NCBI RefSeq assembly: GCF_025148125.1
Contig: NZ_CP102267.1
Location: forward strand, 4,553,501 to 4,617,500
Direction of reading: 5' to 3'
Length of the DNA: 64,000 bases
Source of the DNA: Blautia wexlerae DSM 19850
GTDB taxonomy: Bacteria > Bacillota > Clostridia > Lachnospirales > Lachnospiraceae
Of this stretch, positions 1 through 64,000 are shown piece by piece. Every line of letters begins with the position of its first letter. Positions within the stretch are counted from its first letter, which is position 1. The position numbers and the translations under genes were made by a program. Below the pieces are notes generated by a model. It did not search any database. It was not told the DNA's origin and saw only the letters and a program-made list of their open reading frames with translations.

Positions 1-191
1 CTGCAAGTTTACTTGCAAGGGCGTCTATTTTTGCTATTTTATAGGGCGACAGCGAGGGAATTTATTCCCTCGCTGTGCATGGCGTAACATTCTCTTTCGC
101 ACTCAATTTTCTTGATTTGACCACATTTTTACGACAAATTCTTGGAAAAATATATTCGTCTGATTTTCTTACCACATTTTACGACAACGGC

Positions 192-317
192 TTATGGTTT
201 ATACCACAGCAGGTCAGTTTCCGGCAGATTCATTTTAGACATCTCATTTTCCACGTGAGACTTCTCTGCAATATGATTGTAGACATTCATTGTAATCTGT
301 GCATCTAAATGTTCTTC
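192..317 (-). pseudogene. Tyrosine recombinase (integrase), C-terminal remnant
   Basis: Read on the minus strand, about 40 codons end at a TAA at 192-194. The peptide contains LDAQITMNVYNHIAEKS, which matches the helix around the catalytic tyrosine in Tn916/phage-type integrases (pattern ITM.VYNHI, with Y the likely nucleophile). An in-frame stop lies just upstream, so the core catalytic domain is missing. It fits the end of an integrative conjugative element. It is inactive as it stands. Confidence 0.6.
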
Positions 318-390
318 GCTCCGCTACGGTCGGTGCTAAACGGATGTCCACATTACTCTGTTTTGTTGTATACTATTCTGCTGTAATATT

Positions 391-836
391 TTATTCTACG
401 ATCTTACAGTTATCGTTCTTATGTAATACAAGCTCATACTGTGAGATTTGTGTCATTTTCGACTTATTATCCAGATACTTCACAGACACACTGACCTTGC
501 GGTTATCGCCATCTTTGGTAAAGACAGGGTTTACCAGTTCTGAAAATACATAGTCGCCAGAAACAGGAGCAAGCACTCCGTCTTTGACATAATAGGCAAG
601 TTCCTTTTCCGCAGCTGTCGGATACAGCTTAAAGAATGTTTCCAAGAAAACGGTAGCGTCCTTGACTGTATCAGAGCTGACACGGACATCGGTTTCCTGT
701 GCTTTCGGCTCATGCTTCGATTTCTGTACTGCTGGAGCAAGTGTCGGATTCTGGGTAATGGCCATTGCACCGTCCTTATCCACATGAACGGTCACGCTGG
801 CTGTCATTGGCATTAAGACTGAACATACTCATTAGT
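391..836 (-). pseudogene. tcpC: TcpC (Tn916 ORF13-like) conjugal transfer protein, C-terminal remnant
   Basis: About 145 codons match the C-terminal NTF2-like half of TcpC, the membrane protein of Tn916-family conjugation machines. Recognisable stretches are TASVTVHVDKDG, FLETFFKLYP, KELAYYVKDG and SGDYVFSELV. The family is normally about 300 residues, and here the N-terminal transmembrane half is gone. The open frame runs back only to about position 836, where it meets the pglZ fragment on the same strand, so a deletion joined two genes of the same ancestral element. Confidence 0.75.
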
Positions 837-1040
837 TCTCCGAGCTTCATATAGATTCCGGCAAAACACATTATTCCCAGTCAGCTCAATCACCTTTGCA
901 TTTTCCAAAACCACTTCATCCAGTTTATCCTCAAATTCCTTATCTTCATCGTACCAGAAAATGATACGACGCTGATAAAACTCAGGCAGAAGTACAGCAA
1001 ATCTGCGATTTAAATCTTGTATTATTTTGTCTGTATCCAT
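813..1040 (-). pseudogene. pglZ: BREX phosphatase PglZ, N-terminal fragment
   Basis: The first ~60 residues (KIIQDLNRRFAVLLPEF, RRIIFWYDEDKEFED, KVIELTGNNVF) match the conserved N-terminus of type-1 BREX PglZ, normally over 800 residues with an alkaline-phosphatase-like core. Similarity ends near residue 62; the last 15 residues are junk before a stop. The stop overlaps the first in-frame ATG of the tcpC remnant (TAATG). No other BREX gene (brxA, brxB, brxC, pglX, brxL) is visible, so this marks a lost BREX locus. Confidence 0.65.
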
Positions 1041-1200
1041 GCTGCATTATCTTCCCTCTGTACTTTCAAATATATGGTACTTATCGCTACACCTGCATAA
1101 ATTTCTTCTATAATCATGGTTCTCTTTCCTTCTTTATCCAAGATCTGGTTGTTGACAAAAAATAGCTTACCTCATATAATGAGTATAGGTTTATAGTGCA

Positions 1201-1297
1201 TCCGTGATGGTGTCTGTTTACAGATGCTATGTTGCCTGTATTCCAGCTGTCCGGGGTCTCCGTGATGGTGTCTGCTTGCAGATGCTTGAATCACGGG
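1201..1297. repeat. Two copies of a 28-nt hairpin repeat, 58 nt apart
   Basis: TCCGTGATGGTGTCTG begins both copies, at 1201 and 1259. Each copy contains a small stem: TCTGT-TT-ACAGA in copy 1 and TCTGC-TT-GCAGA in copy 2. The two differences are compensatory, which points to a conserved RNA or cruciform stem. Copy 2 is also closed by an outer pair CCGTGAT/ATCACGG and followed by seven T on the plus strand, as in an intrinsic terminator. It lies just past the 3' end of the SIR2 gene. The 1041-1200 stretch otherwise shows only a short minus-strand open frame. Confidence 0.5.
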
Positions 1298-2859
1298 GTC
1301 TTTTTTTGTCCATATTCCAGAAAATCATATATCCTAATCATTCTGTGAAGATTACTACGATTCGGACTATCTAAAGAACTTAAAATATTGTTGTTCTCTG
1401 TAAATATCGCTTGCAAAATACTTCGATACTGATTTACATCTATTTTTTCTTCTGGCATACACCCAAGCAAACGAATTGCCTTCATTAAATTATCTTTTTC
1501 TTGTGTCCATACTTCCCATGCTGTTCTTTCTCCAATTGCAGAACGATTACGTTTAATTGTTGATTCTGTGACAATTTCAGTATATGAATGTGGGGCTTTT
1601 TCTTCTGCCAATTCGCTTTTCATATTAGATTTTGAAATATAATACCACACCGGCAATTTCCAGGAATTTTGTTTTGCAAGCTCTGGATAAACAAATTCTA
1701 ATAATTGCTCGCATGAATATAACGAATCGTGTAAAATAATGTTTCTATACCATTGTTCAGAATTTACTGCTCTTGCTAAACCATATACACCGGTCGTTGT
1801 TAAACCAATCGAAAGTGCAAGCATATTTTCATCAATACGACCATCTTCCAATGAAGCGACCTGCATCGTTGGTCCCGGTTGTTGAGTCAACGCAAACGCA
1901 TAAAGCTCATCCTTAAATCTACGCAATAATTTAACTGGTAAAGCCGCTTTTTTTACAGACAGAGCATCATATAACAGACAAAAATCTGAAAGTGTTATTT
2001 TAGTCATTTCCAGCAATTTACTGCGTATAATCATTGAATGAGAAGTTATCTCACTTCCAATGAAATCCGGATTATATTCAACGAAAATAAATCTTTTTTG
2101 TAAAGTTTCTATTTTATCCAATGGCAAACATTCCACAACATCGCTAAGAATCGCCTGAATATCTGAATCTGAAATAGAGTAACCTATGAAAATAATCGGA
2201 TATTCCATAAAAATCGTCATCAATTTTGCGGCAAGATATTTTCCTTTGTCATAAAATTTCTGATAATCTGCTTTGTTAATGACAATGGATTCTGGATTTT
2301 GTACAGAACCATGAATTTTATAGATTTCCGCAATTCCTTGCAACTGTGAAAATACTAGTTCATCCTGTCCCACAAAAGTTTTATAACCCTCAAAAATATT
2401 CTCGAAAAAGCAATCATAATTTGTTGTAATCACACCGGACAAATTATCTTTTGCAATATTTCTGAGTTTTTCAACTTCATCCGCATAAACAGGATTAACC
2501 GTTGACAGTGAAGCAATATATTCACTTATTTCTGCCTTAAAAGGAGAAACCCCAGTGGAAACTGAACTGTATACTTTTTCTGAATCCGAACGTATTCCTT
2601 CTTCATTATTAAACCAAGCATCATTAAAATCTTTTTCAATATAGCTTGCAACCAATGGAAGTTTTTCTTCTGTATGTTCCGTCTCGCTAGCTTTGTTTTC
2701 ATAAAATCTATAAGCAAACGGATCTTTTTTTACCTTCTCAGCAAAATATGTCAATAAGCCAACCCAGTCTGGTAATCCATAATATCTTCTGGTAATACCA
2801 GAACCTGCAAACAAAAATGGAGTTGTATTAAATCTTGCAACCACTTCTTGTAGTGTCAT
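1291..2859 (-). CDS. SIR2-family (SIR2_2) protein, probable NAD-consuming anti-phage effector
   Basis: The 522-residue protein has an N-terminal SIR2-like Rossmann domain: FLFAGSGITRRYYG near residue 16-29, TTNYDCFFE near 147 (the Asn of the NAD pocket) and IYKIHGSV near 180 (the catalytic His). YPIIFIGYSISDSD near 215 closes the fold. The C-terminal ~280 residues have no family I recognise and may be the sensor. In known bacterial defences (Thoeris, DSR, pAgo-associated) such domains degrade NAD+ on infection. Start supported by AGGAGAACTAT before ATG. It stands alone next to BREX debris, which suits a defence island; function is inferred. Confidence 0.75.
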   Translation of the reverse strand: MTLQEVVARFNTTPFLFAGSGITRRYYGLPDWVGLLTYFAEKVKKDPFAYRFYENKASETEHTEEKLPLVASYIEKDFNDAWFNNEEGIRSDSEKVYSSVSTGVSPFKAEISEYIASLSTVNPVYADEVEKLRNIAKDNLSGVITTNYDCFFENIFEGYKTFVGQDELVFSQLQGIAEIYKIHGSVQNPESIVINKADYQKFYDKGKYLAAKLMTIFMEYPIIFIGYSISDSDIQAILSDVVECLPLDKIETLQKRFIFVEYNPDFIGSEITSHSMIIRSKLLEMTKITLSDFCLLYDALSVKKAALPVKLLRRFKDELYAFALTQQPGPTMQVASLEDGRIDENMLALSIGLTTTGVYGLARAVNSEQWYRNIILHDSLYSCEQLLEFVYPELAKQNSWKLPVWYYISKSNMKSELAEEKAPHSYTEIVTESTIKRNRSAIGERTAWEVWTQEKDNLMKAIRLLGCMPEEKIDVNQYRSILQAIFTENNNILSSLDSPNRSNLHRMIRIYDFLEYGQKKTP

Positions 2860-2933
2860 ATAGTTCTCCTTCCTGTGCTTAAATATTTACATTATTTTAA
2901 TGCTTTTAAATTTTAGACTCAGCGAGTCCAAAA

Positions 2934-3125
2934 TTATTGATAACCTACCACAACACAGCAATATTTTTTTGTTGCTATCTCAACAAGTCTTTGATATTCC
3001 GATGATTTTCTGTTCAATGAATCGCCGCAAATAATCAATGCAGGTTTTATAAACGGAATACTGTCTCCAATTTTTTCTCCATCTGCATCTTCCCTGCTTC
3101 TCTCGTAAATCAATCTCCATTCTTC
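2934..3125 (-). pseudogene. Unidentified gene remnant, 3' end
   Basis: The minus strand reads 63 codons without a stop, ending at TAA 2934-2936, with good coding character (RSREDADGEKIGDSIPF, PALIICGDSLNRKSSEY, RLVEIATKKYCCVVVGYQ). No start or ribosome site precedes it, and the upstream frame is interrupted. It looks like the C-terminus of a larger protein. I do not recognise the family. Confidence 0.4.
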
Positions 3126-3168
3126 CTCAAAACAATTTCTTTAAGTCTCCAAAATCTATACTCTTATT

Positions 3169-3268
3169 TTACCCCAACTCTTTCATTCTGCCTACTGTTA
3201 TTTCATGTTCACATACAATAATGAGGTCGCAATCCATAGGGTTTTCTGAAATGTTTGATGTTAACGTT
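3169..3268 (-). pseudogene. Short coding remnant, copy 1 (…CDLIVVCEHEITVGRMKELG)
   Basis: The minus strand reads an open frame ending at TAA 3169-3171 that includes SENPMDCDLIVVCEHE and ITVGRMKELG. A diverged copy with a frame-breaking stop occurs at 13704-13780 (CDLIVV, then a stop, then IAVGRTRKIG). The copies are also similar as DNA over about 55 bp. Both are probably C-terminal debris of the same gene family, duplicated in the island. Family not recognised. Confidence 0.4.
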
Positions 3269-3269
3269 A

Positions 3270-4601
3270 TTATTTTTCTCTGAGATACCGTTTTAATAAG
3301 AACGTACAGAAATATGGAAATGTATAAATCCCGTCTTCTATTCCAACATTGCTGTCTGCAAGTTTTATTCCCCAGTGAATATCTCCATAAGAATCACCGG
3401 ATATCAATTGCCTCAATGACTTAGACCGGTTCCTGTTCGCCTTCACTTCTACCGGAACCAGCTCGTCTTTTGTCCTTACAAAAAAATCTTCTTCCAAGGT
3501 AGCATTTTCTTTTTTATAATAATATAGTCCAAGCCCCTGTTTCACAAACGCCTCTGCTACGAAATTTTCATATAGGGCACCTTTGTATACTCCAAGATTT
3601 TTATTCGCCCGAAGATCTTCTTGTGCTTCTTCATCTAATGAAGCAATCAACAATCCTGTATCTGGATAATAGATTTTGAATTTTGAGTCATCATAGTTTC
3701 CCTTTAATGGAAGCTCCGGATACTGCAGACAATAACATACAGAAATCACACCTGCATCTTCGAGCCAGGTTATACATCCCATATATTCTCGACTTCTGGC
3801 TTTTTTGTCTATTTTACTTAATTGAAATTTTTTATTTTCTTTTGCAAGCTGTACAGGTACGTTCCGATAGACACTTACAATTTTAGTCTGATCCAGACCT
3901 TCAGCGTATTTTCTGATATCCTCTTCATAATCCATCTGGATCTGTCTCTGGATTTCCAGAGTATCTGTAAAAAGATTTTTTTCAATATATACTTTTACTA
4001 CTGCAGGCATACCGCCAAGTACACAATATTCCAAAAACAATTTTTTATAGACTGATAATTCGGTTTCTGAAAATGGAGTTCCTGTCTGCATATGTTGCAA
4101 GATATCTTCAATGTGCTTCTCCGAGTATCCTTTCGCCCACAGAAATTCTTCAAAGTCCATCGAAAACATTTCATAATCTGTTTTATATCCCACACTGTTG
4201 CTATGAATTTTTCTGTAATTGATTCCAAGCAAGAAACCACTGCATATGACATCAAATCTTCCATCTATCCGGAAGGACTTCAAGGCAGTTGCAATATCCG
4301 GAAACTCCTGTAATTCATCAAAAATAATCACAGTGTCACCTGCTATAAATCTTTTTGATGTATCTATCATAGAAATATTTTTTATAATATCTTCAACAGC
4401 ATATCCGTCACTTAATATTGTTTTATATTTAGGTTCCAGAACAAAATTAATACTCACAATATTACTGTAATTTTGTTCTGCAAAATGATTAATAGATTCC
4501 GTTTTTCCAATCTGCCTTGCACCTTTTATAATTAACGGAAGTCTTTCTTCATTTTTTTTCCACTCCAGCAGGTACTCATCTATCTTTCTTTTTAAATACA
4601 T
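3270..4601 (-). CDS. AAA-family ATPase with DUF4143 domain
   Basis: The 443-residue protein has a Walker A loop (KGARQIGKTES) near residue 30 and Walker B (VIIFDELQEFP) near 95. The C-terminal DUF4143 region ends in a PDDEXK-like strand, FVRTKDELVPVEVKANRNRS. These proteins are common in Firmicutes and archaea, often as accessory genes, and their role is unsettled. The start is MYLKRK at 4601, not the upstream ATG, because GGAGGCGGTTCT precedes it. It is a single-gene unit. Tandem upstream AT-rich DNA (4602-4830) has no other gene. Confidence 0.8.
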   Translation of the reverse strand: MYLKRKIDEYLLEWKKNEERLPLIIKGARQIGKTESINHFAEQNYSNIVSINFVLEPKYKTILSDGYAVEDIIKNISMIDTSKRFIAGDTVIIFDELQEFPDIATALKSFRIDGRFDVICSGFLLGINYRKIHSNSVGYKTDYEMFSMDFEEFLWAKGYSEKHIEDILQHMQTGTPFSETELSVYKKLFLEYCVLGGMPAVVKVYIEKNLFTDTLEIQRQIQMDYEEDIRKYAEGLDQTKIVSVYRNVPVQLAKENKKFQLSKIDKKARSREYMGCITWLEDAGVISVCYCLQYPELPLKGNYDDSKFKIYYPDTGLLIASLDEEAQEDLRANKNLGVYKGALYENFVAEAFVKQGLGLYYYKKENATLEEDFFVRTKDELVPVEVKANRNRSKSLRQLISGDSYGDIHWGIKLADSNVGIEDGIYTFPYFCTFLLKRYLREK

Positions 4602-4831
4602 AGAACCGCCTCCTTTCTTCAAAGCTATCACGTTTTATGAGCCTTTTTCAATCTTTTTTTCACGTTTTATTAGCTTTTATTCATAATATTTTCATGTTTT
4701 TATACAAAAAACGACGTGAACCACTTTTCTTGACTACCTTTATTTTTATTTCTATACGTTAAGTCCCCACCACCCACTGCTCATTGCTTTTCGTAATCGC
4801 GCAGAGTGCTTATTTGATTCAGTAAAAAAAT

Positions 4832-4884
4832 AAATGCAACCCCTATATCTCTTTTTTCCTGCTTACAGATATAGAGGCTGCATT
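4832..4884. terminator. Bidirectional intrinsic terminator
   Basis: AAATGCA...CCTATATCT pairs with AGATATAGAGG...GCATTT across a T-rich loop. It lies between the ends of the response-regulator unit (minus strand, ends 4987) and the upstream DNA of the ATPase gene. A short minus-strand frame over this hairpin (4781-4978) is not regarded as coding. Confidence 0.6.
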
Positions 4885-4986
4885 TGCCTTTACATTTATT
4901 TGTATGTAGAGTTGCAAAATCGTCATTATAAAGTCGACTATCCTTATACTTATAAAATACTATACAAAGTTGCAACATAGTAATAC

Positions 4987-6561
4987 TTAAAAATAAGTTG
5001 TAATTTTCCGATATTCTGCCGGTGTCATATTCATCTGTCCAGTAAAAACCCGGGTAAAATATTGTAGATTGGGATATCCTACCTGTTCTGCTATCTGAGT
5101 AATCTTTAAATTAGACGAACGTAATAATTTTTTTGCCTTCTCCAAACGCAGTTCTGCAAGAATTTCAGAAAATTTTCTTCCGGTAGCCTGTTTGATAAAA
5201 CGACTGATATACGAAGGATTTCTGTTTACATGTTCTGAAACATTTGTCAGACCGATTGGTTGTGAAAAATTATCATTCAGATATTTATAAATTTGCTGGA
5301 TTAGCTGATTCTGATCATTATTATGCATACTTTGAATATTATCTGCAATATACTCCAGCCAATATTTCATATAGTCTGCTTTTGTCTTTCTTTCCGATTG
5401 TACATGAATCTGTTGCTCAAATGATTCCGTAATCTTATTTTTGCTTTCCTTATCCAATGGAATTCCTGAAAGAAATAAAAATATATTGGCACCTATCAAC
5501 TCCATGATATTGTTAAAATATTTTTCTGTCTCTTTCTCTGTCTCATTGATAATCTTCTGCATCTGTTCGAATATTTTTTTCTTATTACCGGATCGAAGAT
5601 ATCTGATCAGTTCTGTAATTGCTTCTGTAACATCGAAAAAGTCATTTTCCTTATATTCCATCGGTAAATCCTGATATGAAAGCAACTGCGTACATCCCGT
5701 ATCTTTTCCGTATTCCAGACATTTCAACACTTCCTTTTTCATCTGTTGAATATCAGACAGATTTTCAGAATAATGGCTGACAGCTATCATACAATCCAGT
5801 GGCTGCAACTGGGCCAGTTCTCTTCTGATCAGCTCTAATTTACTGCAGAATTTCCACAGTGTCTTTTCTTCTGTTGGCCAGATCATATAAAAGATACCAC
5901 CATGTTCCAGTGCCAGTATCTCTTTAAATTTTTTCAGAAAAAATTCATGGATTATATAACTGTAATAGCTCTCTTCTTCCAAAGGCATATGATTCCTGTC
6001 ATATGTAACAGCCACCACTCTATATCCGTTTATTGCAATCCGCAGCTTCTGCTTTTGCAGTTCCATCTGTTTTTCTGAAAAAATTACAGGTTGAAAAAAG
6101 AGTTTTTCCACAAATTGTTGTCTGATCAGCTCCTGATTTTTAACAAAATAATCCTGGAAAATCTGATACATTTCCGTATGTTTTTGTTCTGCATGAAATG
6201 CACTAATCGCTCGATTTAAGCACTTGATTGCTTCCTGTTCATCTACGGGCTTTAAAAGATAGTCAAAAACTTTATACTCTATTCCATATCTGGCATATTC
6301 AAACTCTGCATATCCAGTCAGAAAAACAATTTTTGCTCCATAATCCATTTGATTGATCTGCTTTGCCAGATCGATTCCAGTGATGCCCGGCATACGAATA
6401 TCTGTCAAAATAACCCCAGGTTTTTCCTGTTCAATATAATCCAATGCCATCTGTGCATCTGTAAAAGCACAAACCGTATGCATACCCCGTAGTCCCGTTT
6501 CCATGATCCTTTTTAATTTGTCTGATATCAATGGTTCATCATCTATAATTACCACTTTCAT
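4987..6561 (-). CDS. YesN-type response regulator, AraC family
   Basis: The 524-residue protein has an N-terminal receiver with the acidic pair IIDDEP, phospho-Asp in VILTDIRMPGITG (near residue 55) and the K of DYLLKP (near 102). The C-terminal AraC/XylS double helix-turn-helix carries IGLTNVSEHVNRNPSYIS and the signature QVGYPNLQYFTRVFTGQMN. It overlaps the sensor kinase gene by 23 bp, which indicates translational coupling. YesMN pairs in Lachnospiraceae usually control the adjacent sugar ABC importer, here 9260-12323. GGGGAAAAAGGAT precedes the ATG. Confidence 0.9.
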   Translation of the reverse strand: MKVVIIDDEPLISDKLKRIMETGLRGMHTVCAFTDAQMALDYIEQEKPGVILTDIRMPGITGIDLAKQINQMDYGAKIVFLTGYAEFEYARYGIEYKVFDYLLKPVDEQEAIKCLNRAISAFHAEQKHTEMYQIFQDYFVKNQELIRQQFVEKLFFQPVIFSEKQMELQKQKLRIAINGYRVVAVTYDRNHMPLEEESYYSYIIHEFFLKKFKEILALEHGGIFYMIWPTEEKTLWKFCSKLELIRRELAQLQPLDCMIAVSHYSENLSDIQQMKKEVLKCLEYGKDTGCTQLLSYQDLPMEYKENDFFDVTEAITELIRYLRSGNKKKIFEQMQKIINETEKETEKYFNNIMELIGANIFLFLSGIPLDKESKNKITESFEQQIHVQSERKTKADYMKYWLEYIADNIQSMHNNDQNQLIQQIYKYLNDNFSQPIGLTNVSEHVNRNPSYISRFIKQATGRKFSEILAELRLEKAKKLLRSSNLKITQIAEQVGYPNLQYFTRVFTGQMNMTPAEYRKITTYF

Positions 6562-8314
6562 ATCCTTTTTCCCCCTTTGTTTTGGGAATACAGATGGTTA
6601 CTGCTGTCCCCGATGGCTTTACATGTTCCACAGTCAAACCATATTCCTTTCCGTACAGTAGCAAAAGTCTTTGCTGAATATTAAAGATACCAATGTGTTC
6701 CTTCTCTTTCAGTATTCCATTTTCTCTTATTTCTTCCAGCTGTCTGATAATAGTTTCCGGCATCCCATTTCCATTATCTTTTACAGTAATATAAATTGCA
6801 TCTTCCGTTTCCTTCCCGGTTACTGCTATCATTCCTGTTTCTTTCAATTCTGAAACCCCATGGACAATTGCATTTTCCAAAAGCGGCTGTATCATCAGCT
6901 TTGGAATGTAATATTCATATAATTGTTCCGGTATTTCTACCAGACAGATAATATGTTCCTGAAAGCGCATTTTCTGAATATACAAATATTGATTTACATA
7001 CTTTAATTCTTCTTCAATCTTTAAAAACTGTGCCCCTTTAATAGACATTCTCATAATGCTTCCAAGAGATGTTACCGTCTTTTTAACTTCCGTAGTCTTA
7101 CCCATATCAGCAAGACTATTAATACAGTCTAATGTATTATATAGAAAGTGTGGGTTAATCTGAGCCTGAAGAGATTCAATCTGGGCATCTTTCATTAACA
7201 ACTGCTGTTTATATACCTGCTGAATCAGCAAGTCAATTCTTTCCAACATCGCATTATAAACATTTGCCAGTTCTCTAAATTCATCATTGGAATCAACCTC
7301 AACATACGCATTGGAATTTATCTCTGTAGTCTGACGTAATTTTACAATAAATTTCTGAATCTGTTCTGCAATTTTAGCCGCAGTTATGAATAATGCAATT
7401 GAAATAATTGAAATTGCAGCCAAAATCATCACCATCTCTTTGAAGAAAATTTTATATACACTCTTAAAAAGCAGATTTTTATCCAAAATTCCTACAAGAC
7501 TACACCCATCATATTGAAGATTATATCTGATAATTTTATAATTTCCAGATGGTTCTTTCAAAATGGTTTTACATTTATCATCAGATAAATTTGAACCATT
7601 AACCAGAATATTATTTTCTGAATCCAATATGAGAATAGCGTTCACATCTCTATCCTCTCCTGTCTGTATGATTTTTTCCATACCCGTTTTGTCAATATCC
7701 ATCATCAGAAATCCGATTTTTTCATCACTTTTTTCTATTTGGGGAACGTAGATATTTCTTGCAAAAGTAATCATATTTTTCCTCACGGGATTTATACGAA
7801 GCACCGGCTTTCCATGCTTTTCTTCTGCTGCTTCTTTCAGTATTTCTGCAAAATCATTTGTCTGTTCTATTGTATTATAATAAATTGCATTATTAATATA
7901 TAATTCGTTAAACTTATTATAAATACACACATTCATTAACGCATCCTGATTATTTGTAATAAGAGATCCTATCTGATAAGAAATCATATCAGTCAGTTTT
8001 TCCTGCTCTTCAACACTTAATACACTTTGACGGGTATTTAAATATTCCTGCACTTCATTTGTATAATATAAAAATTTTATGGTAGCCTGATTATAATTAT
8101 CTAATAATGTATTAACCAGCTTCTTTTTTTCCATAACATTCTGTTCTGTCTGATCATATACCATCTGCTTCATCTGATCAAACATAATAACTGTAGTACT
8201 ATAAAAAATTAAAAAATATCCTAAAACAACAAATGGGAGACAGGAAATAAGTAATTTATTTCGAATCGTTAATTTTCCATAAAACTTATATAATCGTCCT
8301 TTTTTTTCCTTCAT
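6539..8314 (-). CDS. YesM-type sensor histidine kinase
   Basis: The 591-residue protein has a transmembrane helix at about 20-42, an extracellular sensor of about 250 residues, a second helix near 290-315 and HAMP. A His_kinase domain follows, with QAQINPHFLYNTLDCINSLA (phospho-His in PHFLYN) and HATPase_c motifs LMIQPLLENAIVHG and VKDNGNGMP. It likely senses an extracellular sugar, directly or through the binding protein at 11064-12323, and phosphorylates the overlapping AraC-type regulator downstream. Confidence 0.9.
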   Translation of the reverse strand: MKEKKGRLYKFYGKLTIRNKLLISCLPFVVLGYFLIFYSTTVIMFDQMKQMVYDQTEQNVMEKKKLVNTLLDNYNQATIKFLYYTNEVQEYLNTRQSVLSVEEQEKLTDMISYQIGSLITNNQDALMNVCIYNKFNELYINNAIYYNTIEQTNDFAEILKEAAEEKHGKPVLRINPVRKNMITFARNIYVPQIEKSDEKIGFLMMDIDKTGMEKIIQTGEDRDVNAILILDSENNILVNGSNLSDDKCKTILKEPSGNYKIIRYNLQYDGCSLVGILDKNLLFKSVYKIFFKEMVMILAAISIISIALFITAAKIAEQIQKFIVKLRQTTEINSNAYVEVDSNDEFRELANVYNAMLERIDLLIQQVYKQQLLMKDAQIESLQAQINPHFLYNTLDCINSLADMGKTTEVKKTVTSLGSIMRMSIKGAQFLKIEEELKYVNQYLYIQKMRFQEHIICLVEIPEQLYEYYIPKLMIQPLLENAIVHGVSELKETGMIAVTGKETEDAIYITVKDNGNGMPETIIRQLEEIRENGILKEKEHIGIFNIQQRLLLLYGKEYGLTVEHVKPSGTAVTICIPKTKGEKGYESGNYR

Positions 8315-8347
8315 CTCTTTTTAGTACCTCTCTTACAAACAGGAATC

Positions 8348-8386
8348 CCCGGTATAGCGCATATATCATGCGTCTATACCGGAGAT
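8348..8386 (-). terminator. Intergenic hairpin between MBL gene and kinase gene
   Basis: Minus-strand CTCCGGTATAGACGCAT pairs with ATGCGCTATACCGGGG around GATAT. No long U-tract follows, so it may stabilise the upstream transporter/MBL message or only partly terminate, allowing lower expression of the kinase and regulator genes. Confidence 0.5.
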
Positions 8387-8390
8387 TGAT

Positions 8391-9239
8391 TCAGCAGATT
8401 CTATCTTCTGTATATAACACAGAAGCTAAAGCCTTTTGGTAAAAATACACTTCGCTCTTTGTCATACCACACTCTTCTTTTTCTCCAAGCAAATGCTTTT
8501 CTAATATTTCCTGAATACAGGCAATCTGGTCATCTATATAGATGCTTCCGATTGGTCGAAGATAATGACCCGGAAAAATAAGTTCATATGAATTTCTTAA
8601 TTGAGCTAATTTTTTCAATGATTCCAAATATGTACTCATTGTATCAGAAAACGTATCAAACATCAATACTGGCGTACTTACAACAGTATCTCCGGAAAAT
8701 AGTAATCTGTATTTTCTGTCTAATAAACAAATTCCATCTTTAGTATGTCCTGGTGTATCCAAAACCTCCAAATCTCTATTTCCAAGATGGAAAACAAATC
8801 CTTCTTCTATTCCTTTCATCTCAAAGTCACCCATAATTGATGCATCAAATTCCAGGCTTGCTTCATAATTGTATTCTGGACGGGCTTCCTGTGAACGGAA
8901 AAATTCCTTACGTGACTGCAGATTATTCTGTTCCTGAATAACCGGAATTGCTTTTTTATGTGCATAAACCATTGAAAAGCGCCCATTTCCACCCACATGG
9001 TCATAATGATGATGCGTATTTACTACATCATAAGGCAGATGAGTCATTGTTTCTACTACTGACCGTATATTTCCTATTCCAATGCCAGTATCAATCAATA
9101 AGGCTCTTTCCGTTCCAATAATCAAATACATAATATCTATACCAAACTCATCAATTGCCCATACATCCCTTGATACCTGCTGAAGTGTAAAACCGTTTAT
9201 CTTTTTTATGTTCATATTATCTTCATAAAATGTGCTCAT
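8391..9239 (-). CDS. MBL-fold metallo-hydrolase (glyoxalase II-like)
   Basis: The metallo-beta-lactamase fold is shown by VVNTHHHYDHVGG (HxHxDH zinc site), the DTPGHTKDG His and LLFSGDTVVS Asp, and the late IFPGHY His. It is about 282 residues from the chosen start. Start MSTFYEDNM at 9239 is preferred over the longer frame because GGAGAAGTAAAG precedes it and the longer version would overlap the permease gene. It sits at the 3' end of a sugar ABC operon, so it probably hydrolyses an ester, lactone or thioester of the imported compound; the substrate is unknown. Confidence 0.8.
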   Translation of the reverse strand: MSTFYEDNMNIKKINGFTLQQVSRDVWAIDEFGIDIMYLIIGTERALLIDTGIGIGNIRSVVETMTHLPYDVVNTHHHYDHVGGNGRFSMVYAHKKAIPVIQEQNNLQSRKEFFRSQEARPEYNYEASLEFDASIMGDFEMKGIEEGFVFHLGNRDLEVLDTPGHTKDGICLLDRKYRLLFSGDTVVSTPVLMFDTFSDTMSTYLESLKKLAQLRNSYELIFPGHYLRPIGSIYIDDQIACIQEILEKHLLGEKEECGMTKSEVYFYQKALASVLYTEDRIC

Positions 9240-9259
9240 CTTTACTTCTCCTGTCTTTT

Positions 9260-10090
9260 TTATTTTACTGCACCCGCTGTTAAACCGCTTGTAATATGTT
9301 TCTGTCCTACAATATAAATAATTATAATTGGTATCATACTTACAACCAATCCTGCAATCAAAAGGTTCCATTGAGCATTAGTAGAAGATTTAAACATATA
9401 TAAATTGACTGTAATTGTACGAAGGTTCACATCGCTGATCATAATACTTGGAAGTAACAGATCATTCCATGTCCAAAGGAAAAACAAAATGCCAATTGTC
9501 ACTGTTGTGGATTTTACCAGTGGCAAAATAATCTGCACCATTGTTCTGAAAGGTCCCGCACCGTCAATTGCAGCAGCCTCTTCCAACTCTCTTGGCACAC
9601 TCTTCAGAAAACCAACATATGTCATAACACCAAATGATGTATAAAACCCACTATAAAATATAATCAGTCCTAAATGCGTATTAGTCAGTCCCAGTTTTGT
9701 AGATAACATAGAAATTGCAATCATAACTGCATGAAATGGAATAATCTGTCCTACTACAAACAATGTATATAATTTGTCACCTGTCTTTTGAGGAAGATGT
9801 GAAATTCCATATGCACTCATAAAAGACACGGCACTGGCAACTATGACAGTACATACCGTCACAAACAGCGTATTGCGAAATACTGTCCAAAAGTTCATAA
9901 TCCGCATTGCTTCAGAAAAATTTTCCAGATATAAACTTTTGGGAAATGAGATAAACGAGGTTAATATATCATTATTCGGTTTAAACGCATTCATGATAAT
10001 AAGAAAAACCGGAAGTATAAAGATAATTCCAAGGCACAGCCACAAAATACTTTTTAAAACTACTGTTTTATTCATTCCTTCTTTTTCCAC
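9260..10090 (-). CDS. Carbohydrate ABC transporter permease, MalG type
   Basis: This is a 276-residue inner-membrane protein with six predicted helices. The EAA loop that docks the ATPase reads EAAAIDGAGPFRTMVQIILP near residue 163. The start is a GTG (10090) two bases past the stop of the partner permease, with GGGAGG upstream inside that gene's end. An internal ATG five codons on is possible. No ATPase gene is present, so a shared MsmX/MalK-like ATPase is probably used. Confidence 0.9.
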   Translation of the reverse strand: MEKEGMNKTVVLKSILWLCLGIIFILPVFLIIMNAFKPNNDILTSFISFPKSLYLENFSEAMRIMNFWTVFRNTLFVTVCTVIVASAVSFMSAYGISHLPQKTGDKLYTLFVVGQIIPFHAVMIAISMLSTKLGLTNTHLGLIIFYSGFYTSFGVMTYVGFLKSVPRELEEAAAIDGAGPFRTMVQIILPLVKSTTVTIGILFFLWTWNDLLLPSIMISDVNLRTITVNLYMFKSSTNAQWNLLIAGLVVSMIPIIIIYIVGQKHITSGLTAGAVK

Positions 10091-10091
10091 T

Positions 10092-10976
10092 TTACATCTG
10101 TACCTCCCTTTTTCTAGTAATCTTAAGCTGAATCAATGCAATAATACCTACCAATAAAAACAGTATTATAGATTTTGCAGAGCCATATCCCATTTTAAAC
10201 GAACCAAATGCATCATTATATATATTCAGTGCAATTGTCTGTGTACTATTTGCCGGACCTCCACCAGTCAGTGATAACGGAATGTCAAATGCTTTGAAAG
10301 CTCCTGCAATTGATACAAAGAGATTAATTGTAATTGTCGGCATTAACAATGGCAATTGGATATAAATAATTTTCTTAATTCCTGTACATCCATCCAGAAC
10401 AGCTGCTTCCAACACATCTTTTTGTATTGTCTGCAATCCTGTAATGTATAACATCATAAGAAAACCGGTAGACTGCCATGTTGTTACTAAAATAACTGTA
10501 AAAGCCGCAGTACCTGCATTTCCAAACCAGCTGATATTAGCCAATGCATCTACGTGCAAAATTTTGGCCAGATTTGGAATGGCTCCTGTAAAAATAAAAG
10601 ACCATACAAAAGAAACCATTACACCACTGATAATATTAGGAATAAAAAATAAAGAACGTATTACGCCTTTACACCGTACATTTGAATCTAAAAAATATGC
10701 TATTACAAAGCCAATCAGATTTGACATTAAAATTGATATTACCGCCAGAATTAAAGTAAATACCACAGAATGAATGAATGTCTCGTCTCCAAGAAGCTTA
10801 GTGTAATTTCCCAGACCGACAAAATCTTTATTTCCTTTTATCAAATTCCAATTATAAAAAGATGCCGGAAGTGTTCCTAAAAGTAATGGACCTGCAAGTG
10901 CAAGAACGTATAATAACATCGACGGAATCGTAAGACCAAAATAAAACCATTTATTTTTTTTACAACAATCCAACAT
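10092..10976 (-). CDS. Carbohydrate ABC transporter permease, MalF type
   Basis: The 294-residue membrane protein has about six helices and an EAA loop, EAAVLDGCTGIKKIIYIQLP. It pairs with the MalG-type permease immediately downstream and follows the binding-protein gene after a strong hairpin. Family 1 sugar importers of this class take up oligosaccharides or glycosides. Confidence 0.9.
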   Translation of the reverse strand: MLDCCKKNKWFYFGLTIPSMLLYVLALAGPLLLGTLPASFYNWNLIKGNKDFVGLGNYTKLLGDETFIHSVVFTLILAVISILMSNLIGFVIAYFLDSNVRCKGVIRSLFFIPNIISGVMVSFVWSFIFTGAIPNLAKILHVDALANISWFGNAGTAAFTVILVTTWQSTGFLMMLYITGLQTIQKDVLEAAVLDGCTGIKKIIYIQLPLLMPTITINLFVSIAGAFKAFDIPLSLTGGGPANSTQTIALNIYNDAFGSFKMGYGSAKSIILFLLVGIIALIQLKITRKREVQM

Positions 10977-10996
10977 AAAATTATCTTCCTTTCTGA

Positions 10997-11039
10997 TAAC
11001 AAAAGCTTCTGCAATATTTCTGCAGAAGCTTCTGTTACC
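10997..11039 (-). terminator. Stem-loop between binding-protein and permease genes
   Basis: An 18-bp stem, GTAACAGAAGCTTCTGCA against TGCAGAAGCTTTTGTTAT, with a 7-nt loop. Such hairpins after the solute-binding gene commonly stabilise its transcript or partly terminate, giving more binding protein than permease. Confidence 0.7.
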
Positions 11040-11063
11040 ACTTATACCTTTCCCGATTTTACT

Positions 11064-12323
11064 TTACTCAAGAAGCTCTGAAAATTTCGAATCTAACTGA
11101 TCTAAAGTAGTATCCATATCCGTTGTTCCGGCAAAATATCCCTGAATTACCGGCCCAATCATATCACCAGCGCCGGACTCAAGCTGTGAGTATACCCATG
11201 GTTTTGTCTGGTTATTTGACATATAATTCTTATAATCTTCGAAATACTGATATTCTGTTGACATTGCAAAATCCATTGCAGGTGGTGCTGCGCCCATTGA
11301 ATCAGCACTATAATGCATCCATCCGTTTTCATCTGTGTTATCGCTCAGATAATTCAAAACCTCACGCACTGCATCCAAATGTGGAGTATTCTGATTTACT
11401 GCAATACAAATTCCTACATCTACATCAAGTTTTGCATCTTCCTCATTTTCTGTAAGTGGTACTCCAAACAGACCAACCTGTAAATCCGGATTAATACTTT
11501 GTGCATTCAGAAGAGAAAATTCTCCGGTCACAATCATAGCAGCTTCACCTGATGCAAATGCATTAAAGCCTGATGTGGAATCTGCATCCATATAATTTCC
11601 ACCGGAATTTTCTTTCATCATATCCATAAACTCAAATTCAAGTGAAGAATTATCATTCCTGAAACTTCCTTTTCCTGCATTCATATCTGCAACCCATGAC
11701 TCATAATCTCCAACTGCGGCTCCCTGCAGACAGCTAAATAAATGATTCAATGTCCATGCATCTTTATAGGTGGCTGCAAATGGTGTAATACCACTTGCCT
11801 GAAGTTTTTCACATACTTCTTTCATTTGTGAGAATGTTTTCGGTACTTCTGTAATTCCGGCCTTTTCAAATAACTCCTGATTATAATAAACTCCCAACAT
11901 TTCCACAGCCATTGGATACGCATAAATTTTTCCATCATAGCTACATGCATCTTTTACAGAATCATAAATCTTTGTTGCAAATCCTTCCTCGCTCAAATCC
12001 ACAATTCTGTCTGTTGCTGCAAACTGCTGCACCTGTGCATATGGATTCAGGAAAAACATATCCGGAAGATCATTAGATGCCACCTTTGCTCCAAGATATT
12101 GGCTATAATCTCCTGATTGCATTTCAACTACAAAATTAATTTTATCCTGGCGCTTATTAAATTCATCTGCACCTTTCTGAAAATTATCTGCTGCTCCAGA
12201 AGACCACACCGCTAATTTAACAGTTTCTTTTTCGTCTGAATCCGCTTTTACAACTGTTGCTCCACTAATCATGACTGTCCCCATAGCGACTGTCATCATC
12301 AGGCTAATCATCTTTTTCCTCAT
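11064..12323 (-). CDS. Extracellular sugar-binding protein (family 1) of ABC importer
   Basis: The 419-residue protein starts with a Sec signal peptide (MRKKMISLMMTVAMGTVMIS, likely cut after VVKA). It lacks a lipobox cysteine, so it is either loosely held or cleaved by signal peptidase I. Typical motifs are KLAVWSSGAADNFQKGADEF, YPMAVEMLGVYYNQELFEKAG and GEAAMIVTGEFSL. First gene of the transporter unit; the YesMN pair downstream probably controls it. The promoter lies in 12324-12460. Confidence 0.9.
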   Translation of the reverse strand: MRKKMISLMMTVAMGTVMISGATVVKADSDEKETVKLAVWSSGAADNFQKGADEFNKRQDKINFVVEMQSGDYSQYLGAKVASNDLPDMFFLNPYAQVQQFAATDRIVDLSEEGFATKIYDSVKDACSYDGKIYAYPMAVEMLGVYYNQELFEKAGITEVPKTFSQMKEVCEKLQASGITPFAATYKDAWTLNHLFSCLQGAAVGDYESWVADMNAGKGSFRNDNSSLEFEFMDMMKENSGGNYMDADSTSGFNAFASGEAAMIVTGEFSLLNAQSINPDLQVGLFGVPLTENEEDAKLDVDVGICIAVNQNTPHLDAVREVLNYLSDNTDENGWMHYSADSMGAAPPAMDFAMSTEYQYFEDYKNYMSNNQTKPWVYSQLESGAGDMIGPVIQGYFAGTTDMDTTLDQLDSKFSELLE

Positions 12324-12466
12324 AAAAACTCCTTTCTTTTACCTGCTTTGTCCTTTTGTTATTTTAGAAGTACTTCTTTTGTTAACAATATAATAACAAC
12401 CCCTGCTTTCTTTTTCCATACGTCAAATTATGACAAAACATATACATTTTTTTACCTTTCCAAACA

Positions 12467-12555
12467 GAAAAAGACGCAAGCCATATTTTTATGTCTCACG
12501 CCTTTCTGCAAAAAGAAAAAGACGCAAGTCATATTTTTATGACTCACGCCTATCT
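12467..12555 (-). terminator. Tandemly duplicated terminator hairpins
   Basis: Two 41-nt copies (12467-12507 and 12515-12555, period 48) read GGCGTGAG.CAT-AAAAAT-ATG.CTTGCGTC followed by TTTTTC on the minus strand. They end transcription from the DUF1016 gene. The near identity suggests a recent local duplication. The rest of 12324-12582 holds the binding-protein promoter. Confidence 0.7.
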
Positions 12556-12582
12556 TGCATTTCATTATTAAATTGAAAACCT

Positions 12583-13632
12583 TTATTCTTCTTTCCTCTG
12601 TTCCAATAGCTCTCTTGCATTTGCAATAGCAAGTGATAACTTCTGTTCTAAAAGTTCTTTTGGAGGCATTTTAGTCATATACTGTCCCACGTGGATGTTT
12701 CCATGATCCAATTGCATTAATTCTATGGTTTCCTGCGATTTTTCTGCACATAATATAAGAGCAACCGGACTTTCTTCACCTTCTACTCTTTCATTTTTTT
12801 CCAACCATCGCAAATACAGTTCGACTTGTCCTTTATCTTGCGGTTCAAATTCTCCAAGCTTTAACTCAACAAGAACCAGCCTTTTCAAACCTCTGTGATA
12901 AAACAATAAATCCATATAGTAATCTTTACCATCCAGCACAAAATGCTTCTGCCTTGCCAAAAACGCAAAATCCGATCCCATTTCCAAAATAAATTTTTCT
13001 AATTCCGCAAGAATGGCATTTTCCAAATCTTTTTCACTATAAGTATCACGTAAACCAAGAAAATCAAGCATGTATGGATCTCTGTAAAAAAGATCCAGAC
13101 TCATTTTTCCATCATCCCGTAATTCGGCAATCTCATTTTTTATTGTTTCTTCTGGTTTCTTCGATATTGCAGTGCGTTCATAAAGCATAGATTTTTTTCT
13201 TTCACGCAATGTCCTCACTGACCAGTTCTCTTGCATACACATTGCAGCATAAAAGTCTCTCTTTAACTCGTCATTTATTGGCAAAATCTCTACAAAATGT
13301 GACCAGGTCAATTGTTGCGACAATGTCGCAACTTTTTCGAAGTCAGGAAATTCCTGATAAAATTTAATCATTCTCGAAATTGATGTTTTATCAAATCCAG
13401 AACCATACTCCTGTTCCAAACGTTTACTGACTTCTGCAACAACTTTTTTTCCATACTCAGGCTTATTATCTCCGGTGAACTCCGCACTAAGTCTTTTTCC
13501 AATTCCCCAGTTAAGTGAGATAATGGCATCGTTCACAACTTTCTTTACATCCGTTTTCTTTTCTCTGATCAATGCATTTATTTCATCGTAAATGTTATCA
13601 ATATTATTTGCTACTATTATCTCTTTTTTCAT
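12583..13632 (-). CDS. DUF1016/YhcG-family PDDEXK nuclease-domain protein
   Basis: The 349-residue protein has an N-terminal DUF1016_N helical domain (INALIREKKTDVKKVVNDAI, SLNWGIGKRLSAEF) and a C-terminal PDDEXK nuclease-like domain with KDYYMDLLFYHRGLKRLVLV followed by ELKLGEFEPQDKGQ, which gives D...ExK. The family is common in mobile DNA and defence islands; a role in DNA cleavage or restriction is likely but unproven. Start at 13632 has GAAGGGAATCAATA upstream. A 27-bp palindrome lies about 20 bp upstream of the start. Confidence 0.85.
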   Translation of the reverse strand: MKKEIIVANNIDNIYDEINALIREKKTDVKKVVNDAIISLNWGIGKRLSAEFTGDNKPEYGKKVVAEVSKRLEQEYGSGFDKTSISRMIKFYQEFPDFEKVATLSQQLTWSHFVEILPINDELKRDFYAAMCMQENWSVRTLRERKKSMLYERTAISKKPEETIKNEIAELRDDGKMSLDLFYRDPYMLDFLGLRDTYSEKDLENAILAELEKFILEMGSDFAFLARQKHFVLDGKDYYMDLLFYHRGLKRLVLVELKLGEFEPQDKGQVELYLRWLEKNERVEGEESPVALILCAEKSQETIELMQLDHGNIHVGQYMTKMPPKELLEQKLSLAIANARELLEQRKEE

Positions 13633-13651
13633 TATTGATTCCCTTCTATAA

Positions 13652-13678
13652 TTTGAAATGCCAACTTGGCATTTCAAA
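13652..13678. promoter_or_regulatory. 27-bp near-perfect palindrome upstream of the DUF1016 gene
   Basis: TTTGAAATGCCAA and TTGGCATTTCAAA are exact inverted 13-mers separated by one base. The position just 5' of the ribosome site suggests an operator or a translation-blocking stem. Confidence 0.6.
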
Positions 13679-13703
13679 ATCGCACCAACAGGTTATTGTT
13701 ATA

Positions 13704-13780
13704 TTACCCTATTTTTCTCGTTCTGCCTACTGCAATTTTATATTCTCATACAACAATGAGGTCGCATTCCACGACCTCAT
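13704..13780 (-). pseudogene. Short coding remnant, copy 2
   Basis: Diverged copy of the 3169-3268 remnant: about 80 percent identical DNA over roughly 55 bp, but with an in-frame TGA after CDLIVV. A hairpin (ATGAGGTCG/CGACCTCAT, 13756-13780) at its edge may serve as terminator for tnpV. Confidence 0.4.
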
Positions 13781-13789
13781 CACATTCAT

Positions 13790-14155
13790 TTAAACATAAA
13801 TCAATTCCTTGAGAATAATCTCTTCTGCAATCGCTCTGTGCTGATTGGCAGCTCTTACCCATGCCATCTGATTTTTCTCCTTATCCGGCAATGGATCTTT
13901 TTCTTCCAACTGTTTCAGAATAATTTCTTCCCGTTCTCTGGCAGCCTTATCCACTTCCAGCAGATGCTCGCCAATCGTATCCTGCAAAAGTATCACCTGA
14001 TACGTTGAGTTTCGATGATTCTTCAGATAATCTCTTCGAAGAAAACCATACTTTCCAAGTTGCTCCATCTGCTCACCGGATTTATAGGTGAGATTAGGAA
14101 CCAGGTATCCATTTACATTCGTATACGTTAATTTCATTTTATTAGCACTCTCCAT
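13790..14155 (-). CDS. tnpV: Transposon-encoded protein TnpV
   Basis: The 121-residue protein matches TnpV of Tn4451-type mobilisable elements (KLTYTNVNGYLVPNL, GKYGFLRRDYLKNHR, TYQVILLQDTIGEHL, QMAWVRAANQHRAIAEE). Function in transposition is not known. The start could be MKLTYTN six codons in. It marks the right side of the mobile region. Confidence 0.8.
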   Translation of the reverse strand: MESANKMKLTYTNVNGYLVPNLTYKSGEQMEQLGKYGFLRRDYLKNHRNSTYQVILLQDTIGEHLLEVDKAAREREEIILKQLEEKDPLPDKEKNQMAWVRAANQHRAIAEEIILKELIYV

Positions 14156-14165
14156 TTCTCATCAT

Positions 14166-14271
14166 TTTTTGACCACAAATTTACGACATTTACGACAAAT
14201 CTGACACTGCTTTACAATACCAGACAAAATGACTGATGCCCCGGAAAGCCTGTAAAACAGGCACTTCCGGG
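14166..14271. repeat. Putative element end: arm-like repeats and hairpin
   Basis: TTTGACCACAAATTTACGAC followed by ATTTACGACAAAT resembles sequences at 116-138 and 173-186 near the integrase remnant. A stem CCCGGAA..GCCTGT/ACAGGC..TCCGGG follows at 14239-14271. No gene is seen between 14156 and 14484 apart from these and a promoter. Confidence 0.4.
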
Positions 14272-14383
14272 ACACACAAGACAGGACAAAAATCAACTTC
14301 CATTATCAAGAGGTGAGTGCTAATTTTTTGTGAAAAATTTGTGATATTAAATAAAAATCAACTCCACCCTCTATCTTTCATCC

Positions 14384-14395
14384 CCAAACGTTTGT
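14384..14395. promoter_or_regulatory. LacI-type operator-like site (AAACGTTT core)
   Basis: CCAAACGTTTGT lies about 90 bp upstream of the aldose-epimerase start. The core matches sites at 23113, 24089, 32874 and 34128. A possible -10 (TATGAT, 14424-14429) lies downstream. Confidence 0.4.
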
Positions 14396-14484
14396 CCAAA
14401 TTTCTATTTCATTACAGTGTTTTTATGATACGCTTATTTTATGCAGCATATTACTATTATGTATTTATCAGGGAGGGTTTTACT

Positions 14485-15369
14485 ATGCAGATTAAATTAC
14501 AATCTGACAATTATCATGTACTTTTAAACACACTTGGTGCCGAATTAAATTCCTATTCCAATCCATCCGGGAATGAATACGTATGGAATTCTGATCCCAC
14601 TTACTGGCTTCGATCTTCTCCGCTTCTTTTTCCGACTGTGGGAAATGTCCGCAACGGAGAAACTGTTATCAAGGATCATATATACCAGATGCCCAAGCAT
14701 GGTTTTTGTAAAGAATCTGAATTTGAAGTAACAGAACAGACTGAAGATTCCGTCACTTTTTTACTTAAAGCAAATGAAGAAACATTAAAACATTATCCTT
14801 ATGATTTTAAACTTTACCTGTCATATCATCTGAATGGCAGTACCCTGTCTATGGACTATAGAGTAATAAACAAAGATTCCGACCTTATGTATTATCACAT
14901 TGGTGCACATCCCGGTTTCATGTGTCCGGTCAATAATGGAGAAAATATTGAAAATTGTATTTTAAGATTTGAAAAAGAAGAGAATTTTATTTCTTATGAA
15001 TATGATATAAAGAATCTGGAATTTAATTTTGATCACAAAGTATCCCAGAAAGCAGAAGGCAACACACTTCCTCTCACAATTTCCATGTTTGATCAGGATG
15101 CTGTTTTCTTTGAACACACGAATTCACACCATGTTTCTTTCGTAAATGCAGTTACAGGAAAAGGTGTTTCCGTATATTATCCTGATTTTGAATCCCTTGC
15201 GATCTGGACACCGGCCGGAGGAAAGGCTCCGTTTCTCTGTCTGGAGCCATGGAACGGTTCCGGCATTTTTCATCAGGATGATGATATTTTTGCGCATAAG
15301 CATGGGATCCTCACACTGGAATCCGGAAAAGAAAAAGCATATCATCTTGAGATTTCTCTGATAGAATAA
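14485..15369 (+). CDS. Aldose 1-epimerase family protein
   Basis: The 294-residue galactose-mutarotase-like protein includes GAELNSYSNPSGNEYVWNSD, HGFCKESEFEV, YYHIGAHPGFMCPV (catalytic His region) and LCLEPWNGSG (catalytic Glu). This subfamily (COG2017, LacX-like) acts on cytosolic sugars. Start chosen at 14485, where GGGAGGGTTTTACT precedes ATG; the longer frame has no ribosome site. Confidence 0.85.
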   Translation: MQIKLQSDNYHVLLNTLGAELNSYSNPSGNEYVWNSDPTYWLRSSPLLFPTVGNVRNGETVIKDHIYQMPKHGFCKESEFEVTEQTEDSVTFLLKANEETLKHYPYDFKLYLSYHLNGSTLSMDYRVINKDSDLMYYHIGAHPGFMCPVNNGENIENCILRFEKEENFISYEYDIKNLEFNFDHKVSQKAEGNTLPLTISMFDQDAVFFEHTNSHHVSFVNAVTGKGVSVYYPDFESLAIWTPAGGKAPFLCLEPWNGSGIFHQDDDIFAHKHGILTLESGKEKAYHLEISLIE

Positions 15370-15373
15370 TCTT

Positions 15374-15988
15374 TTATTCTTCAGTTTTCAGATTCCACAT
15401 GACCTGTATTGCACCATCCATCACATGGAATTTTTTAAAATAGGCTTCCTCCTTTGGGATCCACATATTCTGAAATTGTTTTGCCTTTTCCGGGCCATTG
15501 CGCTTTTTTATATTTTCCATCTGATCTTTGGGAGAAATATTTAAAAATACACGAAGTTGATAAGGGTTCTTAAAATATGGATGCATACTGTAAGAACCCT
15601 CTATAATATTGAGTTTTTTATAAGGAACAGGATATCCCTCCAGCAGATTCCATTTCTGGCAGCTGAACGGCTGATAAAAAACAGTCTGCTTCTGAAAGAT
15701 TGGTCTTAATACCGTTTCCTCAAACCGCTCATAATCCACATTTCCTCCTGTTTCTTTCAGACGCTGTGGCGTACGCTGTTCCATGCGCAGAAAAAAGTCA
15801 TCCATTCTGAACAGATTACAGTTGAATACCTGCTCCAGATATTCTCCCAATGTAGTTTTCCCACTTCCACACCTGCCATCAATTGCAACGATCAGAGGCT
15901 CATCCAGTCCTTCCTTCTCTTTCTGCAATTTTCTGATTGCCTGAACTACCGGTTCAAATCTTTCTTTGCAGCATGCCTTTAATTCCAT
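15374..15988 (-). CDS. Uridine kinase-like P-loop kinase
   Basis: The 204-residue P-loop protein has Walker A AIDGRCGSGKTTLGEYLEQ near residue 40, FRMDDFFLR (Asp of substrate site) and NIIEGSYSMHP. This matches small uridine/AAA kinases that phosphorylate nucleosides or other small metabolites. It overlaps the upstream ECF S-component gene by 10 bp, so it may phosphorylate the vitamin or precursor that the S-component imports. Confidence 0.75.
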   Translation of the reverse strand: MELKACCKERFEPVVQAIRKLQKEKEGLDEPLIVAIDGRCGSGKTTLGEYLEQVFNCNLFRMDDFFLRMEQRTPQRLKETGGNVDYERFEETVLRPIFQKQTVFYQPFSCQKWNLLEGYPVPYKKLNIIEGSYSMHPYFKNPYQLRVFLNISPKDQMENIKKRNGPEKAKQFQNMWIPKEEAYFKKFHVMDGAIQVMWNLKTEE

Positions 15989-16518
15989 TCTACTGTTCCT
16001 TCCATATTATACAAACGTTCTACCAGGGACGGGATCAGAACAAGCTGAATCAGAATTCCCGGCAACGCATTTATAAATCCTCCCATCAGAAACAGTTCCC
16101 AGGTAAAGATCCCTCCTGTAAATGCATATACTGCTGCCGAAACCAGTCCCCATACGATCCGTCCACACAGCATTGCTGCTATGAGTGAAATATACAGGGA
16201 TTTTATATCTTTTTTCATTTTTTCTGATAAAATTCCTGCCACCAGCCCATAAGTGGCAAGTTCAAACGCCATACAGAAGGCATTCGGAAAAATTGCCGGC
16301 ATTCCGAACACCACTCCTCTTAAAAGAGGTGTAATAATCCCAATAAGTAAACCATATGGCCATCCGCAGATATATCCACATAATAACACCGGTATGTGCA
16401 TCGGGCAAAGCATTTTCCCTACTGCCGGTATCTGCATTGTGATAAATGGAAGGATCAGTCCGATCGCAAGAAACAATGCTGCTAAAATTCTTTTTCTTAA
16501 AGCTGTATTTTCTTTCAT
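15979..16518 (-). CDS. ECF transporter S component
   Basis: The ~179-residue membrane protein has about five helices with PCPMHIPVLLCGYICGWPYG style motifs: CPMHIPVLLCGYICG, PLLRGVVFGMP and NAFCMAFELATYG. It is an energy-coupling-factor substrate-binding subunit that works with EcfA/EcfT encoded elsewhere. Substrate unknown. Start at 16518 (GAGAG upstream) fits the family length. No riboswitch is visible in 16519-16650. Confidence 0.8.
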   Translation of the reverse strand: MKENTALRKRILAALFLAIGLILPFITMQIPAVGKMLCPMHIPVLLCGYICGWPYGLLIGIITPLLRGVVFGMPAIFPNAFCMAFELATYGLVAGILSEKMKKDIKSLYISLIAAMLCGRIVWGLVSAAVYAFTGGIFTWELFLMGGFINALPGILIQLVLIPSLVERLYNMEGTVEWN

Positions 16519-16650
16519 ATCCCAAATTCTCTCTTTCAGTATAAAAATGCCAGTGATATAACAAAACACCCCTGTCAGAAACACAAAACAGCTCTGGACA
16601 GGGATGCTTATATTATAAATACTATACCCTACTAATATAATGATGCTACA

Positions 16651-18138
16651 TCAACAGCAACATGGATGACGATGTCCATATTCATCCATACAATCCTGTG
16701 CAGGATCTTTCATGCAAAGATGTACAGCTGCTTTTTTGAATGTCATTGGCAGTGCCAGAATATTTGGTTCCTGACCAACATATTTCTTCTTGGCATCTTC
16801 CAGTGCTTCTTCAAATGTAGCTCTTGTTTTTAAGCCCATTCCTCTTGCATAGCCCGGTTCCTCAGCGCCTACGATATAGATTGCACTGGTATTCATTTCT
16901 GCAATATGTCCGCAGGACATCATAGAGAAGCCATGGAATGGATGGAATGCATTCGTATAACGATATTTACGGATATATTCTTCATTCGTAGCAAAATACT
17001 CACCAAGGCGGTTCATATCCGGCAGCGTATTCATATGATCATGCTGGAACAGATCATATAATTCTCTTAAATATGGCCAACGCTCATCATGGAAATAACC
17101 ATTGCATGTAGATGCGCAGATAATTACACAGTTATCACTCATAACTCTCTTGAATCGAAGTACCTGTGCACTTAAAGCCTGCATCATCATGATAGGATTG
17201 GTTCCCATTCCATCACCATAGTGGAATTTCTGCGGCATACCAAATACAAGTACATCATATTTCTTCTCTGCCCAGTGTACATAGGTTCTCTTGTCAGCAA
17301 GCTTCCAGCTGATCGGCATCATTTCCTTTGCATAGCCTGAGTAAATTGCGATCTGTCTGGACTGTGTATCCAGTACAGCATCACAGCAGAAGAAAGGATG
17401 TCCCATTTTTTCTTCCATATGCATACTGATCTCATCAAATTTATTACGCATCAGGCTTCCACCATTAACCGGTGTAAAATCATCTCTGTGCATAACAGAC
17501 GGTACATGATGGCTTGCAATACATTTCCAGTTTGTAATACCAGTTGCACTGTGTTTGTATCCGCCTGAATATCCACCATAAGGATTTCCCTGTACATGAC
17601 CGATAAGAATCGGAATATCACACTCAAAGACATATTTATTCATGTACACCGGATCGCCTCTGTGAGTGGTTCCAAGATCTACCATATGTTCCTGATCTTC
17701 GCTGTCATGACTGATGATCTGTCCTGTATGCCAAAATTCATTAAATAATTCTTCTCCAAAGATAGCCTTTGCATCCGCTTCTGTGCTTCTTGGATGAAGT
17801 CCGTTAGAAATAATGAAAAGAATATCTTTCTTCTCAACACCGGCAGCATATAATTCTTTCAAAATATATTTAATGCTTAACTTTCTGTGGCTGGTAGCCT
17901 GCTCGCCACCTTTTACACGATCCGGAACAACAATAGTAACTGTTTTTCCGGGTCCTGCCAGTTCTGTTAAAGTAGGCATACCGATCGGATGAGCCAGACT
18001 TTCCAGATAAGCAGCCTCTAGCTGATCTTCCGGAATATGATCAGGATCCTTTACAGTTTCTCCCGGAATAAAAATATCAGTATTATCCGGCAATTCAGCA
18101 GACATGGTTCCCTGTCCATACTCAAAATCAAATTTCAT
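16651..18138 (-). CDS. larA: LarA-family nickel-pincer racemase/epimerase
   Basis: The 495-residue protein carries LarA motifs: ISNGLHPRST (His), GHVQGNPYGGYSGGYKHSA (His and the Lys that carries the pincer cofactor) and ASHHVPSVMHR. The family interconverts 2-hydroxyacid stereoisomers. It is longer than lactate LarA (~424), and the C-terminus ends HRHPCCC, a possible metal-handling tail. Being last in the nagB-nagA-aldolase-TSUP-TPI unit suggests a hydroxyacid made from that pathway rather than lactate itself. LarB and LarE are not in the window; a LarC1 gene is at 23122. Confidence 0.8.
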   Translation of the reverse strand: MKFDFEYGQGTMSAELPDNTDIFIPGETVKDPDHIPEDQLEAAYLESLAHPIGMPTLTELAGPGKTVTIVVPDRVKGGEQATSHRKLSIKYILKELYAAGVEKKDILFIISNGLHPRSTEADAKAIFGEELFNEFWHTGQIISHDSEDQEHMVDLGTTHRGDPVYMNKYVFECDIPILIGHVQGNPYGGYSGGYKHSATGITNWKCIASHHVPSVMHRDDFTPVNGGSLMRNKFDEISMHMEEKMGHPFFCCDAVLDTQSRQIAIYSGYAKEMMPISWKLADKRTYVHWAEKKYDVLVFGMPQKFHYGDGMGTNPIMMMQALSAQVLRFKRVMSDNCVIICASTCNGYFHDERWPYLRELYDLFQHDHMNTLPDMNRLGEYFATNEEYIRKYRYTNAFHPFHGFSMMSCGHIAEMNTSAIYIVGAEEPGYARGMGLKTRATFEEALEDAKKKYVGQEPNILALPMTFKKAAVHLCMKDPAQDCMDEYGHRHPCCC

Positions 18139-18172
18139 AGTAAATCTCCCTTCATTATACGTACTTAATTTA

Positions 18173-19021
18173 TTATCTGTTATTTACCTTACCCATATAA
18201 AGACGAATAATCTCAAGATATTCCTCCGGATAATATCCAATTTCACCCTGAAATCTTGTCAATGCGATCAATCCACCATCTATCTCATCAATGGACGCAA
18301 GCATTTCTGCATTGTCCTGCTTCAGACCACCACCATATACGATGTCCATACCATTTGTCTTTTCTTTTACAAATTTTGCGATCTTAGTAATATATTCTTT
18401 TCCGGCCGGTGTTTTTCCCGGTCCGATAGACCAGATCGGTTCATATGCGATCACAACCTTTGAAGTGTCTACATCCTTAAGTCCGATCTCAAGCTGTTTT
18501 CCAAGAACTTCCTGCCACTGCTCCTGTTCCTCACTTTTTTCACCGATACAGTAAAGAACTTTCATTCCTCTTGCAATCGCACATTTAATTTCCTGATTCA
18601 GAAGGCGGTTTACAGCACCTGTATCTGTGACACCTGCCTCTGCAAGGATTCCTGCCTTATCATTTCTCTCTTCACAGTGTCCGATTATCGTAGTCTCACA
18701 TCCGGCCGCTGCCATAGCTGAAGCCGGTCTATTTGCAGTAAATGCGCCAAAATTTCCGCCAACTGCAGTATCTGCTCTGAATACACTCTGACAGCCGATC
18801 TGAACAGGACTTCCCTCTGTTTTTGCTGCTGCTGCATTCAGAAGATGTACTTCCGGGAAATACATACCAAATTCCACTTCAGAAGGATCATATGTCTTTA
18901 ATTCTTCCTGTGTATTCTTTACAATACAGGATGCCCAGTCAGCAACCGGAGCCAGACGGTTTACACCTCCGAATTCCACCGGAACATCAAATCTTTTTAA
19001 ATTCAGATAAATGTGTTTCAT
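18173..19021 (-). CDS. Triose-phosphate isomerase family protein, divergent anion site
   Basis: The 282-residue TIM barrel keeps the catalytic set: NLK (Lys9), GHCEER (His115) and AYEPIWSIGPGKTP (Glu194 and the mobile loop). The two phosphate-gripping segments differ: canonical GGS is GGG (230-232) and canonical VGGAS is ALTRF (253-257). So proton transfer chemistry is kept while the anion pocket changed. It sits between the TSUP exporter and larA, 35 bp from larA, and probably isomerises a three- or four-carbon ketose/aldose produced by the upstream aldolase. Confidence 0.8.
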   Translation of the reverse strand: MKHIYLNLKRFDVPVEFGGVNRLAPVADWASCIVKNTQEELKTYDPSEVEFGMYFPEVHLLNAAAAKTEGSPVQIGCQSVFRADTAVGGNFGAFTANRPASAMAAAGCETTIIGHCEERNDKAGILAEAGVTDTGAVNRLLNQEIKCAIARGMKVLYCIGEKSEEQEQWQEVLGKQLEIGLKDVDTSKVVIAYEPIWSIGPGKTPAGKEYITKIAKFVKEKTNGMDIVYGGGLKQDNAEMLASIDEIDGGLIALTRFQGEIGYYPEEYLEIIRLYMGKVNNR

Positions 19022-19107
19022 AAAATTCTTACCTTTCTTTTGACAAAATTAACAGACAAATAATCATCATACAATGTGCAGTCTGCCTATAGTCTCTGCA
19101 AACAGAT

Positions 19108-19824
19108 TCAGGATAAAAGGAGATAGCTTCCGGCACACATCATAAAAATATATACCACTTTTTTGATCCCTGTCATAGTAAGCCGGCGAAACAAAAACAT
19201 TCCAACTGCTGTTCCAACTGCCGTTCCTGCCAGTGCCGCTCCAACCAAAGGCAGCATAGCTCCTGATACATGACCCTGAAACACATGGATCAGGAAAACA
19301 CTGACCGTATTAATTGTAAAAAACATTTGAAGTGTAGCATTATATTTTTCTTTATCATCTGTCACAGACAAAAAATACGCTACCATCGGTGGACCTCCAA
19401 TATTAAAAAGTCCTCCGCAAAAACCACTGACTGCACCGGCTGCCAATCCGGAAACCAAACCTGCCTTTAAATGAACTTTACTGCTGAAGAAAATAAAATA
19501 AACTGCCAGAACAAGAAGAACTGTTCCCATGATCTTTGACAAAACAGCTTCATCCAGAGCCATCAGCGTATTCACCCCCAGAAGGCTGGTTACCGTAGCC
19601 ATGATCACAGGTGGCAAAAGAAGTTTCCAGTCAATAAATTTCCACAACTTTACTGCAATGTAAATTACCATAAAAAAAGCTGCAATCGCTTCCAGTATGG
19701 AAGCTGTGTAAAAAGGCATAAACATTGGCCAGATGGCCATACAGATAATTGCATAGCCAAATCCACTGCTGCTCTGCACACAACTTCCTGCCAAAGCTAC
19801 CAGTGCTGTTAATATATAGATCAA
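19108..19824 (-). CDS. TSUP (TauE/SafE) family anion exporter
   Basis: The 238-residue membrane protein has about eight helices with family motifs GSCVQSSSGFGYAI and AGAVSGFCGGLFNIGGPPM. TSUP proteins move sulfite, sulfoacetate, other organosulfonates and some organic acids. Translation starts at TTG 19824, overlapping the aldolase stop (TTGA), so it is tightly coupled to the aldolase. In known sulfo-sugar pathways of Gram-positives a TSUP protein exports the C3 sulfonate left by aldol cleavage. Confidence 0.85.
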   Translation of the reverse strand: MIYILTALVALAGSCVQSSSGFGYAIICMAIWPMFMPFYTASILEAIAAFFMVIYIAVKLWKFIDWKLLLPPVIMATVTSLLGVNTLMALDEAVLSKIMGTVLLVLAVYFIFFSSKVHLKAGLVSGLAAGAVSGFCGGLFNIGGPPMVAYFLSVTDDKEKYNATLQMFFTINTVSVFLIHVFQGHVSGAMLPLVGAALAGTAVGTAVGMFLFRRLTMTGIKKVVYIFMMCAGSYLLLS

Positions 19825-20975
19825 AGCCCTTTACGATAGCGTTCTGCCATTTCATCCAGACCAGTCATCTCCACCAGCGGTGCTTTTCCATAAGAACCAA
19901 ATTCTACGATCAGAGTACCGATTGCTTCTTTTACGCCCTTTTCAACAACAGCCATAAGAGCAGCAACATCTTCATCCGGAATAACGCCATACATAACTGT
20001 ATCCATAATAGGAGTCAGGAATGCACGTGGATCAAACTGTTCTTTCTTTGCCTCCAGAAGGCGATATACCTCACCAATCGACTGGCTTTCTCTTTTTTCA
20101 GGATGAGCTGCAAAAAATTCTTTCATATTTCTTGTAACAGCCAGACGGATATCTGTATCTACATTGATCTTTCCAATACCACATGGAATTGCCGCTTTCA
20201 GTTCATCAATAGAAATTCCATAGGCATTCTGGATATTTCCACCCAGAGCATTGATCTCATCTACAATATATCTTGGCACTGTTGAAGATCCATGAGATAC
20301 CAGTACACCAAAAATACCCTCATGCAGCATGCACTCTTTGATGGCAATGGCAATTTCTTTTCTTAATTTAACATTTTTTCCTTTAGAAGCGCCATGCATG
20401 GTTCCATAAGAAATAGCCAATGCATCAACACCTGTTTTCTTAAAGAATTCAATAGCCTTTAAAGGATTGGTATAAGTAGATGTAGCAGAAAATACATGAT
20501 CCTCCACGCCGGCTAAAACTCCCAGTTCACCCTCTACAGAAACACCTCTTTCATGCGCATATTTGACAACTTCACGAGTCAGTTCCACGTTTTCATCAAA
20601 CGGAAGGCTGGAGCCATCAATCATAACAGATGTATAACCGCCTGCAATTGCTGCTTTACAGGAATCAAAATTCTTACCATGATCCAGATGAAGAACAACA
20701 GGAATCGGAGAATTTTCTGCATATTTCTTTACAGCATCTGCGATATTCTTTGCACCGATTTTTTTATCTTCCAGAGTAGCATTCTGAAAATCTGTTCTTC
20801 CACCCATAAATCCATTTGCAAGATCTGCTCCCTGAAGGATTGCTGCAGAACGGAACATTTCATGAACTTCAATTGCTGCTTTTGCCTGTGCTACTGCATT
20901 TACATTAAACGCCCCCTGTGCAAAGTGATATTTATCTACAGTTTCCAGTAATGGTCTTAATGGTATTAATGGCAT
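19821..20975 (-). CDS. Class II fructose-bisphosphate aldolase family protein
   Basis: The 384-residue zinc aldolase has HLDHGKNFDS (Asp/His at the metal), EGELGVLAGVEDH, AISYGTMHGASKG (zinc His), LVSHGSSTV (zinc His) and KINVDTDIRLAVTRNM (phosphate loop). It cleaves a ketose (bis)phosphate to DHAP plus an aldehyde. It is longer than GatY/KbaY enzymes (about 285). It follows nagA and is coupled by overlap to the TSUP exporter, so its aldehyde product or derivative may be what is exported. Confidence 0.85.
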   Translation of the reverse strand: MPLIPLRPLLETVDKYHFAQGAFNVNAVAQAKAAIEVHEMFRSAAILQGADLANGFMGGRTDFQNATLEDKKIGAKNIADAVKKYAENSPIPVVLHLDHGKNFDSCKAAIAGGYTSVMIDGSSLPFDENVELTREVVKYAHERGVSVEGELGVLAGVEDHVFSATSTYTNPLKAIEFFKKTGVDALAISYGTMHGASKGKNVKLRKEIAIAIKECMLHEGIFGVLVSHGSSTVPRYIVDEINALGGNIQNAYGISIDELKAAIPCGIGKINVDTDIRLAVTRNMKEFFAAHPEKRESQSIGEVYRLLEAKKEQFDPRAFLTPIMDTVMYGVIPDEDVAALMAVVEKGVKEAIGTLIVEFGSYGKAPLVEMTGLDEMAERYRKGL

Positions 20976-20988
20976 AATCTTCTCTCCC

Positions 20989-22137
20989 TTATTGTTCTAT
21001 TTTTCTACCTTTTACAAATGTATCAATGACAGAATATTCTTCATCCAGAATAACCACATCCGCATCTTTTCCGGTATCAAGACTTCCAATCCTGTCATAT
21101 ACATCCAGCATCTTAGCCGGATTGCATGTAAGAAGCGGCAGTATCTCTTCAAGAGATCTTCCTGTAAATTTGATCAGATTCTTAAGTGCACATCCTGTTG
21201 TAAGTGTACTTCCCGCTCTGGAATCTCCGTATTTCAGTTTTGCGTCTCCGTCTTTTACGATAACCGGATTAACGCCCAGCATATATTCTCCATCCGGAAG
21301 TCCGGCAGCCATGATAGAATCAGTTATGGCGATTACTTTGTCCAGACCTTTCATTTTCAGAAGAAAACGAACGGTTCCCGGATGCAGATGCCGTCCGTCA
21401 CAGATAGCTTCACAATAGATGTCAGATTCCAGAACAGCCCCCATGATAGCTGGAAAATGCTGATGAAGAAGTTTCATCGCATTAAATGTATGTGTCGCTG
21501 CTACAGCCCCCTCATTAATACATTTCCATGAAGTCTCATAATCTGCGCCTGAATGACCGATAGCAACCTTCATACCAAGATCCGTCATTCCCTTAATTGC
21601 TTCCGGCACTCCTTTTACTTCCGGCGAAACAGTAATATAGCGAATATTACCGTCTGCTGCCTTCTGATATTCTTTCAGAAGCTCCAGATCCGGAGAAATC
21701 AGCAAATGCTCTGGCATTGCTCCTTTATATTCCGGCGCAAGGAATGGTCCCTCAAGATGAATCCCCAGAAGATCTGCACAGTTTTCATGTCCGTTCTTTT
21801 GTGCCTCCTGATGCTTCACAGCTTCATTTATTGTTTTCAACGTCTGTTCTTTCGTATCTGTCAATATGGATGAAAGCCATGACGTAGTTCCCTGAGTTGC
21901 AAAAAAATGTCCGATTTTTTCAAATCCCTGCTGATCAGCCGCATTTACATCTACCCCTGCACCGCCATGAGTATGTACATCTATAAAACCGGGTACTACA
22001 TATTTCCCTTTTGCATCATAGACTTCATCTGCGTTTTCATCTTCAGCAGAACTGATCTTTCCCTCTTTCAGAACAAGATCTTCCTCTGAAAAAGTTCCAT
22101 TCTTATATACTTTTCCATTTATGATCCGAATGCTCAT
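20989..22137 (-). CDS. nagA: N-acetylglucosamine-6-phosphate deacetylase family
   Basis: The 382-residue amidohydrolase has FIDVHTHGGAGVDVN, LGIHLEGPFLAPEYKGA (metal Glu), GHSGADYE, THTFNAMKLLHQ and AITDSIMAAGLPDGEY (catalytic Asp). All residues needed for deacetylation of GlcNAc-6-P or GalNAc-6-P are present. It is 36 bp downstream of nagB and 13 bp upstream of the aldolase, in one operon. Confidence 0.92.
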   Translation of the reverse strand: MSIRIINGKVYKNGTFSEEDLVLKEGKISSAEDENADEVYDAKGKYVVPGFIDVHTHGGAGVDVNAADQQGFEKIGHFFATQGTTSWLSSILTDTKEQTLKTINEAVKHQEAQKNGHENCADLLGIHLEGPFLAPEYKGAMPEHLLISPDLELLKEYQKAADGNIRYITVSPEVKGVPEAIKGMTDLGMKVAIGHSGADYETSWKCINEGAVAATHTFNAMKLLHQHFPAIMGAVLESDIYCEAICDGRHLHPGTVRFLLKMKGLDKVIAITDSIMAAGLPDGEYMLGVNPVIVKDGDAKLKYGDSRAGSTLTTGCALKNLIKFTGRSLEEILPLLTCNPAKMLDVYDRIGSLDTGKDADVVILDEEYSVIDTFVKGRKIEQ

Positions 22138-22173
22138 GTTCTTCCTTCTTTCTATTGTCTGTTATCGACTATC

Positions 22174-22995
22174 TCAGTCAAGTGCTGCAACAAATTCTGT
22201 TATCTTCAGGTTAATATCCGGATGTGGAGTAAGAAGAGATACCGGAAAATCAGAAGTTGCTTCCCCATATGCAGCTCTTCGTACTACTGCACGATGCCAG
22301 TTTCTGAAACAGCCAAGGCGGATCTTTCCTGCATGAGAGATCTCATTGATTCCGATGGTAACACAATAATGAGGCATATCTTCCAGTGCTCCGTTGAAAT
22401 CACCGATTGCGTTTGCTGTTCTTGTCTCTTTGGTAATTTCAAGAACACGTGTTTTCTGAGCAAGAAATTCTTCATTTGTAAGGGATGGATCTGCTTCATT
22501 AAATGCTACATGACCATTAATTCCAATTCCACCGAAACAGATATCAACGCCCCCCAGTTTTTCAATCAGTTCAGAAATATATTCCGGATGATTCGGATCC
22601 GGAAATACTCTCTGATCTTCCGGCATTACAAGTTCCAGGCGAACTTTATCATAAACTGTACGCTGCATGAAGCCTCTGAAGCTTAACGGATGATCTTTTG
22701 AGATCCATTGTTTCTCATCATCCAGATATTCATCCATGTTAATAAACCATACATTTTTCAGGCTGATATTCTGCTCATTAACCATATCCACAAAATATGG
22801 ATACTGTCCTACAGGACCTACAGGACAGATAAATACTGTTTTTTCTCCCTTTTCGTTATGTTTTTTGATCTCATCCACCATTTCAACTGCCATAGAATGA
22901 AATACTTCTGCATTGTCTTCCATAACAATTACCGGAAGCTTCGGTCCATTACCCACTAACTCTTCCTTTGTATAGCTATAATAACTATGTCCCAT
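22174..22995 (-). CDS. nagB: Glucosamine-6-phosphate deaminase/isomerase family (NagB-like)
   Basis: The 273-residue protein matches NagB: NMDEYLDD (Asp88), SKDHPLSFRGFM, GGIGINGHVAFNEADPS (His162, Glu167). Position 160 is Asn where NagB has the catalytic-site Asp (GNDGH), and the C-terminal half is unusual (IRLGCFRNWHRAVVRRA). So it may be a paralogue acting on a different amino-sugar phosphate. First gene of a six-gene unit; promoter TTGATT-17-TATAAT at 23051-23079. Confidence 0.85.
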   Translation of the reverse strand: MGHSYYSYTKEELVGNGPKLPVIVMEDNAEVFHSMAVEMVDEIKKHNEKGEKTVFICPVGPVGQYPYFVDMVNEQNISLKNVWFINMDEYLDDEKQWISKDHPLSFRGFMQRTVYDKVRLELVMPEDQRVFPDPNHPEYISELIEKLGGVDICFGGIGINGHVAFNEADPSLTNEEFLAQKTRVLEITKETRTANAIGDFNGALEDMPHYCVTIGINEISHAGKIRLGCFRNWHRAVVRRAAYGEATSDFPVSLLTPHPDINLKITEFVAALD

Positions 22996-23050
22996 ATTGC
23001 TTTACTTCCTTTCATTTATTATCCAGCTCGTTACCTTTATTGTTGTATTT

Positions 23051-23122
23051 ATTATAGTAGATAAAATTTTTTTAATCAACGAATTCAATGCAAATTTGCC
23101 TGGAATCTGCGCAAACGTTTTC
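23051..23122 (-). promoter_or_regulatory. nagB operon promoter with upstream AAACGTTT operator
   Basis: The minus strand has -35 TTGATT (23074-23079), a 17-bp spacer and -10 TATAAT (23051-23056), 56 bp before nagB. The operator GAAAACGTTTGCGC (23109-23122, centre 23116.5) lies about 72 bp upstream of the expected start point and touches the larC stop codon. That location is more like an activator site than a blocking repressor site. Confidence 0.7.
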
Positions 23123-23985
23123 TAAGAAATAATCATTGCTCTGAGGATTCCGGGACATTCATACTGACGTTTTCCGGCTCCAATCCCTATTTTCTTTATT
23201 TCAAATTCCTCCGGAAGCTTATCTTTCGTTCTTATTGCTGCCACAATAGCAGCACCTGTAGGTGTTACAAGTTCCCCCTCAACAGCTGTCACCTTTATGC
23301 ACAAATGATTTGCGCTTATCACATTCGCAACTGCAGGAACAGGAATTGGTAAAATTCCATGCTGACAGCGGACGGTTCCGCAACCTTCATAAAGTACAGG
23401 TACAACTACATCCGTAATATCCAGATTATCCAGACAAACTGCCACAGACACAATATCTACAATGGAATCAACTGCACCGACTTCATGAAAATGTACCTGC
23501 TCCACAGGCACATCATGTGCCTTGCTCTCTGCTTCTGCAAGAATCTCAAATATTCTCAAAGCAATCTTTTTTGCATTGTCAGTCATTGCACTATGTTCTA
23601 TAATATGTGCAATTTCTTTCACCCCTCTATGTTCATGGTGATGATGACAATGTGCAGATTCTGTCTCATGTGCACATGCATGGTCTGCAATACCATGTTC
23701 ATGTATATGAATCTCAGACTCTCCCGCAGTATTCTCATTATGACCATGCAGATACTTCATATCATGATCATGGTTTTCATGATCTTTATCTAACATAACG
23801 TCAAAATCACAGGCTGCAATTCCGGATTTTACCACTTTGCCGGTTTTTATCTGAAACCCTGATACAGGAAGACTTTGCAGTACCCTATCCAAAACTGCCT
23901 TATCCACCCCCAGATCAAGAAGTGCACCGACGGTCATATCACCACTGATTCCGGAATAGCACTCTAAATACAATGTTTTCCCCAT
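23122..23985 (-). CDS. larC: LarC1-type nickel insertion protein (pincer cofactor), lacking LarC2
   Basis: The 287-residue protein (DUF111) starts MGKTLYLECYSGISGDM, has VHFHEVGAVDSIVDIV and GELVTPTGAAIVAAI, and ends ECPGILRAMIIS. A His-rich insert (residues ~75-120, with HCHHHHEHRG) probably binds nickel. In lactobacilli a frameshift fuses LarC1 to a C-terminal LarC2; here the stop runs straight into the nagB promoter and no LarC2 follows. Start 23985 has GGAGGTGC upstream. Its own promoter is at 24029. Confidence 0.85.
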   Translation of the reverse strand: MGKTLYLECYSGISGDMTVGALLDLGVDKAVLDRVLQSLPVSGFQIKTGKVVKSGIAACDFDVMLDKDHENHDHDMKYLHGHNENTAGESEIHIHEHGIADHACAHETESAHCHHHHEHRGVKEIAHIIEHSAMTDNAKKIALRIFEILAEAESKAHDVPVEQVHFHEVGAVDSIVDIVSVAVCLDNLDITDVVVPVLYEGCGTVRCQHGILPIPVPAVANVISANHLCIKVTAVEGELVTPTGAAIVAAIRTKDKLPEEFEIKKIGIGAGKRQYECPGILRAMIIS

Positions 23986-24028
23986 AAATTTAAGCACCTC
24001 CACTTTAGTTCTATGTACTCTATCAAAA

Positions 24029-24100
24029 ATTATATAAGTTTTTATTTTTTTATCAATGACTTTGAGTTGATTTTGCATTCAAAGTACGCAAACGTTTTCC
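24029..24100 (-). promoter_or_regulatory. larC promoter with upstream AAACGTTT operator
   Basis: The minus strand has -35 TTGATA (24051-24056), a 16-bp spacer and -10 TATAAT (24029-24034). The operator GGAAAACGTTTGCGT (24086-24100) is centred about 71 bp upstream of the predicted start point, nearly the same distance as at the nagB promoter. Confidence 0.65.
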
Positions 24101-24109
24101 TTCTTTTTA

Positions 24110-24204
24110 TTGTTTTTTTTTATAAATTTACTGTATAATTAAAGTCGTCCAGAACCCCCGACGGGGTTCTGAACGACTTTTTTAAAACAGAGTCCTCTGT
24201 TTTT
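24110..24204 (+). promoter_or_regulatory. Plus-strand promoter running into two terminator hairpins
   Basis: TTGTTT-18-TATAAT (24110-24139) faces the LacI gene. Immediately after it lies a strong hairpin, AAGTCGT..AGAACCCC/GGGGTTCT..ACGACTT with six T (24142-24186), then a second, AAAACAGAG/CTCTGTTTT (24184-24203). A third stem, GTTAGG..CAAAA/TTTTG..CCTAAC, follows at about 24222-24251. This looks like an attenuated leader or a very short RNA gene ahead of the regulator. Confidence 0.5.
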
Positions 24205-24299
24205 CACATAGTTTGATATCAAGTTAGGAGCAAAATACCTTTTGACCCTAACATCATAGTTTTAGAAAATAGTTGTATAAAAGATTGCGGGGAGTTATT

Positions 24300-25358
24300 A
24301 TGACATTAAAAGAAATTGCCAGGCAGGCAAATGTCTCTGTTTCGACGGTTTCCAGAGTAATAAACCAGAAAAATACAAAAGCGGCAAGTCCGGAAGTTCA
24401 GGAACGTATATGGGAAATCGTACGCAAAAGCGGTTATACTCCCAATGCAACAGCCCGAAGCCTCAAATTAGGACAAAAAGCTCAGATCCAGAATACAATG
24501 CCCAAATCCATTGCCTGTATTTATGCAAGAAGTAATTCCGCTGTTTCCGATCCATTCTTCTCACAGATTGCAAAAGCGATTGAACAGGAGGCCTTCAAGA
24601 GCAACTATTTTATCCGTCAGTCATTTACAGCCATGGATATCGCAAATCCCGATATGGCACGACAGCTTGCTCAATTTCCTGTAGACGGAATCGTAATTCT
24701 GGGACGATATGAGAAACAGCTGTTACGCTTCTTTACTCAAAATTATAAAAATGTGATTTATACAGGTCTGAATCCAATGGGAACCCAATATGACCAGGTA
24801 GTTTGTGACGGAAGTGATATTTCCTATAGCGCTCTTTCCTATCTTGCAGAGCTCGGACATACGAAAATCGGTTATGTAGGTGAACAGAATAATGAAGTAC
24901 GTTTCAGCGGTTATAAAGATGCACTTGCCAAACTTGGTCTTCCGTTTTTGCAGAAAAATACCAGTAATGTACATCTTTCTGCAGATGGCGGTTACAAAGG
25001 TGCTAATATCCTGATGCACAATAAGGCAGATATTTCTGCAATTTTTTGTGCAAACGATACCACTGCTATCGGAGTCATTCACGCATTAAAAGAAAAAAAT
25101 TTTCGAATACCGGAAGATATTTCTGTTATCAGCGTAGATGATATAGAGACAGCTCAATATCTTTCTCCCATGCTGACCACAGTACATATTCCTCTGGAGG
25201 AACTTGGAAGAATAACTGCAAAAACCCTGATCGACCGTATTAACGGCGGACATCGCCTTCCCATGCGTATCTCTCTTCCATTTTACATTGCCAAAAGAGA
25301 CAGTTGCGGAAAACTTAACAGAAGACGTAAGACTTTTGCAAGTCTTCCTCCTCAGTAA
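24300..25358 (+). CDS. LacI-family transcriptional regulator (paralogue A)
   Basis: The 352-residue protein has an N-terminal LacI helix-turn-helix (MTLKEIARQANVSVSTVSRV) and a periplasmic-binding-like effector domain with LAELGHTKIGYVGE and SVISVDDIETAQYLSPMLTT. It is closely similar to the regulator at 34297-35337 over its whole length (VDDIETAQYLSP versus IDDIDTAQYLTP). Start 24300 follows GGGGAGTTATT. It is divergent from larC and probably binds the AAACGTTT operators. Confidence 0.9.
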   Translation: MTLKEIARQANVSVSTVSRVINQKNTKAASPEVQERIWEIVRKSGYTPNATARSLKLGQKAQIQNTMPKSIACIYARSNSAVSDPFFSQIAKAIEQEAFKSNYFIRQSFTAMDIANPDMARQLAQFPVDGIVILGRYEKQLLRFFTQNYKNVIYTGLNPMGTQYDQVVCDGSDISYSALSYLAELGHTKIGYVGEQNNEVRFSGYKDALAKLGLPFLQKNTSNVHLSADGGYKGANILMHNKADISAIFCANDTTAIGVIHALKEKNFRIPEDISVISVDDIETAQYLSPMLTTVHIPLEELGRITAKTLIDRINGGHRLPMRISLPFYIAKRDSCGKLNRRRKTFASLPPQ

Positions 25359-25360
25359 TA

Positions 25361-25408
25361 GAAAAGACTCCCGGCAGCACTTCTTCCTGCCGGGAGTCTT
25401 TTCTTTTA
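25361..25408. terminator. Bidirectional intrinsic terminator
   Basis: GAAAAGACTCCCGGCAG pairs with CTGCCGGGAGTCTTTTC, with T-runs on both sides. It serves the convergent LacI gene and SIS-domain gene. Confidence 0.85.
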
Positions 25409-25414
25409 TACTAT

Positions 25415-25430
25415 AACTGCTTCGCAGTTT
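25415..25430. repeat. Short palindromic repeat AACTGCTTCGCAGTTT
   Basis: One of three related hairpins in the window (also 46597-46612 and 57404-57418). It lies between the terminator and the SIS gene end. Confidence 0.4.
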
Positions 25431-25473
25431 GAATCAGGCGGATATTCGCAATCTGCTCCTCAATTTTCTTAAA

Positions 25474-26535
25474 TTATTTCAATACAATAGCCTGTGTCAG
25501 GTGTCTCGGTGAATCTGCATCCAGATTCTTGCTGTCTGCAATATAATATCCAAGAAGCTGTCCGATAAATCCGATGATTGCACTGTACTGCATATCATTC
25601 CATTCTTTATCCATGGAATATACGTAATCAGCGATCTGATCAAAAGTATCTCCCAGTTCTCCGCCAAGAACTGCAACTATTGCACCATAACTCTTCATCT
25701 GTTCCATAAGTGCTTTGTCACCATCTCTGCAGGCTTTATTGCTTAAGCACACGATCAGTGTATTTTCGTCTACAAGACTCATTGGCCCATGACGGTATTC
25801 CAGATCATAATATCCTTCAGAATTGCTGAGTCCCATTTCTTTCATCTTATTCATACATTCATTGGCAACACCATAATAAATACCCTGTCCAAGAATAATG
25901 TAGAGATTCAGGTTTTTATGCTCATTCATGATTTTTGCAGACAGTTCATCCATTTCTTTCAGAACCTTTTCAGAATATGGAGCATAATCTTTCATTGCAG
26001 CAATTTCATCTTTCTTACCGCCTACATACATAGCCATGATAACAGCCATATATAACATACTTGTAAAAGAACGTGTCATGATAACACTGTCTTCAGCTGT
26101 ATCCGGTGAAAGAATGTAATAGTCATTATATTTTTCACTGTCTTTGTCACAGGTAATAGCCAGTGTAGTAACCTGAGGATAAGTACGAACTTTATCAATA
26201 GCCATTCTTACTTCTGTAGTATAGCTTTTTCTAGTAATCGGAAGGATCAGCACATTTCTTCCTTCTTTTACATAAGTTTCCGGAAAATAATACAGCTCAG
26301 AGCATGGAACTCCCTTTGACGGGATTCCTGTATAAGTGGAAAATGCTGCTGCTGAAGCCTGTGCCAGATAAAGAGAAGTTCCACATCCTGTAAAAATCAG
26401 CTCATCATATTTTTTCTCACCGAAGAATACCTTGTCCAGAGTTTTGAAAATATCCTCCAGAGTATCATTGACAGCCTGAAAAGAAGCCGGCTGCTGGTAC
26501 ATTTCTTTATAGGTCAGTTCACTGTTTTTTTTCAT
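25474..26535 (-). CDS. SIS-domain sugar-phosphate isomerase/deaminase (AgaS/GlmS-like)
   Basis: The 353-residue protein has two SIS folds: ELIFTGCGTSLYLAQASAAA near residue 45 and YIILGQGIYYGVANECMNK near 205, with YYDLEYRHGPMSLVDENTL, the Glu-Tyr-Arg-His-Gly-Pro signature of sugar-phosphate isomerases. Members include AgaS (galactosamine-6-P deaminase), FrlB (fructosamine-6-P deglycase) and the GlmS isomerase half. Next to a GatY-like aldolase it fits an AgaS role. It is 59 bp downstream of that aldolase. Confidence 0.85.
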   Translation of the reverse strand: MKKNSELTYKEMYQQPASFQAVNDTLEDIFKTLDKVFFGEKKYDELIFTGCGTSLYLAQASAAAFSTYTGIPSKGVPCSELYYFPETYVKEGRNVLILPITRKSYTTEVRMAIDKVRTYPQVTTLAITCDKDSEKYNDYYILSPDTAEDSVIMTRSFTSMLYMAVIMAMYVGGKKDEIAAMKDYAPYSEKVLKEMDELSAKIMNEHKNLNLYIILGQGIYYGVANECMNKMKEMGLSNSEGYYDLEYRHGPMSLVDENTLIVCLSNKACRDGDKALMEQMKSYGAIVAVLGGELGDTFDQIADYVYSMDKEWNDMQYSAIIGFIGQLLGYYIADSKNLDADSPRHLTQAIVLK

Positions 26536-26593
26536 TTATATTTCCTCCTGAATTTAATTCCCTTGTGATTTTATTTTAATTGCTTTTATCTTC

Positions 26594-27445
26594 TCAGGCC
26601 TTTCCTTCTGAACCTGCAAGACGGATGATCTTTTTGATGTCTTCTGTCAGAGCATCATTTGCAAGCTGTGACAGTTTCCATGAATGTCCCTGATGATTTG
26701 TCTTCAATGCTTCTTCATAATGTTCTACATATTTATAACGGATTTCTGTACCAAAGTTGATCTTCGCAACACCAAGCTTAATAGCTTCTTTGATGATATC
26801 TTCTCTCATACCTGTACATCCATGAAGAACAAATGGAATATCTGTAAATTTCCTTACTTCTTCCAGAACTTCCAGTTTGATATCCGGTTCACCCTTATAA
26901 TATCCATGAGCATTTCCGATTCCAATAGCCAGGGAATCCGGCTGACACAAATCCAGAAACTGACGGACCTGCTCCGGATTTGCTACATTTTTATTCTCCA
27001 TCTGAGCACCGGCTTCATCTAATCTTAAAAGTTCTCCGATCTCTGCTTCTACAGGAACATCGAAACATTTTGCCACCTTGATCACTTCATTTGTGAGTCT
27101 GGCATTTTCTTCAATCGGTTTTGTAGATCCATCGATCATCAGGGACGTAAATCCATTCTTTAATGATTTCATGCAGATATCAAAGCTGTCACCATGGTCC
27201 AGATGGATCGCGATTGGTACACTTACTTTATTTGCACACCATTTACATACTTCTACAAACCAGTCATCTCCGGAATATGCTCCTGTAGCCACATAATGAG
27301 CCAGGATCGCAGGTGAATGCATTTCTTCCGCTGCTCTGCAGATCGCCCAGATAATATCATAGTTTCCACCCTGTGTGTTCATTGCAGGCACTGCATAATG
27401 TTCTCTTCGTGCCTTTTCGAGCATTTCCTTACTTGTAACTAACAT
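26594..27445 (-). CDS. Class II aldolase, GatY/KbaY-like (tagatose-bisphosphate type)
   Basis: The 283-residue zinc aldolase has IHLDHGDSFDICMK (metal site), EAEIGELLRL, GIGNAHGYYKGEPD (zinc His) and FVLHGCTGM (zinc His). The phosphate loop reads KINFGTEIRYKYVEH, with NFGTE instead of the common NxDTD. The length is usual for tagatose/fructose-bisphosphate aldolases. The substrate is inferred from the SIS neighbour as a ketohexose bisphosphate. Confidence 0.85.
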   Translation of the reverse strand: MLVTSKEMLEKARREHYAVPAMNTQGGNYDIIWAICRAAEEMHSPAILAHYVATGAYSGDDWFVEVCKWCANKVSVPIAIHLDHGDSFDICMKSLKNGFTSLMIDGSTKPIEENARLTNEVIKVAKCFDVPVEAEIGELLRLDEAGAQMENKNVANPEQVRQFLDLCQPDSLAIGIGNAHGYYKGEPDIKLEVLEEVRKFTDIPFVLHGCTGMREDIIKEAIKLGVAKINFGTEIRYKYVEHYEEALKTNHQGHSWKLSQLANDALTEDIKKIIRLAGSEGKA

Positions 27446-27497
27446 ATTTTCACTTCTTTCCCCTGCTCCTGGCAGGTTATATTTATTTATCTTTTCA

Positions 27498-28523
27498 TTA
27501 CTGTTTACAATAACATTTTTTCTCTGTGCTTTCCCTGATAACCAACCTGGCTGTAAAGCTTATTTTTTTATTTGCTTCATCATGACGAATCAGTGACAGA
27601 AGTGATTCTATTGCAAATTTTGCCACTTCTTCTTTCTGTATCTCCACTGTAGTAAGAGCCGGGCTTACATAATTACTTATAAAATCATTATCAAATCCAG
27701 TCACCATCAGATCATCCGGGACTTTTCTACCGGTTCTTCCTGCCACAGAAAGTGCCACTGCAGCCAGATTGTCATATCTTGCCACTATTGCATCAACAAA
27801 AGGATTTTCTTCCAGCAGTAACTGCAGTCTCTGTTCCAGTTCTTTTATATCCTCACATCCGGAAATCCTCTGCGCCTGTGCAAAAGTAATTTCTGATTCT
27901 TTTATCTGATCCAGAAATCCCTTCCAGTGAATATCCCTGTCACATTGTTTTCCTGTTTTATCAAGATAAACAAAATTTCTGCATCCATTTTTCACAAGGT
28001 ATTTTACACATTCTCTGCTGCCTTCATAAAGTCCTGTATCTACCACAACTGTATCCTGAAGCTCACAGCTGATCTCCCTGTTTAAAAACAGTACCATAGG
28101 GATTCCTGACTTCACCAGAAGTTTCAGTTCCCTGTCTGTTACACTGGAAGCACTGACAAATAAACCATCAAACTGCCTGCTTAGAATCTGACTTACAAAC
28201 TCATCTTCCTCCTGGCTCTCACAAAGAGAGATCATATATCCCCGTCTGTAAGCATCCCTGCTCATCTGGCTTACCAGTTCGGAAAAATAACCACTGCTCA
28301 GTTCTTCTGCAAGAAAAAGAATCTGCAGGCTGCCTTTTCCGTGAAGAGCCCTTGCAATATTGTTGGGATGATACTGAAGTTTTTCCACAACCTCAAGAAC
28401 ACGCTGCCTTTTTTCCTCTTTCACATAACGATTTTTGTTAAGTACATAAGAAACTATTGTTTCCGACACTCCTGCTTCTCTTGCAACATCTTTTCTTGTT
28501 ACTTTCTGTCGTCCGCTCTCCAC
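27498..28523 (-). CDS. LacI-family transcriptional regulator (distinct type)
   Basis: The 341-residue protein has helix-turn-helix VTRKDVAREAGVSETIVSYV and a sugar-binding domain with MVTGFDNDFISNYVSPALTT. It is not close to the two AAACGTTT-linked paralogues. It starts the unit LacI-aldolase-SIS and has a palindrome TATACAC....GTGTATA 32 bp upstream, which suggests autoregulation. Confidence 0.9.
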   Translation of the reverse strand: MESGRQKVTRKDVAREAGVSETIVSYVLNKNRYVKEEKRQRVLEVVEKLQYHPNNIARALHGKGSLQILFLAEELSSGYFSELVSQMSRDAYRRGYMISLCESQEEDEFVSQILSRQFDGLFVSASSVTDRELKLLVKSGIPMVLFLNREISCELQDTVVVDTGLYEGSRECVKYLVKNGCRNFVYLDKTGKQCDRDIHWKGFLDQIKESEITFAQAQRISGCEDIKELEQRLQLLLEENPFVDAIVARYDNLAAVALSVAGRTGRKVPDDLMVTGFDNDFISNYVSPALTTVEIQKEEVAKFAIESLLSLIRHDEANKKISFTARLVIRESTEKKCYCKQ

Positions 28524-28554
28524 TGTTCTGTTCCTTTCCGGATGACTTTCTTAA

Positions 28555-28572
28555 TATACACACGAGTGTATA
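28555..28572. promoter_or_regulatory. Palindromic operator upstream of LacI gene
   Basis: TATACACACGAGTGTATA has exact 7-bp arms around four bases. It lies just before the LacI gene of 27498-28523 and just after the terminator of the importer unit, so it probably controls the LacI-aldolase-SIS unit. Confidence 0.65.
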
Positions 28573-28576
28573 TTTT

Positions 28577-28618
28577 TTTCAAAGATTACACAGACATCTC
28601 TGCCTGTGTAATCTTTCT
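28577..28618 (-). terminator. Intrinsic terminator of the PFK-importer operon
   Basis: AAGATTACACAG pairs with CTGTGTAATCTT around a 10-nt loop, followed by TTTGAAAAAAA on the minus strand. It lies three bases past the binding-protein stop. Confidence 0.8.
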
Positions 28619-28620
28619 TA

Positions 28621-29631
28621 TTATTCTGCGCAAGCTTCTTCCATTACATCGAAAAGAACATAATTATCAACTGGTGTTTCTTCACAGTCACCGCTCTCAA
28701 CAAATGATTTCTGCTGCAGTTCATAATAGCCTTTGACATCATCCATATGATCCCTGATGAATTCACTTGTTGTCCAGTCTGCTACTTCTACCTGATCAAG
28801 AAGGGAATTTTTTTCAAGTTTAATCTTGTCAGCAATCCAGCCGCACACTTCATCATCATGGCTGTGGTCTGCACGATAGTCAAATCCTTTATAAAGAGCT
28901 CTTGCAAATCTTACAAGTACGTCATGATTTTCTTCAGCATATTTCGGCATTGCAATCCAACTTGCAAGAGATACAGTTTGATCAATAAATGTTTTGTTAT
29001 CTGTCAGCTGTACACCATCATCTCCAAGTTCCTCAAGAACTTTCAAAGAGTTCGGTACCCATGTTGCACACGCATCAACACTGCCAGAAAGCATTGCTGT
29101 TACAATGTTTGTTGCATCCATATCCATTGCTGTGATATCATCCATCGTCATACCTCCTTTTGCAAGGGTTTTATTCAGGATATCTTCACTGGATGTTCCT
29201 GAAGAATAAGCAATTGTTTTTCCTTTTAATCCTTCAATTGTATCTGTTCCTTTTTCCTTACTTCCGATTACAGCATCACCATTAGATACATGTGCAAGCG
29301 CAAAGATATCAGCTTTACCGTTGATGCAAAGTTTGTGGGCTCCCTGTCCGATGTATCCAACATCAATAGATCCAGATTCCATAGCCTGAATGATTGTCGG
29401 TCCATCGGAGAACTCTGTAAGCTGTACATCAATATTCTCATCATCAAAATATCCAAGTTCAATTGCAGAGATAAGACCATTTAAACTTGCATAATCAGGC
29501 ATATAAGCTACATGTACAGTTACTTTTTCCGGTTCTTCCTCTGTCGCTGCACTTACTCCCATTGCTCCGCCACAAATGACCATAGATGCTGTTACTGCCA
29601 TTGCTACTAACTTTTTCCATGTTTTTCTCAT
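28621..29631 (-). CDS. SsuA/NMT1-like ABC substrate-binding protein
   Basis: The ~336-residue protein has an N-terminal signal sequence (KKLVAMAVTASMVICGGAMG, possible cut after VSA) and motifs of the nitrate/sulfonate/taurine-binding family: VAYMPDYASLNGLISAIELG, PTIIQAMESGSIDVGYIGQG and TIAYSSGTSSEDI. Family members bind alkanesulfonates, taurine, nitrate or thiamine precursors. Start 29631 has AGGAAGCAGGACA before ATG. Last gene of the operon with ssuB- and ssuC-like genes. Confidence 0.85.
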   Translation of the reverse strand: MRKTWKKLVAMAVTASMVICGGAMGVSAATEEEPEKVTVHVAYMPDYASLNGLISAIELGYFDDENIDVQLTEFSDGPTIIQAMESGSIDVGYIGQGAHKLCINGKADIFALAHVSNGDAVIGSKEKGTDTIEGLKGKTIAYSSGTSSEDILNKTLAKGGMTMDDITAMDMDATNIVTAMLSGSVDACATWVPNSLKVLEELGDDGVQLTDNKTFIDQTVSLASWIAMPKYAEENHDVLVRFARALYKGFDYRADHSHDDEVCGWIADKIKLEKNSLLDQVEVADWTTSEFIRDHMDDVKGYYELQQKSFVESGDCEETPVDNYVLFDVMEEACAE

Positions 29632-29724
29632 TGTCCTGCTTCCTTTCTTTTCCACTTTTTAGGGTAGTATTTAATAGTTTCTCTTTATTCTGAACCGTTC
29701 CATACAAGCAACGACCAAAATTCA

Positions 29725-30516
29725 TTATTTTCTTACTTCCAGATATTCCTGATATACCTGACTCCAGATATGATTTTTCAATTCCATAAACCTTGGGCTC
29801 ATCTTTGTTTCCTGATCACGTGGATATGGAATATCAATATTTACAATATCTTTGATACGTCCGGGTCTGGCACTCATAACGATAACTCTCTGCGCCAGAA
29901 TAATTGCCTCATCTACATCATGTGTGATAAAAAAACATGTTTTTCTCTCACTCTCCCATGTTTTCAGAAGTTCTGTCTGCAGCTGAGTTCTTGTCTGCGC
30001 ATCTAAAGCTCCGAAAGGCTCATCCATAAGAAGTACTTCAGGTTTTACAGCATAGGCTCTTGCAATTGCAACACGCTGTTTCATACCACCGGAGAGTTCC
30101 TTTGGATAATGATTTACGAAATCTTCAAGCTGTACCATCTTGATATATTTCATTGCAATTTCTTTCGCTTCAGCATCGCTCTTGCCCTGCAATTTCAATC
30201 CAAACATAACATTTTTCAGAACCGTCAGCCATGGGAACAATGCATACTGCTGGAATACAACACCTCTTTCAGTACCTGTTCCTTCAATTTTCTTGCCATC
30301 AATATATACCGCTCCACTGGTTGGAGTATCCAGCCCTGCGATAATATTCAACAATGTAGATTTACCGCACCCGGAAGGTCCTACCACACAGATGAATTCA
30401 TTTTCTTTAATATCAAGATTTACTCCGTTTAATGCAGTCATCTCGCCCTTACGAGTCTGATAAATTTTTTTAACGTTATCAATCTTAAGTTTTGTCACTC
30501 TCTCTTCTCCTGCCAT
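29725..30516 (-). CDS. SsuB/TauB-like ABC ATPase
   Basis: The 263-residue ATPase has Walker A VVGPSGCGKSTLLNII, signature LSGGMKQRVAIARA and Walker B EVLLMDEPFGALD, with the H-loop FFITHDVDEAI. It belongs to the nitrate/sulfonate/taurine subfamily. Its start overlaps the permease stop by 22 bp. Confidence 0.9.
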   Translation of the reverse strand: MAGEERVTKLKIDNVKKIYQTRKGEMTALNGVNLDIKENEFICVVGPSGCGKSTLLNIIAGLDTPTSGAVYIDGKKIEGTGTERGVVFQQYALFPWLTVLKNVMFGLKLQGKSDAEAKEIAMKYIKMVQLEDFVNHYPKELSGGMKQRVAIARAYAVKPEVLLMDEPFGALDAQTRTQLQTELLKTWESERKTCFFITHDVDEAIILAQRVIVMSARPGRIKDIVNIDIPYPRDQETKMSPRFMELKNHIWSQVYQEYLEVRK

Positions 30517-31277
30517 CCTGTTAACCTTCCTTCTAAGAATTTAATGATTTTTTCCATTACCAGTCCAATAATACCAATGATGATGATATACATCAGCATA
30601 CCTGCTGTTTCAAAACTGTTTGCCAGAGAGCGGATTCTCATTCCCAGACCAGCAGTTGCTCCTGTTGTTTCTGCTGCGATCAATGTTGTCAGTGCAACAG
30701 AAATACCAAGTCGAACAGCTGTCAAAATAAACGGAGTTGTTGCCGGAAAAATAACTTTCACAAAAATATCTCTGTCTTTTGCACCAAGGACTCTGGCTGC
30801 TTTTACCAGAGTATTATCAATATTTCTTACACCCTGATAAATTGTAACTGTCATGATTAGGAATGTTGCGATCCAAATAACAATAATCTGAGGTTTTCTA
30901 CCTACACCTGCTGTAATAACTACCAACGGTACATATGCCAGAGGCGGAATGTTACGAATAAACTGAATCCATGGTTCCAGAACCCCTCTGACCGGGAGAT
31001 ACCATGCCATAAGAAACGCAATCGGTACTGCAGTTATAAAACCAAGTGCAAATCCGGCCAGAATTGATATCATTGAACTACAGAAATCCTGTCCAAGTGC
31101 CCCATTATCAATCATTCGTTTGGCTGCCTCAAGAATAGCCGGAATAAATGGGAAGCTTCGTGCTGTTTTGGGATTAATGGATAATACATACCATAACAGG
31201 ATTGCTACCGCAAGGGAAATCAGTACCCATGCCCATCCCGGGATAGACTGCATTACTCCTTTTTTCTTTTTTTCCAT
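30495..31277 (-). CDS. SsuC/TauC-like ABC permease
   Basis: The 260-residue permease has about six helices and the family loop VKAARVLGAKDRDIFVKVIF. The sequence IRNIPPLAYVPLVVITAGVG is typical of sulfonate/taurine/nitrate permeases. It lies between the PFK-like gene (54 bp upstream) and the ATPase gene. Confidence 0.9.
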   Translation of the reverse strand: MEKKKKGVMQSIPGWAWVLISLAVAILLWYVLSINPKTARSFPFIPAILEAAKRMIDNGALGQDFCSSMISILAGFALGFITAVPIAFLMAWYLPVRGVLEPWIQFIRNIPPLAYVPLVVITAGVGRKPQIIVIWIATFLIMTVTIYQGVRNIDNTLVKAARVLGAKDRDIFVKVIFPATTPFILTAVRLGISVALTTLIAAETTGATAGLGMRIRSLANSFETAGMLMYIIIIGIIGLVMEKIIKFLEGRLTGWQEKRE

Positions 31278-31331
31278 AATTACTCTCCTTTCAATGGAAC
31301 ATTTTCATTTTTGTTTTGTATATTTTTCGTT

Positions 31332-32498
31332 TTAAAGATAATCCTTGAAATTCAGGAATTCCGGAAGTGGATCTCCGATCAGCGGGCGACACCAGTCAAC
31401 AAATTCCTGTGTTACATCGTTACCTCTTTCATTTATAAAATTGTCAGGCATCTTCCGTTCATAAAGCATAACTTCTTTGATAGGAACAAGCTTTGTTTTC
31501 ATCTGATACACCGTTCCCGGGACCCGTTCAAAACCTACCATCACTCCGCTGTTTCCTTCAACAGCACTCCTCAGTGCAACTGTGCCGGCCTGTCTTGCTT
31601 CTTCTCTGTCCACCGGTGACTGAAGTGCTACAGAAGTTCTTCCGCAAAGTCCGGGTTTTTCGCTTCTTGCTTTTACGCCAAGTTTCTTAACTACCAGATT
31701 CGCAAGATGTGAACTTACATCTCCATAATAAACAGCTCTTTCTGATTTAAAGATTGGAGGAACAATAGATTCTCCATTTGCATCATGAAGTCCCTCACTT
31801 ACCAGAACTACTACTCCACCCTGCTTTTTCTGAAGTCTGGATACATCCTCAAGAAACTCATCTTCATTAAAGTTTCGTTCCGGCAGATAGATCAGGTGAG
31901 GAGCATCTCCCTGTTTCCTTCTTGCAAGTGCGGAAGCTGCTGTGATCCATCCTGCATTTCTTCCCATGGCTTCCATAATACATACATGAATGGGAAGAGA
32001 TTTTACATCTTCACCAACTTCCTGGGTAGAAGCTGCAATAAATCTTGCCGCACTTCCATATCCTGGTGAGTGATCTGTCATTGCGATATCATTGTCAATC
32101 GTTTTTGGAATTCCAACAACTTTGATATCCTGATCCTTACAGACCTCATAAATATGTCCGCATGCATCCATAGTTCCGTTTCCGCCATTCAGAAGAACAT
32201 ATTTAATATCATGTTTTTTAAAGATATCCACCATTTTTTCATAATCTTTTTCATATAGAGGATATCTGGAAGATCCAATTGCCGAAGCAGGTGTATGCAA
32301 AAGAAGTTTCAATTTTTCATCATCAAACGAAGTCAAATCTATGAAAGTTTCTGAAAAAATTGCTCCGGTTCCACCAATCGCTCCGTAAACTTTTCCAACC
32401 TCCGGATTTCGTTTTGCTTCTTCGATCACACCGTAAAGGGATGCATTGATGACTGCTGTAGGCCCACCTCCATGTACCACTAATACATTTTGTGACAT
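31332..32498 (-). CDS. Phosphofructokinase-family sugar-phosphate kinase, atypical
   Basis: The 388-residue protein (from start 32498, GAAAGGAAAGCGGA upstream) is PfkA-like: NGGNGTMDACG (105-109), IPKTIDNDIA (131-137) and IMEAMGRNAGWI. PKTIDND with Lys is the mark of pyrophosphate-dependent enzymes. GGNGT is unusual, since ATP and PPi enzymes have GGDGS or GGDDS and the Asp helps bind magnesium. The catalytic TIDND is intact. As the first gene of the importer operon it probably phosphorylates a ketose-6-phosphate or related compound for one of the class II aldolases. Confidence 0.85.
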   Translation of the reverse strand: MSQNVLVVHGGGPTAVINASLYGVIEEAKRNPEVGKVYGAIGGTGAIFSETFIDLTSFDDEKLKLLLHTPASAIGSSRYPLYEKDYEKMVDIFKKHDIKYVLLNGGNGTMDACGHIYEVCKDQDIKVVGIPKTIDNDIAMTDHSPGYGSAARFIAASTQEVGEDVKSLPIHVCIMEAMGRNAGWITAASALARRKQGDAPHLIYLPERNFNEDEFLEDVSRLQKKQGGVVVLVSEGLHDANGESIVPPIFKSERAVYYGDVSSHLANLVVKKLGVKARSEKPGLCGRTSVALQSPVDREEARQAGTVALRSAVEGNSGVMVGFERVPGTVYQMKTKLVPIKEVMLYERKMPDNFINERGNDVTQEFVDWCRPLIGDPLPEFLNFKDYL

Positions 32499-32629
32499 AT
32501 TCCGCTTTCCTTTCCACTGTTTATTGTGCATCTTACAATAAACTTTTTATTTTTCTTGAATATGTTTTATTCAATTTCACTTTGTACTCTTATCTTAACA
32601 TATTTTTGCAAAAACAAAAGCACAATTAA

Positions 32630-32643
32630 TGAAAACGTTATCT
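32630..32643 (-). promoter_or_regulatory. cre/LacI-like site upstream of the PFK-importer operon
   Basis: TGAAAACGTTATCT matches the catabolite-responsive element consensus except at the last base and is also related to the AAACGTTT sites. A weak -10 (TAAGAT, 32592-32597) lies downstream on the minus strand. Confidence 0.45.
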
Positions 32644-32751
32644 GGATATTTTGTATAATTTGTCATTTCAATTTTTGTGTATTTTTTTTTATGCTTTTTT
32701 CCATTTTTTTCTCTTTCACAGGATTTTCACTGATTTTTGCTTTCGTATAAA

Positions 32752-32883
32752 AAACAAAGAGGTCAAAAAGATACTAATCTTTTCAACCTCTTTGTTTTCC
32801 GATTATTTTTTTGCTTTATCAATTTAACTCAATAATATAGTAATTTTGATATATTTGCAATTCAATATTACGCAAACGTTTGA
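32752..32883 (-). promoter_or_regulatory. Operator, promoter and terminator in the 32.5-32.9 kb gap
   Basis: On the minus strand the order is operator AAACGTTT (32874-32881), -35 TTGCAA (32855-32860), a 17-bp spacer, -10 TATTAT (32832-32837), then a terminator stem AACAAAGAGGTTGAAAAGAT/ATCTTTTTGACCTCTTTGTT at 32752-32800. The terminator may end the chrA unit. As a promoter-terminator pair it could also make an RNA of about 70 nt. No protein gene is seen in 32499-32899. Confidence 0.45.
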
Positions 32884-32899
32884 TTTACCATATAGTGAT

Positions 32900-33469
32900 T
32901 TACGCTTTTTTTACAGCGTTCAAAACCACATTTGCCACACCACACAAAACCATTGCCAATATAGGATTTATTTTAAATTTACGAAGCAGCACCAATGCGA
33001 CCACAAAAAATATGATCATTTCCACACATACATTCTGGCGTATAAGATTTACAGTACCATCAATGAAAAATGCAGAAATTAAAATCGTTACCCCTGCTTT
33101 GGCGATCATCGATACAACTGCCGGTCTGAGAGATGCCAGTGTTCCCTGAAGTAAAGACATATTCCGATACTTCATATAAACATATGCCAGCAAGGTTACA
33201 ATAATACAGGAGGGAAGAATACATCCCAATGTAGCAATTATTGCACCTAAGATTCCCGCTATCTGCATCCCTACAAAAGTAGCAGAGTTTACTGCAATCG
33301 GTCCCGGCGTCATTTCAGCGATCGTTATCAGATTCGTAAATTCGCTCATTGAAAGCCAGCTGTGCAGATTCACCACCTGTTCCTGTATCAGCGGCATTGC
33401 GGCATATCCTCCTCCAAAACTCAATGCCCCGACCTGGATGAAACTTAAAAAAAGCTGAATATAGATCAT
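32900..33469 (-). CDS. chrA: Half-size ChrA-family anion transporter, second subunit
   Basis: The 189-residue membrane protein has the CHR motifs GALSFGGGYAAMPLIQEQVV and EMTPGPIAVNSATFVG. Short-chain ChrA proteins work as pairs in opposite topology and exchange chromate/sulfate or unknown oxyanions. It overlaps its partner by 4 bp. Confidence 0.9.
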   Translation of the reverse strand: MIYIQLFLSFIQVGALSFGGGYAAMPLIQEQVVNLHSWLSMSEFTNLITIAEMTPGPIAVNSATFVGMQIAGILGAIIATLGCILPSCIIVTLLAYVYMKYRNMSLLQGTLASLRPAVVSMIAKAGVTILISAFFIDGTVNLIRQNVCVEMIIFFVVALVLLRKFKINPILAMVLCGVANVVLNAVKKA

Positions 33470-34041
33470 TTTTCCCTGCCTCCTTTTACTATTGTCCGTA
33501 CCATTCCAAATACAGCTACCAAAAGTATTATATAGATAATGTTAACATTCAGGAAATAGCTGAGACAAAAACTGATGATCATTATCACCACATTCACCCA
33601 GTCCTTTGACTTTACAACATTTTTCCCCATATCATACACTACAGACATAATAACTGCCCCAACTCCCGCAGTCATTCCTTTTAATAATGCCGCAATATAA
33701 TAATTGGAACAAAACGCATCATAAAATACAGAAATAACAGATAAGATCACCATCGGAGGAATGATCGCTCCAATGACAGATACCAGCATTCCCGGTATGC
33801 CGGCAAGCTTATACCCCACAATAATCGCTCCGTTTACTGCGATCGCTCCAGGTGAAGACTGGGCGATTGCAACCAGATCCAGCATTTCATCTTCTTCGAT
33901 CCAGTGATAATGATCCACAAATTTTTCTTTCAGCAAAGTAACAATTACATAACCGCCGCCGAAAGTAAATGTGCTGAGATACAGACATGCAAAAAATAAT
34001 TTTCGCAGTACATATCCTTTACTTTTTGTTTTTTCTTCCAT
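33466..34041 (-). CDS. chrA: Half-size ChrA-family anion transporter, first subunit
   Basis: The 191-residue protein has STFTFGGGYVIVTLLKEKFV and QSSPGAIAVNGAIIVGYK. It pairs with the downstream gene. The perfect AGCAAACGTTTGCT palindrome at 34125-34138 lies in its upstream region, which places it in the same regulon as the amino-sugar genes and supports transport of a pathway-linked anion. Confidence 0.9.
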   Translation of the reverse strand: MEEKTKSKGYVLRKLFFACLYLSTFTFGGGYVIVTLLKEKFVDHYHWIEEDEMLDLVAIAQSSPGAIAVNGAIIVGYKLAGIPGMLVSVIGAIIPPMVILSVISVFYDAFCSNYYIAALLKGMTAGVGAVIMSVVYDMGKNVVKSKDWVNVVIMIISFCLSYFLNVNIIYIILLVAVFGMVRTIVKGGREK

Positions 34042-34124
34042 TTTATTTCCCCCATTTTTTAATACATTCTATAGATTCTATATTTTATCTTATCATGTAC
34101 TAAAAAAAATTCACTTCATTTATC

Positions 34125-34138
34125 AGCAAACGTTTGCT
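34125..34138. promoter_or_regulatory. Perfect LacI-type operator AGCAAACGTTTGCT
   Basis: An exact 14-bp palindrome between the divergent chrA and LacI genes. A possible chrA -10 (TAGAAT, 34066-34071) would put the operator about 72 bp upstream of the start point, as at nagB and larC; the -35 there is poor, so this is tentative. Confidence 0.65.
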
Positions 34139-34296
34139 TTATATTTTCATACATTTCTTATATTGCATCTGTATTTTTGTCTTTGAATCAACTATACTTG
34201 TGTTAACAATATAGCTGTAAATTCATACAGCAATCTGACATCCTGGTTCTGACATAAGTATCATAAAACACTGCACCCCAAGAAAGGAGGTCTCCT

Positions 34297-35337
34297 ATGA
34301 CGCTGAGAGAAATTGCAGCAGAAGCAGGCGTATCGATTTCAACAGTCTCACGTGTAATCAATCAAAGTACTAATAGCCCCGTGAGCAGGGAAGTTCAAGA
34401 CCGTATATGGGAAATAGCCAAACGTACCAATTATATTCCAAGACATTCAAAAAAAAATACTGTAGAACCTGATTCATCTTCCACAGAACCATTTCGTTCT
34501 ATTGCCTGTCTCTTTGCACGGGTTCCGGATGGAGCATCTGATTATTTCTTCTCTACATTGGCCAAAAATATTGAACAGGAAGCATTCCGTCATAACTATA
34601 TTTTAAAGTACACATTTTCTGCTTTTGATATCGATGATCCTTTTACTCTACAGTTAATTGCCAGCAATGATATTGACGGCATTGCCGTTTTGGGTCGTTG
34701 TGATAAAGAGCTTTTGAAATTTCTGAAAAAACATTTCCAGTATGTTGTTTATTCCGGTCTGAATAATCTGGATGCAAAATATGATCAGATTATCTGTGAT
34801 GGAACACAAATCAGTTATGATGTCGTAACCCGCCTTATAGAACAGGGTCATAGAAAAATCGCTTACATCGGCGAAACACAGAATGAAAACCGGTATGTTG
34901 GATACTGTTCTGCATTGACAGATGCAGATATTTCTGTCAGTCCCAAATACGTCTCTAACATTGTTCATTCCACAGAAGAGGGATACAAAGGTGTCTGCCA
35001 TCTTCTTAAAAGCGGCTGTGATGCAACTGCTTTCTTCTGTGCTGATGATATTACGGCAATCGGTGCAATGAAAGCTATCAAGGAATACGGTCTTCGCATT
35101 CCCGAAGATGTATCCGTTGCCAGCATTGATGATATCGATACAGCACAATATCTGACTCCCTCATTAACAACAGCACACATTCCTCTTGATGAAATGGGAA
35201 AAATGGCAGCCAAAATACTGATTGACCGTATTGAGGGCGGTCATGAAAAGCATTTAAAAATATTATTTCCTTATGATATCATCGAACGTAAGAGTACTGC
35301 TGCTTTCCGTAAAATCCATGGCAACCCTCAAAAATAA
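34297..35337 (+). CDS. LacI-family transcriptional regulator (paralogue B)
   Basis: The 346-residue protein has helix-turn-helix MTLREIAAEAGVSISTVSRV and effector domain motifs RLIEQGHRKIAYIGE and ASIDDIDTAQYLTPSLTT. It is paralogous to the 24300 regulator through both domains. AAGAAAGGAGG precedes the ATG. Divergent from chrA with the perfect operator between them. Confidence 0.9.
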   Translation: MTLREIAAEAGVSISTVSRVINQSTNSPVSREVQDRIWEIAKRTNYIPRHSKKNTVEPDSSSTEPFRSIACLFARVPDGASDYFFSTLAKNIEQEAFRHNYILKYTFSAFDIDDPFTLQLIASNDIDGIAVLGRCDKELLKFLKKHFQYVVYSGLNNLDAKYDQIICDGTQISYDVVTRLIEQGHRKIAYIGETQNENRYVGYCSALTDADISVSPKYVSNIVHSTEEGYKGVCHLLKSGCDATAFFCADDITAIGAMKAIKEYGLRIPEDVSVASIDDIDTAQYLTPSLTTAHIPLDEMGKMAAKILIDRIEGGHEKHLKILFPYDIIERKSTAAFRKIHGNPQK

Positions 35338-35349
35338 TTTGCTTATAGC

Positions 35350-35376
35350 AATCCTCGTAAATAATGTATCTTAATC
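35350..35376. repeat. Single end of the AATCCTCGTAAATAAT repeat
   Basis: AATCCTCGTAAATAATGTAT matches the inverted ends of the small element at 60966-61055. Only one end is seen here, 12 bp past the LacI stop. Confidence 0.45.
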
Positions 35377-35408
35377 CAATTAATTCTGCAGTGGATGAAC
35401 GCAAAAAG

Positions 35409-35445
35409 GAAGGTGCAAACCACATTTCTATGATTTGCACCTTCT
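35409..35445 (+). terminator. Intrinsic terminator after LacI paralogue B
   Basis: GAAGGTGCAAA pairs with TTTGCACCTTC around ccacatttctatga, followed by TCTTATT. The remaining 35446-35625 stretch shows no gene. Confidence 0.65.
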
Positions 35446-35625
35446 CTTATTCTATGTCAGTAGTTCAATCTCAGAGAAAACTCTTTCAGCAATCAGTCTT
35501 ATCAGCCTTCCTGTGATGACTGTCAGTTCTGTGACTCACGCCTTTCTCTACTCATATTTTCGTCATCCAGACTTTTAACTCTATTTATGATAACTTACTC
35601 ATAACAACAGACCTTACAGATGGCA

Positions 35626-38600
35626 TCACTTTCCACAGCACTCCACAATAGTTTTCTCCACATCTTCTATCTGAAAGGGTTTTGCCAGATGTGCGGTCAT
35701 GCCGGCTGCGAGACATCTTTTTGCATCTTCCTCAAATGCGTTTGCAGTCATTGCAATGATCGGAATTGTTTTTGCATCTGCCCTGTCCATAGCACGTATG
35801 GCTTTTGTTGCTGCAATACCATCCATAACAGGCATCATGACATCCATTAATATGGCATCAAAAATTCCCGGAGGATTATTTTCGAAGTGCTCCACCGCCT
35901 GTCTGCCGTTTTTTGCAACTGTAACCTTCGCACCGTCATCTGTCAGCAGCATTTCTATGATTTCAGCATTAAGCTCATTATCCTCGGCTGCCAGCAGATG
36001 CAATCCACGAATATCATATTTCTCAGCAATTTCCTCATCCTTTTTCTGTTCCTGGGCAATCTCAAATGGAATGATAATGACAAACACAGATCCAACTCCC
36101 ACCTGACTTGTCACTTCAATACTTCCATTCATCTGCTCAATCAAGCCTTTAGTGATCGCCATTCCCAGACCGGTTCCCTGATAAACACTACGGGCATCTG
36201 TTTTTTCCTGTGAGAACGGATCAAAAATATGACTCAGGAACTCCGGACTCATCCCTATACCTGTATCAGAAATCGTCCATCTGTATGTACAGATTCCATC
36301 ATGTACATCTGCAGCCTCCATTACCGTAGTGATCTTTCCTCCCGGCCGGTTATACTTAATACAGTTTCCATAGATGTTCAGAAAAATCTGGCGAAGATGC
36401 AGTGAGCTTCCATAGACATAAGGATAAGGGATATTCTCCTTATTTTTCTCATAAATCCACTGAATATCCTCATCTGCTGCCTTGTGAGTGATAATACTCT
36501 CAATCTCATAGACCAGATCTTTAAGACAGATATATTCATGAGTCAGAACAATATGACCTTCCTCTATTTTACTCATCTGCAGAACATCATTGATAAGAGA
36601 GAGCAGATAATTCGCTGCTATCTTCATCTTTTTATGATTTTCCTGTATCAGTTCCTTATCCTCAAAATGAGTCTCGTCAATCTTTAACAGACCAATAATA
36701 CCATTCAGAGGTGTCCTGATATCATGGCTCATTCGGCTGAGGAAATTCGTTTTTGCCCTGCTCTCGGCACGCATCTCATTGAATGCTGCCTGAAGGCGCG
36801 CCTGTTCCTGCTCATCCCGTTCATGTCTCTGTGTGGTATCCTGAAGCAGAATGATCGCATAGATCATAGGCACCTCAGCAAGAATTTCTGTATCAAACAC
36901 CACCATCCTGGTCATAAGAACTGTTTTCTGTACCCAGCGGATACTTCCATCATCTTCGCGGGCACAATATTCCACAGACATATTGGTTTCTCCGTTCTCA
37001 AACCTCTTACGAAGCTTTTCGCAATTATCTGTCATACAGTAACCGGCAATTGTTTCCTGAGTAATTTTTTTCTCATATTCCCAGCAATAATCCTGATAAG
37101 AACATGGAAGCGGGTAGTCCATAAAAAGTTCCCGGCTCTTCTGTTCTTTTCCATTCAATACGATTCTTCTTTCCAGAACATCCTTTGTCAGATTTACTGT
37201 ATAGATCACATCTGACAATTCCAGAAGCGCATCCACATAGCTGTCATTTTCCAGGATTGACTGTTTCAGTTGTTCATAATAGAGCTGAAGCTGCTCTTTT
37301 GCACCTGTCTGACCTTCAGAAGTCTTTCGGATGGTTTCAAATGCCAGAAGAAAATGATGCAGCTTTTTGTCCTCATCCCAGTCCACCGGAATCAGTGTCA
37401 GGCGGTTATATGCCCCCTGTTTTCCGATATTATACTCATATTCCAGCACGTCTTCCTTCGTATGCATCTTCTTTTGAAGCTCCGAAATCTGCAGCCCTTC
37501 GCGGATATCTGCCTGACAGGACTTTTCAATCTGTTCCTCTATGATCTGTTCCACAGCACCGGAATATGCACCATCAGAGGCCAGGAAAAAATTCTCACTG
37601 GAACGGATTGCCCGATAAGTATCCATCCTGGCATCACAGTACAGACAATCCGAGAAATTACTGCCATGCTGATTAAGCAGCTTTAACAGCTGATATCCCT
37701 GATGCTTTTCTGCAGCAGCTTCTTCCCTTTTTACATGATTCTTATTGATATACATGTTTTTGTCTGCGCAATTAAACAGTTCTCTCATTGTACTTCCGGG
37801 AAAATCGCCGGCCAGTGCAAAGCCTGCTGCATAGCTCAGGGGAGTATCCGGATACACTTTGGATTCCTCTCTCATATCTCTGCGCACCTTTTCAAGGCAC
37901 TGTGTCATCTGTTCCCTGTCCAGTCCATGGGTAACTGCAAGAAACTCATCTCCACCTGCTCTTCCCACAAACTGCTCTGCCGGCATGGAAGCCCGCAGGC
38001 AGATGGCAAATCTACGGATATAGGCATCACCGGCTTCATGACCTCTGCTGTCATTAATACGCCGGAGATTATTAAGATCAAAACTGCAGACACCGGTATC
38101 TGCATCCGGTTCTTCCTCACTCAGTAATTCTTCACATTTATTTTTGTTCGGAAGTCCCGTCGCATCATCCAGATATACCTTTCGCTGCAGCAGGCGGTTC
38201 ATTGCAGCATATTGTATTGCTTTGATGAATTCATATCCGATCAACAGCATCAGCACAACAATATCTGCTGTGATATATTTCTCAAGCAATGATAAGGATG
38301 TGGCTTTTTTCTGCGAATATTTTTCAGCCAGGCCTGTTGCTTCATCGCAGATCACAAAAAACTCCTCACTTTCCGGAATAATATCTGTGTTTCTGGCTCC
38401 TTTGAACCTCACAAGATAAATTTTCTTATACAGGTCAGAGAATTTATCATCCAGTTCCTGCATTTTATTCTGAAAATCAACATCATTGAGACGTACAAGA
38501 TTTAATTCATCATTTCCATTTCGCAAACCGTCAATAAAAGTTCTTATATCATGGATCATCTCATTTTCCTGCTGCATGGAAAGCTCCAGTTTTATGAGTC

Positions 38601-38772
38601 TCTGTGTCTCTCCCCTGACTAAACCGGTATAATTTACAATACGGGCCGTTCCCTGAATATCTGAGACAATTCCCATCATTATGATAATAAGGATAGCCAT
38701 AATAACTGCCAGAACACCAATACTGACCTGAATAATACTTGATTTCTTTTTCTTATTCTTTACTTCGGACAT
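35626..38772 (-). CDS. Hybrid GGDEF / histidine kinase / receiver protein
   Basis: The 1048-residue membrane protein has helices at ~15-35 and ~168-186 around a sensor domain. A GGDEF domain follows (FDLNNLRRINDSRGHEAGD, RAGGDEF at 271-277), then a PAS-like region, HisKA with FLSRMSHDIRTPLNGI, HATPase_c with DTGIGMSPEFLSHIF and GTGLGMAITKGL, and a C-terminal receiver with phospho-Asp in AILMDVMMPVMDG. The diguanylate-cyclase signature is intact, so one protein may make cyclic-di-GMP and run a phosphorelay. It has no adjacent partner regulator and is transcribed alone. Confidence 0.88.
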   Translation of the reverse strand: MSEVKNKKKKSSIIQVSIGVLAVIMAILIIIMMGIVSDIQGTARIVNYTGLVRGETQRLIKLELSMQQENEMIHDIRTFIDGLRNGNDELNLVRLNDVDFQNKMQELDDKFSDLYKKIYLVRFKGARNTDIIPESEEFFVICDEATGLAEKYSQKKATSLSLLEKYITADIVVLMLLIGYEFIKAIQYAAMNRLLQRKVYLDDATGLPNKNKCEELLSEEEPDADTGVCSFDLNNLRRINDSRGHEAGDAYIRRFAICLRASMPAEQFVGRAGGDEFLAVTHGLDREQMTQCLEKVRRDMREESKVYPDTPLSYAAGFALAGDFPGSTMRELFNCADKNMYINKNHVKREEAAAEKHQGYQLLKLLNQHGSNFSDCLYCDARMDTYRAIRSSENFFLASDGAYSGAVEQIIEEQIEKSCQADIREGLQISELQKKMHTKEDVLEYEYNIGKQGAYNRLTLIPVDWDEDKKLHHFLLAFETIRKTSEGQTGAKEQLQLYYEQLKQSILENDSYVDALLELSDVIYTVNLTKDVLERRIVLNGKEQKSRELFMDYPLPCSYQDYCWEYEKKITQETIAGYCMTDNCEKLRKRFENGETNMSVEYCAREDDGSIRWVQKTVLMTRMVVFDTEILAEVPMIYAIILLQDTTQRHERDEQEQARLQAAFNEMRAESRAKTNFLSRMSHDIRTPLNGIIGLLKIDETHFEDKELIQENHKKMKIAANYLLSLINDVLQMSKIEEGHIVLTHEYICLKDLVYEIESIITHKAADEDIQWIYEKNKENIPYPYVYGSSLHLRQIFLNIYGNCIKYNRPGGKITTVMEAADVHDGICTYRWTISDTGIGMSPEFLSHIFDPFSQEKTDARSVYQGTGLGMAITKGLIEQMNGSIEVTSQVGVGSVFVIIIPFEIAQEQKKDEEIAEKYDIRGLHLLAAEDNELNAEIIEMLLTDDGAKVTVAKNGRQAVEHFENNPPGIFDAILMDVMMPVMDGIAATKAIRAMDRADAKTIPIIAMTANAFEEDAKRCLAAGMTAHLAKPFQIEDVEKTIVECCGK

Positions 38773-38980
38773 GGCCCTCCCCCTTTTGTTTTATTTTGGA
38801 AAAATACTTTCCGCATTCTAACTATTTTACCGTACTTTTTCCGTTATGCCTACCACAAATTTATTAATACTATATCGATTCCATAAAATAATGCTACCTT
38901 TTCGGAACCATATGGTTCTGTATAGTTGCAGTAATGCATATTAATTAAGAGGCTTGCTATAAATTTCCAAACAGGCATCA

Positions 38981-39022
38981 AAAACACCCGGCAAAATTAC
39001 TTTTCATAATCTGCCGGGTGTT
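38981..39022 (-). terminator. Intrinsic terminator of the second sugar ABC operon
   Basis: AACACCCGGCA pairs with TGCCGGGTGTT around a 17-nt loop, with TTTTTG on the minus strand. The 38773-39098 gap otherwise holds the promoter of the hybrid kinase gene and no gene. Confidence 0.8.
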
Positions 39023-39098
39023 CTCTTTCGCCCTCTCTGTATAGATTATTGATAATGTCTTCCAGACGGTCGAAGTTATATTTTTCTTTTTCAGTTTT

Positions 39099-39935
39099 TT
39101 ATTTGACTGCTCCGGTAATACCTTCTGCAAACTGTTTCTGTAATACAAAGAATACGATCATTGTAGGAATAGAACAGAACAATACACCGCACATCAGCAT
39201 ACCATAATCTGTCACATAACCTGTGATCAGGTTGGCGATCAGCATTGGCATGGTCATTGCCTTGTTGTCTGTCATGATTACCTTTGGCCACAGATAAGAG
39301 TTCCATGCATTCATAAAGGTAATAACAGCAGCCGCTGCATATGTAGATTTCATTGTAGGAATGAACATCTGGAAGAAAATCCTTACTTCATTGAGTCCGT
39401 CAATACGTGCAGCTTCAATAATATCAACCGGGAATGATCTGGCATTCTGACGGAACATCATGATCATAAACGGCGTGGAAATAATCGGAAGGATAAAACC
39501 TACTGCTGTATTCAAAAGTCCTGCCTTGGAGAACATTTTGAATAACGGAACCATAGTTGCAACCTGCGGAACCATCATAGCCAGAAGCAGGATTGAAAAT
39601 ACTCTGTCTTTCCACTTATCATGGTAAACTTCAAATCCGTAACCTGCGATAGAGCAGATCAGAAGACAGATCACTGTAGTAAGGATTGCATAAAAGAAGG
39701 AGTTTCCAAGTGCTCTCCACAGTGGCTGCTGGGATGTAAGATTACGGAAGTTTTCCATAAAATGGCTTCCCGGAATAATTCGTCCACGTGATACATCTGT
39801 GGATGTATTAGTTGCAGCTGAAATCATCCAGTATAACGGGAATACTGAAATAAATGACACGATGATCAGAAAAATATAGGTTGGAATCAATCTTCTCTGA
39901 ATGGCTGATTTGTTTTTCTTAGTCACGTGTATCAC
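39099..39935 (-). CDS. Carbohydrate ABC transporter permease, MalG type
   Basis: The 278-residue membrane protein has six helices and the EAA loop EAARIDGLNEVRIFFQMFIP. It overlaps the partner permease gene by 17 bp. Together with 39919-40818 and 41016-42305 it forms a family 1 sugar importer without its own ATPase. Confidence 0.9.
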   Translation of the reverse strand: MIHVTKKNKSAIQRRLIPTYIFLIIVSFISVFPLYWMISAATNTSTDVSRGRIIPGSHFMENFRNLTSQQPLWRALGNSFFYAILTTVICLLICSIAGYGFEVYHDKWKDRVFSILLLAMMVPQVATMVPLFKMFSKAGLLNTAVGFILPIISTPFMIMMFRQNARSFPVDIIEAARIDGLNEVRIFFQMFIPTMKSTYAAAAVITFMNAWNSYLWPKVIMTDNKAMTMPMLIANLITGYVTDYGMLMCGVLFCSIPTMIVFFVLQKQFAEGITGAVK

Positions 39936-40818
39936 CTACTTTCAAATTAATAAATGCAAGTACAGCTACCATAATGAATATGATAAATGACATTGCTGCT
40001 GCATATCCAAAGTTTGGTACGTTAATAAAACATGTATTGTAAATATAGTGGGACATTGTGATTGTTGAGTTTGCCGGTCCACCCTTTGTCAGGTTGACAG
40101 ACTCATCGAACAGCTGCAGTGTACCATTAATTGACATGATAAATGTCATGATAATTGTCGGTTTCAGAAGCGGAACAGTAATCTTCCAGAAAGTCTTCCA
40201 GCCATTGGCGCCATCAATCTTTGCTGCTTCATATACAGAATATTCAATATTCTGAAGTCCTGCCAGATAGAATACCATATTATATCCTGTCCATCTCCAG
40301 ATCAGCGCAAGGATAATTACAATCTTGGCACTGGCGGAATTCCCCAGGAAATTATAGCCGGTAGATAAGATTCCAAGTTTGATCAGAATACTGTTGATCA
40401 GACCATCTGTAGCAAACATGGAACGGAAGATCAATGAATAGGATACCAGGGATGTCGCACATGGAAGAAATACACAAGTACGGAAAAATCCCTTAAATTT
40501 CAAATCTTTGTTATTCAGAAGCTGTGCCAGAAGAATTGCCAGTATCAGCATGATCGGCACCTGAATGATCAGATACAGGAATGTATTTGCAATAGACTGC
40601 TGAAATACCTTGTCTGCCAGAATACGTTTATAGTTGCTGAAGATCGGATCTGCAAATCTCATATTTGCTCCGGCTCCGGTCTGCAGGGAAATGATAAATG
40701 CACGTATCATTGGATAAAAGCTCATGATCGCGATCATGATAGTTGCAGGAGCCAGGAACGTCCATCCTGCTGCCCTCTGCTTGCCAAGCAGAGACATACC
40801 TTTTTTCTTAGAATTCAC
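39919..40818 (-). CDS. Carbohydrate ABC transporter permease, MalF type
   Basis: About 299 residues with six helices and EAA loop EAAKIDGANGWKTFWKITVP. The start is taken as GTG at 40818 because AAAGGAGGAGTTCAC lies directly upstream; a longer frame to 40920 has no ribosome site. Confidence 0.88.
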   Translation of the reverse strand: MNSKKKGMSLLGKQRAAGWTFLAPATIMIAIMSFYPMIRAFIISLQTGAGANMRFADPIFSNYKRILADKVFQQSIANTFLYLIIQVPIMLILAILLAQLLNNKDLKFKGFFRTCVFLPCATSLVSYSLIFRSMFATDGLINSILIKLGILSTGYNFLGNSASAKIVIILALIWRWTGYNMVFYLAGLQNIEYSVYEAAKIDGANGWKTFWKITVPLLKPTIIMTFIMSINGTLQLFDESVNLTKGGPANSTITMSHYIYNTCFINVPNFGYAAAMSFIIFIMVAVLAFINLKVGDTRD

Positions 40819-40894
40819 GTGAACTCCTCCTTTCAAAAAACTCTGTAACTGTTCAGCATTTTGCCGGACAATTACCAACTCTTTGCAGTAAGAT

Positions 40895-40916
40895 GGGGGA
40901 CTGCTGGCAGTCCCCC
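40895..40916 (-). terminator. Tight GC hairpin between binding-protein and permease genes
   Basis: GGGGGACTGC pairs with GCAGTCCCCC with a two-base turn. As at 10997-11039, it separates a solute-binding gene from its permeases and probably sets their expression ratio. Confidence 0.6.
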
Positions 40917-41015
40917 GCACTTACCTGTTTTCATTCACTTAATCACTGTCTACAGATTGCTTCACAGTTTCACTGTTCCCGCAATCCTGACATCATCTGA
41001 TCCTGCGATCAGAAT

Positions 41016-42305
41016 TTATTCAGTCATCTTGAATGCCAGAGTATCCTGAGCTTCCTGAAGGGCATCTTCTACAGGTGTGCCGTTTACGATATTTACAACT
41101 GCTGTGTTGACGCATTCTCTTGATTCATAATGATACGGTGTTTTTGTGAACTCCGGAATATGAGAAGAGTATTCTACAATTGTGGAGAAGATTGGCTGTC
41201 CACCAAAGAATTCATTTGGCTCGTTGTAAACCTTAGATTCACCTGCCGGCAGATAACAGGAGATTGCACCTGCTTCCGGAAGGATTGTATCATAGAACTC
41301 TGTGCTGGAACCAAATGTACTTGCAAGGAAATCTTCTGCAAGTTCTACATTCTGGCAGTTGGATGTAACATACCAGGAAGATCCACCATTGTTTGCATAG
41401 TTTGTAGCTGTATCAACATCGTCTACTTTAGGCATTGTTGTGATCTGCCACAGACCCTTCTGATCTTCTGTAGACATCAGAGTAGCTGTGATCCAGTTAC
41501 CATTTACAATACCTGCTGCCTCACCGCCTGTAATAGTAGCGATATATTCATCCCAGTTATTTACAAGTTTAACAACGTCATTCTTAACCAGATCTACATA
41601 AAGATTGATGCATTTCTCTGCAACTTCATTGCCTACGATGTAAGCTTCGCCATCTTCGTTTACGAAGTTAGCTCCGCAGGACTGCATCATCATCATCAGA
41701 GTATCGCCACCTGTAGCTTCACTTGTAAGAAGATATTTTCCGGTTTTTTCATGAACATCTTTACCGATTTCCATGAACTTGGACCATGTGATATCTGTCA
41801 GATCATCAATAGTATATCCTGCCTCGTCAAGGATATCTGTACGATAGCATGCAATAACAGCACCATTATCAAACGGAACACCATAGTGTGTATCATCTAC
41901 CATGGAATAGGACTGTTTCAGTTTACCAAAATCATCCCAGTTAATGTTGATATCTTTCAGATCTGTGAATGCATCCGGATAGCTCTTCAGATATTTCTGA
42001 TAGCTGTTGTCCTGCATAAGAACGATATCAGGAAGTGTGCTGTAATCGCCTGCATTTGCTGCTGTTGTCAGTTTAGTCTGGCAGTCATCAGAAGATGTCT
42101 CTACGATATCTACAGAAAATCCCTCATGATCTTTTGCATACTGATCTGCTGCGATCTGCATGGATTTGATGTTGAAGTTCTGATCCCACGCCCATACAGT
42201 TAACTTGTTGTCATCATCAGATTTCGCAAAAACAGCTGTAGCTGATCCTGCAAAGGATGCTACCATAGCACCGGTCATTAATACTGCGAGTAATTTTTTT
42301 CTCAT
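41016..42305 (-). CDS. Extracellular sugar-binding protein (family 1)
   Basis: The 429-residue protein starts with a Sec signal (MRKKLLAVLMTGAMVASFAG, cut near VFA) and no lipobox. It contains KLTVWAWDQNFNIKSMQIAA and GVPFDNGAVIACYRTDILDEAG. Start 42305 has AAAGGAGGATATAA before ATG. Its promoter lies in 42306-42508. The AraC regulator at 43150 is a likely controller. Confidence 0.9.
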   Translation of the reverse strand: MRKKLLAVLMTGAMVASFAGSATAVFAKSDDDNKLTVWAWDQNFNIKSMQIAADQYAKDHEGFSVDIVETSSDDCQTKLTTAANAGDYSTLPDIVLMQDNSYQKYLKSYPDAFTDLKDININWDDFGKLKQSYSMVDDTHYGVPFDNGAVIACYRTDILDEAGYTIDDLTDITWSKFMEIGKDVHEKTGKYLLTSEATGGDTLMMMMQSCGANFVNEDGEAYIVGNEVAEKCINLYVDLVKNDVVKLVNNWDEYIATITGGEAAGIVNGNWITATLMSTEDQKGLWQITTMPKVDDVDTATNYANNGGSSWYVTSNCQNVELAEDFLASTFGSSTEFYDTILPEAGAISCYLPAGESKVYNEPNEFFGGQPIFSTIVEYSSHIPEFTKTPYHYESRECVNTAVVNIVNGTPVEDALQEAQDTLAFKMTE

Positions 42306-42508
42306 ATTTATATCCTCCTTTATTAAGCTTATTCTTTCTTCCGAATCGCTTGTAAGTTGATTATAGCATCCGATTTTCAGGTATAGTTTGCATAACCGCA
42401 CACATAATGTGCAATTTCGACCATTTTATGTATTTTGCACTATTAAAAATATTTAAAAATATATTTTTTGTTCACTTTCTCATTTACTATGTTTTTACTA
42501 TGTAATTT

Positions 42509-42578
42509 TAATAACAAAGGCCACTTTCATGGACAAAAAAATATATATTTTTGTCTTTAAAAATGACCTTTGTTATTA
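42509..42578 (-). terminator. Intrinsic terminator
   Basis: AATAACAAAGG..CA pairs with TG.CCTTTGTTATT, with an inner stem GACAAAAATATA/TATATTTTTTTGTC. It ends transcription of the AraC-membrane protein unit. Confidence 0.7.
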
Positions 42579-42632
42579 TTTCATAAATTTTCCGTTCAAT
42601 TTTTGTACATATTTTACAGTTTTTAATTCATT

Positions 42633-43142
42633 TTATGCAAAATAGACTTTTTCAGGATATTGTGTTTTCATCGCATGAAGCAGTTCCTCATTAAGATCAA
42701 GAAGCAGTTTTATTTTGTGCCCGTCTTCCCGGATGATCATTGTATAATAAGGAGTATCTTCATCATAAGAGGTATAATCGTATTTTTTCAGCTTCTCCGT
42801 TCCACCATTCTTTTTGTACCTTGCAACACTTTCATGCCAGTGCGGTGCCACTGTCTCCAGATTACTCAGTTCCAGTATATGAGCTGTTTTGCGATACTTC
42901 TTGCCATAGATCACATCTATTTCAAACTGACCGTTTTCCATCATGTATTCATAATCCTTCTGACTGAATATATCAAAGACAAAATACAGCCCCGCAAGCA
43001 GAAATCCCGGAAGCATAAATGCCTGGGAAATCGTGATTCCCATAACCACAAAAAGCACTGCAAAAATAATCATTACCACACACAGGACTCCGGACATACT
43101 CTTTTTCTTTCTTGATACCTGCTCCACAATCTTATAGTTCAT
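42633..43142 (-). CDS. DUF6106-like small membrane protein, function unknown
   Basis: The 169-residue protein has two adjacent helices (SGVLCVVMIIFAVLFVVMGI and AFMLPGFLLAGLYFVFDI) and a soluble C-terminal part with DVIYGKKYRKTAHILELSNL. Start 43142 has GAAGGATGG upstream and follows the AraC stop by a few bases. I recognise it only as a Lachnospiraceae-type conserved membrane protein; the family name is uncertain. Confidence 0.6.
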   Translation of the reverse strand: MNYKIVEQVSRKKKSMSGVLCVVMIIFAVLFVVMGITISQAFMLPGFLLAGLYFVFDIFSQKDYEYMMENGQFEIDVIYGKKYRKTAHILELSNLETVAPHWHESVARYKKNGGTEKLKKYDYTSYDEDTPYYTMIIREDGHKIKLLLDLNEELLHAMKTQYPEKVYFA

Positions 43143-43149
43143 AACTTTT

Positions 43150-44088
43150 TTACCATCCTTCCTCTGAATGAATATCGAAATCCAAAAGCTGCTGTTCATA
43201 ATTCTCCGGCCGTTTTCTCCATTCAACCGGAGTCACTCCCATTATCTGTCTGAAGTTCCGGTTAAACGTTGAATTGGTCGTGAAACCACATTTGTGCGCA
43301 ATATCTGCCACCGGTGTATCTGTTTTCTGCAGAAATTCACAGGCAGTATGAATCCGCACAGAATTAATATACTCCAGAGGACTTACCTTCATATGCGATG
43401 TAAACACTCTTCTGAAATGAGTTTCACTGATATGGCAGATCTTCGCCAGATCCTCTATCCGGATATCCTCCATATAGTGATAAGAAACAAAATCCAGTAC
43501 GCGGGTGATCATATTTGTAAGTTTCCCTGTTTCCTCTTCCACCCTGTCTTCCGGTGAAGCCCGGTTCAGTCTGGCAATTTCTACTAGTAATGCCGCAAGA
43601 ACTCCACTGGATTCTTCAATATAAAATTCTTCTCCCTCACGCATGATATTCATGATCTTAAGAATTTTTGCAGCTATAGAGGGGGACTCATTCTCTTTCA
43701 GAAATAAAGCCTTAGAATATATTCTCTGAATCATTTTTTCAGCCTTTACCGGATTGTTCAGAAATTTTTTCATAAAACCTTCCACATCTATGAAAAGATA
43801 CTCCCATTTACTGACCGTACCCAGATCACTGTTAGTCGTATGAGCATAATTGGGTGGAATCACCGTAAATTCTCTTCCCGAAAACCGCATTTTAGCCTCA
43901 CCAAACGCCATAACTCCATCCCCTTCGTAACAGAAACCAATCTCCAGATAATTATGAAAATGAAGATAATCCACATCATTTCCATAATTCTGAACCCACT
44001 TCTGCCCCAGAAGAGCCAGAATCGGACTTCCGGCAGGCATCTGGTAATAGCGGAATTCCATCTTCGGTTTTTTTCTCTTCTTTGCCAT
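43150..44088 (-). CDS. AraC-family transcriptional regulator with cupin sensor
   Basis: The 312-residue protein has an N-terminal cupin-like arm (LHFHNYLEIGFCYEGDGVMA, PPNYAHTTNS) and two C-terminal helix-turn-helix units: RIEDLAKICHISETHFRRVF and HKCGFTTNSTFNRNFRQIMG. It probably senses a sugar and controls the ABC operon 39099-42305. Confidence 0.88.
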   Translation of the reverse strand: MAKKRKKPKMEFRYYQMPAGSPILALLGQKWVQNYGNDVDYLHFHNYLEIGFCYEGDGVMAFGEAKMRFSGREFTVIPPNYAHTTNSDLGTVSKWEYLFIDVEGFMKKFLNNPVKAEKMIQRIYSKALFLKENESPSIAAKILKIMNIMREGEEFYIEESSGVLAALLVEIARLNRASPEDRVEEETGKLTNMITRVLDFVSYHYMEDIRIEDLAKICHISETHFRRVFTSHMKVSPLEYINSVRIHTACEFLQKTDTPVADIAHKCGFTTNSTFNRNFRQIMGVTPVEWRKRPENYEQQLLDFDIHSEEGW

Positions 44089-44187
44089 ACAGTCACCTCA
44101 TTTTCTGTTCTGTATTTTCACAATATGATTCTACCAGTTTTTTATATATTTTTCGATATTTTTGTACATTTTCCAACAAAAACATAC

Positions 44188-44232
44188 AAAAACACCTGGC
44201 AGACTACTTTTTATAGTCTGTCAGGTGTTTTT
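44188..44232. terminator. Intrinsic terminator overlapping the Fe-S gene end
   Basis: AACACCTGGCAGACTA pairs with TAGTCTGTCAGGTGTT, with T-runs on both sides. The stem includes the last codons and stop of the ferredoxin-domain gene. Confidence 0.8.
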
Positions 44233-45125
44233 CTGATCCCACACTGGATTGCATCTGTCGGGCAAACTTTCTTGCACCTGCCGCAGCGGATACATTCCGG
44301 ACTGTTGGAGTTTTCCACAGGGTCTACGATCATCTGGCATGCTTTTGCACATTTTCCGCATTTTATACACTTATCTTTATCCACTCTGTACTTATACAGA
44401 GAGACAGGATTAAAGATGGAATAAAGTGCTCCCAGGGGACAGATATATTTGCAGAACGGACGGTAGATCATAATGGAGAGAATGATCGTTATGACAAGGA
44501 TCACATTCTTCCATATGTACAGCCAGCCCAGTGCACTGCGCATGGATTTATTCAGAAGTACCAGTGGCAGTCCGCCCTCCAGTGTTCCTGCCGGGCAGAT
44601 AAGCTTACAGAAGTACGGTGCACCCTGTCCCATAATATCCACCAGAAACAATGGAAGCAGGATCACAAATACTGCAAAAATCACATATTTCAGCTTACGA
44701 AGCAGCTTGTCGCCTTTGAATGTGCGGATTTTCTTAGGAAACGGAATCTTATTCAGCAGATCCTGAATCAATCCGAAGGGACAGAGAAAACCGCAGATCA
44801 GCCTTCCCACCATAGCTCCGATGAAGATAAGAAATCCCACCACATAATAAGCCATTTTGAAATTCCAGCTCCCTATCACAGCCTGAAGAGAACCGATAGG
44901 ACAGGCACCAACAGCACCGGGGCAGGAATAGCAGTTCAGGCCCGGAACACAGGCATTTTTCAATTTGCCTGTGTAAATTTTGCCTGTGACAAAGCCGGTA
45001 ACATGACTGTTTGTAATGAACGCCCATAGTGCCTGGATTCCGTGGCGGGGCCACTCATTGATCTTCATATTTTTTGTGTTTTGTTTCTTATTACTTTTGT
45101 TATCGCTGTTCTTTTTGTTACTCAT
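44211..45125 (-). CDS. Membrane 4Fe-4S protein, NapH/RnfB-like (YccM type)
   Basis: The 304-residue protein has four to five helices, the NapH-type motif GRLICGFLCPFGLIQDLL and a second YICPLGALYSIF. Two ferredoxin clusters follow: CIKCGKCAKACQMIVDP and CIRCGRCKKVCPTDAI. The stretch PGLNCYSCPGAVGACPIGSL adds cysteines. It probably passes electrons across the membrane to the thiol system encoded just upstream (CXXC peptide and TlpA protein). Confidence 0.85.
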   Translation of the reverse strand: MSNKKNSDNKSNKKQNTKNMKINEWPRHGIQALWAFITNSHVTGFVTGKIYTGKLKNACVPGLNCYSCPGAVGACPIGSLQAVIGSWNFKMAYYVVGFLIFIGAMVGRLICGFLCPFGLIQDLLNKIPFPKKIRTFKGDKLLRKLKYVIFAVFVILLPLFLVDIMGQGAPYFCKLICPAGTLEGGLPLVLLNKSMRSALGWLYIWKNVILVITIILSIMIYRPFCKYICPLGALYSIFNPVSLYKYRVDKDKCIKCGKCAKACQMIVDPVENSNSPECIRCGRCKKVCPTDAIQCGIRKTPDRL

Positions 45126-45290
45126 TTATCCTATTCCTACACATTCCATACAGATATTAATGGCTTTTGTAAACACCACTGCCAGCTCTCCGCGGGAAAT
45201 CCCATATCCCATAAAGCAGACTCCTACAAGCATAAGAATCAACGCCGGCCATTTACTGTTCCATATTTTGCTGGTTTTCAATTCATCCAT
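45126..45290 (-). CDS. CD1871A-family CXXC small membrane protein
   Basis: A 54-residue frame runs from ATG 45290 to a TAA that abuts the ATG of the Fe-S gene. It has one helix (WPALILMLVGVCFMGYGI) and a C-terminal CMEC motif, as in the C. difficile CD1871A family always found between a redoxin gene and a 4Fe-4S gene. The CXXC probably relays electrons between the two neighbours. Confidence 0.8.
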   Translation of the reverse strand: MDELKTSKIWNSKWPALILMLVGVCFMGYGISRGELAVVFTKAINICMECVGIG

Positions 45291-45293
45291 TTT

Positions 45294-46496
45294 TTATTTT
45301 CCCTCTGTTACATTCTCCAGCTCTTTTTCCACGATCTCTTTCCACTCGTCCAGACTGTGGCTTCCGGAGTAAGTTTCGCCTACAATATTTCCGTTCTTAT
45401 CAACAAAGAAAGTTTCCGGGAAAGCGGAGATTCCATTAAGACGTCCGTTCATCATTCCGGAATCCGGGATCAGGAATGGATAGGATGCCTTTGTTTTCTT
45501 CTGAAGTACCTGAGCCTTTTTCACTGCTTCCTGATCCTGCTTTCCACCACTGCCTACTGTATCCAGTGTCACGCCTACTACTCCCACACCTTTATCCTTC
45601 ATCTCCTGATAAAGTTTCTCCAGATCAGGAATCTCATTGACACATGGAGAACACCAGGTGGTGAAAATATTTACCATAGTCAGATCATATTTGCTAAAGA
45701 TATCCTGTGTGTAAGTTTTTCCATCAACTCCTGTTGTTTCAAATTTACCTACATTTGTTCCTTCAGTCGCCTCTGTACTGTCAGAAGTATCCTGTGGCTG
45801 GTCAAATGCAGAGAGCATCTGGAAAGGAGTCATTTCTGTAAGTGTTACCTCAATCCCCTCCACGTCCTTTAACAGATCTGCATCCGCATCCTTGTTTGTG
45901 CTGAGATAATATTTATATTTGCCATCACTGCTGGTGCCCAGTTCTTTATGCTCTGTACAGCCGGTAATCCTATCCAGATCTTTCTGGGATTCCTCATCAT
46001 ACATTCCGATCACACCTACTCTGCTGAGACTTTTCAGCCAATCGTCATATCCGGTGCCCATCTTATCCACCTCTGCATCCTTCTGCTCATCTGTCAGGGT
46101 GCACCAGCTTGCTGTAGCATATGTGACTGCATCTGCATTGTCATTCCATCTCTCATCTGTAAACATGGAAATGTTCTTCTTCTCCATCTGCTCTTTCAGA
46201 TCTTTGGAAATCCCTAATTTCATTCCAAGGAATGGATATTCATAAGTATCCTGTGCCGGCTGAGCAATCTCTGACGGTTTGAAAGATCCTGCGATCAAGC
46301 CCTCGGAAGCTGCCACACTGCCATCTTCTGCTGCCTGAGCATCCTTTCCATCCATCTGAACCGCACCTGCACCGGCTTCCTCTGCAGGCACTGAAAGAGT
46401 TTCCTCTGCATGTGCAGTTACAATACCTCCCATAGATGTCACACTTAATACACCTGCTGCAAAAATCGCCATTAATCTCATTCTTCTGTTTTTCAT
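45294..46496 (-). CDS. TlpA-like secreted thioredoxin-fold protein
   Basis: The 400-residue protein has a signal peptide (cut near AHA), an acidic linker, a ~180-residue middle domain with MGTGYDDWLKSLSRVGVIGM, and a C-terminal TlpA/redoxin domain with FTTWCSPCVNEIPDLEKLY (CSPC active site) and NGISAFPETFFVDKNG (cis-Pro). It acts outside the membrane as a thiol oxidoreductase. First gene of a three-gene redox operon. GAAGGGAGC precedes ATG 46496. Confidence 0.85.
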   Translation of the reverse strand: MKNRRMRLMAIFAAGVLSVTSMGGIVTAHAEETLSVPAEEAGAGAVQMDGKDAQAAEDGSVAASEGLIAGSFKPSEIAQPAQDTYEYPFLGMKLGISKDLKEQMEKKNISMFTDERWNDNADAVTYATASWCTLTDEQKDAEVDKMGTGYDDWLKSLSRVGVIGMYDEESQKDLDRITGCTEHKELGTSSDGKYKYYLSTNKDADADLLKDVEGIEVTLTEMTPFQMLSAFDQPQDTSDSTEATEGTNVGKFETTGVDGKTYTQDIFSKYDLTMVNIFTTWCSPCVNEIPDLEKLYQEMKDKGVGVVGVTLDTVGSGGKQDQEAVKKAQVLQKKTKASYPFLIPDSGMMNGRLNGISAFPETFFVDKNGNIVGETYSGSHSLDEWKEIVEKELENVTEGK

Positions 46497-46596
46497 TATA
46501 AGTAAGCTCCCTTCATTTTTTACTGTTATGATTTTTATATTACTTTTAAGCCAAGCCGATAAAAACATACACTTCTCTACCTGCTCCTAACCAAAT

Positions 46597-46612
46597 AACT
46601 GCTTCACAGTTT
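46597..46612. repeat. Short palindromic repeat AACTGCTTCACAGTTT
   Basis: Related to 25415-25430 and 57404-57418, here enclosed in a longer stem AACCAA...TTGGTT. It lies about 100 bp upstream of the redoxin gene. Confidence 0.4.
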
Positions 46613-46784
46613 AATTGGTTAATTCCTTATGTCTGTCCGCAGATTTGGATTTTGTCCCCGCATAACAGGCATCGTTTTATTGATATGCACACATTATAGC
46701 ATCTGAGAAATAAAATCTGTGTTAAGAAAATAACTTTTTTCAAAATTTTATTTCATGGCCAGTCACAGACAAATCTGAAACTTG

Positions 46785-46929
46785 GTGACATGCTCTCGCC
46801 ACTTAAATCTTACAGATTTTGAAGTGGGAGCTTCCTGCTCAATTGCCCTTCAGGGCAAAACTAAAACAGGCTATCCCCGCGTGTCCCGCGGTTCTTTTTT
46901 TTATCCGGTTACGGATCTTTTCTGTGCTA
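46785..46929 (-). ncRNA. Probable omegaRNA / right end of the TnpB element
   Basis: Directly after the tnpB stop the minus strand has GAACCGCGGGACACGCGGGG, GCCCTGAAGGGC and a final stem CCCACTTCAAAATC/GATTTAAGTGG, ending GCGAGAGCATGTCAC near 46785. IS200/IS605-type TnpB proteins use an RNA from this position whose guide is the flanking DNA beyond the element end. Limits are approximate. Confidence 0.55.
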
Positions 46930-48036
46930 TTATGCACATTTTTTATATATTCTTTTTCCTTCTTTCAGAATATTGACCGCCGCATTCACATCCCGGTCCA
47001 TCCGGTTTCCACATTCGCATAGGTATATCCGTTCTGATAATGCCAGCTCTTTCTTCTTATGTCCGCATACGCTACATATCTTACTGGATGCAAAATATCT
47101 GTCTACTTTTATCAGATATTTTCCGCGTTCTTCCAGCTTATATCCGAGCATGGAAAGGAACTGGCCATATCCGTTATCCTGTATCCCTTTTCCGAAATGC
47201 AGGCCTCCGGCTATCCCCTTCAGGTTCAGATCCTCCACACATACTGCGTCATAGTCTTCTGCAAGGCTGTGGCTGAGCTTATGCTGGAAATCCTTCCTCT
47301 GGTTCTTTATCTTTTCATGATATAATGCAACCTTTTTCTTCTGTTTCTGATAGTTACGGCTTCCCTTTTCACATCTGGAAAGCTTTCTCTGTTCCCGGGC
47401 AAGTTTTTTCTCTGCATTCCGGTAAAACATGGGATATCCGGCCCTTTCACCGGTGGAAAATACACACATCCCATGCATGGCAAAATCAATCCCCAGAAAT
47501 TTTTCCGCCTGTCTTTTCTCCACTGTTTGGTTTTCACAGTCGAACAGCAGGCTGGCAAAATATTTTCCGGACGGTTCCCTGCTCATAGTCACTGATTTCA
47601 GCTTCCATCCCTCCGGTATTATACGGTGGAGCTTTATTTTTACTGGCTGCATCTTTGGCAGTTTCAGGAACCCGTCCTGCAGACAGATATTCCCATTTAC
47701 CATATTTGTTGTATAGGATTTCCGCGAATGTTTTTTTGATTTATAATGCGGAAATCCCACTCCCGGTTCCCGGAAAAATTTCCGGAAAGCCCCTTCCAGA
47801 TTTAACTGTACATTCGCTAGCGCAAGAGAATCTACCTCTTTCAGCCATGGATATTCTTTTTTATATCCGGCCGGCGTATTTTTCAGCATCTTTTTTTCTT
47901 CCTGATAATGACGGATCTTATCCGCAAGCATCCGATTATAGAGAAAACGACTGCAGCCGATCGTCTTCTCTATCTGGGTTATCTGTTCTTTATTTGGATA
48001 GATCCTTATTTTTACTGCCCGGTTTATCTTTCTCAC
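46930..48036 (-). CDS. tnpB: TnpB-type RNA-guided endonuclease (IS200/IS605 family)
   Basis: The 368-residue protein has an N-terminal helix-turn-helix domain (AVKIRIYPNKEQITQIEKTI) and the split RuvC nuclease: FLGIDFAMHGM (Asp), AVCVEDLNLKGI (Glu) and CGNRMDRDVNAAVNI (Asp). A zinc finger CSVCGHKKK...CECGN lies between. All catalytic residues are present. No tnpA is nearby. The left end of the element is somewhere in 48037-48200 and was not resolved. Confidence 0.92.
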   Translation of the reverse strand: MRKINRAVKIRIYPNKEQITQIEKTIGCSRFLYNRMLADKIRHYQEEKKMLKNTPAGYKKEYPWLKEVDSLALANVQLNLEGAFRKFFREPGVGFPHYKSKKHSRKSYTTNMVNGNICLQDGFLKLPKMQPVKIKLHRIIPEGWKLKSVTMSREPSGKYFASLLFDCENQTVEKRQAEKFLGIDFAMHGMCVFSTGERAGYPMFYRNAEKKLAREQRKLSRCEKGSRNYQKQKKKVALYHEKIKNQRKDFQHKLSHSLAEDYDAVCVEDLNLKGIAGGLHFGKGIQDNGYGQFLSMLGYKLEERGKYLIKVDRYFASSKICSVCGHKKKELALSERIYLCECGNRMDRDVNAAVNILKEGKRIYKKCA

Positions 48037-48358
48037 CCTGACTCTCTATATACTGATGGATTGTTTCAACAGGTGCTATATTTCAAAGATTTCTTTTGTT
48101 CTCTCTGACATCTTATCGTCCAGCATCTTTCTGCTATATTTCATAACCAGAATCAAACAAAAACACTGAATGAGAATTATTATCTAAACTCATTATGTAC
48201 ACTCACTTATTGCTTATTTCGACCGTCCAAATTCCAAGAGCATATTGTTCTTTTTTCTATTATAATATATTTATTGTGTCAGAACAAGTGTTTTGTGATT
48301 TTTTATAAATTTGAGCAGACATGCTCGAATGTGCAATTCATAGTGCAATTCATCCCAT

Positions 48359-48488
48359 CACCTATAGAAGGCCACTGAAAAAGTCCTTTTTGCGTATAAA
48401 TTAACACAAAATAAAGTACATCAATCAACTTTGAGACACTGTATATAGTATGAAAAAACAGTTTTTCAGCGGCGTCCCTATAGAGGTG
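48359..48488. mobile_element. MITE of ~130 bp with imperfect inverted ends
   Basis: CACCTATAG...GCCACTGAAAAA at the left pairs with TTTTTCAGCGGC...CTATAGAGGTG at the right. The interior is AT-rich with no frame. It lies in the 590-bp gap 48037-48627 upstream of the OmpR regulator gene, whose promoter is at the right side. The direct repeat TGCAATTCAT occurs twice just to its left. Confidence 0.55.
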
Positions 48489-48627
48489 AGGGAATTCTTG
48501 CTACGGTTGTTAAAAGAACTTTGTAATCGGATATTTTAATATGAAACATTTTCTTTTTTTACACGAATTTTATACTTCGTGTGCTATGATAAAACTATAA
48601 ATCTAGAAATTCAAAAAGGAGACTATC

Positions 48628-49296
48628 ATGCACATTTTAATTATAGAAGACGAAGAACAGCTCTGCCGTTCCATGGCAGAAGGACTCCGCATGGACGGAT
48701 ATGAAACAGATACCTGCTTTGACGGGGAAGAGGGACTGGAATTATGTATGACAGAGAATTACGACCTGATCCTTCTGGATCTGAACCTGCCGGGAATTGA
48801 CGGTCTGGAAATCCTGCGTCAGTTCCGTACCTTCAATACCAATACTCCTGTTCTCATACTCTCCGCAAGAGTACAGATCCAGGATAAGGTGGAGGGTCTG
48901 GATCTGGGAGCCAACGATTACCTCACCAAACCATTTCATTTCGAGGAGCTGGAAGCCCGCATCCGCAGCCTTACCCGCCGTAAATTTATCCAGGAGGATG
49001 TCTGCCTGAGATGCAGCCGCATTACCTTTGACACACGCACAAGAGAAGCCAGTGTAGATGGCGCGCCTCTGGCTCTCACCAGAAAAGAAAGCTCACTTCT
49101 GGAATACTTTCTGCTTCACCGCAACCGGATCATCAGCCCTGAGGAAATGATCGAGCATCTCTGGGACGGCAGCGTAAACAGCTTCAGTAACTCCATCCGG
49201 GTGCACATTTCTTCTTTAAGGAAAAAACTGAGAACTGCCCTTGGATATGATCCTATACAGAATAAGATTGGACAGGGATATATTCTGGAAGAATAA
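48628..49296 (+). CDS. OmpR/PhoB-family response regulator
   Basis: The 222-residue protein has a receiver (IIEDEEQ, phospho-Asp in LILLDLNLPGIDG, Lys in DYLTKPFHFEELEARI) and a winged-helix output with LTRKESSLLEYFLLHRNRII and SIRVHISSLRKKL. AAAAAGGAGA precedes ATG. It is followed by its histidine kinase after a 150-bp gap containing a strong hairpin. Confidence 0.92.
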   Translation: MHILIIEDEEQLCRSMAEGLRMDGYETDTCFDGEEGLELCMTENYDLILLDLNLPGIDGLEILRQFRTFNTNTPVLILSARVQIQDKVEGLDLGANDYLTKPFHFEELEARIRSLTRRKFIQEDVCLRCSRITFDTRTREASVDGAPLALTRKESSLLEYFLLHRNRIISPEEMIEHLWDGSVNSFSNSIRVHISSLRKKLRTALGYDPIQNKIGQGYILEE

Positions 49297-49348
49297 AAAT
49301 CATTCATATCTGTACAATAAATATTTTCAGATGTAAAACATCCCCCCT

Positions 49349-49386
49349 CCCCCGCCGCTTAGTGCTTCGCGCACTTGAAGCGGGGG
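49349..49386. repeat. Strong hairpin between regulator and kinase genes, IS605-end-like
   Basis: CCCCCGCCGCTTAGTGC pairs with GCACTTGAAGCGGGGG around a TTCGC turn. Minus-strand order CCCCGCTTCAA-stem-TAAGCGGCGGGG resembles the terminal stem of the TnpB element (CCCACTTCAA-stem-TTAAGTGGCGAG). It may be a solo element end inserted within the two-component operon. Confidence 0.5.
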
Positions 49387-49445
49387 AATGCTTATCTGCG
49401 TTCAAATACTACTATGTCATTATAATGAAACGAAAGGATTTATCT

Positions 49446-50606
49446 ATGAAATTTTATTCAGAAAAACTTTCCCCCCGCAGGCTCTCCCTCCAGTGGAGGC
49501 TCACATTGCTGATCTCCGGACTGGTTATCACAGCCTGTGCACTGATGTATTTCTTTATCAGCCGTTCTGCTGTGACCGGTCTGGAAGGGATTTCCGACTA
49601 TGTGGTTCTGGTCACCCCTGACAATTCAAACCCGATCTCTATCAATGTAGATCCAAAAATCCTCATCCCTGATCTGGAAAACCAGATCCAGAATACCAAA
49701 AATAAATTTCTGTTCCAGAGCATGATTGCCACAGGTATCATTATTCTTCTCAGCAGTATCTGTACCTGGTTTGTCACCAGAAGAGCCCTGACCCCTCTGC
49801 GCAGATTCAGTGACAGGATCAGCCAGGTACAGGCTCAGAATCTGTCTGAACCGCTGGAAGTCCCACTCTCAGAGGATGAGATCTCACGTCTGACCAGATC
49901 CTTTAATGACATGCTTGCCCGCCTGGACAATGCATTCTCTGCACAGAAGCAGTTTGTGGCAAGTGCAGCACATGAGCTTCGCACACCCTTAGCTGTAATG
50001 CAGACAAATTTGGAAGTTTTTTACAAGAAGCCGGAACACACACACCAGGAATACGACAGGCTTTTCACCATGCTTCAGGAACAGACCGGACGGCTTTCCC
50101 ACCTTGCGGAAATTCTGCTGGACATGACAGGTCTTCAGACTGTAGAGCGTTCTGATACCATTTCCCTTGCAGCACTCACAGAAGAAGTTTTCTGCGATCT
50201 GGACCCGGTTGCAGAAAAGCATCAGATCCGGCTTATTCAGACAGAAGGTGACTGTACTGTTACAGGCAGCTATATCCTTCTGTACCGGGCAGTCTATAAT
50301 CTGGTTGAAAATGCAATCAAATATAACCGGCCTTCCGGTTCCGTCACTGTAGGCATTCATTCTGCAGAGACTGCAGTCCTGGAGGTAACTGACACAGGCA
50401 TCGGTATCTCCCCTGAAAATCAGGAGAAAATCTTTGATCCCTTCTACCGTGTGGACAAATCCCGCAGCCGCGCCATGGGCGGTGCCGGTCTGGGTCTTGC
50501 CCTTGTAAGCGAGATTGCCAGACAGCACAACGGCCAGGTAAAAGTAACCCAGAGCAGCGAAAAAGGCAGCACCATTGCCCTGATGCTGCCTGTAACACTC
50601 CTTTAA
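49446..50606 (+). CDS. Sensor histidine kinase of OmpR pair
   Basis: The 386-residue protein has helices near 20-38 and 95-115, HAMP, HisKA (FVASAAHELRTPLAVMQTNL) and HATPase_c (NLVENAIKYNRPSGSV, DTGIGISPENQEKIFDPF, GGAGLGLALVSEI). Start 49446 has AAAGGATTTATCT. Signal unknown. Confidence 0.92.
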   Translation: MKFYSEKLSPRRLSLQWRLTLLISGLVITACALMYFFISRSAVTGLEGISDYVVLVTPDNSNPISINVDPKILIPDLENQIQNTKNKFLFQSMIATGIIILLSSICTWFVTRRALTPLRRFSDRISQVQAQNLSEPLEVPLSEDEISRLTRSFNDMLARLDNAFSAQKQFVASAAHELRTPLAVMQTNLEVFYKKPEHTHQEYDRLFTMLQEQTGRLSHLAEILLDMTGLQTVERSDTISLAALTEEVFCDLDPVAEKHQIRLIQTEGDCTVTGSYILLYRAVYNLVENAIKYNRPSGSVTVGIHSAETAVLEVTDTGIGISPENQEKIFDPFYRVDKSRSRAMGGAGLGLALVSEIARQHNGQVKVTQSSEKGSTIALMLPVTLL

Positions 50607-50631
50607 ATCAACTGACCACTGATTTTTTCTC

Positions 50632-51687
50632 TTATTTATTTTTTTCCAGAATCTGAATCAGTTTCTGTGTATCTTCCATAGTAGTAGCCCAGCTTGTGGC
50701 AAAGCGGATCACAGAGTGTGTCTCATCATACTTCTCCCAGAATCCGAACTCCACATCCTGGGCTATTTCTTTCATTACATCATTAGACACAATACAGAAG
50801 ATCTGGTTGGTAGGCGTATCCAGAGAAAGCTGATATCCATACTTCTTCAGTGCAGCCTTGATCTGCTCTGCAGCTTCCATTGCAGGTTTGCCGATCCGCA
50901 GGTACAGTCCGTCCGTAAACAGCTCACCAAACTGGATCCCGGCGATTCTTCCTTTGGCAAGCAATGCTCCATGCTGCTTGATGATTGTAAAGAAATGAGG
51001 AATCCGTCCTTTCTGCGGTATAACCACCGCTTCTCCAAACAATGCTCCGCATTTGGTTCCTCCAATGTAAAACGCATCACTAAATTCAGCCAGATCAGTG
51101 AGAGTCACATCGTTCTCCGGACTTGCCAGTGCATAGGCAAGGCGGGCGCCATCCACATAAAGGGGAAGATGATTTTCCCGGCAGACTTTGCTGAGAGCTG
51201 CTAATTCTTCTCTGGAATACAGGGTACCATATTCTGTTGGCTGGGAAATATATACCATTCCAGGCATTACCATATGCTCATAGTTGGCATCATCATAGAA
51301 ATCCTTCACCAGCTTCTCAATCTGCTGTGCAGAGATTTTTCCATCTTTCTGCGGTACTATCAGAACCTTATGTCCACCAAATTCAATGGCGCCAGATTCA
51401 TGGGTTGCAATATGGCCTGTATCCGCAGCCACAACTCCCTGATAGGATTTCAAAAGTGCATCGATCACTGTGGCATTGGTCTGTGTTCCGCCAACCAGCA
51501 GGAATACATCTGCCTCCGGTGCATTGCAGGCTTTTCTGATCTTTTCTTTCGCTTCTTCTGTATATGGATCCTGACCATATCCCACTGTTTTCTCCAGATT
51601 CGTCTCCATCAGCTTTTTCATGATCGCAGGATGTGCACCCTCCATGTAGTCACTGGCGAAATATAAACGTGATTCTGTATTTTCCAT
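50632..51687 (-). CDS. Low-specificity L-threonine aldolase (beta-eliminating lyase family)
   Basis: The 351-residue PLP enzyme has FASDYMEGAHPAIMKKL, YVDGARLAYALASPENDV and the PLP lysine in FYIGGTKCGALFGEAVV. It splits L-threonine/allo-threonine to glycine and acetaldehyde. Single-gene unit convergent with the histidine kinase gene. Confidence 0.9.
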   Translation of the reverse strand: MENTESRLYFASDYMEGAHPAIMKKLMETNLEKTVGYGQDPYTEEAKEKIRKACNAPEADVFLLVGGTQTNATVIDALLKSYQGVVAADTGHIATHESGAIEFGGHKVLIVPQKDGKISAQQIEKLVKDFYDDANYEHMVMPGMVYISQPTEYGTLYSREELAALSKVCRENHLPLYVDGARLAYALASPENDVTLTDLAEFSDAFYIGGTKCGALFGEAVVIPQKGRIPHFFTIIKQHGALLAKGRIAGIQFGELFTDGLYLRIGKPAMEAAEQIKAALKKYGYQLSLDTPTNQIFCIVSNDVMKEIAQDVEFGFWEKYDETHSVIRFATSWATTMEDTQKLIQILEKNK

Positions 51688-51792
51688 TTTTATCGTTATG
51701 TCCTTTCTACTGCACTATTTGCGCATCTGACTTTTTTATTCATAGCTTCTGTTCTGTACCGGAACGCTATTCATTCTGTAACTCTATTTTTC

Positions 51793-52197
51793 TTAGCATT
51801 TCTCCCATCTGCTCTTCTGGCTTTCACAGATGGAGTTCCACTGACAATTCCCACAGATTTCTTTCCTCTTTCCTGATGCCAGGATTTTCTTTTGAACAAT
51901 ATCTGTAAAATCATCAAATTCCATAATCTGTCCATTCTCCAGGCCACATAAATCCAGTACTGCATTGTCATATGCTTCTACAAGCGAAAAGGAAGAACAA
52001 CATCCTTTTTCATTATTGGGACAGGCAGAACAGATCTCGTCTGTATCTGCATGAAGCTGTATCTTCGCTCCCTTCTGGAAAATATCCAGCATTTCCTGCA
52101 TATGTGCGGAAAACCCATCACTGTATCCCTCACCCTTGAAATATGCAAGGCACATTCCATGGTGAGGGCGTAGTGGAATATTTTTTATAAAAGACAT
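51793..52197 (-). CDS. DUF1284 protein, probable Fe-S or metal binding
   Basis: The 134-residue protein has LRPHHGMCLAYFKGEGYSDG at the N-terminus, the cluster CSACPNNEKGCCSS, and CGNCQWNSICESQ near the C-terminus. These cysteine groups define DUF1284. Function unknown. An internal frame on the same strand is a shadow. Confidence 0.85.
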   Translation of the reverse strand: MSFIKNIPLRPHHGMCLAYFKGEGYSDGFSAHMQEMLDIFQKGAKIQLHADTDEICSACPNNEKGCCSSFSLVEAYDNAVLDLCGLENGQIMEFDDFTDIVQKKILASGKRKEICGNCQWNSICESQKSRWEKC

Positions 52198-52367
52198 CTT
52201 TGTACACCCTTCTCCTTAATTTTTTAACATATTGGATACTTTAACACAAAGCGTTTTTATTGACAACTTTTTCTATTTTATAGTTTACAATCCAACAATT
52301 CTATATACTGATCGGATTTCATCAGACTTACTTGATAAAATCAAAAAAATCCTTTTTTACTTCTTCT

Positions 52368-53243
52368 TCATTTACCAGCCTTAGCTACCCTCATATTATA
52401 AAGAAAGGTACCCAATGATGCCAGAATAATCAGCACATATCCTGTAAAGCTGTACTTATCCGGAATCTCTCCAAACAGGATAAATCCCAGCATCGTGGCA
52501 AAAATAATCTGCGAATAATCAAAAATGGAAATCTTCCCTGCAGGTGCATAGGTGTATGCAGCCGTAATCGTAAACTGTCCACCCGCTGCGAATAATCCTG
52601 CCATCAGCAATGTCACAAGCTGCTTCATATTCATGGGTGTGAAATGGAACAACATCCACGGCACAACCGACAAACAGGAGAAAAATGAAAAATAAAACAC
52701 GATAACCGGTCCCTTCACTCCGTGAGTTCCCAGTACACGCACCATCGTATAGGCAATTCCTGCCCCCAGTCCACCGCAGACTCCTATCAGTGCCGGAACA
52801 AGTGCCGCATTCTGAAATCCCGGTTTCACTACAAATAAACATCCTATAAACGCCAGCGCAACACACGCAGCCTGCACCGGTCTGATCTTTTCCTTTAACA
52901 AAAGGAATGAAAAAATAATCGCAAAAAACGGAGACAACTTATTCAGTATCGATGCATCTGCCACCAACAGATGATCAATGGCATAAAAGTTACACAGAAT
53001 CCCCAGTGTCCCGCACACACAACGCAAAATCAGCGGTCCCCAGTATTTCTTATCCACCTTCGGCACTGTACGATTCTTACAGAGAATCGCCGCTGCAAAC
53101 ACCGCCGCCACCAGATTCCGGAAGAAACTCTTCTCCACAGACGGCAGATCACCTGCCAGACGTACACTCACATTCATACAAGCAAAGAAAAACGCCGACA
53201 GGATGATCATTATCATACCCTTTATGTAATTTTCCTGTTTCAT
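52368..53243 (-). CDS. EamA/DMT-superfamily transporter
   Basis: The 291-residue membrane protein has ten helices in two EamA repeats (IIILSAFFFACMNVSVRLAG, and AGLFAAGGQFTITAAYTYAP in the second). Members export amino acids or metabolites. Start 53243 has GGCAGGTTAAATCTG before ATG. Confidence 0.85.
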   Translation of the reverse strand: MKQENYIKGMIMIILSAFFFACMNVSVRLAGDLPSVEKSFFRNLVAAVFAAAILCKNRTVPKVDKKYWGPLILRCVCGTLGILCNFYAIDHLLVADASILNKLSPFFAIIFSFLLLKEKIRPVQAACVALAFIGCLFVVKPGFQNAALVPALIGVCGGLGAGIAYTMVRVLGTHGVKGPVIVFYFSFFSCLSVVPWMLFHFTPMNMKQLVTLLMAGLFAAGGQFTITAAYTYAPAGKISIFDYSQIIFATMLGFILFGEIPDKYSFTGYVLIILASLGTFLYNMRVAKAGK

Positions 53244-53383
53244 CAGATTTAACCTGCCTTTCTGTCCATGCAGACAGCTTCTTTTTATCATATGCTGTCT
53301 GTCATCTACCTGTTAATCATATCACGGACAATCGTTTTAGTACAAATAGATTTTTTATTTCAATTCGTCCTAAACCATGATAT

Positions 53384-53526
53384 GTTACTGTTCACTCCGT
53401 TCACAGTAACGTAGCCAAAATTCATTCCAGATTGCCTGTGGCAATGGAATTTTGGCTCGTATGTCTCGGGATTTTGGCATATTCATGCCAAAACACCTCG
53501 CGGAATAGTGGTGTGTGAACAGTAAC
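53384..53526. mobile_element. MITE, 143 bp, perfect 12-bp ends and 8-bp target duplication
   Basis: Ends GTTACTGTTCAC (53384-53395) and GTGAACAGTAAC (53515-53526) are exact inverted repeats. CATGATAT occurs directly on both sides (53376-53383 and 53527-53534). Inside are further hairpins: AGCCAAAATTCATTCC.../GGAATTTTGGCT and ATTTTGGCAT/ATGCCAAAA. No coding frame. The right target copy contains the extended -10 start of the toxin promoter. Confidence 0.85.
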
Positions 53527-53528
53527 CA

Positions 53529-53571
53529 TGATATACTATAAGAACTGTCGAACCTCCAGCAGAAAGGAGGT
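53529..53571 (+). promoter_or_regulatory. Toxin promoter (extended -10) and Shine-Dalgarno-sequestering stem
   Basis: TGATATACT (53529-53537) is an extended -10 with no good -35, since the MITE occupies that position. The leader then forms ACCTCC (53552-53557) against GGAGGT (53566-53571), which hides the ribosome site of the small ORF, as in Fst-type toxin mRNAs. Confidence 0.6.
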
Positions 53572-53578
53572 GAGTTTC

Positions 53579-53668
53579 ATGGAAGAAATTCTCGTCACAT
53601 TTCTTGTCTCTGTTTTAGCAGGCGTAGTTAGCTACTACATATGCAAATGGCTGGACGGCAGACACTAG
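53579..53668 (+). CDS. Small hydrophobic type I toxin (Fst/TxpA-like)
   Basis: The 29-residue peptide has one membrane helix (ILVTFLVSVLAGVVSYYICK) followed by a charged polar tail KWLDGRH, the architecture of Fst/Ldr toxins. AAAGGAGGTGAG lies 6 bases before the ATG. A convergent RNA with complementarity to the start region lies downstream and shares the terminator. Toxicity is inferred from this arrangement; the sequence is too short for a confident family call. Confidence 0.65.
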   Translation: MEEILVTFLVSVLAGVVSYYICKWLDGRH

Positions 53669-53711
53669 ACAGCAACAGCCCAAACGGAACAGCTCACCGT
53701 AACGAGCAAGA

Positions 53712-53743
53712 AAGCCCTCAGAGCTGCAACTCTGAGGGCTTTT
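53712..53743. terminator. Shared bidirectional terminator of toxin and antitoxin RNAs
   Basis: AAGCCCTCAGAG pairs with CTCTGAGGGCTT around CTGCAA, followed by TTGTTTCTTT on the plus strand. The minus-strand tail is less T-rich. Confidence 0.75.
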
Positions 53744-53787
53744 GTTTCTTTAGTTCGCTTCATGGAATCTCGTCACATTCCTTAGCT
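53712..53787 (-). ncRNA. Predicted antitoxin RNA (RNA II-like), ~75 nt
   Basis: A strong minus-strand promoter (53794-53822) places the start near 53787. The transcript carries complements of three toxin-mRNA segments: TTAGCTACT (53628-53636 / 53782-53790), CTCGTCACATT (53591-53601 / 53769-53779) and TTCATGGAA at the start codon (53577-53585 / 53759-53767). This reproduces the direct-repeat pairing of the par/Fst system, where the RNA blocks toxin translation. Confidence 0.65.
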
Positions 53788-53793
53788 ACTGTT

Positions 53794-53822
53794 AGTATAT
53801 GCTGAAAAAAATAAAAAGTCAA
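53794..53822 (-). promoter_or_regulatory. Antitoxin RNA promoter
   Basis: TTGACT (53817-53822), exactly 17 bp, then TATACT (53794-53799) on the minus strand. It is near consensus and much stronger than the toxin promoter, as expected for an antitoxin. Confidence 0.75.
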
Positions 53823-53916
53823 CTTAAAAATAATATTAGGTAGTATAAATTTACTGTAGGAAATTTACCCTGCTTTTACATCCCATTGACTTTTCCAAAA
53901 GCTTGTGTTACTCTAA

Positions 53917-53970
53917 AGCGTGTTTGAAAATTGTAACGCACATCTTGCGTAAAGCATTTTTCAAATACGC
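53917..53970. mobile_element. 54-bp palindromic MITE with TCTAA duplication
   Basis: The left arm GCGTGTTTGAAAAT pairs with ATTTTTCAAATACGC at the right, with an inner ACGCA/TGCGT stem. TCTAA flanks both sides (53912-53916 and 53971-53975). It lies between the toxin locus and the TPP riboswitch and may overlap the riboswitch promoter (TTGACT at 53886). Confidence 0.65.
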
Positions 53971-54003
53971 TCTAACAAAAGAAAATCTGCATAATGGATA
54001 ATA

Positions 54004-54133
54004 ACAACGGGAGCCTGTGGGACAGGCTGAGAGGAAGATAGATCTTCGACCGCACCTGATATGGATAATGCCAGCGTAGGGACTGTATTTGTATATTAAA
54101 ATCTGCCAGTGTGTTATTCCGGCAGATTTTTTT
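54004..54133 (+). promoter_or_regulatory. TPP riboswitch with terminator
   Basis: The aptamer (54004-54083) has the THI-box core: GGGAGCC...GGCTGAGAGG and the pyrophosphate arm ACCTGATATGGATAATGCCA followed by GCGTAGGGA. An expression-platform terminator AAATCTGCC/GGCAGATTTTTTT follows at 54098-54133. Thiamine pyrophosphate binding would switch off thiW-thiM. Confidence 0.95.
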
Positions 54134-54214
54134 GCAGGATTTTATCTGCTTCCTGCACAACTGATAATGTCTGCTTCGGCAGACCAAATCTTAATTTCAA
54201 GGAGGTTCATTATT

Positions 54215-54802
54215 ATGAACACAGACAGATCAAAAACACTCAGAATGGTCATGCTCGCCATGATGGTTGCCATCGGCGTTGTCATCTCACCTATTCTGAG
54301 AATCGAGGGTATGTGCCCTACTGCACACCTGATAAACATCGTCTGTTCCGTACTTCTGGGACCGTGGTATTCATTGCTTTGTGCCACTCTCATCGGAATC
54401 ATCCGAATGATGTTTATGGGTATCCCGCCACTTGCACTGACAGGTGCCGTATTCGGCGCATTTTTATCAGGCGTTTTCTACCGCGCTTCTCATGGAAAGA
54501 TTATCTGCGCAGTGATCGGTGAAATCTTCGGAACCGGTATCATAGGCTCTCTGGTTTCCTATCCTGTAATGGCATTTCTTATGGGCAGAAGCGGACTGAA
54601 CGCATTTTTCTATACACCAATGTTTCTGGCAGCAACCTGCATGGGCGGCACCATTGCCTACTTCTTCCTGAAGGCCTTAAGTCACGCAGGAATGCTTGCC
54701 AAATTTCAGCAAAGCCTTGGAGCAAAAGTATATGACCGTAAATCAGACAAATCCCAGACAATTGACCAGAGCAGCACAGCCGCTGATTCATTGCATCACT
54801 AA
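54215..54802 (+). CDS. thiW: ThiW, ECF S component for thiazole precursor uptake
   Basis: The 195-residue membrane protein has five to six helices with IGVVISPILRIEGMCPTAHL, GIIRMMFMGIPPLALTGAVF and FFYTPMFLAATCMGGT, matching ThiW. It takes up hydroxyethylthiazole with a shared ECF module. Start 54215 follows CAAGGAGG. The 3' end overlaps thiM by 71 bp. Confidence 0.92.
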   Translation: MNTDRSKTLRMVMLAMMVAIGVVISPILRIEGMCPTAHLINIVCSVLLGPWYSLLCATLIGIIRMMFMGIPPLALTGAVFGAFLSGVFYRASHGKIICAVIGEIFGTGIIGSLVSYPVMAFLMGRSGLNAFFYTPMFLAATCMGGTIAYFFLKALSHAGMLAKFQQSLGAKVYDRKSDKSQTIDQSSTAADSLHH

Positions 54803-55508
54803 TCCGATTTCTATTCATGACTGTGCGAATATTATTTTGGCGGCCGGAGGCCGCCCGATCATGGCAGAACATCCGGCAGAAGTAGCTGAGATCACCAGAA
54901 ACTCTCATGCACTGGCACTGAATCTTGGAAATATCACTGATGCACGTATGAAATCCATGCCGGAATCTCTGAAAACTGCTGCCAGTCTCCATATCCCTGT
55001 TATGCTTGATCTGGTAGGAACTGCCTGCAGCAATCTGCGCTATGAATTCGCACAGAAGCTTATGAACATCCACATGCCTGAACTCCTAAAAGGAAATATG
55101 TCTGAACTTCTTGCCATGTCCGGACAGACCGCACATGCAATTGGAATTGACGCAGGTGTACAGGATGTGCTTACAGATGCCAATCGTTCCCATCTGAAAG
55201 AACTTTTCCAGGAAAAGGCTTCCCGGTGGAATACCACACTTCTTATCACAGGCAAGGAAGATATGATCGTCTCTGCCAGTAAATGTGAATTTATTACAAA
55301 TGGCACTCCTGCCATGTCACAGATTACAGGAACCGGATGTATGCTTGGAATGATCTGTGCCACCTATCTGGCAGTTACAGACCCATTTACAGCGGCCCTG
55401 TCAGCAGCCAGAGAATTTGGCACAGCAGGAGAAAGAGCAGAGAAAAACAGCTCCGGCCCCGGAAGCTTCCAGACAGAGCTGTTCGATCAGTTTTACAATC
55501 TTTTATAA
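54732..55508 (+). CDS. thiM: Hydroxyethylthiazole kinase
   Basis: The 258-residue kinase of the ribokinase-like thiazole family has PLIHCITNPISIHDCANIIL, AGGRPIMAEHP, LLKGNMSELLAM (ATP/Mg region) and ITGTGCMLGMICATY (catalytic Cys region). It makes thiazole phosphate from the compound imported by ThiW. Start 54732 (TTGGAG upstream) lies within thiW in another frame. Confidence 0.93.
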   Translation: MTVNQTNPRQLTRAAQPLIHCITNPISIHDCANIILAAGGRPIMAEHPAEVAEITRNSHALALNLGNITDARMKSMPESLKTAASLHIPVMLDLVGTACSNLRYEFAQKLMNIHMPELLKGNMSELLAMSGQTAHAIGIDAGVQDVLTDANRSHLKELFQEKASRWNTTLLITGKEDMIVSASKCEFITNGTPAMSQITGTGCMLGMICATYLAVTDPFTAALSAAREFGTAGERAEKNSSGPGSFQTELFDQFYNLL

Positions 55509-55569
55509 AAAAGTTCCCGTCAGACAATATGGCCAAATTTCTTCCATATTATCTGCGGGAACTTTTTTA
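55507..55569. terminator. Bidirectional terminator between thiM and MATE genes
   Basis: AAAAAGTTCCCG.CAGA.AATATGG pairs with CCATATTATCTGCGGGAAC and is followed by TTTTTT. It serves both convergent genes and includes the MATE stop codon. Confidence 0.8.
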
Positions 55570-56967
55570 TGCTATTTCCGCACTGCGCATCTTTCCCAGT
55601 TCTCGTCTCGCAAACACAATTGCCAGCACAAATGCCGCTGCATCTGCGATCGGTCCTGCATACATCACTCCATCAATTCCCATAAACAACGGGAAGATAA
55701 TGATCAATGGCAGAAGAAAAATCACCTGCCGTGTCAGAGACATTACAATACCCAGCTTCGCCATACCGATAGAAGTAAAGAAACCGGAAGATACCGGCTG
55801 GATACCGTTTGCAAAAGTCATAAACATAAATATTTTCAAGTAGCGTTCTGCAAACTGAAAATACAGCTCACTTCCTGTTCCGAAGATACCCACGATCTGG
55901 TGTGGAAATATCTGGAAACAGAAAAAAAATATCGTTGCAATTACTGTACAGGCAGTTACAGAATAACGGTATGCCTGTCTTACTCTGTCATATTTCTTTG
56001 CTCCGTAATTAAATCCCCAGATTGGCTGACTGCCCTGAGAAATACCAATACAGATTGCCATAAACACCATATTGACTTTGGAGATAACACCTACACAGGC
56101 AATGGGAATATCACTTCCATATACGGAATTTGCTCCATAATAACGCAGAATATTATTTAATACAATCTGCACGATCGCCATGGCAATCTGATTAATGCAG
56201 GATGCAAGTCCCAGAGAAATAATTGCTTTAAGATATGACAGCTTTGGTTTCAGCATCCCACCGGACAGATACATTTTGCGGAACTTACAGAAGTACACAA
56301 TTACCAGAACTCCGGAAGCAACCTGTCCGATCACTGTTGCCCATGCAGCACCCTTAATTCCCCATCCGAATCCAAAAATAAACAGCGGATCCAGAATAGT
56401 ATTGATGATCGCACCTATCATAATACAGACCATAGAATAAGTCGGACTTCTGTCTGCTCTGACCACATGATTCCCGCCGACAGACAAAATATAAAATGGA
56501 AGTCCAAATGCAGTAATACCTGTATAATCAACAGCATAAGGCATAACATCTGCAGTTGCCCCGAACAATGTCAGAAGTGGTTTCAGGAACATCAGTACAA
56601 TCACAGCAAGTATCAGACCACTGATTGCCAGTGACGACAACGCAGTACCTGCAATCCCGCTGGCTTTCTTCTCCTGTCCTGCCCCCATTTCCAGATTATA
56701 ATTTGATGCACCGCCAATTCCCAAAAGCAATGCCAGCGCAGTTGCGACCGTTGTAACAGGAAACGCCACATTCGTTGCCGCATTTCCCAGCATACCTACA
56801 CCCTGTCCAATAAAAATCTGGTCCACGATATTATACATCGCACTGACCAGCATACTGATGATAGCAGGAATCGCAAACTTCGCGATCAATCCACCTACCG
56901 GTGCTATACCAAGCGGATTCTGTGCCTGCGAATTTATCTCCTGCGTACTTTGATTATCTTTTTCCAA
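55567..56967 (-). CDS. MATE-family multidrug/Na+ efflux transporter
   Basis: The 466-residue membrane protein has about twelve helices in two MATE halves (FAIPAIISMLVSAMYNIVDQ, GVISKVNMVFMAICIGISQG and QPIWGFNYGAKKYDRVRQAY). It begins at TTG 56967 with GAGAGGATGG upstream. The substrate is not predictable. Confidence 0.9.
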   Translation of the reverse strand: MEKDNQSTQEINSQAQNPLGIAPVGGLIAKFAIPAIISMLVSAMYNIVDQIFIGQGVGMLGNAATNVAFPVTTVATALALLLGIGGASNYNLEMGAGQEKKASGIAGTALSSLAISGLILAVIVLMFLKPLLTLFGATADVMPYAVDYTGITAFGLPFYILSVGGNHVVRADRSPTYSMVCIMIGAIINTILDPLFIFGFGWGIKGAAWATVIGQVASGVLVIVYFCKFRKMYLSGGMLKPKLSYLKAIISLGLASCINQIAMAIVQIVLNNILRYYGANSVYGSDIPIACVGVISKVNMVFMAICIGISQGSQPIWGFNYGAKKYDRVRQAYRYSVTACTVIATIFFFCFQIFPHQIVGIFGTGSELYFQFAERYLKIFMFMTFANGIQPVSSGFFTSIGMAKLGIVMSLTRQVIFLLPLIIIFPLFMGIDGVMYAGPIADAAAFVLAIVFARRELGKMRSAEIA

Positions 56968-57067
56968 GTAAATTCCATCCTCTCTCTACATATTCGATAT
57001 AATTTCTATCACTGCTATTTTGTAATAAAACACTTTTCAGGATAATCTCTATTATTTCCCTGCCCCA

Positions 57068-57313
57068 CTATACCGTATCATTTACTTTAACATTTATTCT
57101 CTTTCCCTGCAACGTAAAAAGCATACCGACTCTTTCTGAATTTTTCAAAAGTTTACATACTTTTTGTCCTTTTTCTATCCGGTATCTCCTTGGAATCATT
57201 CCATATCGCTTCTTAAACTGCCGGAAAAAATAACTCTGGTTTTCATAACCGACACCCAGAGAAATTTCTTCAATAGACAAATCTGTCTGCCTCAACTGTC
57301 GCTTTTCATGGCT
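57068..57313 (-). pseudogene. AraC-family regulator, C-terminal remnant
   Basis: About 82 codons carry the second helix-turn-helix signature of AraC proteins (IGEEISLGVGYENQSYFFRQ-type: SLGVGYENQSYFFRQFKKRY, GMIPRRYR). The N-terminal domain and first helix-turn-helix are gone; a stop (57314-57316) abuts the fragment. It lies upstream of the MATE gene and may once have controlled it. Confidence 0.75.
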
Positions 57314-57325
57314 TTAGAATAACAA

Positions 57326-57380
57326 AAATAAGGACAGTTTTTCAGATTCTTATTAGACTGAAAAACTGTCCTTATTTTCT
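57326..57380 (-). terminator. Intrinsic terminator of the CLC gene
   Basis: AATAAGGACAGTTTTTCAG pairs exactly with CTGAAAAACTGTCCTTATT around a 12-nt loop, with TTTTTG following on the minus strand. Confidence 0.8.
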
Positions 57381-57403
57381 ATTTATATCTCTACACCGAA
57401 CAA

Positions 57404-57418
57404 CTGCTCTGCAGTTTC
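57404..57418. repeat. Short palindromic repeat AACTGCTCTGCAGTTT
   Basis: Third member of the AACTGC..GCAGTTT family, here inside CCGAAC/GTTTCGG just past the CLC stop. Confidence 0.4.
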
Positions 57419-57420
57419 GG

Positions 57421-58755
57421 TTAAAACCGCGTAGGTTTATTCACATACTTTGCCTTATACTTAGAATACACAATCGTCTGGTCCTTATACAGTCCATAGT
57501 ATCCTGAAGCCGCATAACTGATAGAAACAGCAATCAGATAAAAAGGAACTCCCTTAAATCCAAACATTTCAAATGCGATCAGAATTGATGTGATCGGGCA
57601 GTTTGTCACTCCACAGAATACCGCCGTCATTCCACATGTAGCACAGATAGATGGCGAAAATCCCAGCCAGTTTCCCATCACACATCCTAATGTAGCTCCT
57701 ATACAGAACGAAGGAACAATTTCCCCGCCTCGGAATCCTGCACGCATTGTCAATGCAGTCAGTACCAGTTTCCAGAAGAAGTCCAGAGGTCTTGCCTGTC
57801 CTTCCTCCACTGCCTTCTCAATCAGCTCTGCACCTGCGCCCATATAATCTGAAGTTCCCAGAAGTAATGTAATTCCAATCACCAGACAGGATCCCACAAC
57901 TACACGCACATATGGATTCTTAAACCACCTTCCATATGCTCCGGCAACTCCATTCAGCACCATACAGAATACAATACTAATCACTGCACATCCAACAGCG
58001 ATAGCACCCATTTTCAAACCCGTTTCAATAGTCAGCTTCGGAATATCCACTACATGAAAAGTCTCCGGTGTAACTCCCATTCCTGCCGCAAATCCGGATG
58101 CAACCAGGGAAGCAATCATACAAGGCATCAAAGCTGTATAATACATCACTCCTACACTGACTACCTCCAGTGCAAAAACAGCCGCAGCCATCGGTGTTCC
58201 AAACAATGCAGAGAATGCTGCACTCATACCACACATAACAATTACATGTCGGTCTTCCTCATCCAGATGAATCCAACGTCCAAGCTGATTGGCAATACTT
58301 CCACCAAGCTGTATTGCCGCACCTTCACGTCCTGCAGAGCCACCTGCCAGATGCGTAAGTGCTGTAGAAATGAAAATCAGAGGTGCAGATAAAATCGGCA
58401 CATCGTCCTGTGATCTCACAGTAGAAAGCACCTGATTCGTACCTCCATCATCCTTACCAAATTTCTCATACAGGTATACAATAATTAATCCCATCACCGG
58501 AAGCAGATAGAACATCCATTCATTTTCTTTCCTGCAATTTGTCACACTCTTCAGCACAAAAGAAAACAGTGTACTCGCCGCTCCTGTAATACATCCTACA
58601 AGTACCGCGATCATCAGCCATTTTACAAGATTTCCCACATCACGCTGAATCTCACTACTATAATATTGAAGCTTTTTTTTCAGTAAGCTTTTCGCTTCCG
58701 TACTTTGTTCTTCCGTGTCATTCTCCTGATCTGCACGCTTTTCCTCTTTCTCCAT
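57421..58755 (-). CDS. CLC-family chloride channel/antiporter
   Basis: The 444-residue membrane protein has the CLC filter motifs GSAGREGAAIQLGGSIANQL (gating Glu), GTPMAAAVFALEV and FRGGEIVPSFCIGATLG. AGAGGGGG precedes ATG. Likely Cl-/H+ exchange or fluoride-type transport; the exact ion is not determined. Confidence 0.9.
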   Translation of the reverse strand: MEKEEKRADQENDTEEQSTEAKSLLKKKLQYYSSEIQRDVGNLVKWLMIAVLVGCITGAASTLFSFVLKSVTNCRKENEWMFYLLPVMGLIIVYLYEKFGKDDGGTNQVLSTVRSQDDVPILSAPLIFISTALTHLAGGSAGREGAAIQLGGSIANQLGRWIHLDEEDRHVIVMCGMSAAFSALFGTPMAAAVFALEVVSVGVMYYTALMPCMIASLVASGFAAGMGVTPETFHVVDIPKLTIETGLKMGAIAVGCAVISIVFCMVLNGVAGAYGRWFKNPYVRVVVGSCLVIGITLLLGTSDYMGAGAELIEKAVEEGQARPLDFFWKLVLTALTMRAGFRGGEIVPSFCIGATLGCVMGNWLGFSPSICATCGMTAVFCGVTNCPITSILIAFEMFGFKGVPFYLIAVSISYAASGYYGLYKDQTIVYSKYKAKYVNKPTRF

Positions 58756-58930
58756 TTCCCCCTCTTACCTTTCCTTATTATTTTACATACAAATTTGCTA
58801 TTTCTATTTTAGCATACATTTTCCATATCTGCCAGAAAGATAAGACAGAGAAAATAAAGGTTATTGGAATTATATTACTGCTCACTCAGGCGTAGATTCA
58901 CAATTGTATCCGATAACTTACTTAATTCGT

Positions 58931-60931
58931 TTAAAATGCAGTACATATATTAACGTTTTTCCCAACGTCTTCCTTCTCTGCAAAAGGTCCGGGAATTACC
59001 TTGGCACCTCTGTGTCCTCCAAAGTAATCGGTATCAAATGTTATCGGTGTTCCATCCGGATTTTCGAAGAATTCTTCCGGCTCAAAAGCTTTTCCCAAAA
59101 CTTCTGTATTGATCATACGTCCGGAGAAATCTTCAAGAATCTCATATATATTTGTATCCAGGAAATATTTTCCGTCTTTCTCTGTTAATTCTACCTTCAC
59201 ATTCTCAGAAGAAACGAACCCATTTTTCTCATGTTTCCATGCCTTTGCACCATTAAGATAAACATTTCCTTCACTCCATACCGGTAAATGATCAAAATGA
59301 ACTGATTCCAGTTTCTTCATATCTGCAGGTTTTGTAAAATCAAACTGTGAAATCCATTCATCATACGTTGGATACTCATCAAACATCCAGGTTCCGACTT
59401 TTCTGTTTTCAGAATCAAATCCATCATCAGAATCATGCATTGTAATAAAATCTTCTGAAGGCCATTTCTGGACGAAAATATTATTATAGAAACGATCATC
59501 TCCATGAAGTATAGTCATAAATCCCATAACCTCTGTACGATGAGGCATATGATATGGTGTATAACGCCAACTGGTTCCTTCGCCTACACAAGTTAAAGCA
59601 CCGCAGATCAGATTATGTACCATAGCAACACCCTGAGTAGCAAAACGCAGGCTGGCATCTGATAAAAGGATATTGTTATCAATAAGAGTAGGACCATGAC
59701 CTACTTCAACAAAAATATCCTGGCACATCATACCACCTTTCAACTGTTTAGCAAATGCCGGACGCTGATTGTCATGGAGCAGGTTCTGAGAAAGTCGTGT
59801 ACCCTGAGCTTCCCAATCACACCAGATTCCCATAGTACAATGATGAATATGATTTCTTCTCATAATAACATCAATTGCAGCATGCATTTTAATTCCGGCA
59901 ATTTCTGCTCCGCCCAATTCCATCATATTGTTGATATGGTGAATATGATTATCCTCAATAATACTGAATACACCACCCATACGCCCGATAATACCACCCT
60001 GCTCACAGTGGTGGATATTGTTTCGGCGGATAATATGACTTCCTACTTTTTCCTTAAGCCAGCCATGATACTGTCCACGGCATACCGCGTCTCTTTCCAT
60101 TTGAGTTGGACTCTTAACATATTTATTAGTAAAATAATGATCATTTTCCGGATCATAATATTTTCCAAGAGAAATTCCTGCACATTTGCTGTTAGAAATT
60201 TCGCAGTCCTCAATGATCCATCCTTTACTCCAGTGAGGCCCGATCATGCCATCCTGATAAGCTGCAGGCGGTGCCCAGGTAGTTGCTGCTTTTGTAACTA
60301 CGAAACCACTGACTGTGATATATCCAACACCTGTTTTTGATGGCATAAAGCATTCACGACGTACATTAATTTCTACATTTTCCTCATTTGGATCTGCTCC
60401 ATGAAAATTCGCATAAATTACTGTCTCATCTTTTTCCTGATCCTGTTCTGTGTACCATTTATAAGTAGATTCCTCCGGAACCCAACTACACTCATAAACC
60501 TCGGCTTTAATACATTCCTCTACACTTCCAGCCTCATAAAGTGCTCGGTTATTAAGATATACACATCCTGTATGTTTGTCAGCTTTAGCAAAATACCAGT
60601 CTCCATATACCATAGTTGTATATGGATTATAGTTGCCAAAAAGACTGTTCGCAACACGGCATACCCATACGTTTTCCTTATAAGGAACCCATGACTGAAT
60701 TCGTTCTGCTCCGGTAATAACTGCCCCAAGAGGCTCTACACTCCTGTAAGTAATTCTGGCATCCTCTCTACCCGCATGAACAGGATCTACATACTCCCGA
60801 TAAACTCCAGGAGCTACCCAAACTTCATCCCCCGGCTGTGCAATTTTTGCTGCATCATTAATATGACGAAACGGCATCTGTTCTGTACCATTACCATCAT
60901 GACCAGCATTTACATTTACATAAATCTTCAT
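58931..60931 (-). CDS. Parallel beta-helix glycosidase, GH120 beta-xylosidase-like
   Basis: The 666-residue protein starts MKIYVNVNAGHDGNGTEQMP and keeps the N-terminal pattern AAKIAQPGDEVWVAPGVYRE and RITYRSVEPLGAVITGAERI of GH120 XylC. A right-handed beta-helix follows (GIWCDWEAQGTRLSQNLLHD, DIFVEVGHGPTLIDNNILLS). Candidate acids are Asp in CDWEAQGT and Glu in FVEVGHGP, by analogy with the XylC pair. It has no signal peptide, so it acts in the cytosol on imported xylo-oligosides. GGGAGGG precedes ATG 60931. Confidence 0.75.
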   Translation of the reverse strand: MKIYVNVNAGHDGNGTEQMPFRHINDAAKIAQPGDEVWVAPGVYREYVDPVHAGREDARITYRSVEPLGAVITGAERIQSWVPYKENVWVCRVANSLFGNYNPYTTMVYGDWYFAKADKHTGCVYLNNRALYEAGSVEECIKAEVYECSWVPEESTYKWYTEQDQEKDETVIYANFHGADPNEENVEINVRRECFMPSKTGVGYITVSGFVVTKAATTWAPPAAYQDGMIGPHWSKGWIIEDCEISNSKCAGISLGKYYDPENDHYFTNKYVKSPTQMERDAVCRGQYHGWLKEKVGSHIIRRNNIHHCEQGGIIGRMGGVFSIIEDNHIHHINNMMELGGAEIAGIKMHAAIDVIMRRNHIHHCTMGIWCDWEAQGTRLSQNLLHDNQRPAFAKQLKGGMMCQDIFVEVGHGPTLIDNNILLSDASLRFATQGVAMVHNLICGALTCVGEGTSWRYTPYHMPHRTEVMGFMTILHGDDRFYNNIFVQKWPSEDFITMHDSDDGFDSENRKVGTWMFDEYPTYDEWISQFDFTKPADMKKLESVHFDHLPVWSEGNVYLNGAKAWKHEKNGFVSSENVKVELTEKDGKYFLDTNIYEILEDFSGRMINTEVLGKAFEPEEFFENPDGTPITFDTDYFGGHRGAKVIPGPFAEKEDVGKNVNICTAF

Positions 60932-60965
60932 GAAAAACCCTCCCATATATGTTTCTATTATAGCA

Positions 60966-61055
60966 GTCCTCGTAAATAATGCATTTAAGACAGTTCAGCA
61001 TGATTTCACACTCTGATGGGCTAGATTAAGATGTATTATTTTAGAGGATTAATAG
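60966..61055. mobile_element. Small inverted-repeat element (MITE-like)
   Basis: GTCCTCGTAAATAATGCATT at the left and AGATGTATTATTTTAGAGGAT at the right are imperfect inverted copies. One end recurs at 35350-35376. It lies between the glycosidase promoter and the rRNA terminator. Confidence 0.45.
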
Positions 61056-61189
61056 ATTCTATAAATCTTGCTTATAATTTTAAAACCCATTTTCCTGCAA
61101 GACAATATATTTTTAATCCCACTTTCTATAATTTTCTATGTAAATGGTCAGAAGTTTCAGACATTCCTTTCTATAGATTTTTGCACACA

Positions 61190-61220
61190 AAAAAACCAGC
61201 TAGATGATAGCTGGTTTTTA
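61190..61220 (-). terminator. rRNA operon terminator
   Basis: AAAACCAGCTA pairs with TAGCTGGTTTT around GATGA; seven T follow on the minus strand. It lies about 65 bp past the 23S 3' end, and no 5S gene lies between. Confidence 0.8.
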
Positions 61221-61283
61221 CTGTACCTTCAAAACTACATACATGTTGACATTTCCTTGAGATTCATTCTTCCTGCGATTCTT

Positions 61284-64000
<2,717 letters not shown>

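Follow-up and report, generated by a model that had tools for sequence, protein, structure and literature searches.

A recurrent gene cluster of gut Clostridia that may encode a sulfo-EMP-like pathway for a sulfonated amino sugar

In Blautia wexlerae DSM 19850, a bacterium common in the human gut, genes for amino-sugar enzymes lie beside a sulfonate-type importer and a nickel enzyme, which raises the question of what substrate such a combination could serve. The window, meaning the whole stretch of DNA analysed, comprises 64,000 nt of NZ_CP102267.1, and the genes of the locus span 15374..34041. Every gene named in an earlier note on this DNA was recovered at its coordinates by Pfam/NCBIfam profile scores. 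The note's reading of the locus, import and cleavage of an anionic amino sugar with export of a three-carbon part, held for the importer, the TSUP exporter and the odd enzymes, but not for the GatY-like aldolase and SIS protein, the ChrA transporters or TPI as a DHAP isomerase.

Gene content of the locus

Apart from one regulator, all genes given with coordinates here are on the reverse strand. The central run encodes a NagB-like deaminase/isomerase with a rebuilt phosphate site (22174..22995), a NagA-like N-acetyl-6-X-glucosamine deacetylase (20989..22137; TIGR00221 294 bits, cut-off 226), a class II aldolase (ald1, 19821..20975; PF01116), a TSUP (TauE/SafE) exporter (19108..19824; PF01925 102 bits, cut-off 32.6) whose gene overlaps that of the aldolase by 4 bases, a TPI-like protein (TPI-L, 18173..19021; PF00121) and a single-histidine LarA (16651..18138). 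The NagB call stands as far as the presence of the gene is concerned, but its score is far under the family cut-off (TIGR00502, 104 vs 237 bits). LarC1, for nickel-pincer cofactor synthesis, is encoded at 23122..24078 (TIGR00299 199 bits, cut-off 90). Further along are a PfkA-family kinase (31332..32531; PRK14072 428 bits, cut-off 273) and the importer, with its SsuC-type permease (30495..31277; PF00528), SsuB-type ATPase (29725..30516; PF00005) and SsuA-like substrate-binding protein (28621..29655; PF09084). The larA unit extends beyond larA into genes for an ECF transporter S component (15979..16584; PF12822) and a P-loop kinase (15374..15988; best NCBIfam matches PRK06547 at 41.5 and PRK07667 at 34.5 bits, neither reaching its cut-off), a possible extension of the operon; the same pair is also found immediately before pfk in one related locus (L050). 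There are three LacI regulators in the locus, and the LacI-type regulator on the forward strand (24273..25358; PF00356) has a homologue in 8 of 80 related loci.

Conservation of the cluster

Gene conservation was examined in 80 loci carrying TPI-L, which are the best 80 of 221 confirmed with one query and hence the closest relatives. Forty of these are at least 20 kb in length (long loci), while L001-L022 were too short for counting; identity thresholds for the gene counts were chosen by the analyst, and contingency tests on co-occurrence were exploratory. Among these best 80 of 221, larA was present in 76 (the other four loci stop just past tpiL), followed by ald1 (69), a pfk relative (64), nagB (53), ssuB (46) and TSUP (38), and a hexosaminidase-like glycosidase was found in 13. 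All 40 long loci contained larA, and most of them had ald1 (37), nagB (35), ssuB (32), pfk (32) and TSUP (27); no TSUP was detected in 13 of the 40, and every ssuB-bearing long locus (32/32) also contained nagB. Across loci, neither nagB and DUF4838 (p 0.30) nor GH3 and the PGI-like gene (p 0.55) were significantly associated.

The set of importer, NagA/B, PFK, aldolase, TPI-like protein and LarA is found repeatedly in Clostridia, and because of this recurrence it is, judging from sequence comparison, more than a chance neighbourhood. Synteny thus bears out the main idea of the earlier note, one conserved unit of importer, amino-sugar enzymes, kinase, aldolase, TPI-like protein and LarA, often with TSUP, and a separation of the importer and TSUP from the sugar genes was not seen in the related loci. 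Two other proposed pathway components did not recur in this way. The GatY-like class II aldolase (26594..27445) and the SIS-domain isomerase (25474..26535) are lineage-specific neighbours that occur in just two close Blautia relatives among the 80 loci (L023, L024) and are probably not core to the pathway; the two half-size ChrA transporters (32900..34041; PF02417 twice) are occasional neighbours, likewise present in 2 of the 80 (L037, L045).

Altered anion sites in the sugar enzymes

Based on the phosphate-contact and catalytic roles that we assume for residues of E. coli NagA, NagB, PGI, TPI and PfkA, catalytic residues are intact and the anion site is rebuilt in NagA (51 members), NagB (52), the PGI-like enzyme (21), TPI-L (80) and PFK (60), and canonical paralogues of these enzymes without such changes are present in the same genome. 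Equivalents of NagB D72, H143 and E148 occur in all 52 aligned family members, with Asn (49/52) or Thr (3/52) at the D141 position; the TGGTP loop and the R172 and K208 equivalents are gone from these 52 members, and FRxWHR has been acquired. NagA retains the metal/catalytic residues E131, H195, H216 and D273 in 51/51 members, all of which have His at the R227 equivalent, and has gained an Arg preceding the conserved His in 49 of the 51. PFK has His at the position of E. coli R162, where Arg or Lys is expected, and the PGI-like partner scores 424 bits against the canonical PGI cut-off of 443. In the aldolase there is no clear sign of an altered 6-site, since ald1, whose best PDB match is 3gak (presumably a Giardia-type FBA), retains an Arg aligned with Giardia R259, a residue that we take to have a functional role at the 6-site.

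These changes bear directly on the possibility that the locus encodes ordinary GlcNAc or GalNAc catabolism by duplicated enzymes placed beside an unrelated importer. The NagA score, above its family cut-off, agrees with such a role; however, it is contradicted by the replaced phosphate-site residues, by the co-conservation of importer and sugar genes, and by a canonical nagB-nagA pair located away from this locus (G000 249743-251683), which makes ordinary catabolism very improbable. A plain GlcNAc-6-P route was rejected on account of the canonical pair and the replaced residues, and the view that these are not ordinary GlcNAc enzymes is upheld on the same grounds.

TPI-L shares the catalytic Lys, His and Glu and loop 6 with triosephosphate isomerase, K9, H115 and E194 being present in 80/80 (best 80 of 221 loci; Lys located by the N-x-K motif). 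It differs in loops 7 and 8, which hold phosphate in triosephosphate isomerase and are replaced in TPI-L (YGGGLK, IALTRF). In all of the best 80 of 221, YGGS has become YGGG and VGGAS has become IALTR, with G232 in place of Ser and A253-L254 in place of Gly-Gly, and a conserved basic residue, R256, has been acquired at the replaced phosphate loop; the residue pattern is also found in five distant members. Because these loops are replaced in 80/80 and the genome has a separate normal TPI, TPI-L probably does not serve as the DHAP isomerase proposed by the earlier note, and this role was rejected. TPI-L represents a subfamily that databases would label triosephosphate isomerase though its phosphate site is gone.

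Importer, exporter and LarA

A Foldseek search with an AlphaFold model of the SsuA-like protein (pLDDT 86.6) returned TauA or SsuA sulfonate-binding proteins as the best seven chains and an HMP-type binder as the eighth. Profile scores divide, as the protein exceeds the Pfam NMT1 cut-off but falls below that of the SsuA subfamily (TIGR01728, 120.5 vs 163.5 bits). The SsuC-type permease gene adjoins nagB/nagA in other genomes too. Only 2 TSUP genes occur in the 4.69 Mb B. wexlerae genome, and the clusters carry TSUPs of several types, which do not group together in clustering.

The window LarA is 100% identical to LarA_Bw (PDB 9q3j) over residues 2-495 and is thus LarA_Bw itself. Lactate racemase LarA has two catalytic histidines, whereas the window LarA has one, the second being replaced by N185 here and in seven distant members; H115, N185, K195 and H211 are shared by at least 98% of the 73 close members compared and also occur in the seven distant ones. 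The protein thus has the features of the single-histidine subfamily, with Asn at the second histidine and the first His and NPN lysine kept. Excerpts of the published work describe LarA_Bw as a nickel-pincer enzyme with one catalytic histidine, leave its substrate and pathway open, and report that some single-histidine members have glycolysis-like genes and possible sugar ABC transporters in their vicinity; the sulfonate-type importer, TSUP exporter and phosphate-site changes are not mentioned in those excerpts (PMC12611868). A pathway assignment would provide testable substrates for this structurally solved nickel enzyme.

A neutral 6-position (unsubstituted or 6-deoxy) is one potential explanation for the basic phosphate contacts lost at NagB R172, NagA R227 and PFK R162, as the phosphate itself would be missing; glyceraldehyde or lactaldehyde would then proceed to lactate with LarA, and some proteins in the importer's wider family bind non-sulfonate ligands (HMP-type binders). 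However, these sites have acquired other conserved basic residues (NagB FRxWHR, NagA R249, TPI-L R256), TSUP export is left unexplained, and LarA_Sp, another single-histidine nickel-pincer enzyme and 72% identical to the window LarA, had no lactate racemase activity in a published test (excerpts of PMC12611868). We consider a neutral substrate improbable.

Proposed pathway

The gene content, its co-occurrence, the retained catalytic residues and the replaced phosphate contacts are direct observations. Together, the rebuilt phosphate pockets, sulfonate-type importer and sulfur-anion exporter indicate that the substrate is probably an amino sugar in which a sulfur group replaces phosphate. On balance, the cluster appears to encode a second glycolysis, EMP-like and directed at a hexosamine whose C6 bears a sulfonate or, more cautiously, some sulfur anion in place of phosphate. 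Sulfonate is the favoured anion, as the earlier note had guessed, and the best reading, which we hold with somewhat more belief than doubt, is that a 6-sulfonated N-acetylhexosamine is degraded by a sulfo-EMP-like pathway, for which we infer both the substrate and the LarA step.

We also infer the order of steps and the products of TPI-L and LarA, together with the identity of the anion. The SsuABC-type importer would take in N-acetyl-6-deoxy-6-sulfo-glucosamine or a small glycoside thereof, the NagA-like enzyme would remove acetate, the NagB-like enzyme would remove ammonia to yield 6-sulfofructose, and the PfkA-type kinase would produce 6-sulfofructose 1-phosphate. The class II aldolase would split this intermediate into DHAP, which enters glycolysis, and 3-sulfolactaldehyde, which TPI-L and LarA would handle in place of a dehydrogenase. 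TPI-L would isomerise 3-sulfolactaldehyde via an enediol, the nickel-pincer LarA would perform hydride chemistry on the product, and the TSUP exporter would release the resulting C3 sulfonate, or sulfite. There is also a small chance that TPI-L and LarA constitute a new redox-neutral desulfonation, in which TPI-L would convert the 3-sulfolactaldehyde enediol to methylglyoxal and sulfite, LarA would employ its nickel-pincer hydride to convert methylglyoxal to D-lactate, and TSUP would export the sulfite; such a route would require no dehydrogenase and would account for the sufficiency of a single histidine. No description of a sulfonated glucosamine was found in the literature searched by name.

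Sulfoglycolysis markers and distant clusters

Marker genes were sought by tblastn with E. coli AslA, YdeN, AldA, YihQ, YihU, YihS, YihT and YihV, queries that can overlook distant members. At this sensitivity, neither the window nor the 80 loci yielded a relative of YihU, YihS, YihT, YihV or the aldehyde dehydrogenase AldA, and the sulfoquinovosidase YihQ matched only a 24% piece in L071. An SftI-type query (from L151) had no match in the window, and L024 was the one locus of the 80 that it hit. These absences count against the sulfo-EMP-like reading. The gene hit in L024, a distant FucI-like gene (23%) beside larA, was rejected as a sulfo-sugar gene; its SftI match is partial (59 bits), a xylulokinase-like gene follows, and the two are read as belonging to a pentose cluster of their own.

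Four distant genomes (G508, G555, G637, G484) have a FucI-type isomerase in a same-strand run with pfk beside LarA, and the sole strong NCBIfam match of this isomerase is SftI (306-330 bits, E <= 4e-91, under the curated cut-off of 700). No NagA/NagB was seen in these SftI-linked clusters, and therefore they are linked to the gut clusters only via TPI-L, LarA (41-48% identity) and PFK.

The main rival reading retains the same pathway but with a 6-O-sulfated substrate, for instance GlcNAc-6-sulfate derived from mucin or keratan sulfate, where aldol cleavage to DHAP and glyceraldehyde 3-sulfate would allow sulfated GlcNAc to be used without a sulfatase. Consistent with this, tblastn with the E. 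coli sulfatases AslA and YdeN found no relative in the window, sulfatase-like hits among the 80 loci are short pieces in three, with a maturase relative in one, many of these loci (best 80 of 221) are from gut bacteria, and NagA, NagB and the hexosaminidase-like enzyme are compatible with such a substrate. Bacteria are known to have sulfoglycosidases that cleave 6-sulfo-GlcNAc glycosides, and excerpts of that source mention no link to Clostridia or transport (PMC11659886). In contrast, both the binding protein, which resembles TauA/SsuA, and the SftI-type isomerase of the four distant clusters suggest a C-S sulfonate, and a sulfate ester, being approximately isosteric with phosphate, should not need a full replacement of the phosphate loops. 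Overall, the 6-O-sulfate is a rather doubtful candidate.

No TPI-L was seen in the examined stretches of G637 and G390, where the LarA neighbour is a beta-hydroxyacid dehydrogenase. In L121 this dehydrogenase has 35% identity to the sulfolactaldehyde reductase YihU, and L122 also has a YihU-like relative, which favours the sulfo-EMP-like reading. The L121 enzyme likewise resembles tartronate semialdehyde reductase (156 bits, against 152 for the YihU structure). This second resemblance would fit a carboxylate as the 6-group, in which case an N-acetylhexosaminuronate would be degraded, TPI-L would convert tartronate semialdehyde to hydroxypyruvate and LarA, a family whose substrates are alpha-hydroxy acids, would act on a C3 hydroxyacid. 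However, the L121 and L122 dehydrogenases have APVLGRP in place of the APVSGG of 3cky, whose SGG motif presumably has a carboxylate role, no glycerate kinase was recognised among annotated recurrent neighbours, and the TSUP exporters and TauA/SsuA-like importer would have no obvious role; a carboxylate is therefore unlikely.

In L119, an aldehyde dehydrogenase (35% to AldA) is found a few kb from LarA, and therefore the C3 aldehyde there might be oxidised in the usual way. L118 has TPI-L and LarA amid TTT-like transporters, DHDPS-family aldolases, an SDR, a lactonase and an arylsulfotransferase-like protein. A UxaA-like gene near L118 was rejected as a sulfolactate lyase (best match galactarate dehydratase, below cut-off). 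Gfo/Idh genes of the distant clusters were rejected as NAD-dependent sulfoquinovosidases; they most resemble levoglucosan dehydrogenase and other oxidoreductases, and they match 8qc2, which we take to be such an enzyme, at E 4e-7 only.

Significance and comparison with known systems

The sulfo-EMP-like reading suggests that common gut Clostridia, among them Blautia, Roseburia, Flavonifractor and Gemmiger, would ferment a sulfur-bearing amino sugar, and we found no report of such a sugar serving as a nutrient. Sulfonate, sulfite or sulfate released by these bacteria could feed sulfide producers.

NagA/NagB and Aga catabolism proceed in the order deacetylase, deaminase/isomerase, kinase, aldolase, an order common to this locus. 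The locus differs in having no PTS among the identified cluster genes, in its replaced phosphate-contact residues, and in an aldolase and PFK of other subfamilies. The sulfo-EMP2 route for sulfoquinovose employs SqvD/SftI, SqiK and SqiA, then YihU or SlaB, and its FucI-type sulfoquinovose isomerase (SqvD/SftI) was not found in the window. According to excerpts of published studies, SqiK and SqiA are a PfkA-family kinase (PF00365) and a class II aldolase (PF01116) (PMC9594981), and a TauE protein and SqwE are probable exporters of C2/C3 sulfonates or sulfite in sulfoglycolysis clusters (PMC11489063, PMC12890257). As in sulfo-EMP2, the cluster in the window combines a PF00365 kinase with a PF01116 aldolase, whereas the gut clusters use NagA/NagB or a PGI-like enzyme where sulfo-EMP2 has SqvD, TPI-L and LarA rather than sulfolactaldehyde reductase or dehydrogenase, and SsuABC-type import.

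Gene content and conservation of the cluster

All of the genes named in the earlier note were located in the window, whose genome (G000) is a single contig of 4.69 Mb. Their order on the minus strand is pfk-ssuC-ssuB-ssuA, lacI-aldolase2-SIS, larC, and nagB-nagA-ald1-tsup-tpiL-larA-ecfS-kinase, where ald1 is the class II aldolase of the core unit, aldolase2 is GatY-like, and tpiL encodes a TPI-like protein (TPI-L). By their coordinates, the genes from nagB to ecfS are tightly spaced, with a 4-base overlap between ald1 and tsup and other gaps of 13 to 86 bases.

A search with TPI-L in one genome per species found 221 relatives, the best 80 of which (74-100% identity to the query) were used for counts. 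Among these 80 loci, larA was found in 76, ald1 in 69, pfk in 64, nagB in 53, and nagA in 51, and the 4 loci without larA stop at most about 250 bases past tpiL. Transport genes were represented by ssuA (49), ssuB (46), ssuC (45), any TSUP (38), and ChrA (2), and other genes by PGI-like (21), DUF4838 (13), GH3 (7), and larC (7). The 40 loci of at least 20 kb (long loci) contained larA in 40, ald1 in 37, nagB in 35, nagA and ssuA in 34 each, pfk and ssuB in 32 each, ssuC in 31, any TSUP in 27, DUF4838 in 11, and PGI-like genes in 9. All 32 long loci with ssuB contained nagB, and ssuB was found in 0 of 5 without nagB (Fisher p 8.5e-5). Two gene orders recurred, nagB-nagA-ald1-ssuC-ssuB-ssuA-pfk-tpiL-larA (loci L039, L040, L051, and L070) and ssuC-ssuB-ssuA-HK-RR-nagB-nagA-ald1-tpiL-larA-pfk (L068 and L089). 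The earlier note had joined the importer and both kinds of exporter to the sugar genes; neighbourhoods elsewhere bear this out for the importer and TSUP but not for ChrA, and the SIS/GatY-like pair, also counted into that locus, does not travel with the sugar genes (2 of 80 loci). Of 250 genomes of the family, 18 carry TPI-L (E 1e-40), and 8 of 398 at the level of the phylum match the LarA profile (E 1e-60), the window genome included in both cases.

The TSUP of the window type was found in 4 of the best 80 of 221 loci and a second type in 28, with further TSUP proteins in the distant clusters L117 and L119. Since the window genome has two TSUP genes in total, chance placement of one beside the sugar genes is very unlikely against the background of that one genome, though no TSUP was detected in 13 of the 40 long loci. 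Two studies describe TSUP-type proteins of sulfoglycolysis as probable sulfonate or sulfite exporters (PMC11489063, PMC12890257).

Between the importer and the NagA/B or pfk genes, many loci (including L026, L031, L033, L067, and L068) carry a GHKL sensor kinase with a response regulator, perhaps as regulator in place of LacI.

Rebuilt anion sites

For every enzyme family, the alignment included the E. coli counterpart and the canonical paralogue encoded by the same genome; residue roles follow those known for the E. coli enzymes (NagB, NagA, TPI, PGI, and PFK). The NagB-like proteins (n=52) retain D72, H143, and E148, while the TGGTP loop becomes VG-P with two residues absent, R172 is Gly in 51 of 52, and the K208 position falls inside FRxWHR, a motif new in the family. 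Similarly, the NagA-like proteins retain E131, H195, H216, and D273 (n=51), whereas His occupies the R227 position in all 51, and 49 of 51 have a new Arg just ahead of the conserved His. All 80 TPI-L proteins keep the catalytic Lys, His, and Glu. Also in all 80, Gly replaces the loop 7 Ser and AlaLeu replaces the loop 8 GlyGly, with Thr-Arg coming next. In five distant members (39-43% identity), YGGGLK is retained and Arg or Lys comes after ALT. In the PGI-like proteins, E355, H386, and K514 are retained (n=21) and SKTFTT is AKNFET in 21 of 21. The R162 position of PFK (n=60) is His in at least 95%, Lys in both PRK14072-like paralogues of the window genome, and Gln in four distant PFKs. No changed anion site was seen in ald1, which retains the Arg aligned with Giardia R259. 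The window genome also encodes normal NagB, NagA, PGI, TPI, and FBA and four other PFKs. Because the anion sites are rebuilt and canonical paralogues are present in the same genome, the enzyme set is best read, from sequence, as a putative second glycolysis that runs in parallel and handles a substrate lacking a 6-phosphate.

Nature of the substrate

NagA occurs in 51 of the 80 loci, NagB in 53, and DUF4838 in 13, which argues that the substrate is an amino sugar. DUF4838 lies directly between ssuA and nagB in 9 of its 13 loci, and its model (pLDDT 87.5) matches GH20, GH67, GH84, GH89, and GH115 (best 2epo, E 5e-13, TM about 0.5); on this predicted fold the protein is a glycosidase of hexosaminidase-like type, a broad class assignment. 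Five loci (L027, L028, L029, L090, and L091) combine PGI-like with GH3 genes and lack NagA/B within the stretch covered, which is suggestive of clusters serving a non-amino 6-X-hexose, a split that is not significant in long loci.

A sulfur group is favoured as the 6-substituent, more likely a sulfonate than a sulfate ester, because of the TSUPs, the model of the SsuA-like protein, distant clusters linked to SftI, and a YihU-like dehydrogenase beside LarA. The seven best Foldseek matches of the SsuA-like model (pLDDT 86.6) are TauA/SsuA chains (three proteins, 19-20% identity) and the eighth is an HMP-type binder; the protein scores under the SsuA-subfamily cut-off. In four distant genomes (G508, G555, G637, and G484), a FucI-type isomerase is grouped with LarA, PFK, and a class II aldolase. 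The sole strong NCBIfam match of this isomerase, nearly full length, is the sulfoquinovose isomerase SftI (319, 330, 306, and 316 bits, respectively, all under the cut-off of 700), compared to 19-23 bits for fucose isomerase where reported.

A 6-O-sulfated hexosamine is the rival kept alive by sulfatase or maturase matches in 4 of 80 loci: short sulfatase-like matches to AslA and YdeN of E. coli came up by tblastn in L062, L078, and L087, and L083 has a 36% match to the maturase AslB. The window had no AslA, YdeN, or AslB match by tblastn.

LarA adjoins a beta-hydroxyacid dehydrogenase rather than TPI-L in G637 and G390, and since the dehydrogenase holds this place, TPI-L seems to substitute for an enzyme acting on the C3 aldehyde. 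The G637 protein is 35% identical to E. coli YihU, a sulfolactaldehyde reductase; in the PDB it best matches hydroxymethylglutarate dehydrogenase (181 bits), ahead of tartronate semialdehyde reductase (156) and YihU (152), a family rank that by itself does not decide its function. Both dehydrogenases have APVLGRP where 3cky has APVSGG, with Gly-Arg at the same place in YihU. Two aldehyde dehydrogenase relatives near LarA/TSUP (L119:13679-15124, 35% to AldA; edge of L123, 33%) are possible sulfolactaldehyde dehydrogenases, and the one near TSUP in L119 speaks against this picture. So does the tblastn result for the gut loci (window and 80), in which no YihU, AldA, or SftI relative was found save a distant gene in L024.

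The SftI-linked clusters (L119, L120, L121, and L123, with L150, L151, L153, and L154) also contain a uroporphyrinogen-decarboxylase-family protein (4/4; 36% in G484), a levoglucosan-dehydrogenase-like oxidoreductase (4/4), a PMI-like protein (3/4), and an NhaC-type antiporter (3/4). L117 (G602) carries PFK, ald1, PMI-like, TPI-L, LarA, TSUP, SsuCBA, a second binding protein, and a two-component system; it combines the lower set of the gut type with an isomerase of a third kind, and NagA/NagB are absent. In L118, L147, and L148 (G282), TPI-L and LarA occur amid TTT-like transporters, DHDPS-family aldolases, an SDR, and a lactonase, a context that looks Entner-Doudoroff-like. L118 has an arylsulfotransferase-like gene, with a similar one in L148, and the L147 flank resembles, by eye, a phosphonate C-P lyase operon.

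Role of LarA

LarA of the window is identical across residues 2-495 to PDB 9q3j, which, on our reading of PMC12611868, we take to be LarA_Bw of Blautia wexlerae; this places the genome in that species or in one very close to it. Across 73 close members, residues H115, N185, K195, H211, H306, Y307, and H402 are conserved at 98% or above, and seven distant members keep them too; the Asn at the second catalytic His position agrees with the published description. LarA_Sp, also a single-histidine enzyme, showed no lactate racemase activity in the published work (PMC12611868). Because TPI-L or a dehydrogenase is usually the neighbour of LarA, LarA would act after aldol cleavage, on a C3 sulfonate, possibly as an epimerase, as an isomerase, or in C-S cleavage. 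TPI yields methylglyoxal as side chemistry, and by analogy TPI-L might convert sulfolactaldehyde to methylglyoxal and sulfite, with LarA then giving D-lactate, a route we regard as improbable.

For the cofactor, the window genome has a strong match to TIGR00268, presumably LarE, and LarC1 lies within the window. The LarC match (23122-24078) spans positions 1-234 of the 375 in PF01969, and the rest, which we take to be LarC2, cannot fit in the 126 bases between larC and nagB. The ECF S component and P-loop kinase at the end of the larA unit (15374-16584) might supply a nicotinate-type precursor for the nickel-pincer cofactor. This pair also lies directly before pfk in L050, with kinase relatives in L026 and L033.

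Comparison with known systems

The LarA paper proposes a carbohydrate role and records neighbours that resemble glycolysis genes as well as possible ABC transporters for sugars; the sections consulted make no mention of importers of sulfonate type, TSUP exporters, or phosphate-site changes (PMC12611868). In the library searched, no paper mentioned lactate racemase and sulfoquinovose together, and a sulfonated glucosamine appeared in none under six different names. In the SftI-linked clusters, the PF00365 kinase, PF01116 aldolase, and isomerase resemble the enzyme set of sulfo-EMP2, a sulfoquinovose pathway, as described in PMC9594981. Although two defining features of sulfo-EMP2 are absent from the window's cluster, under the proposed scheme the cluster would work like that pathway.
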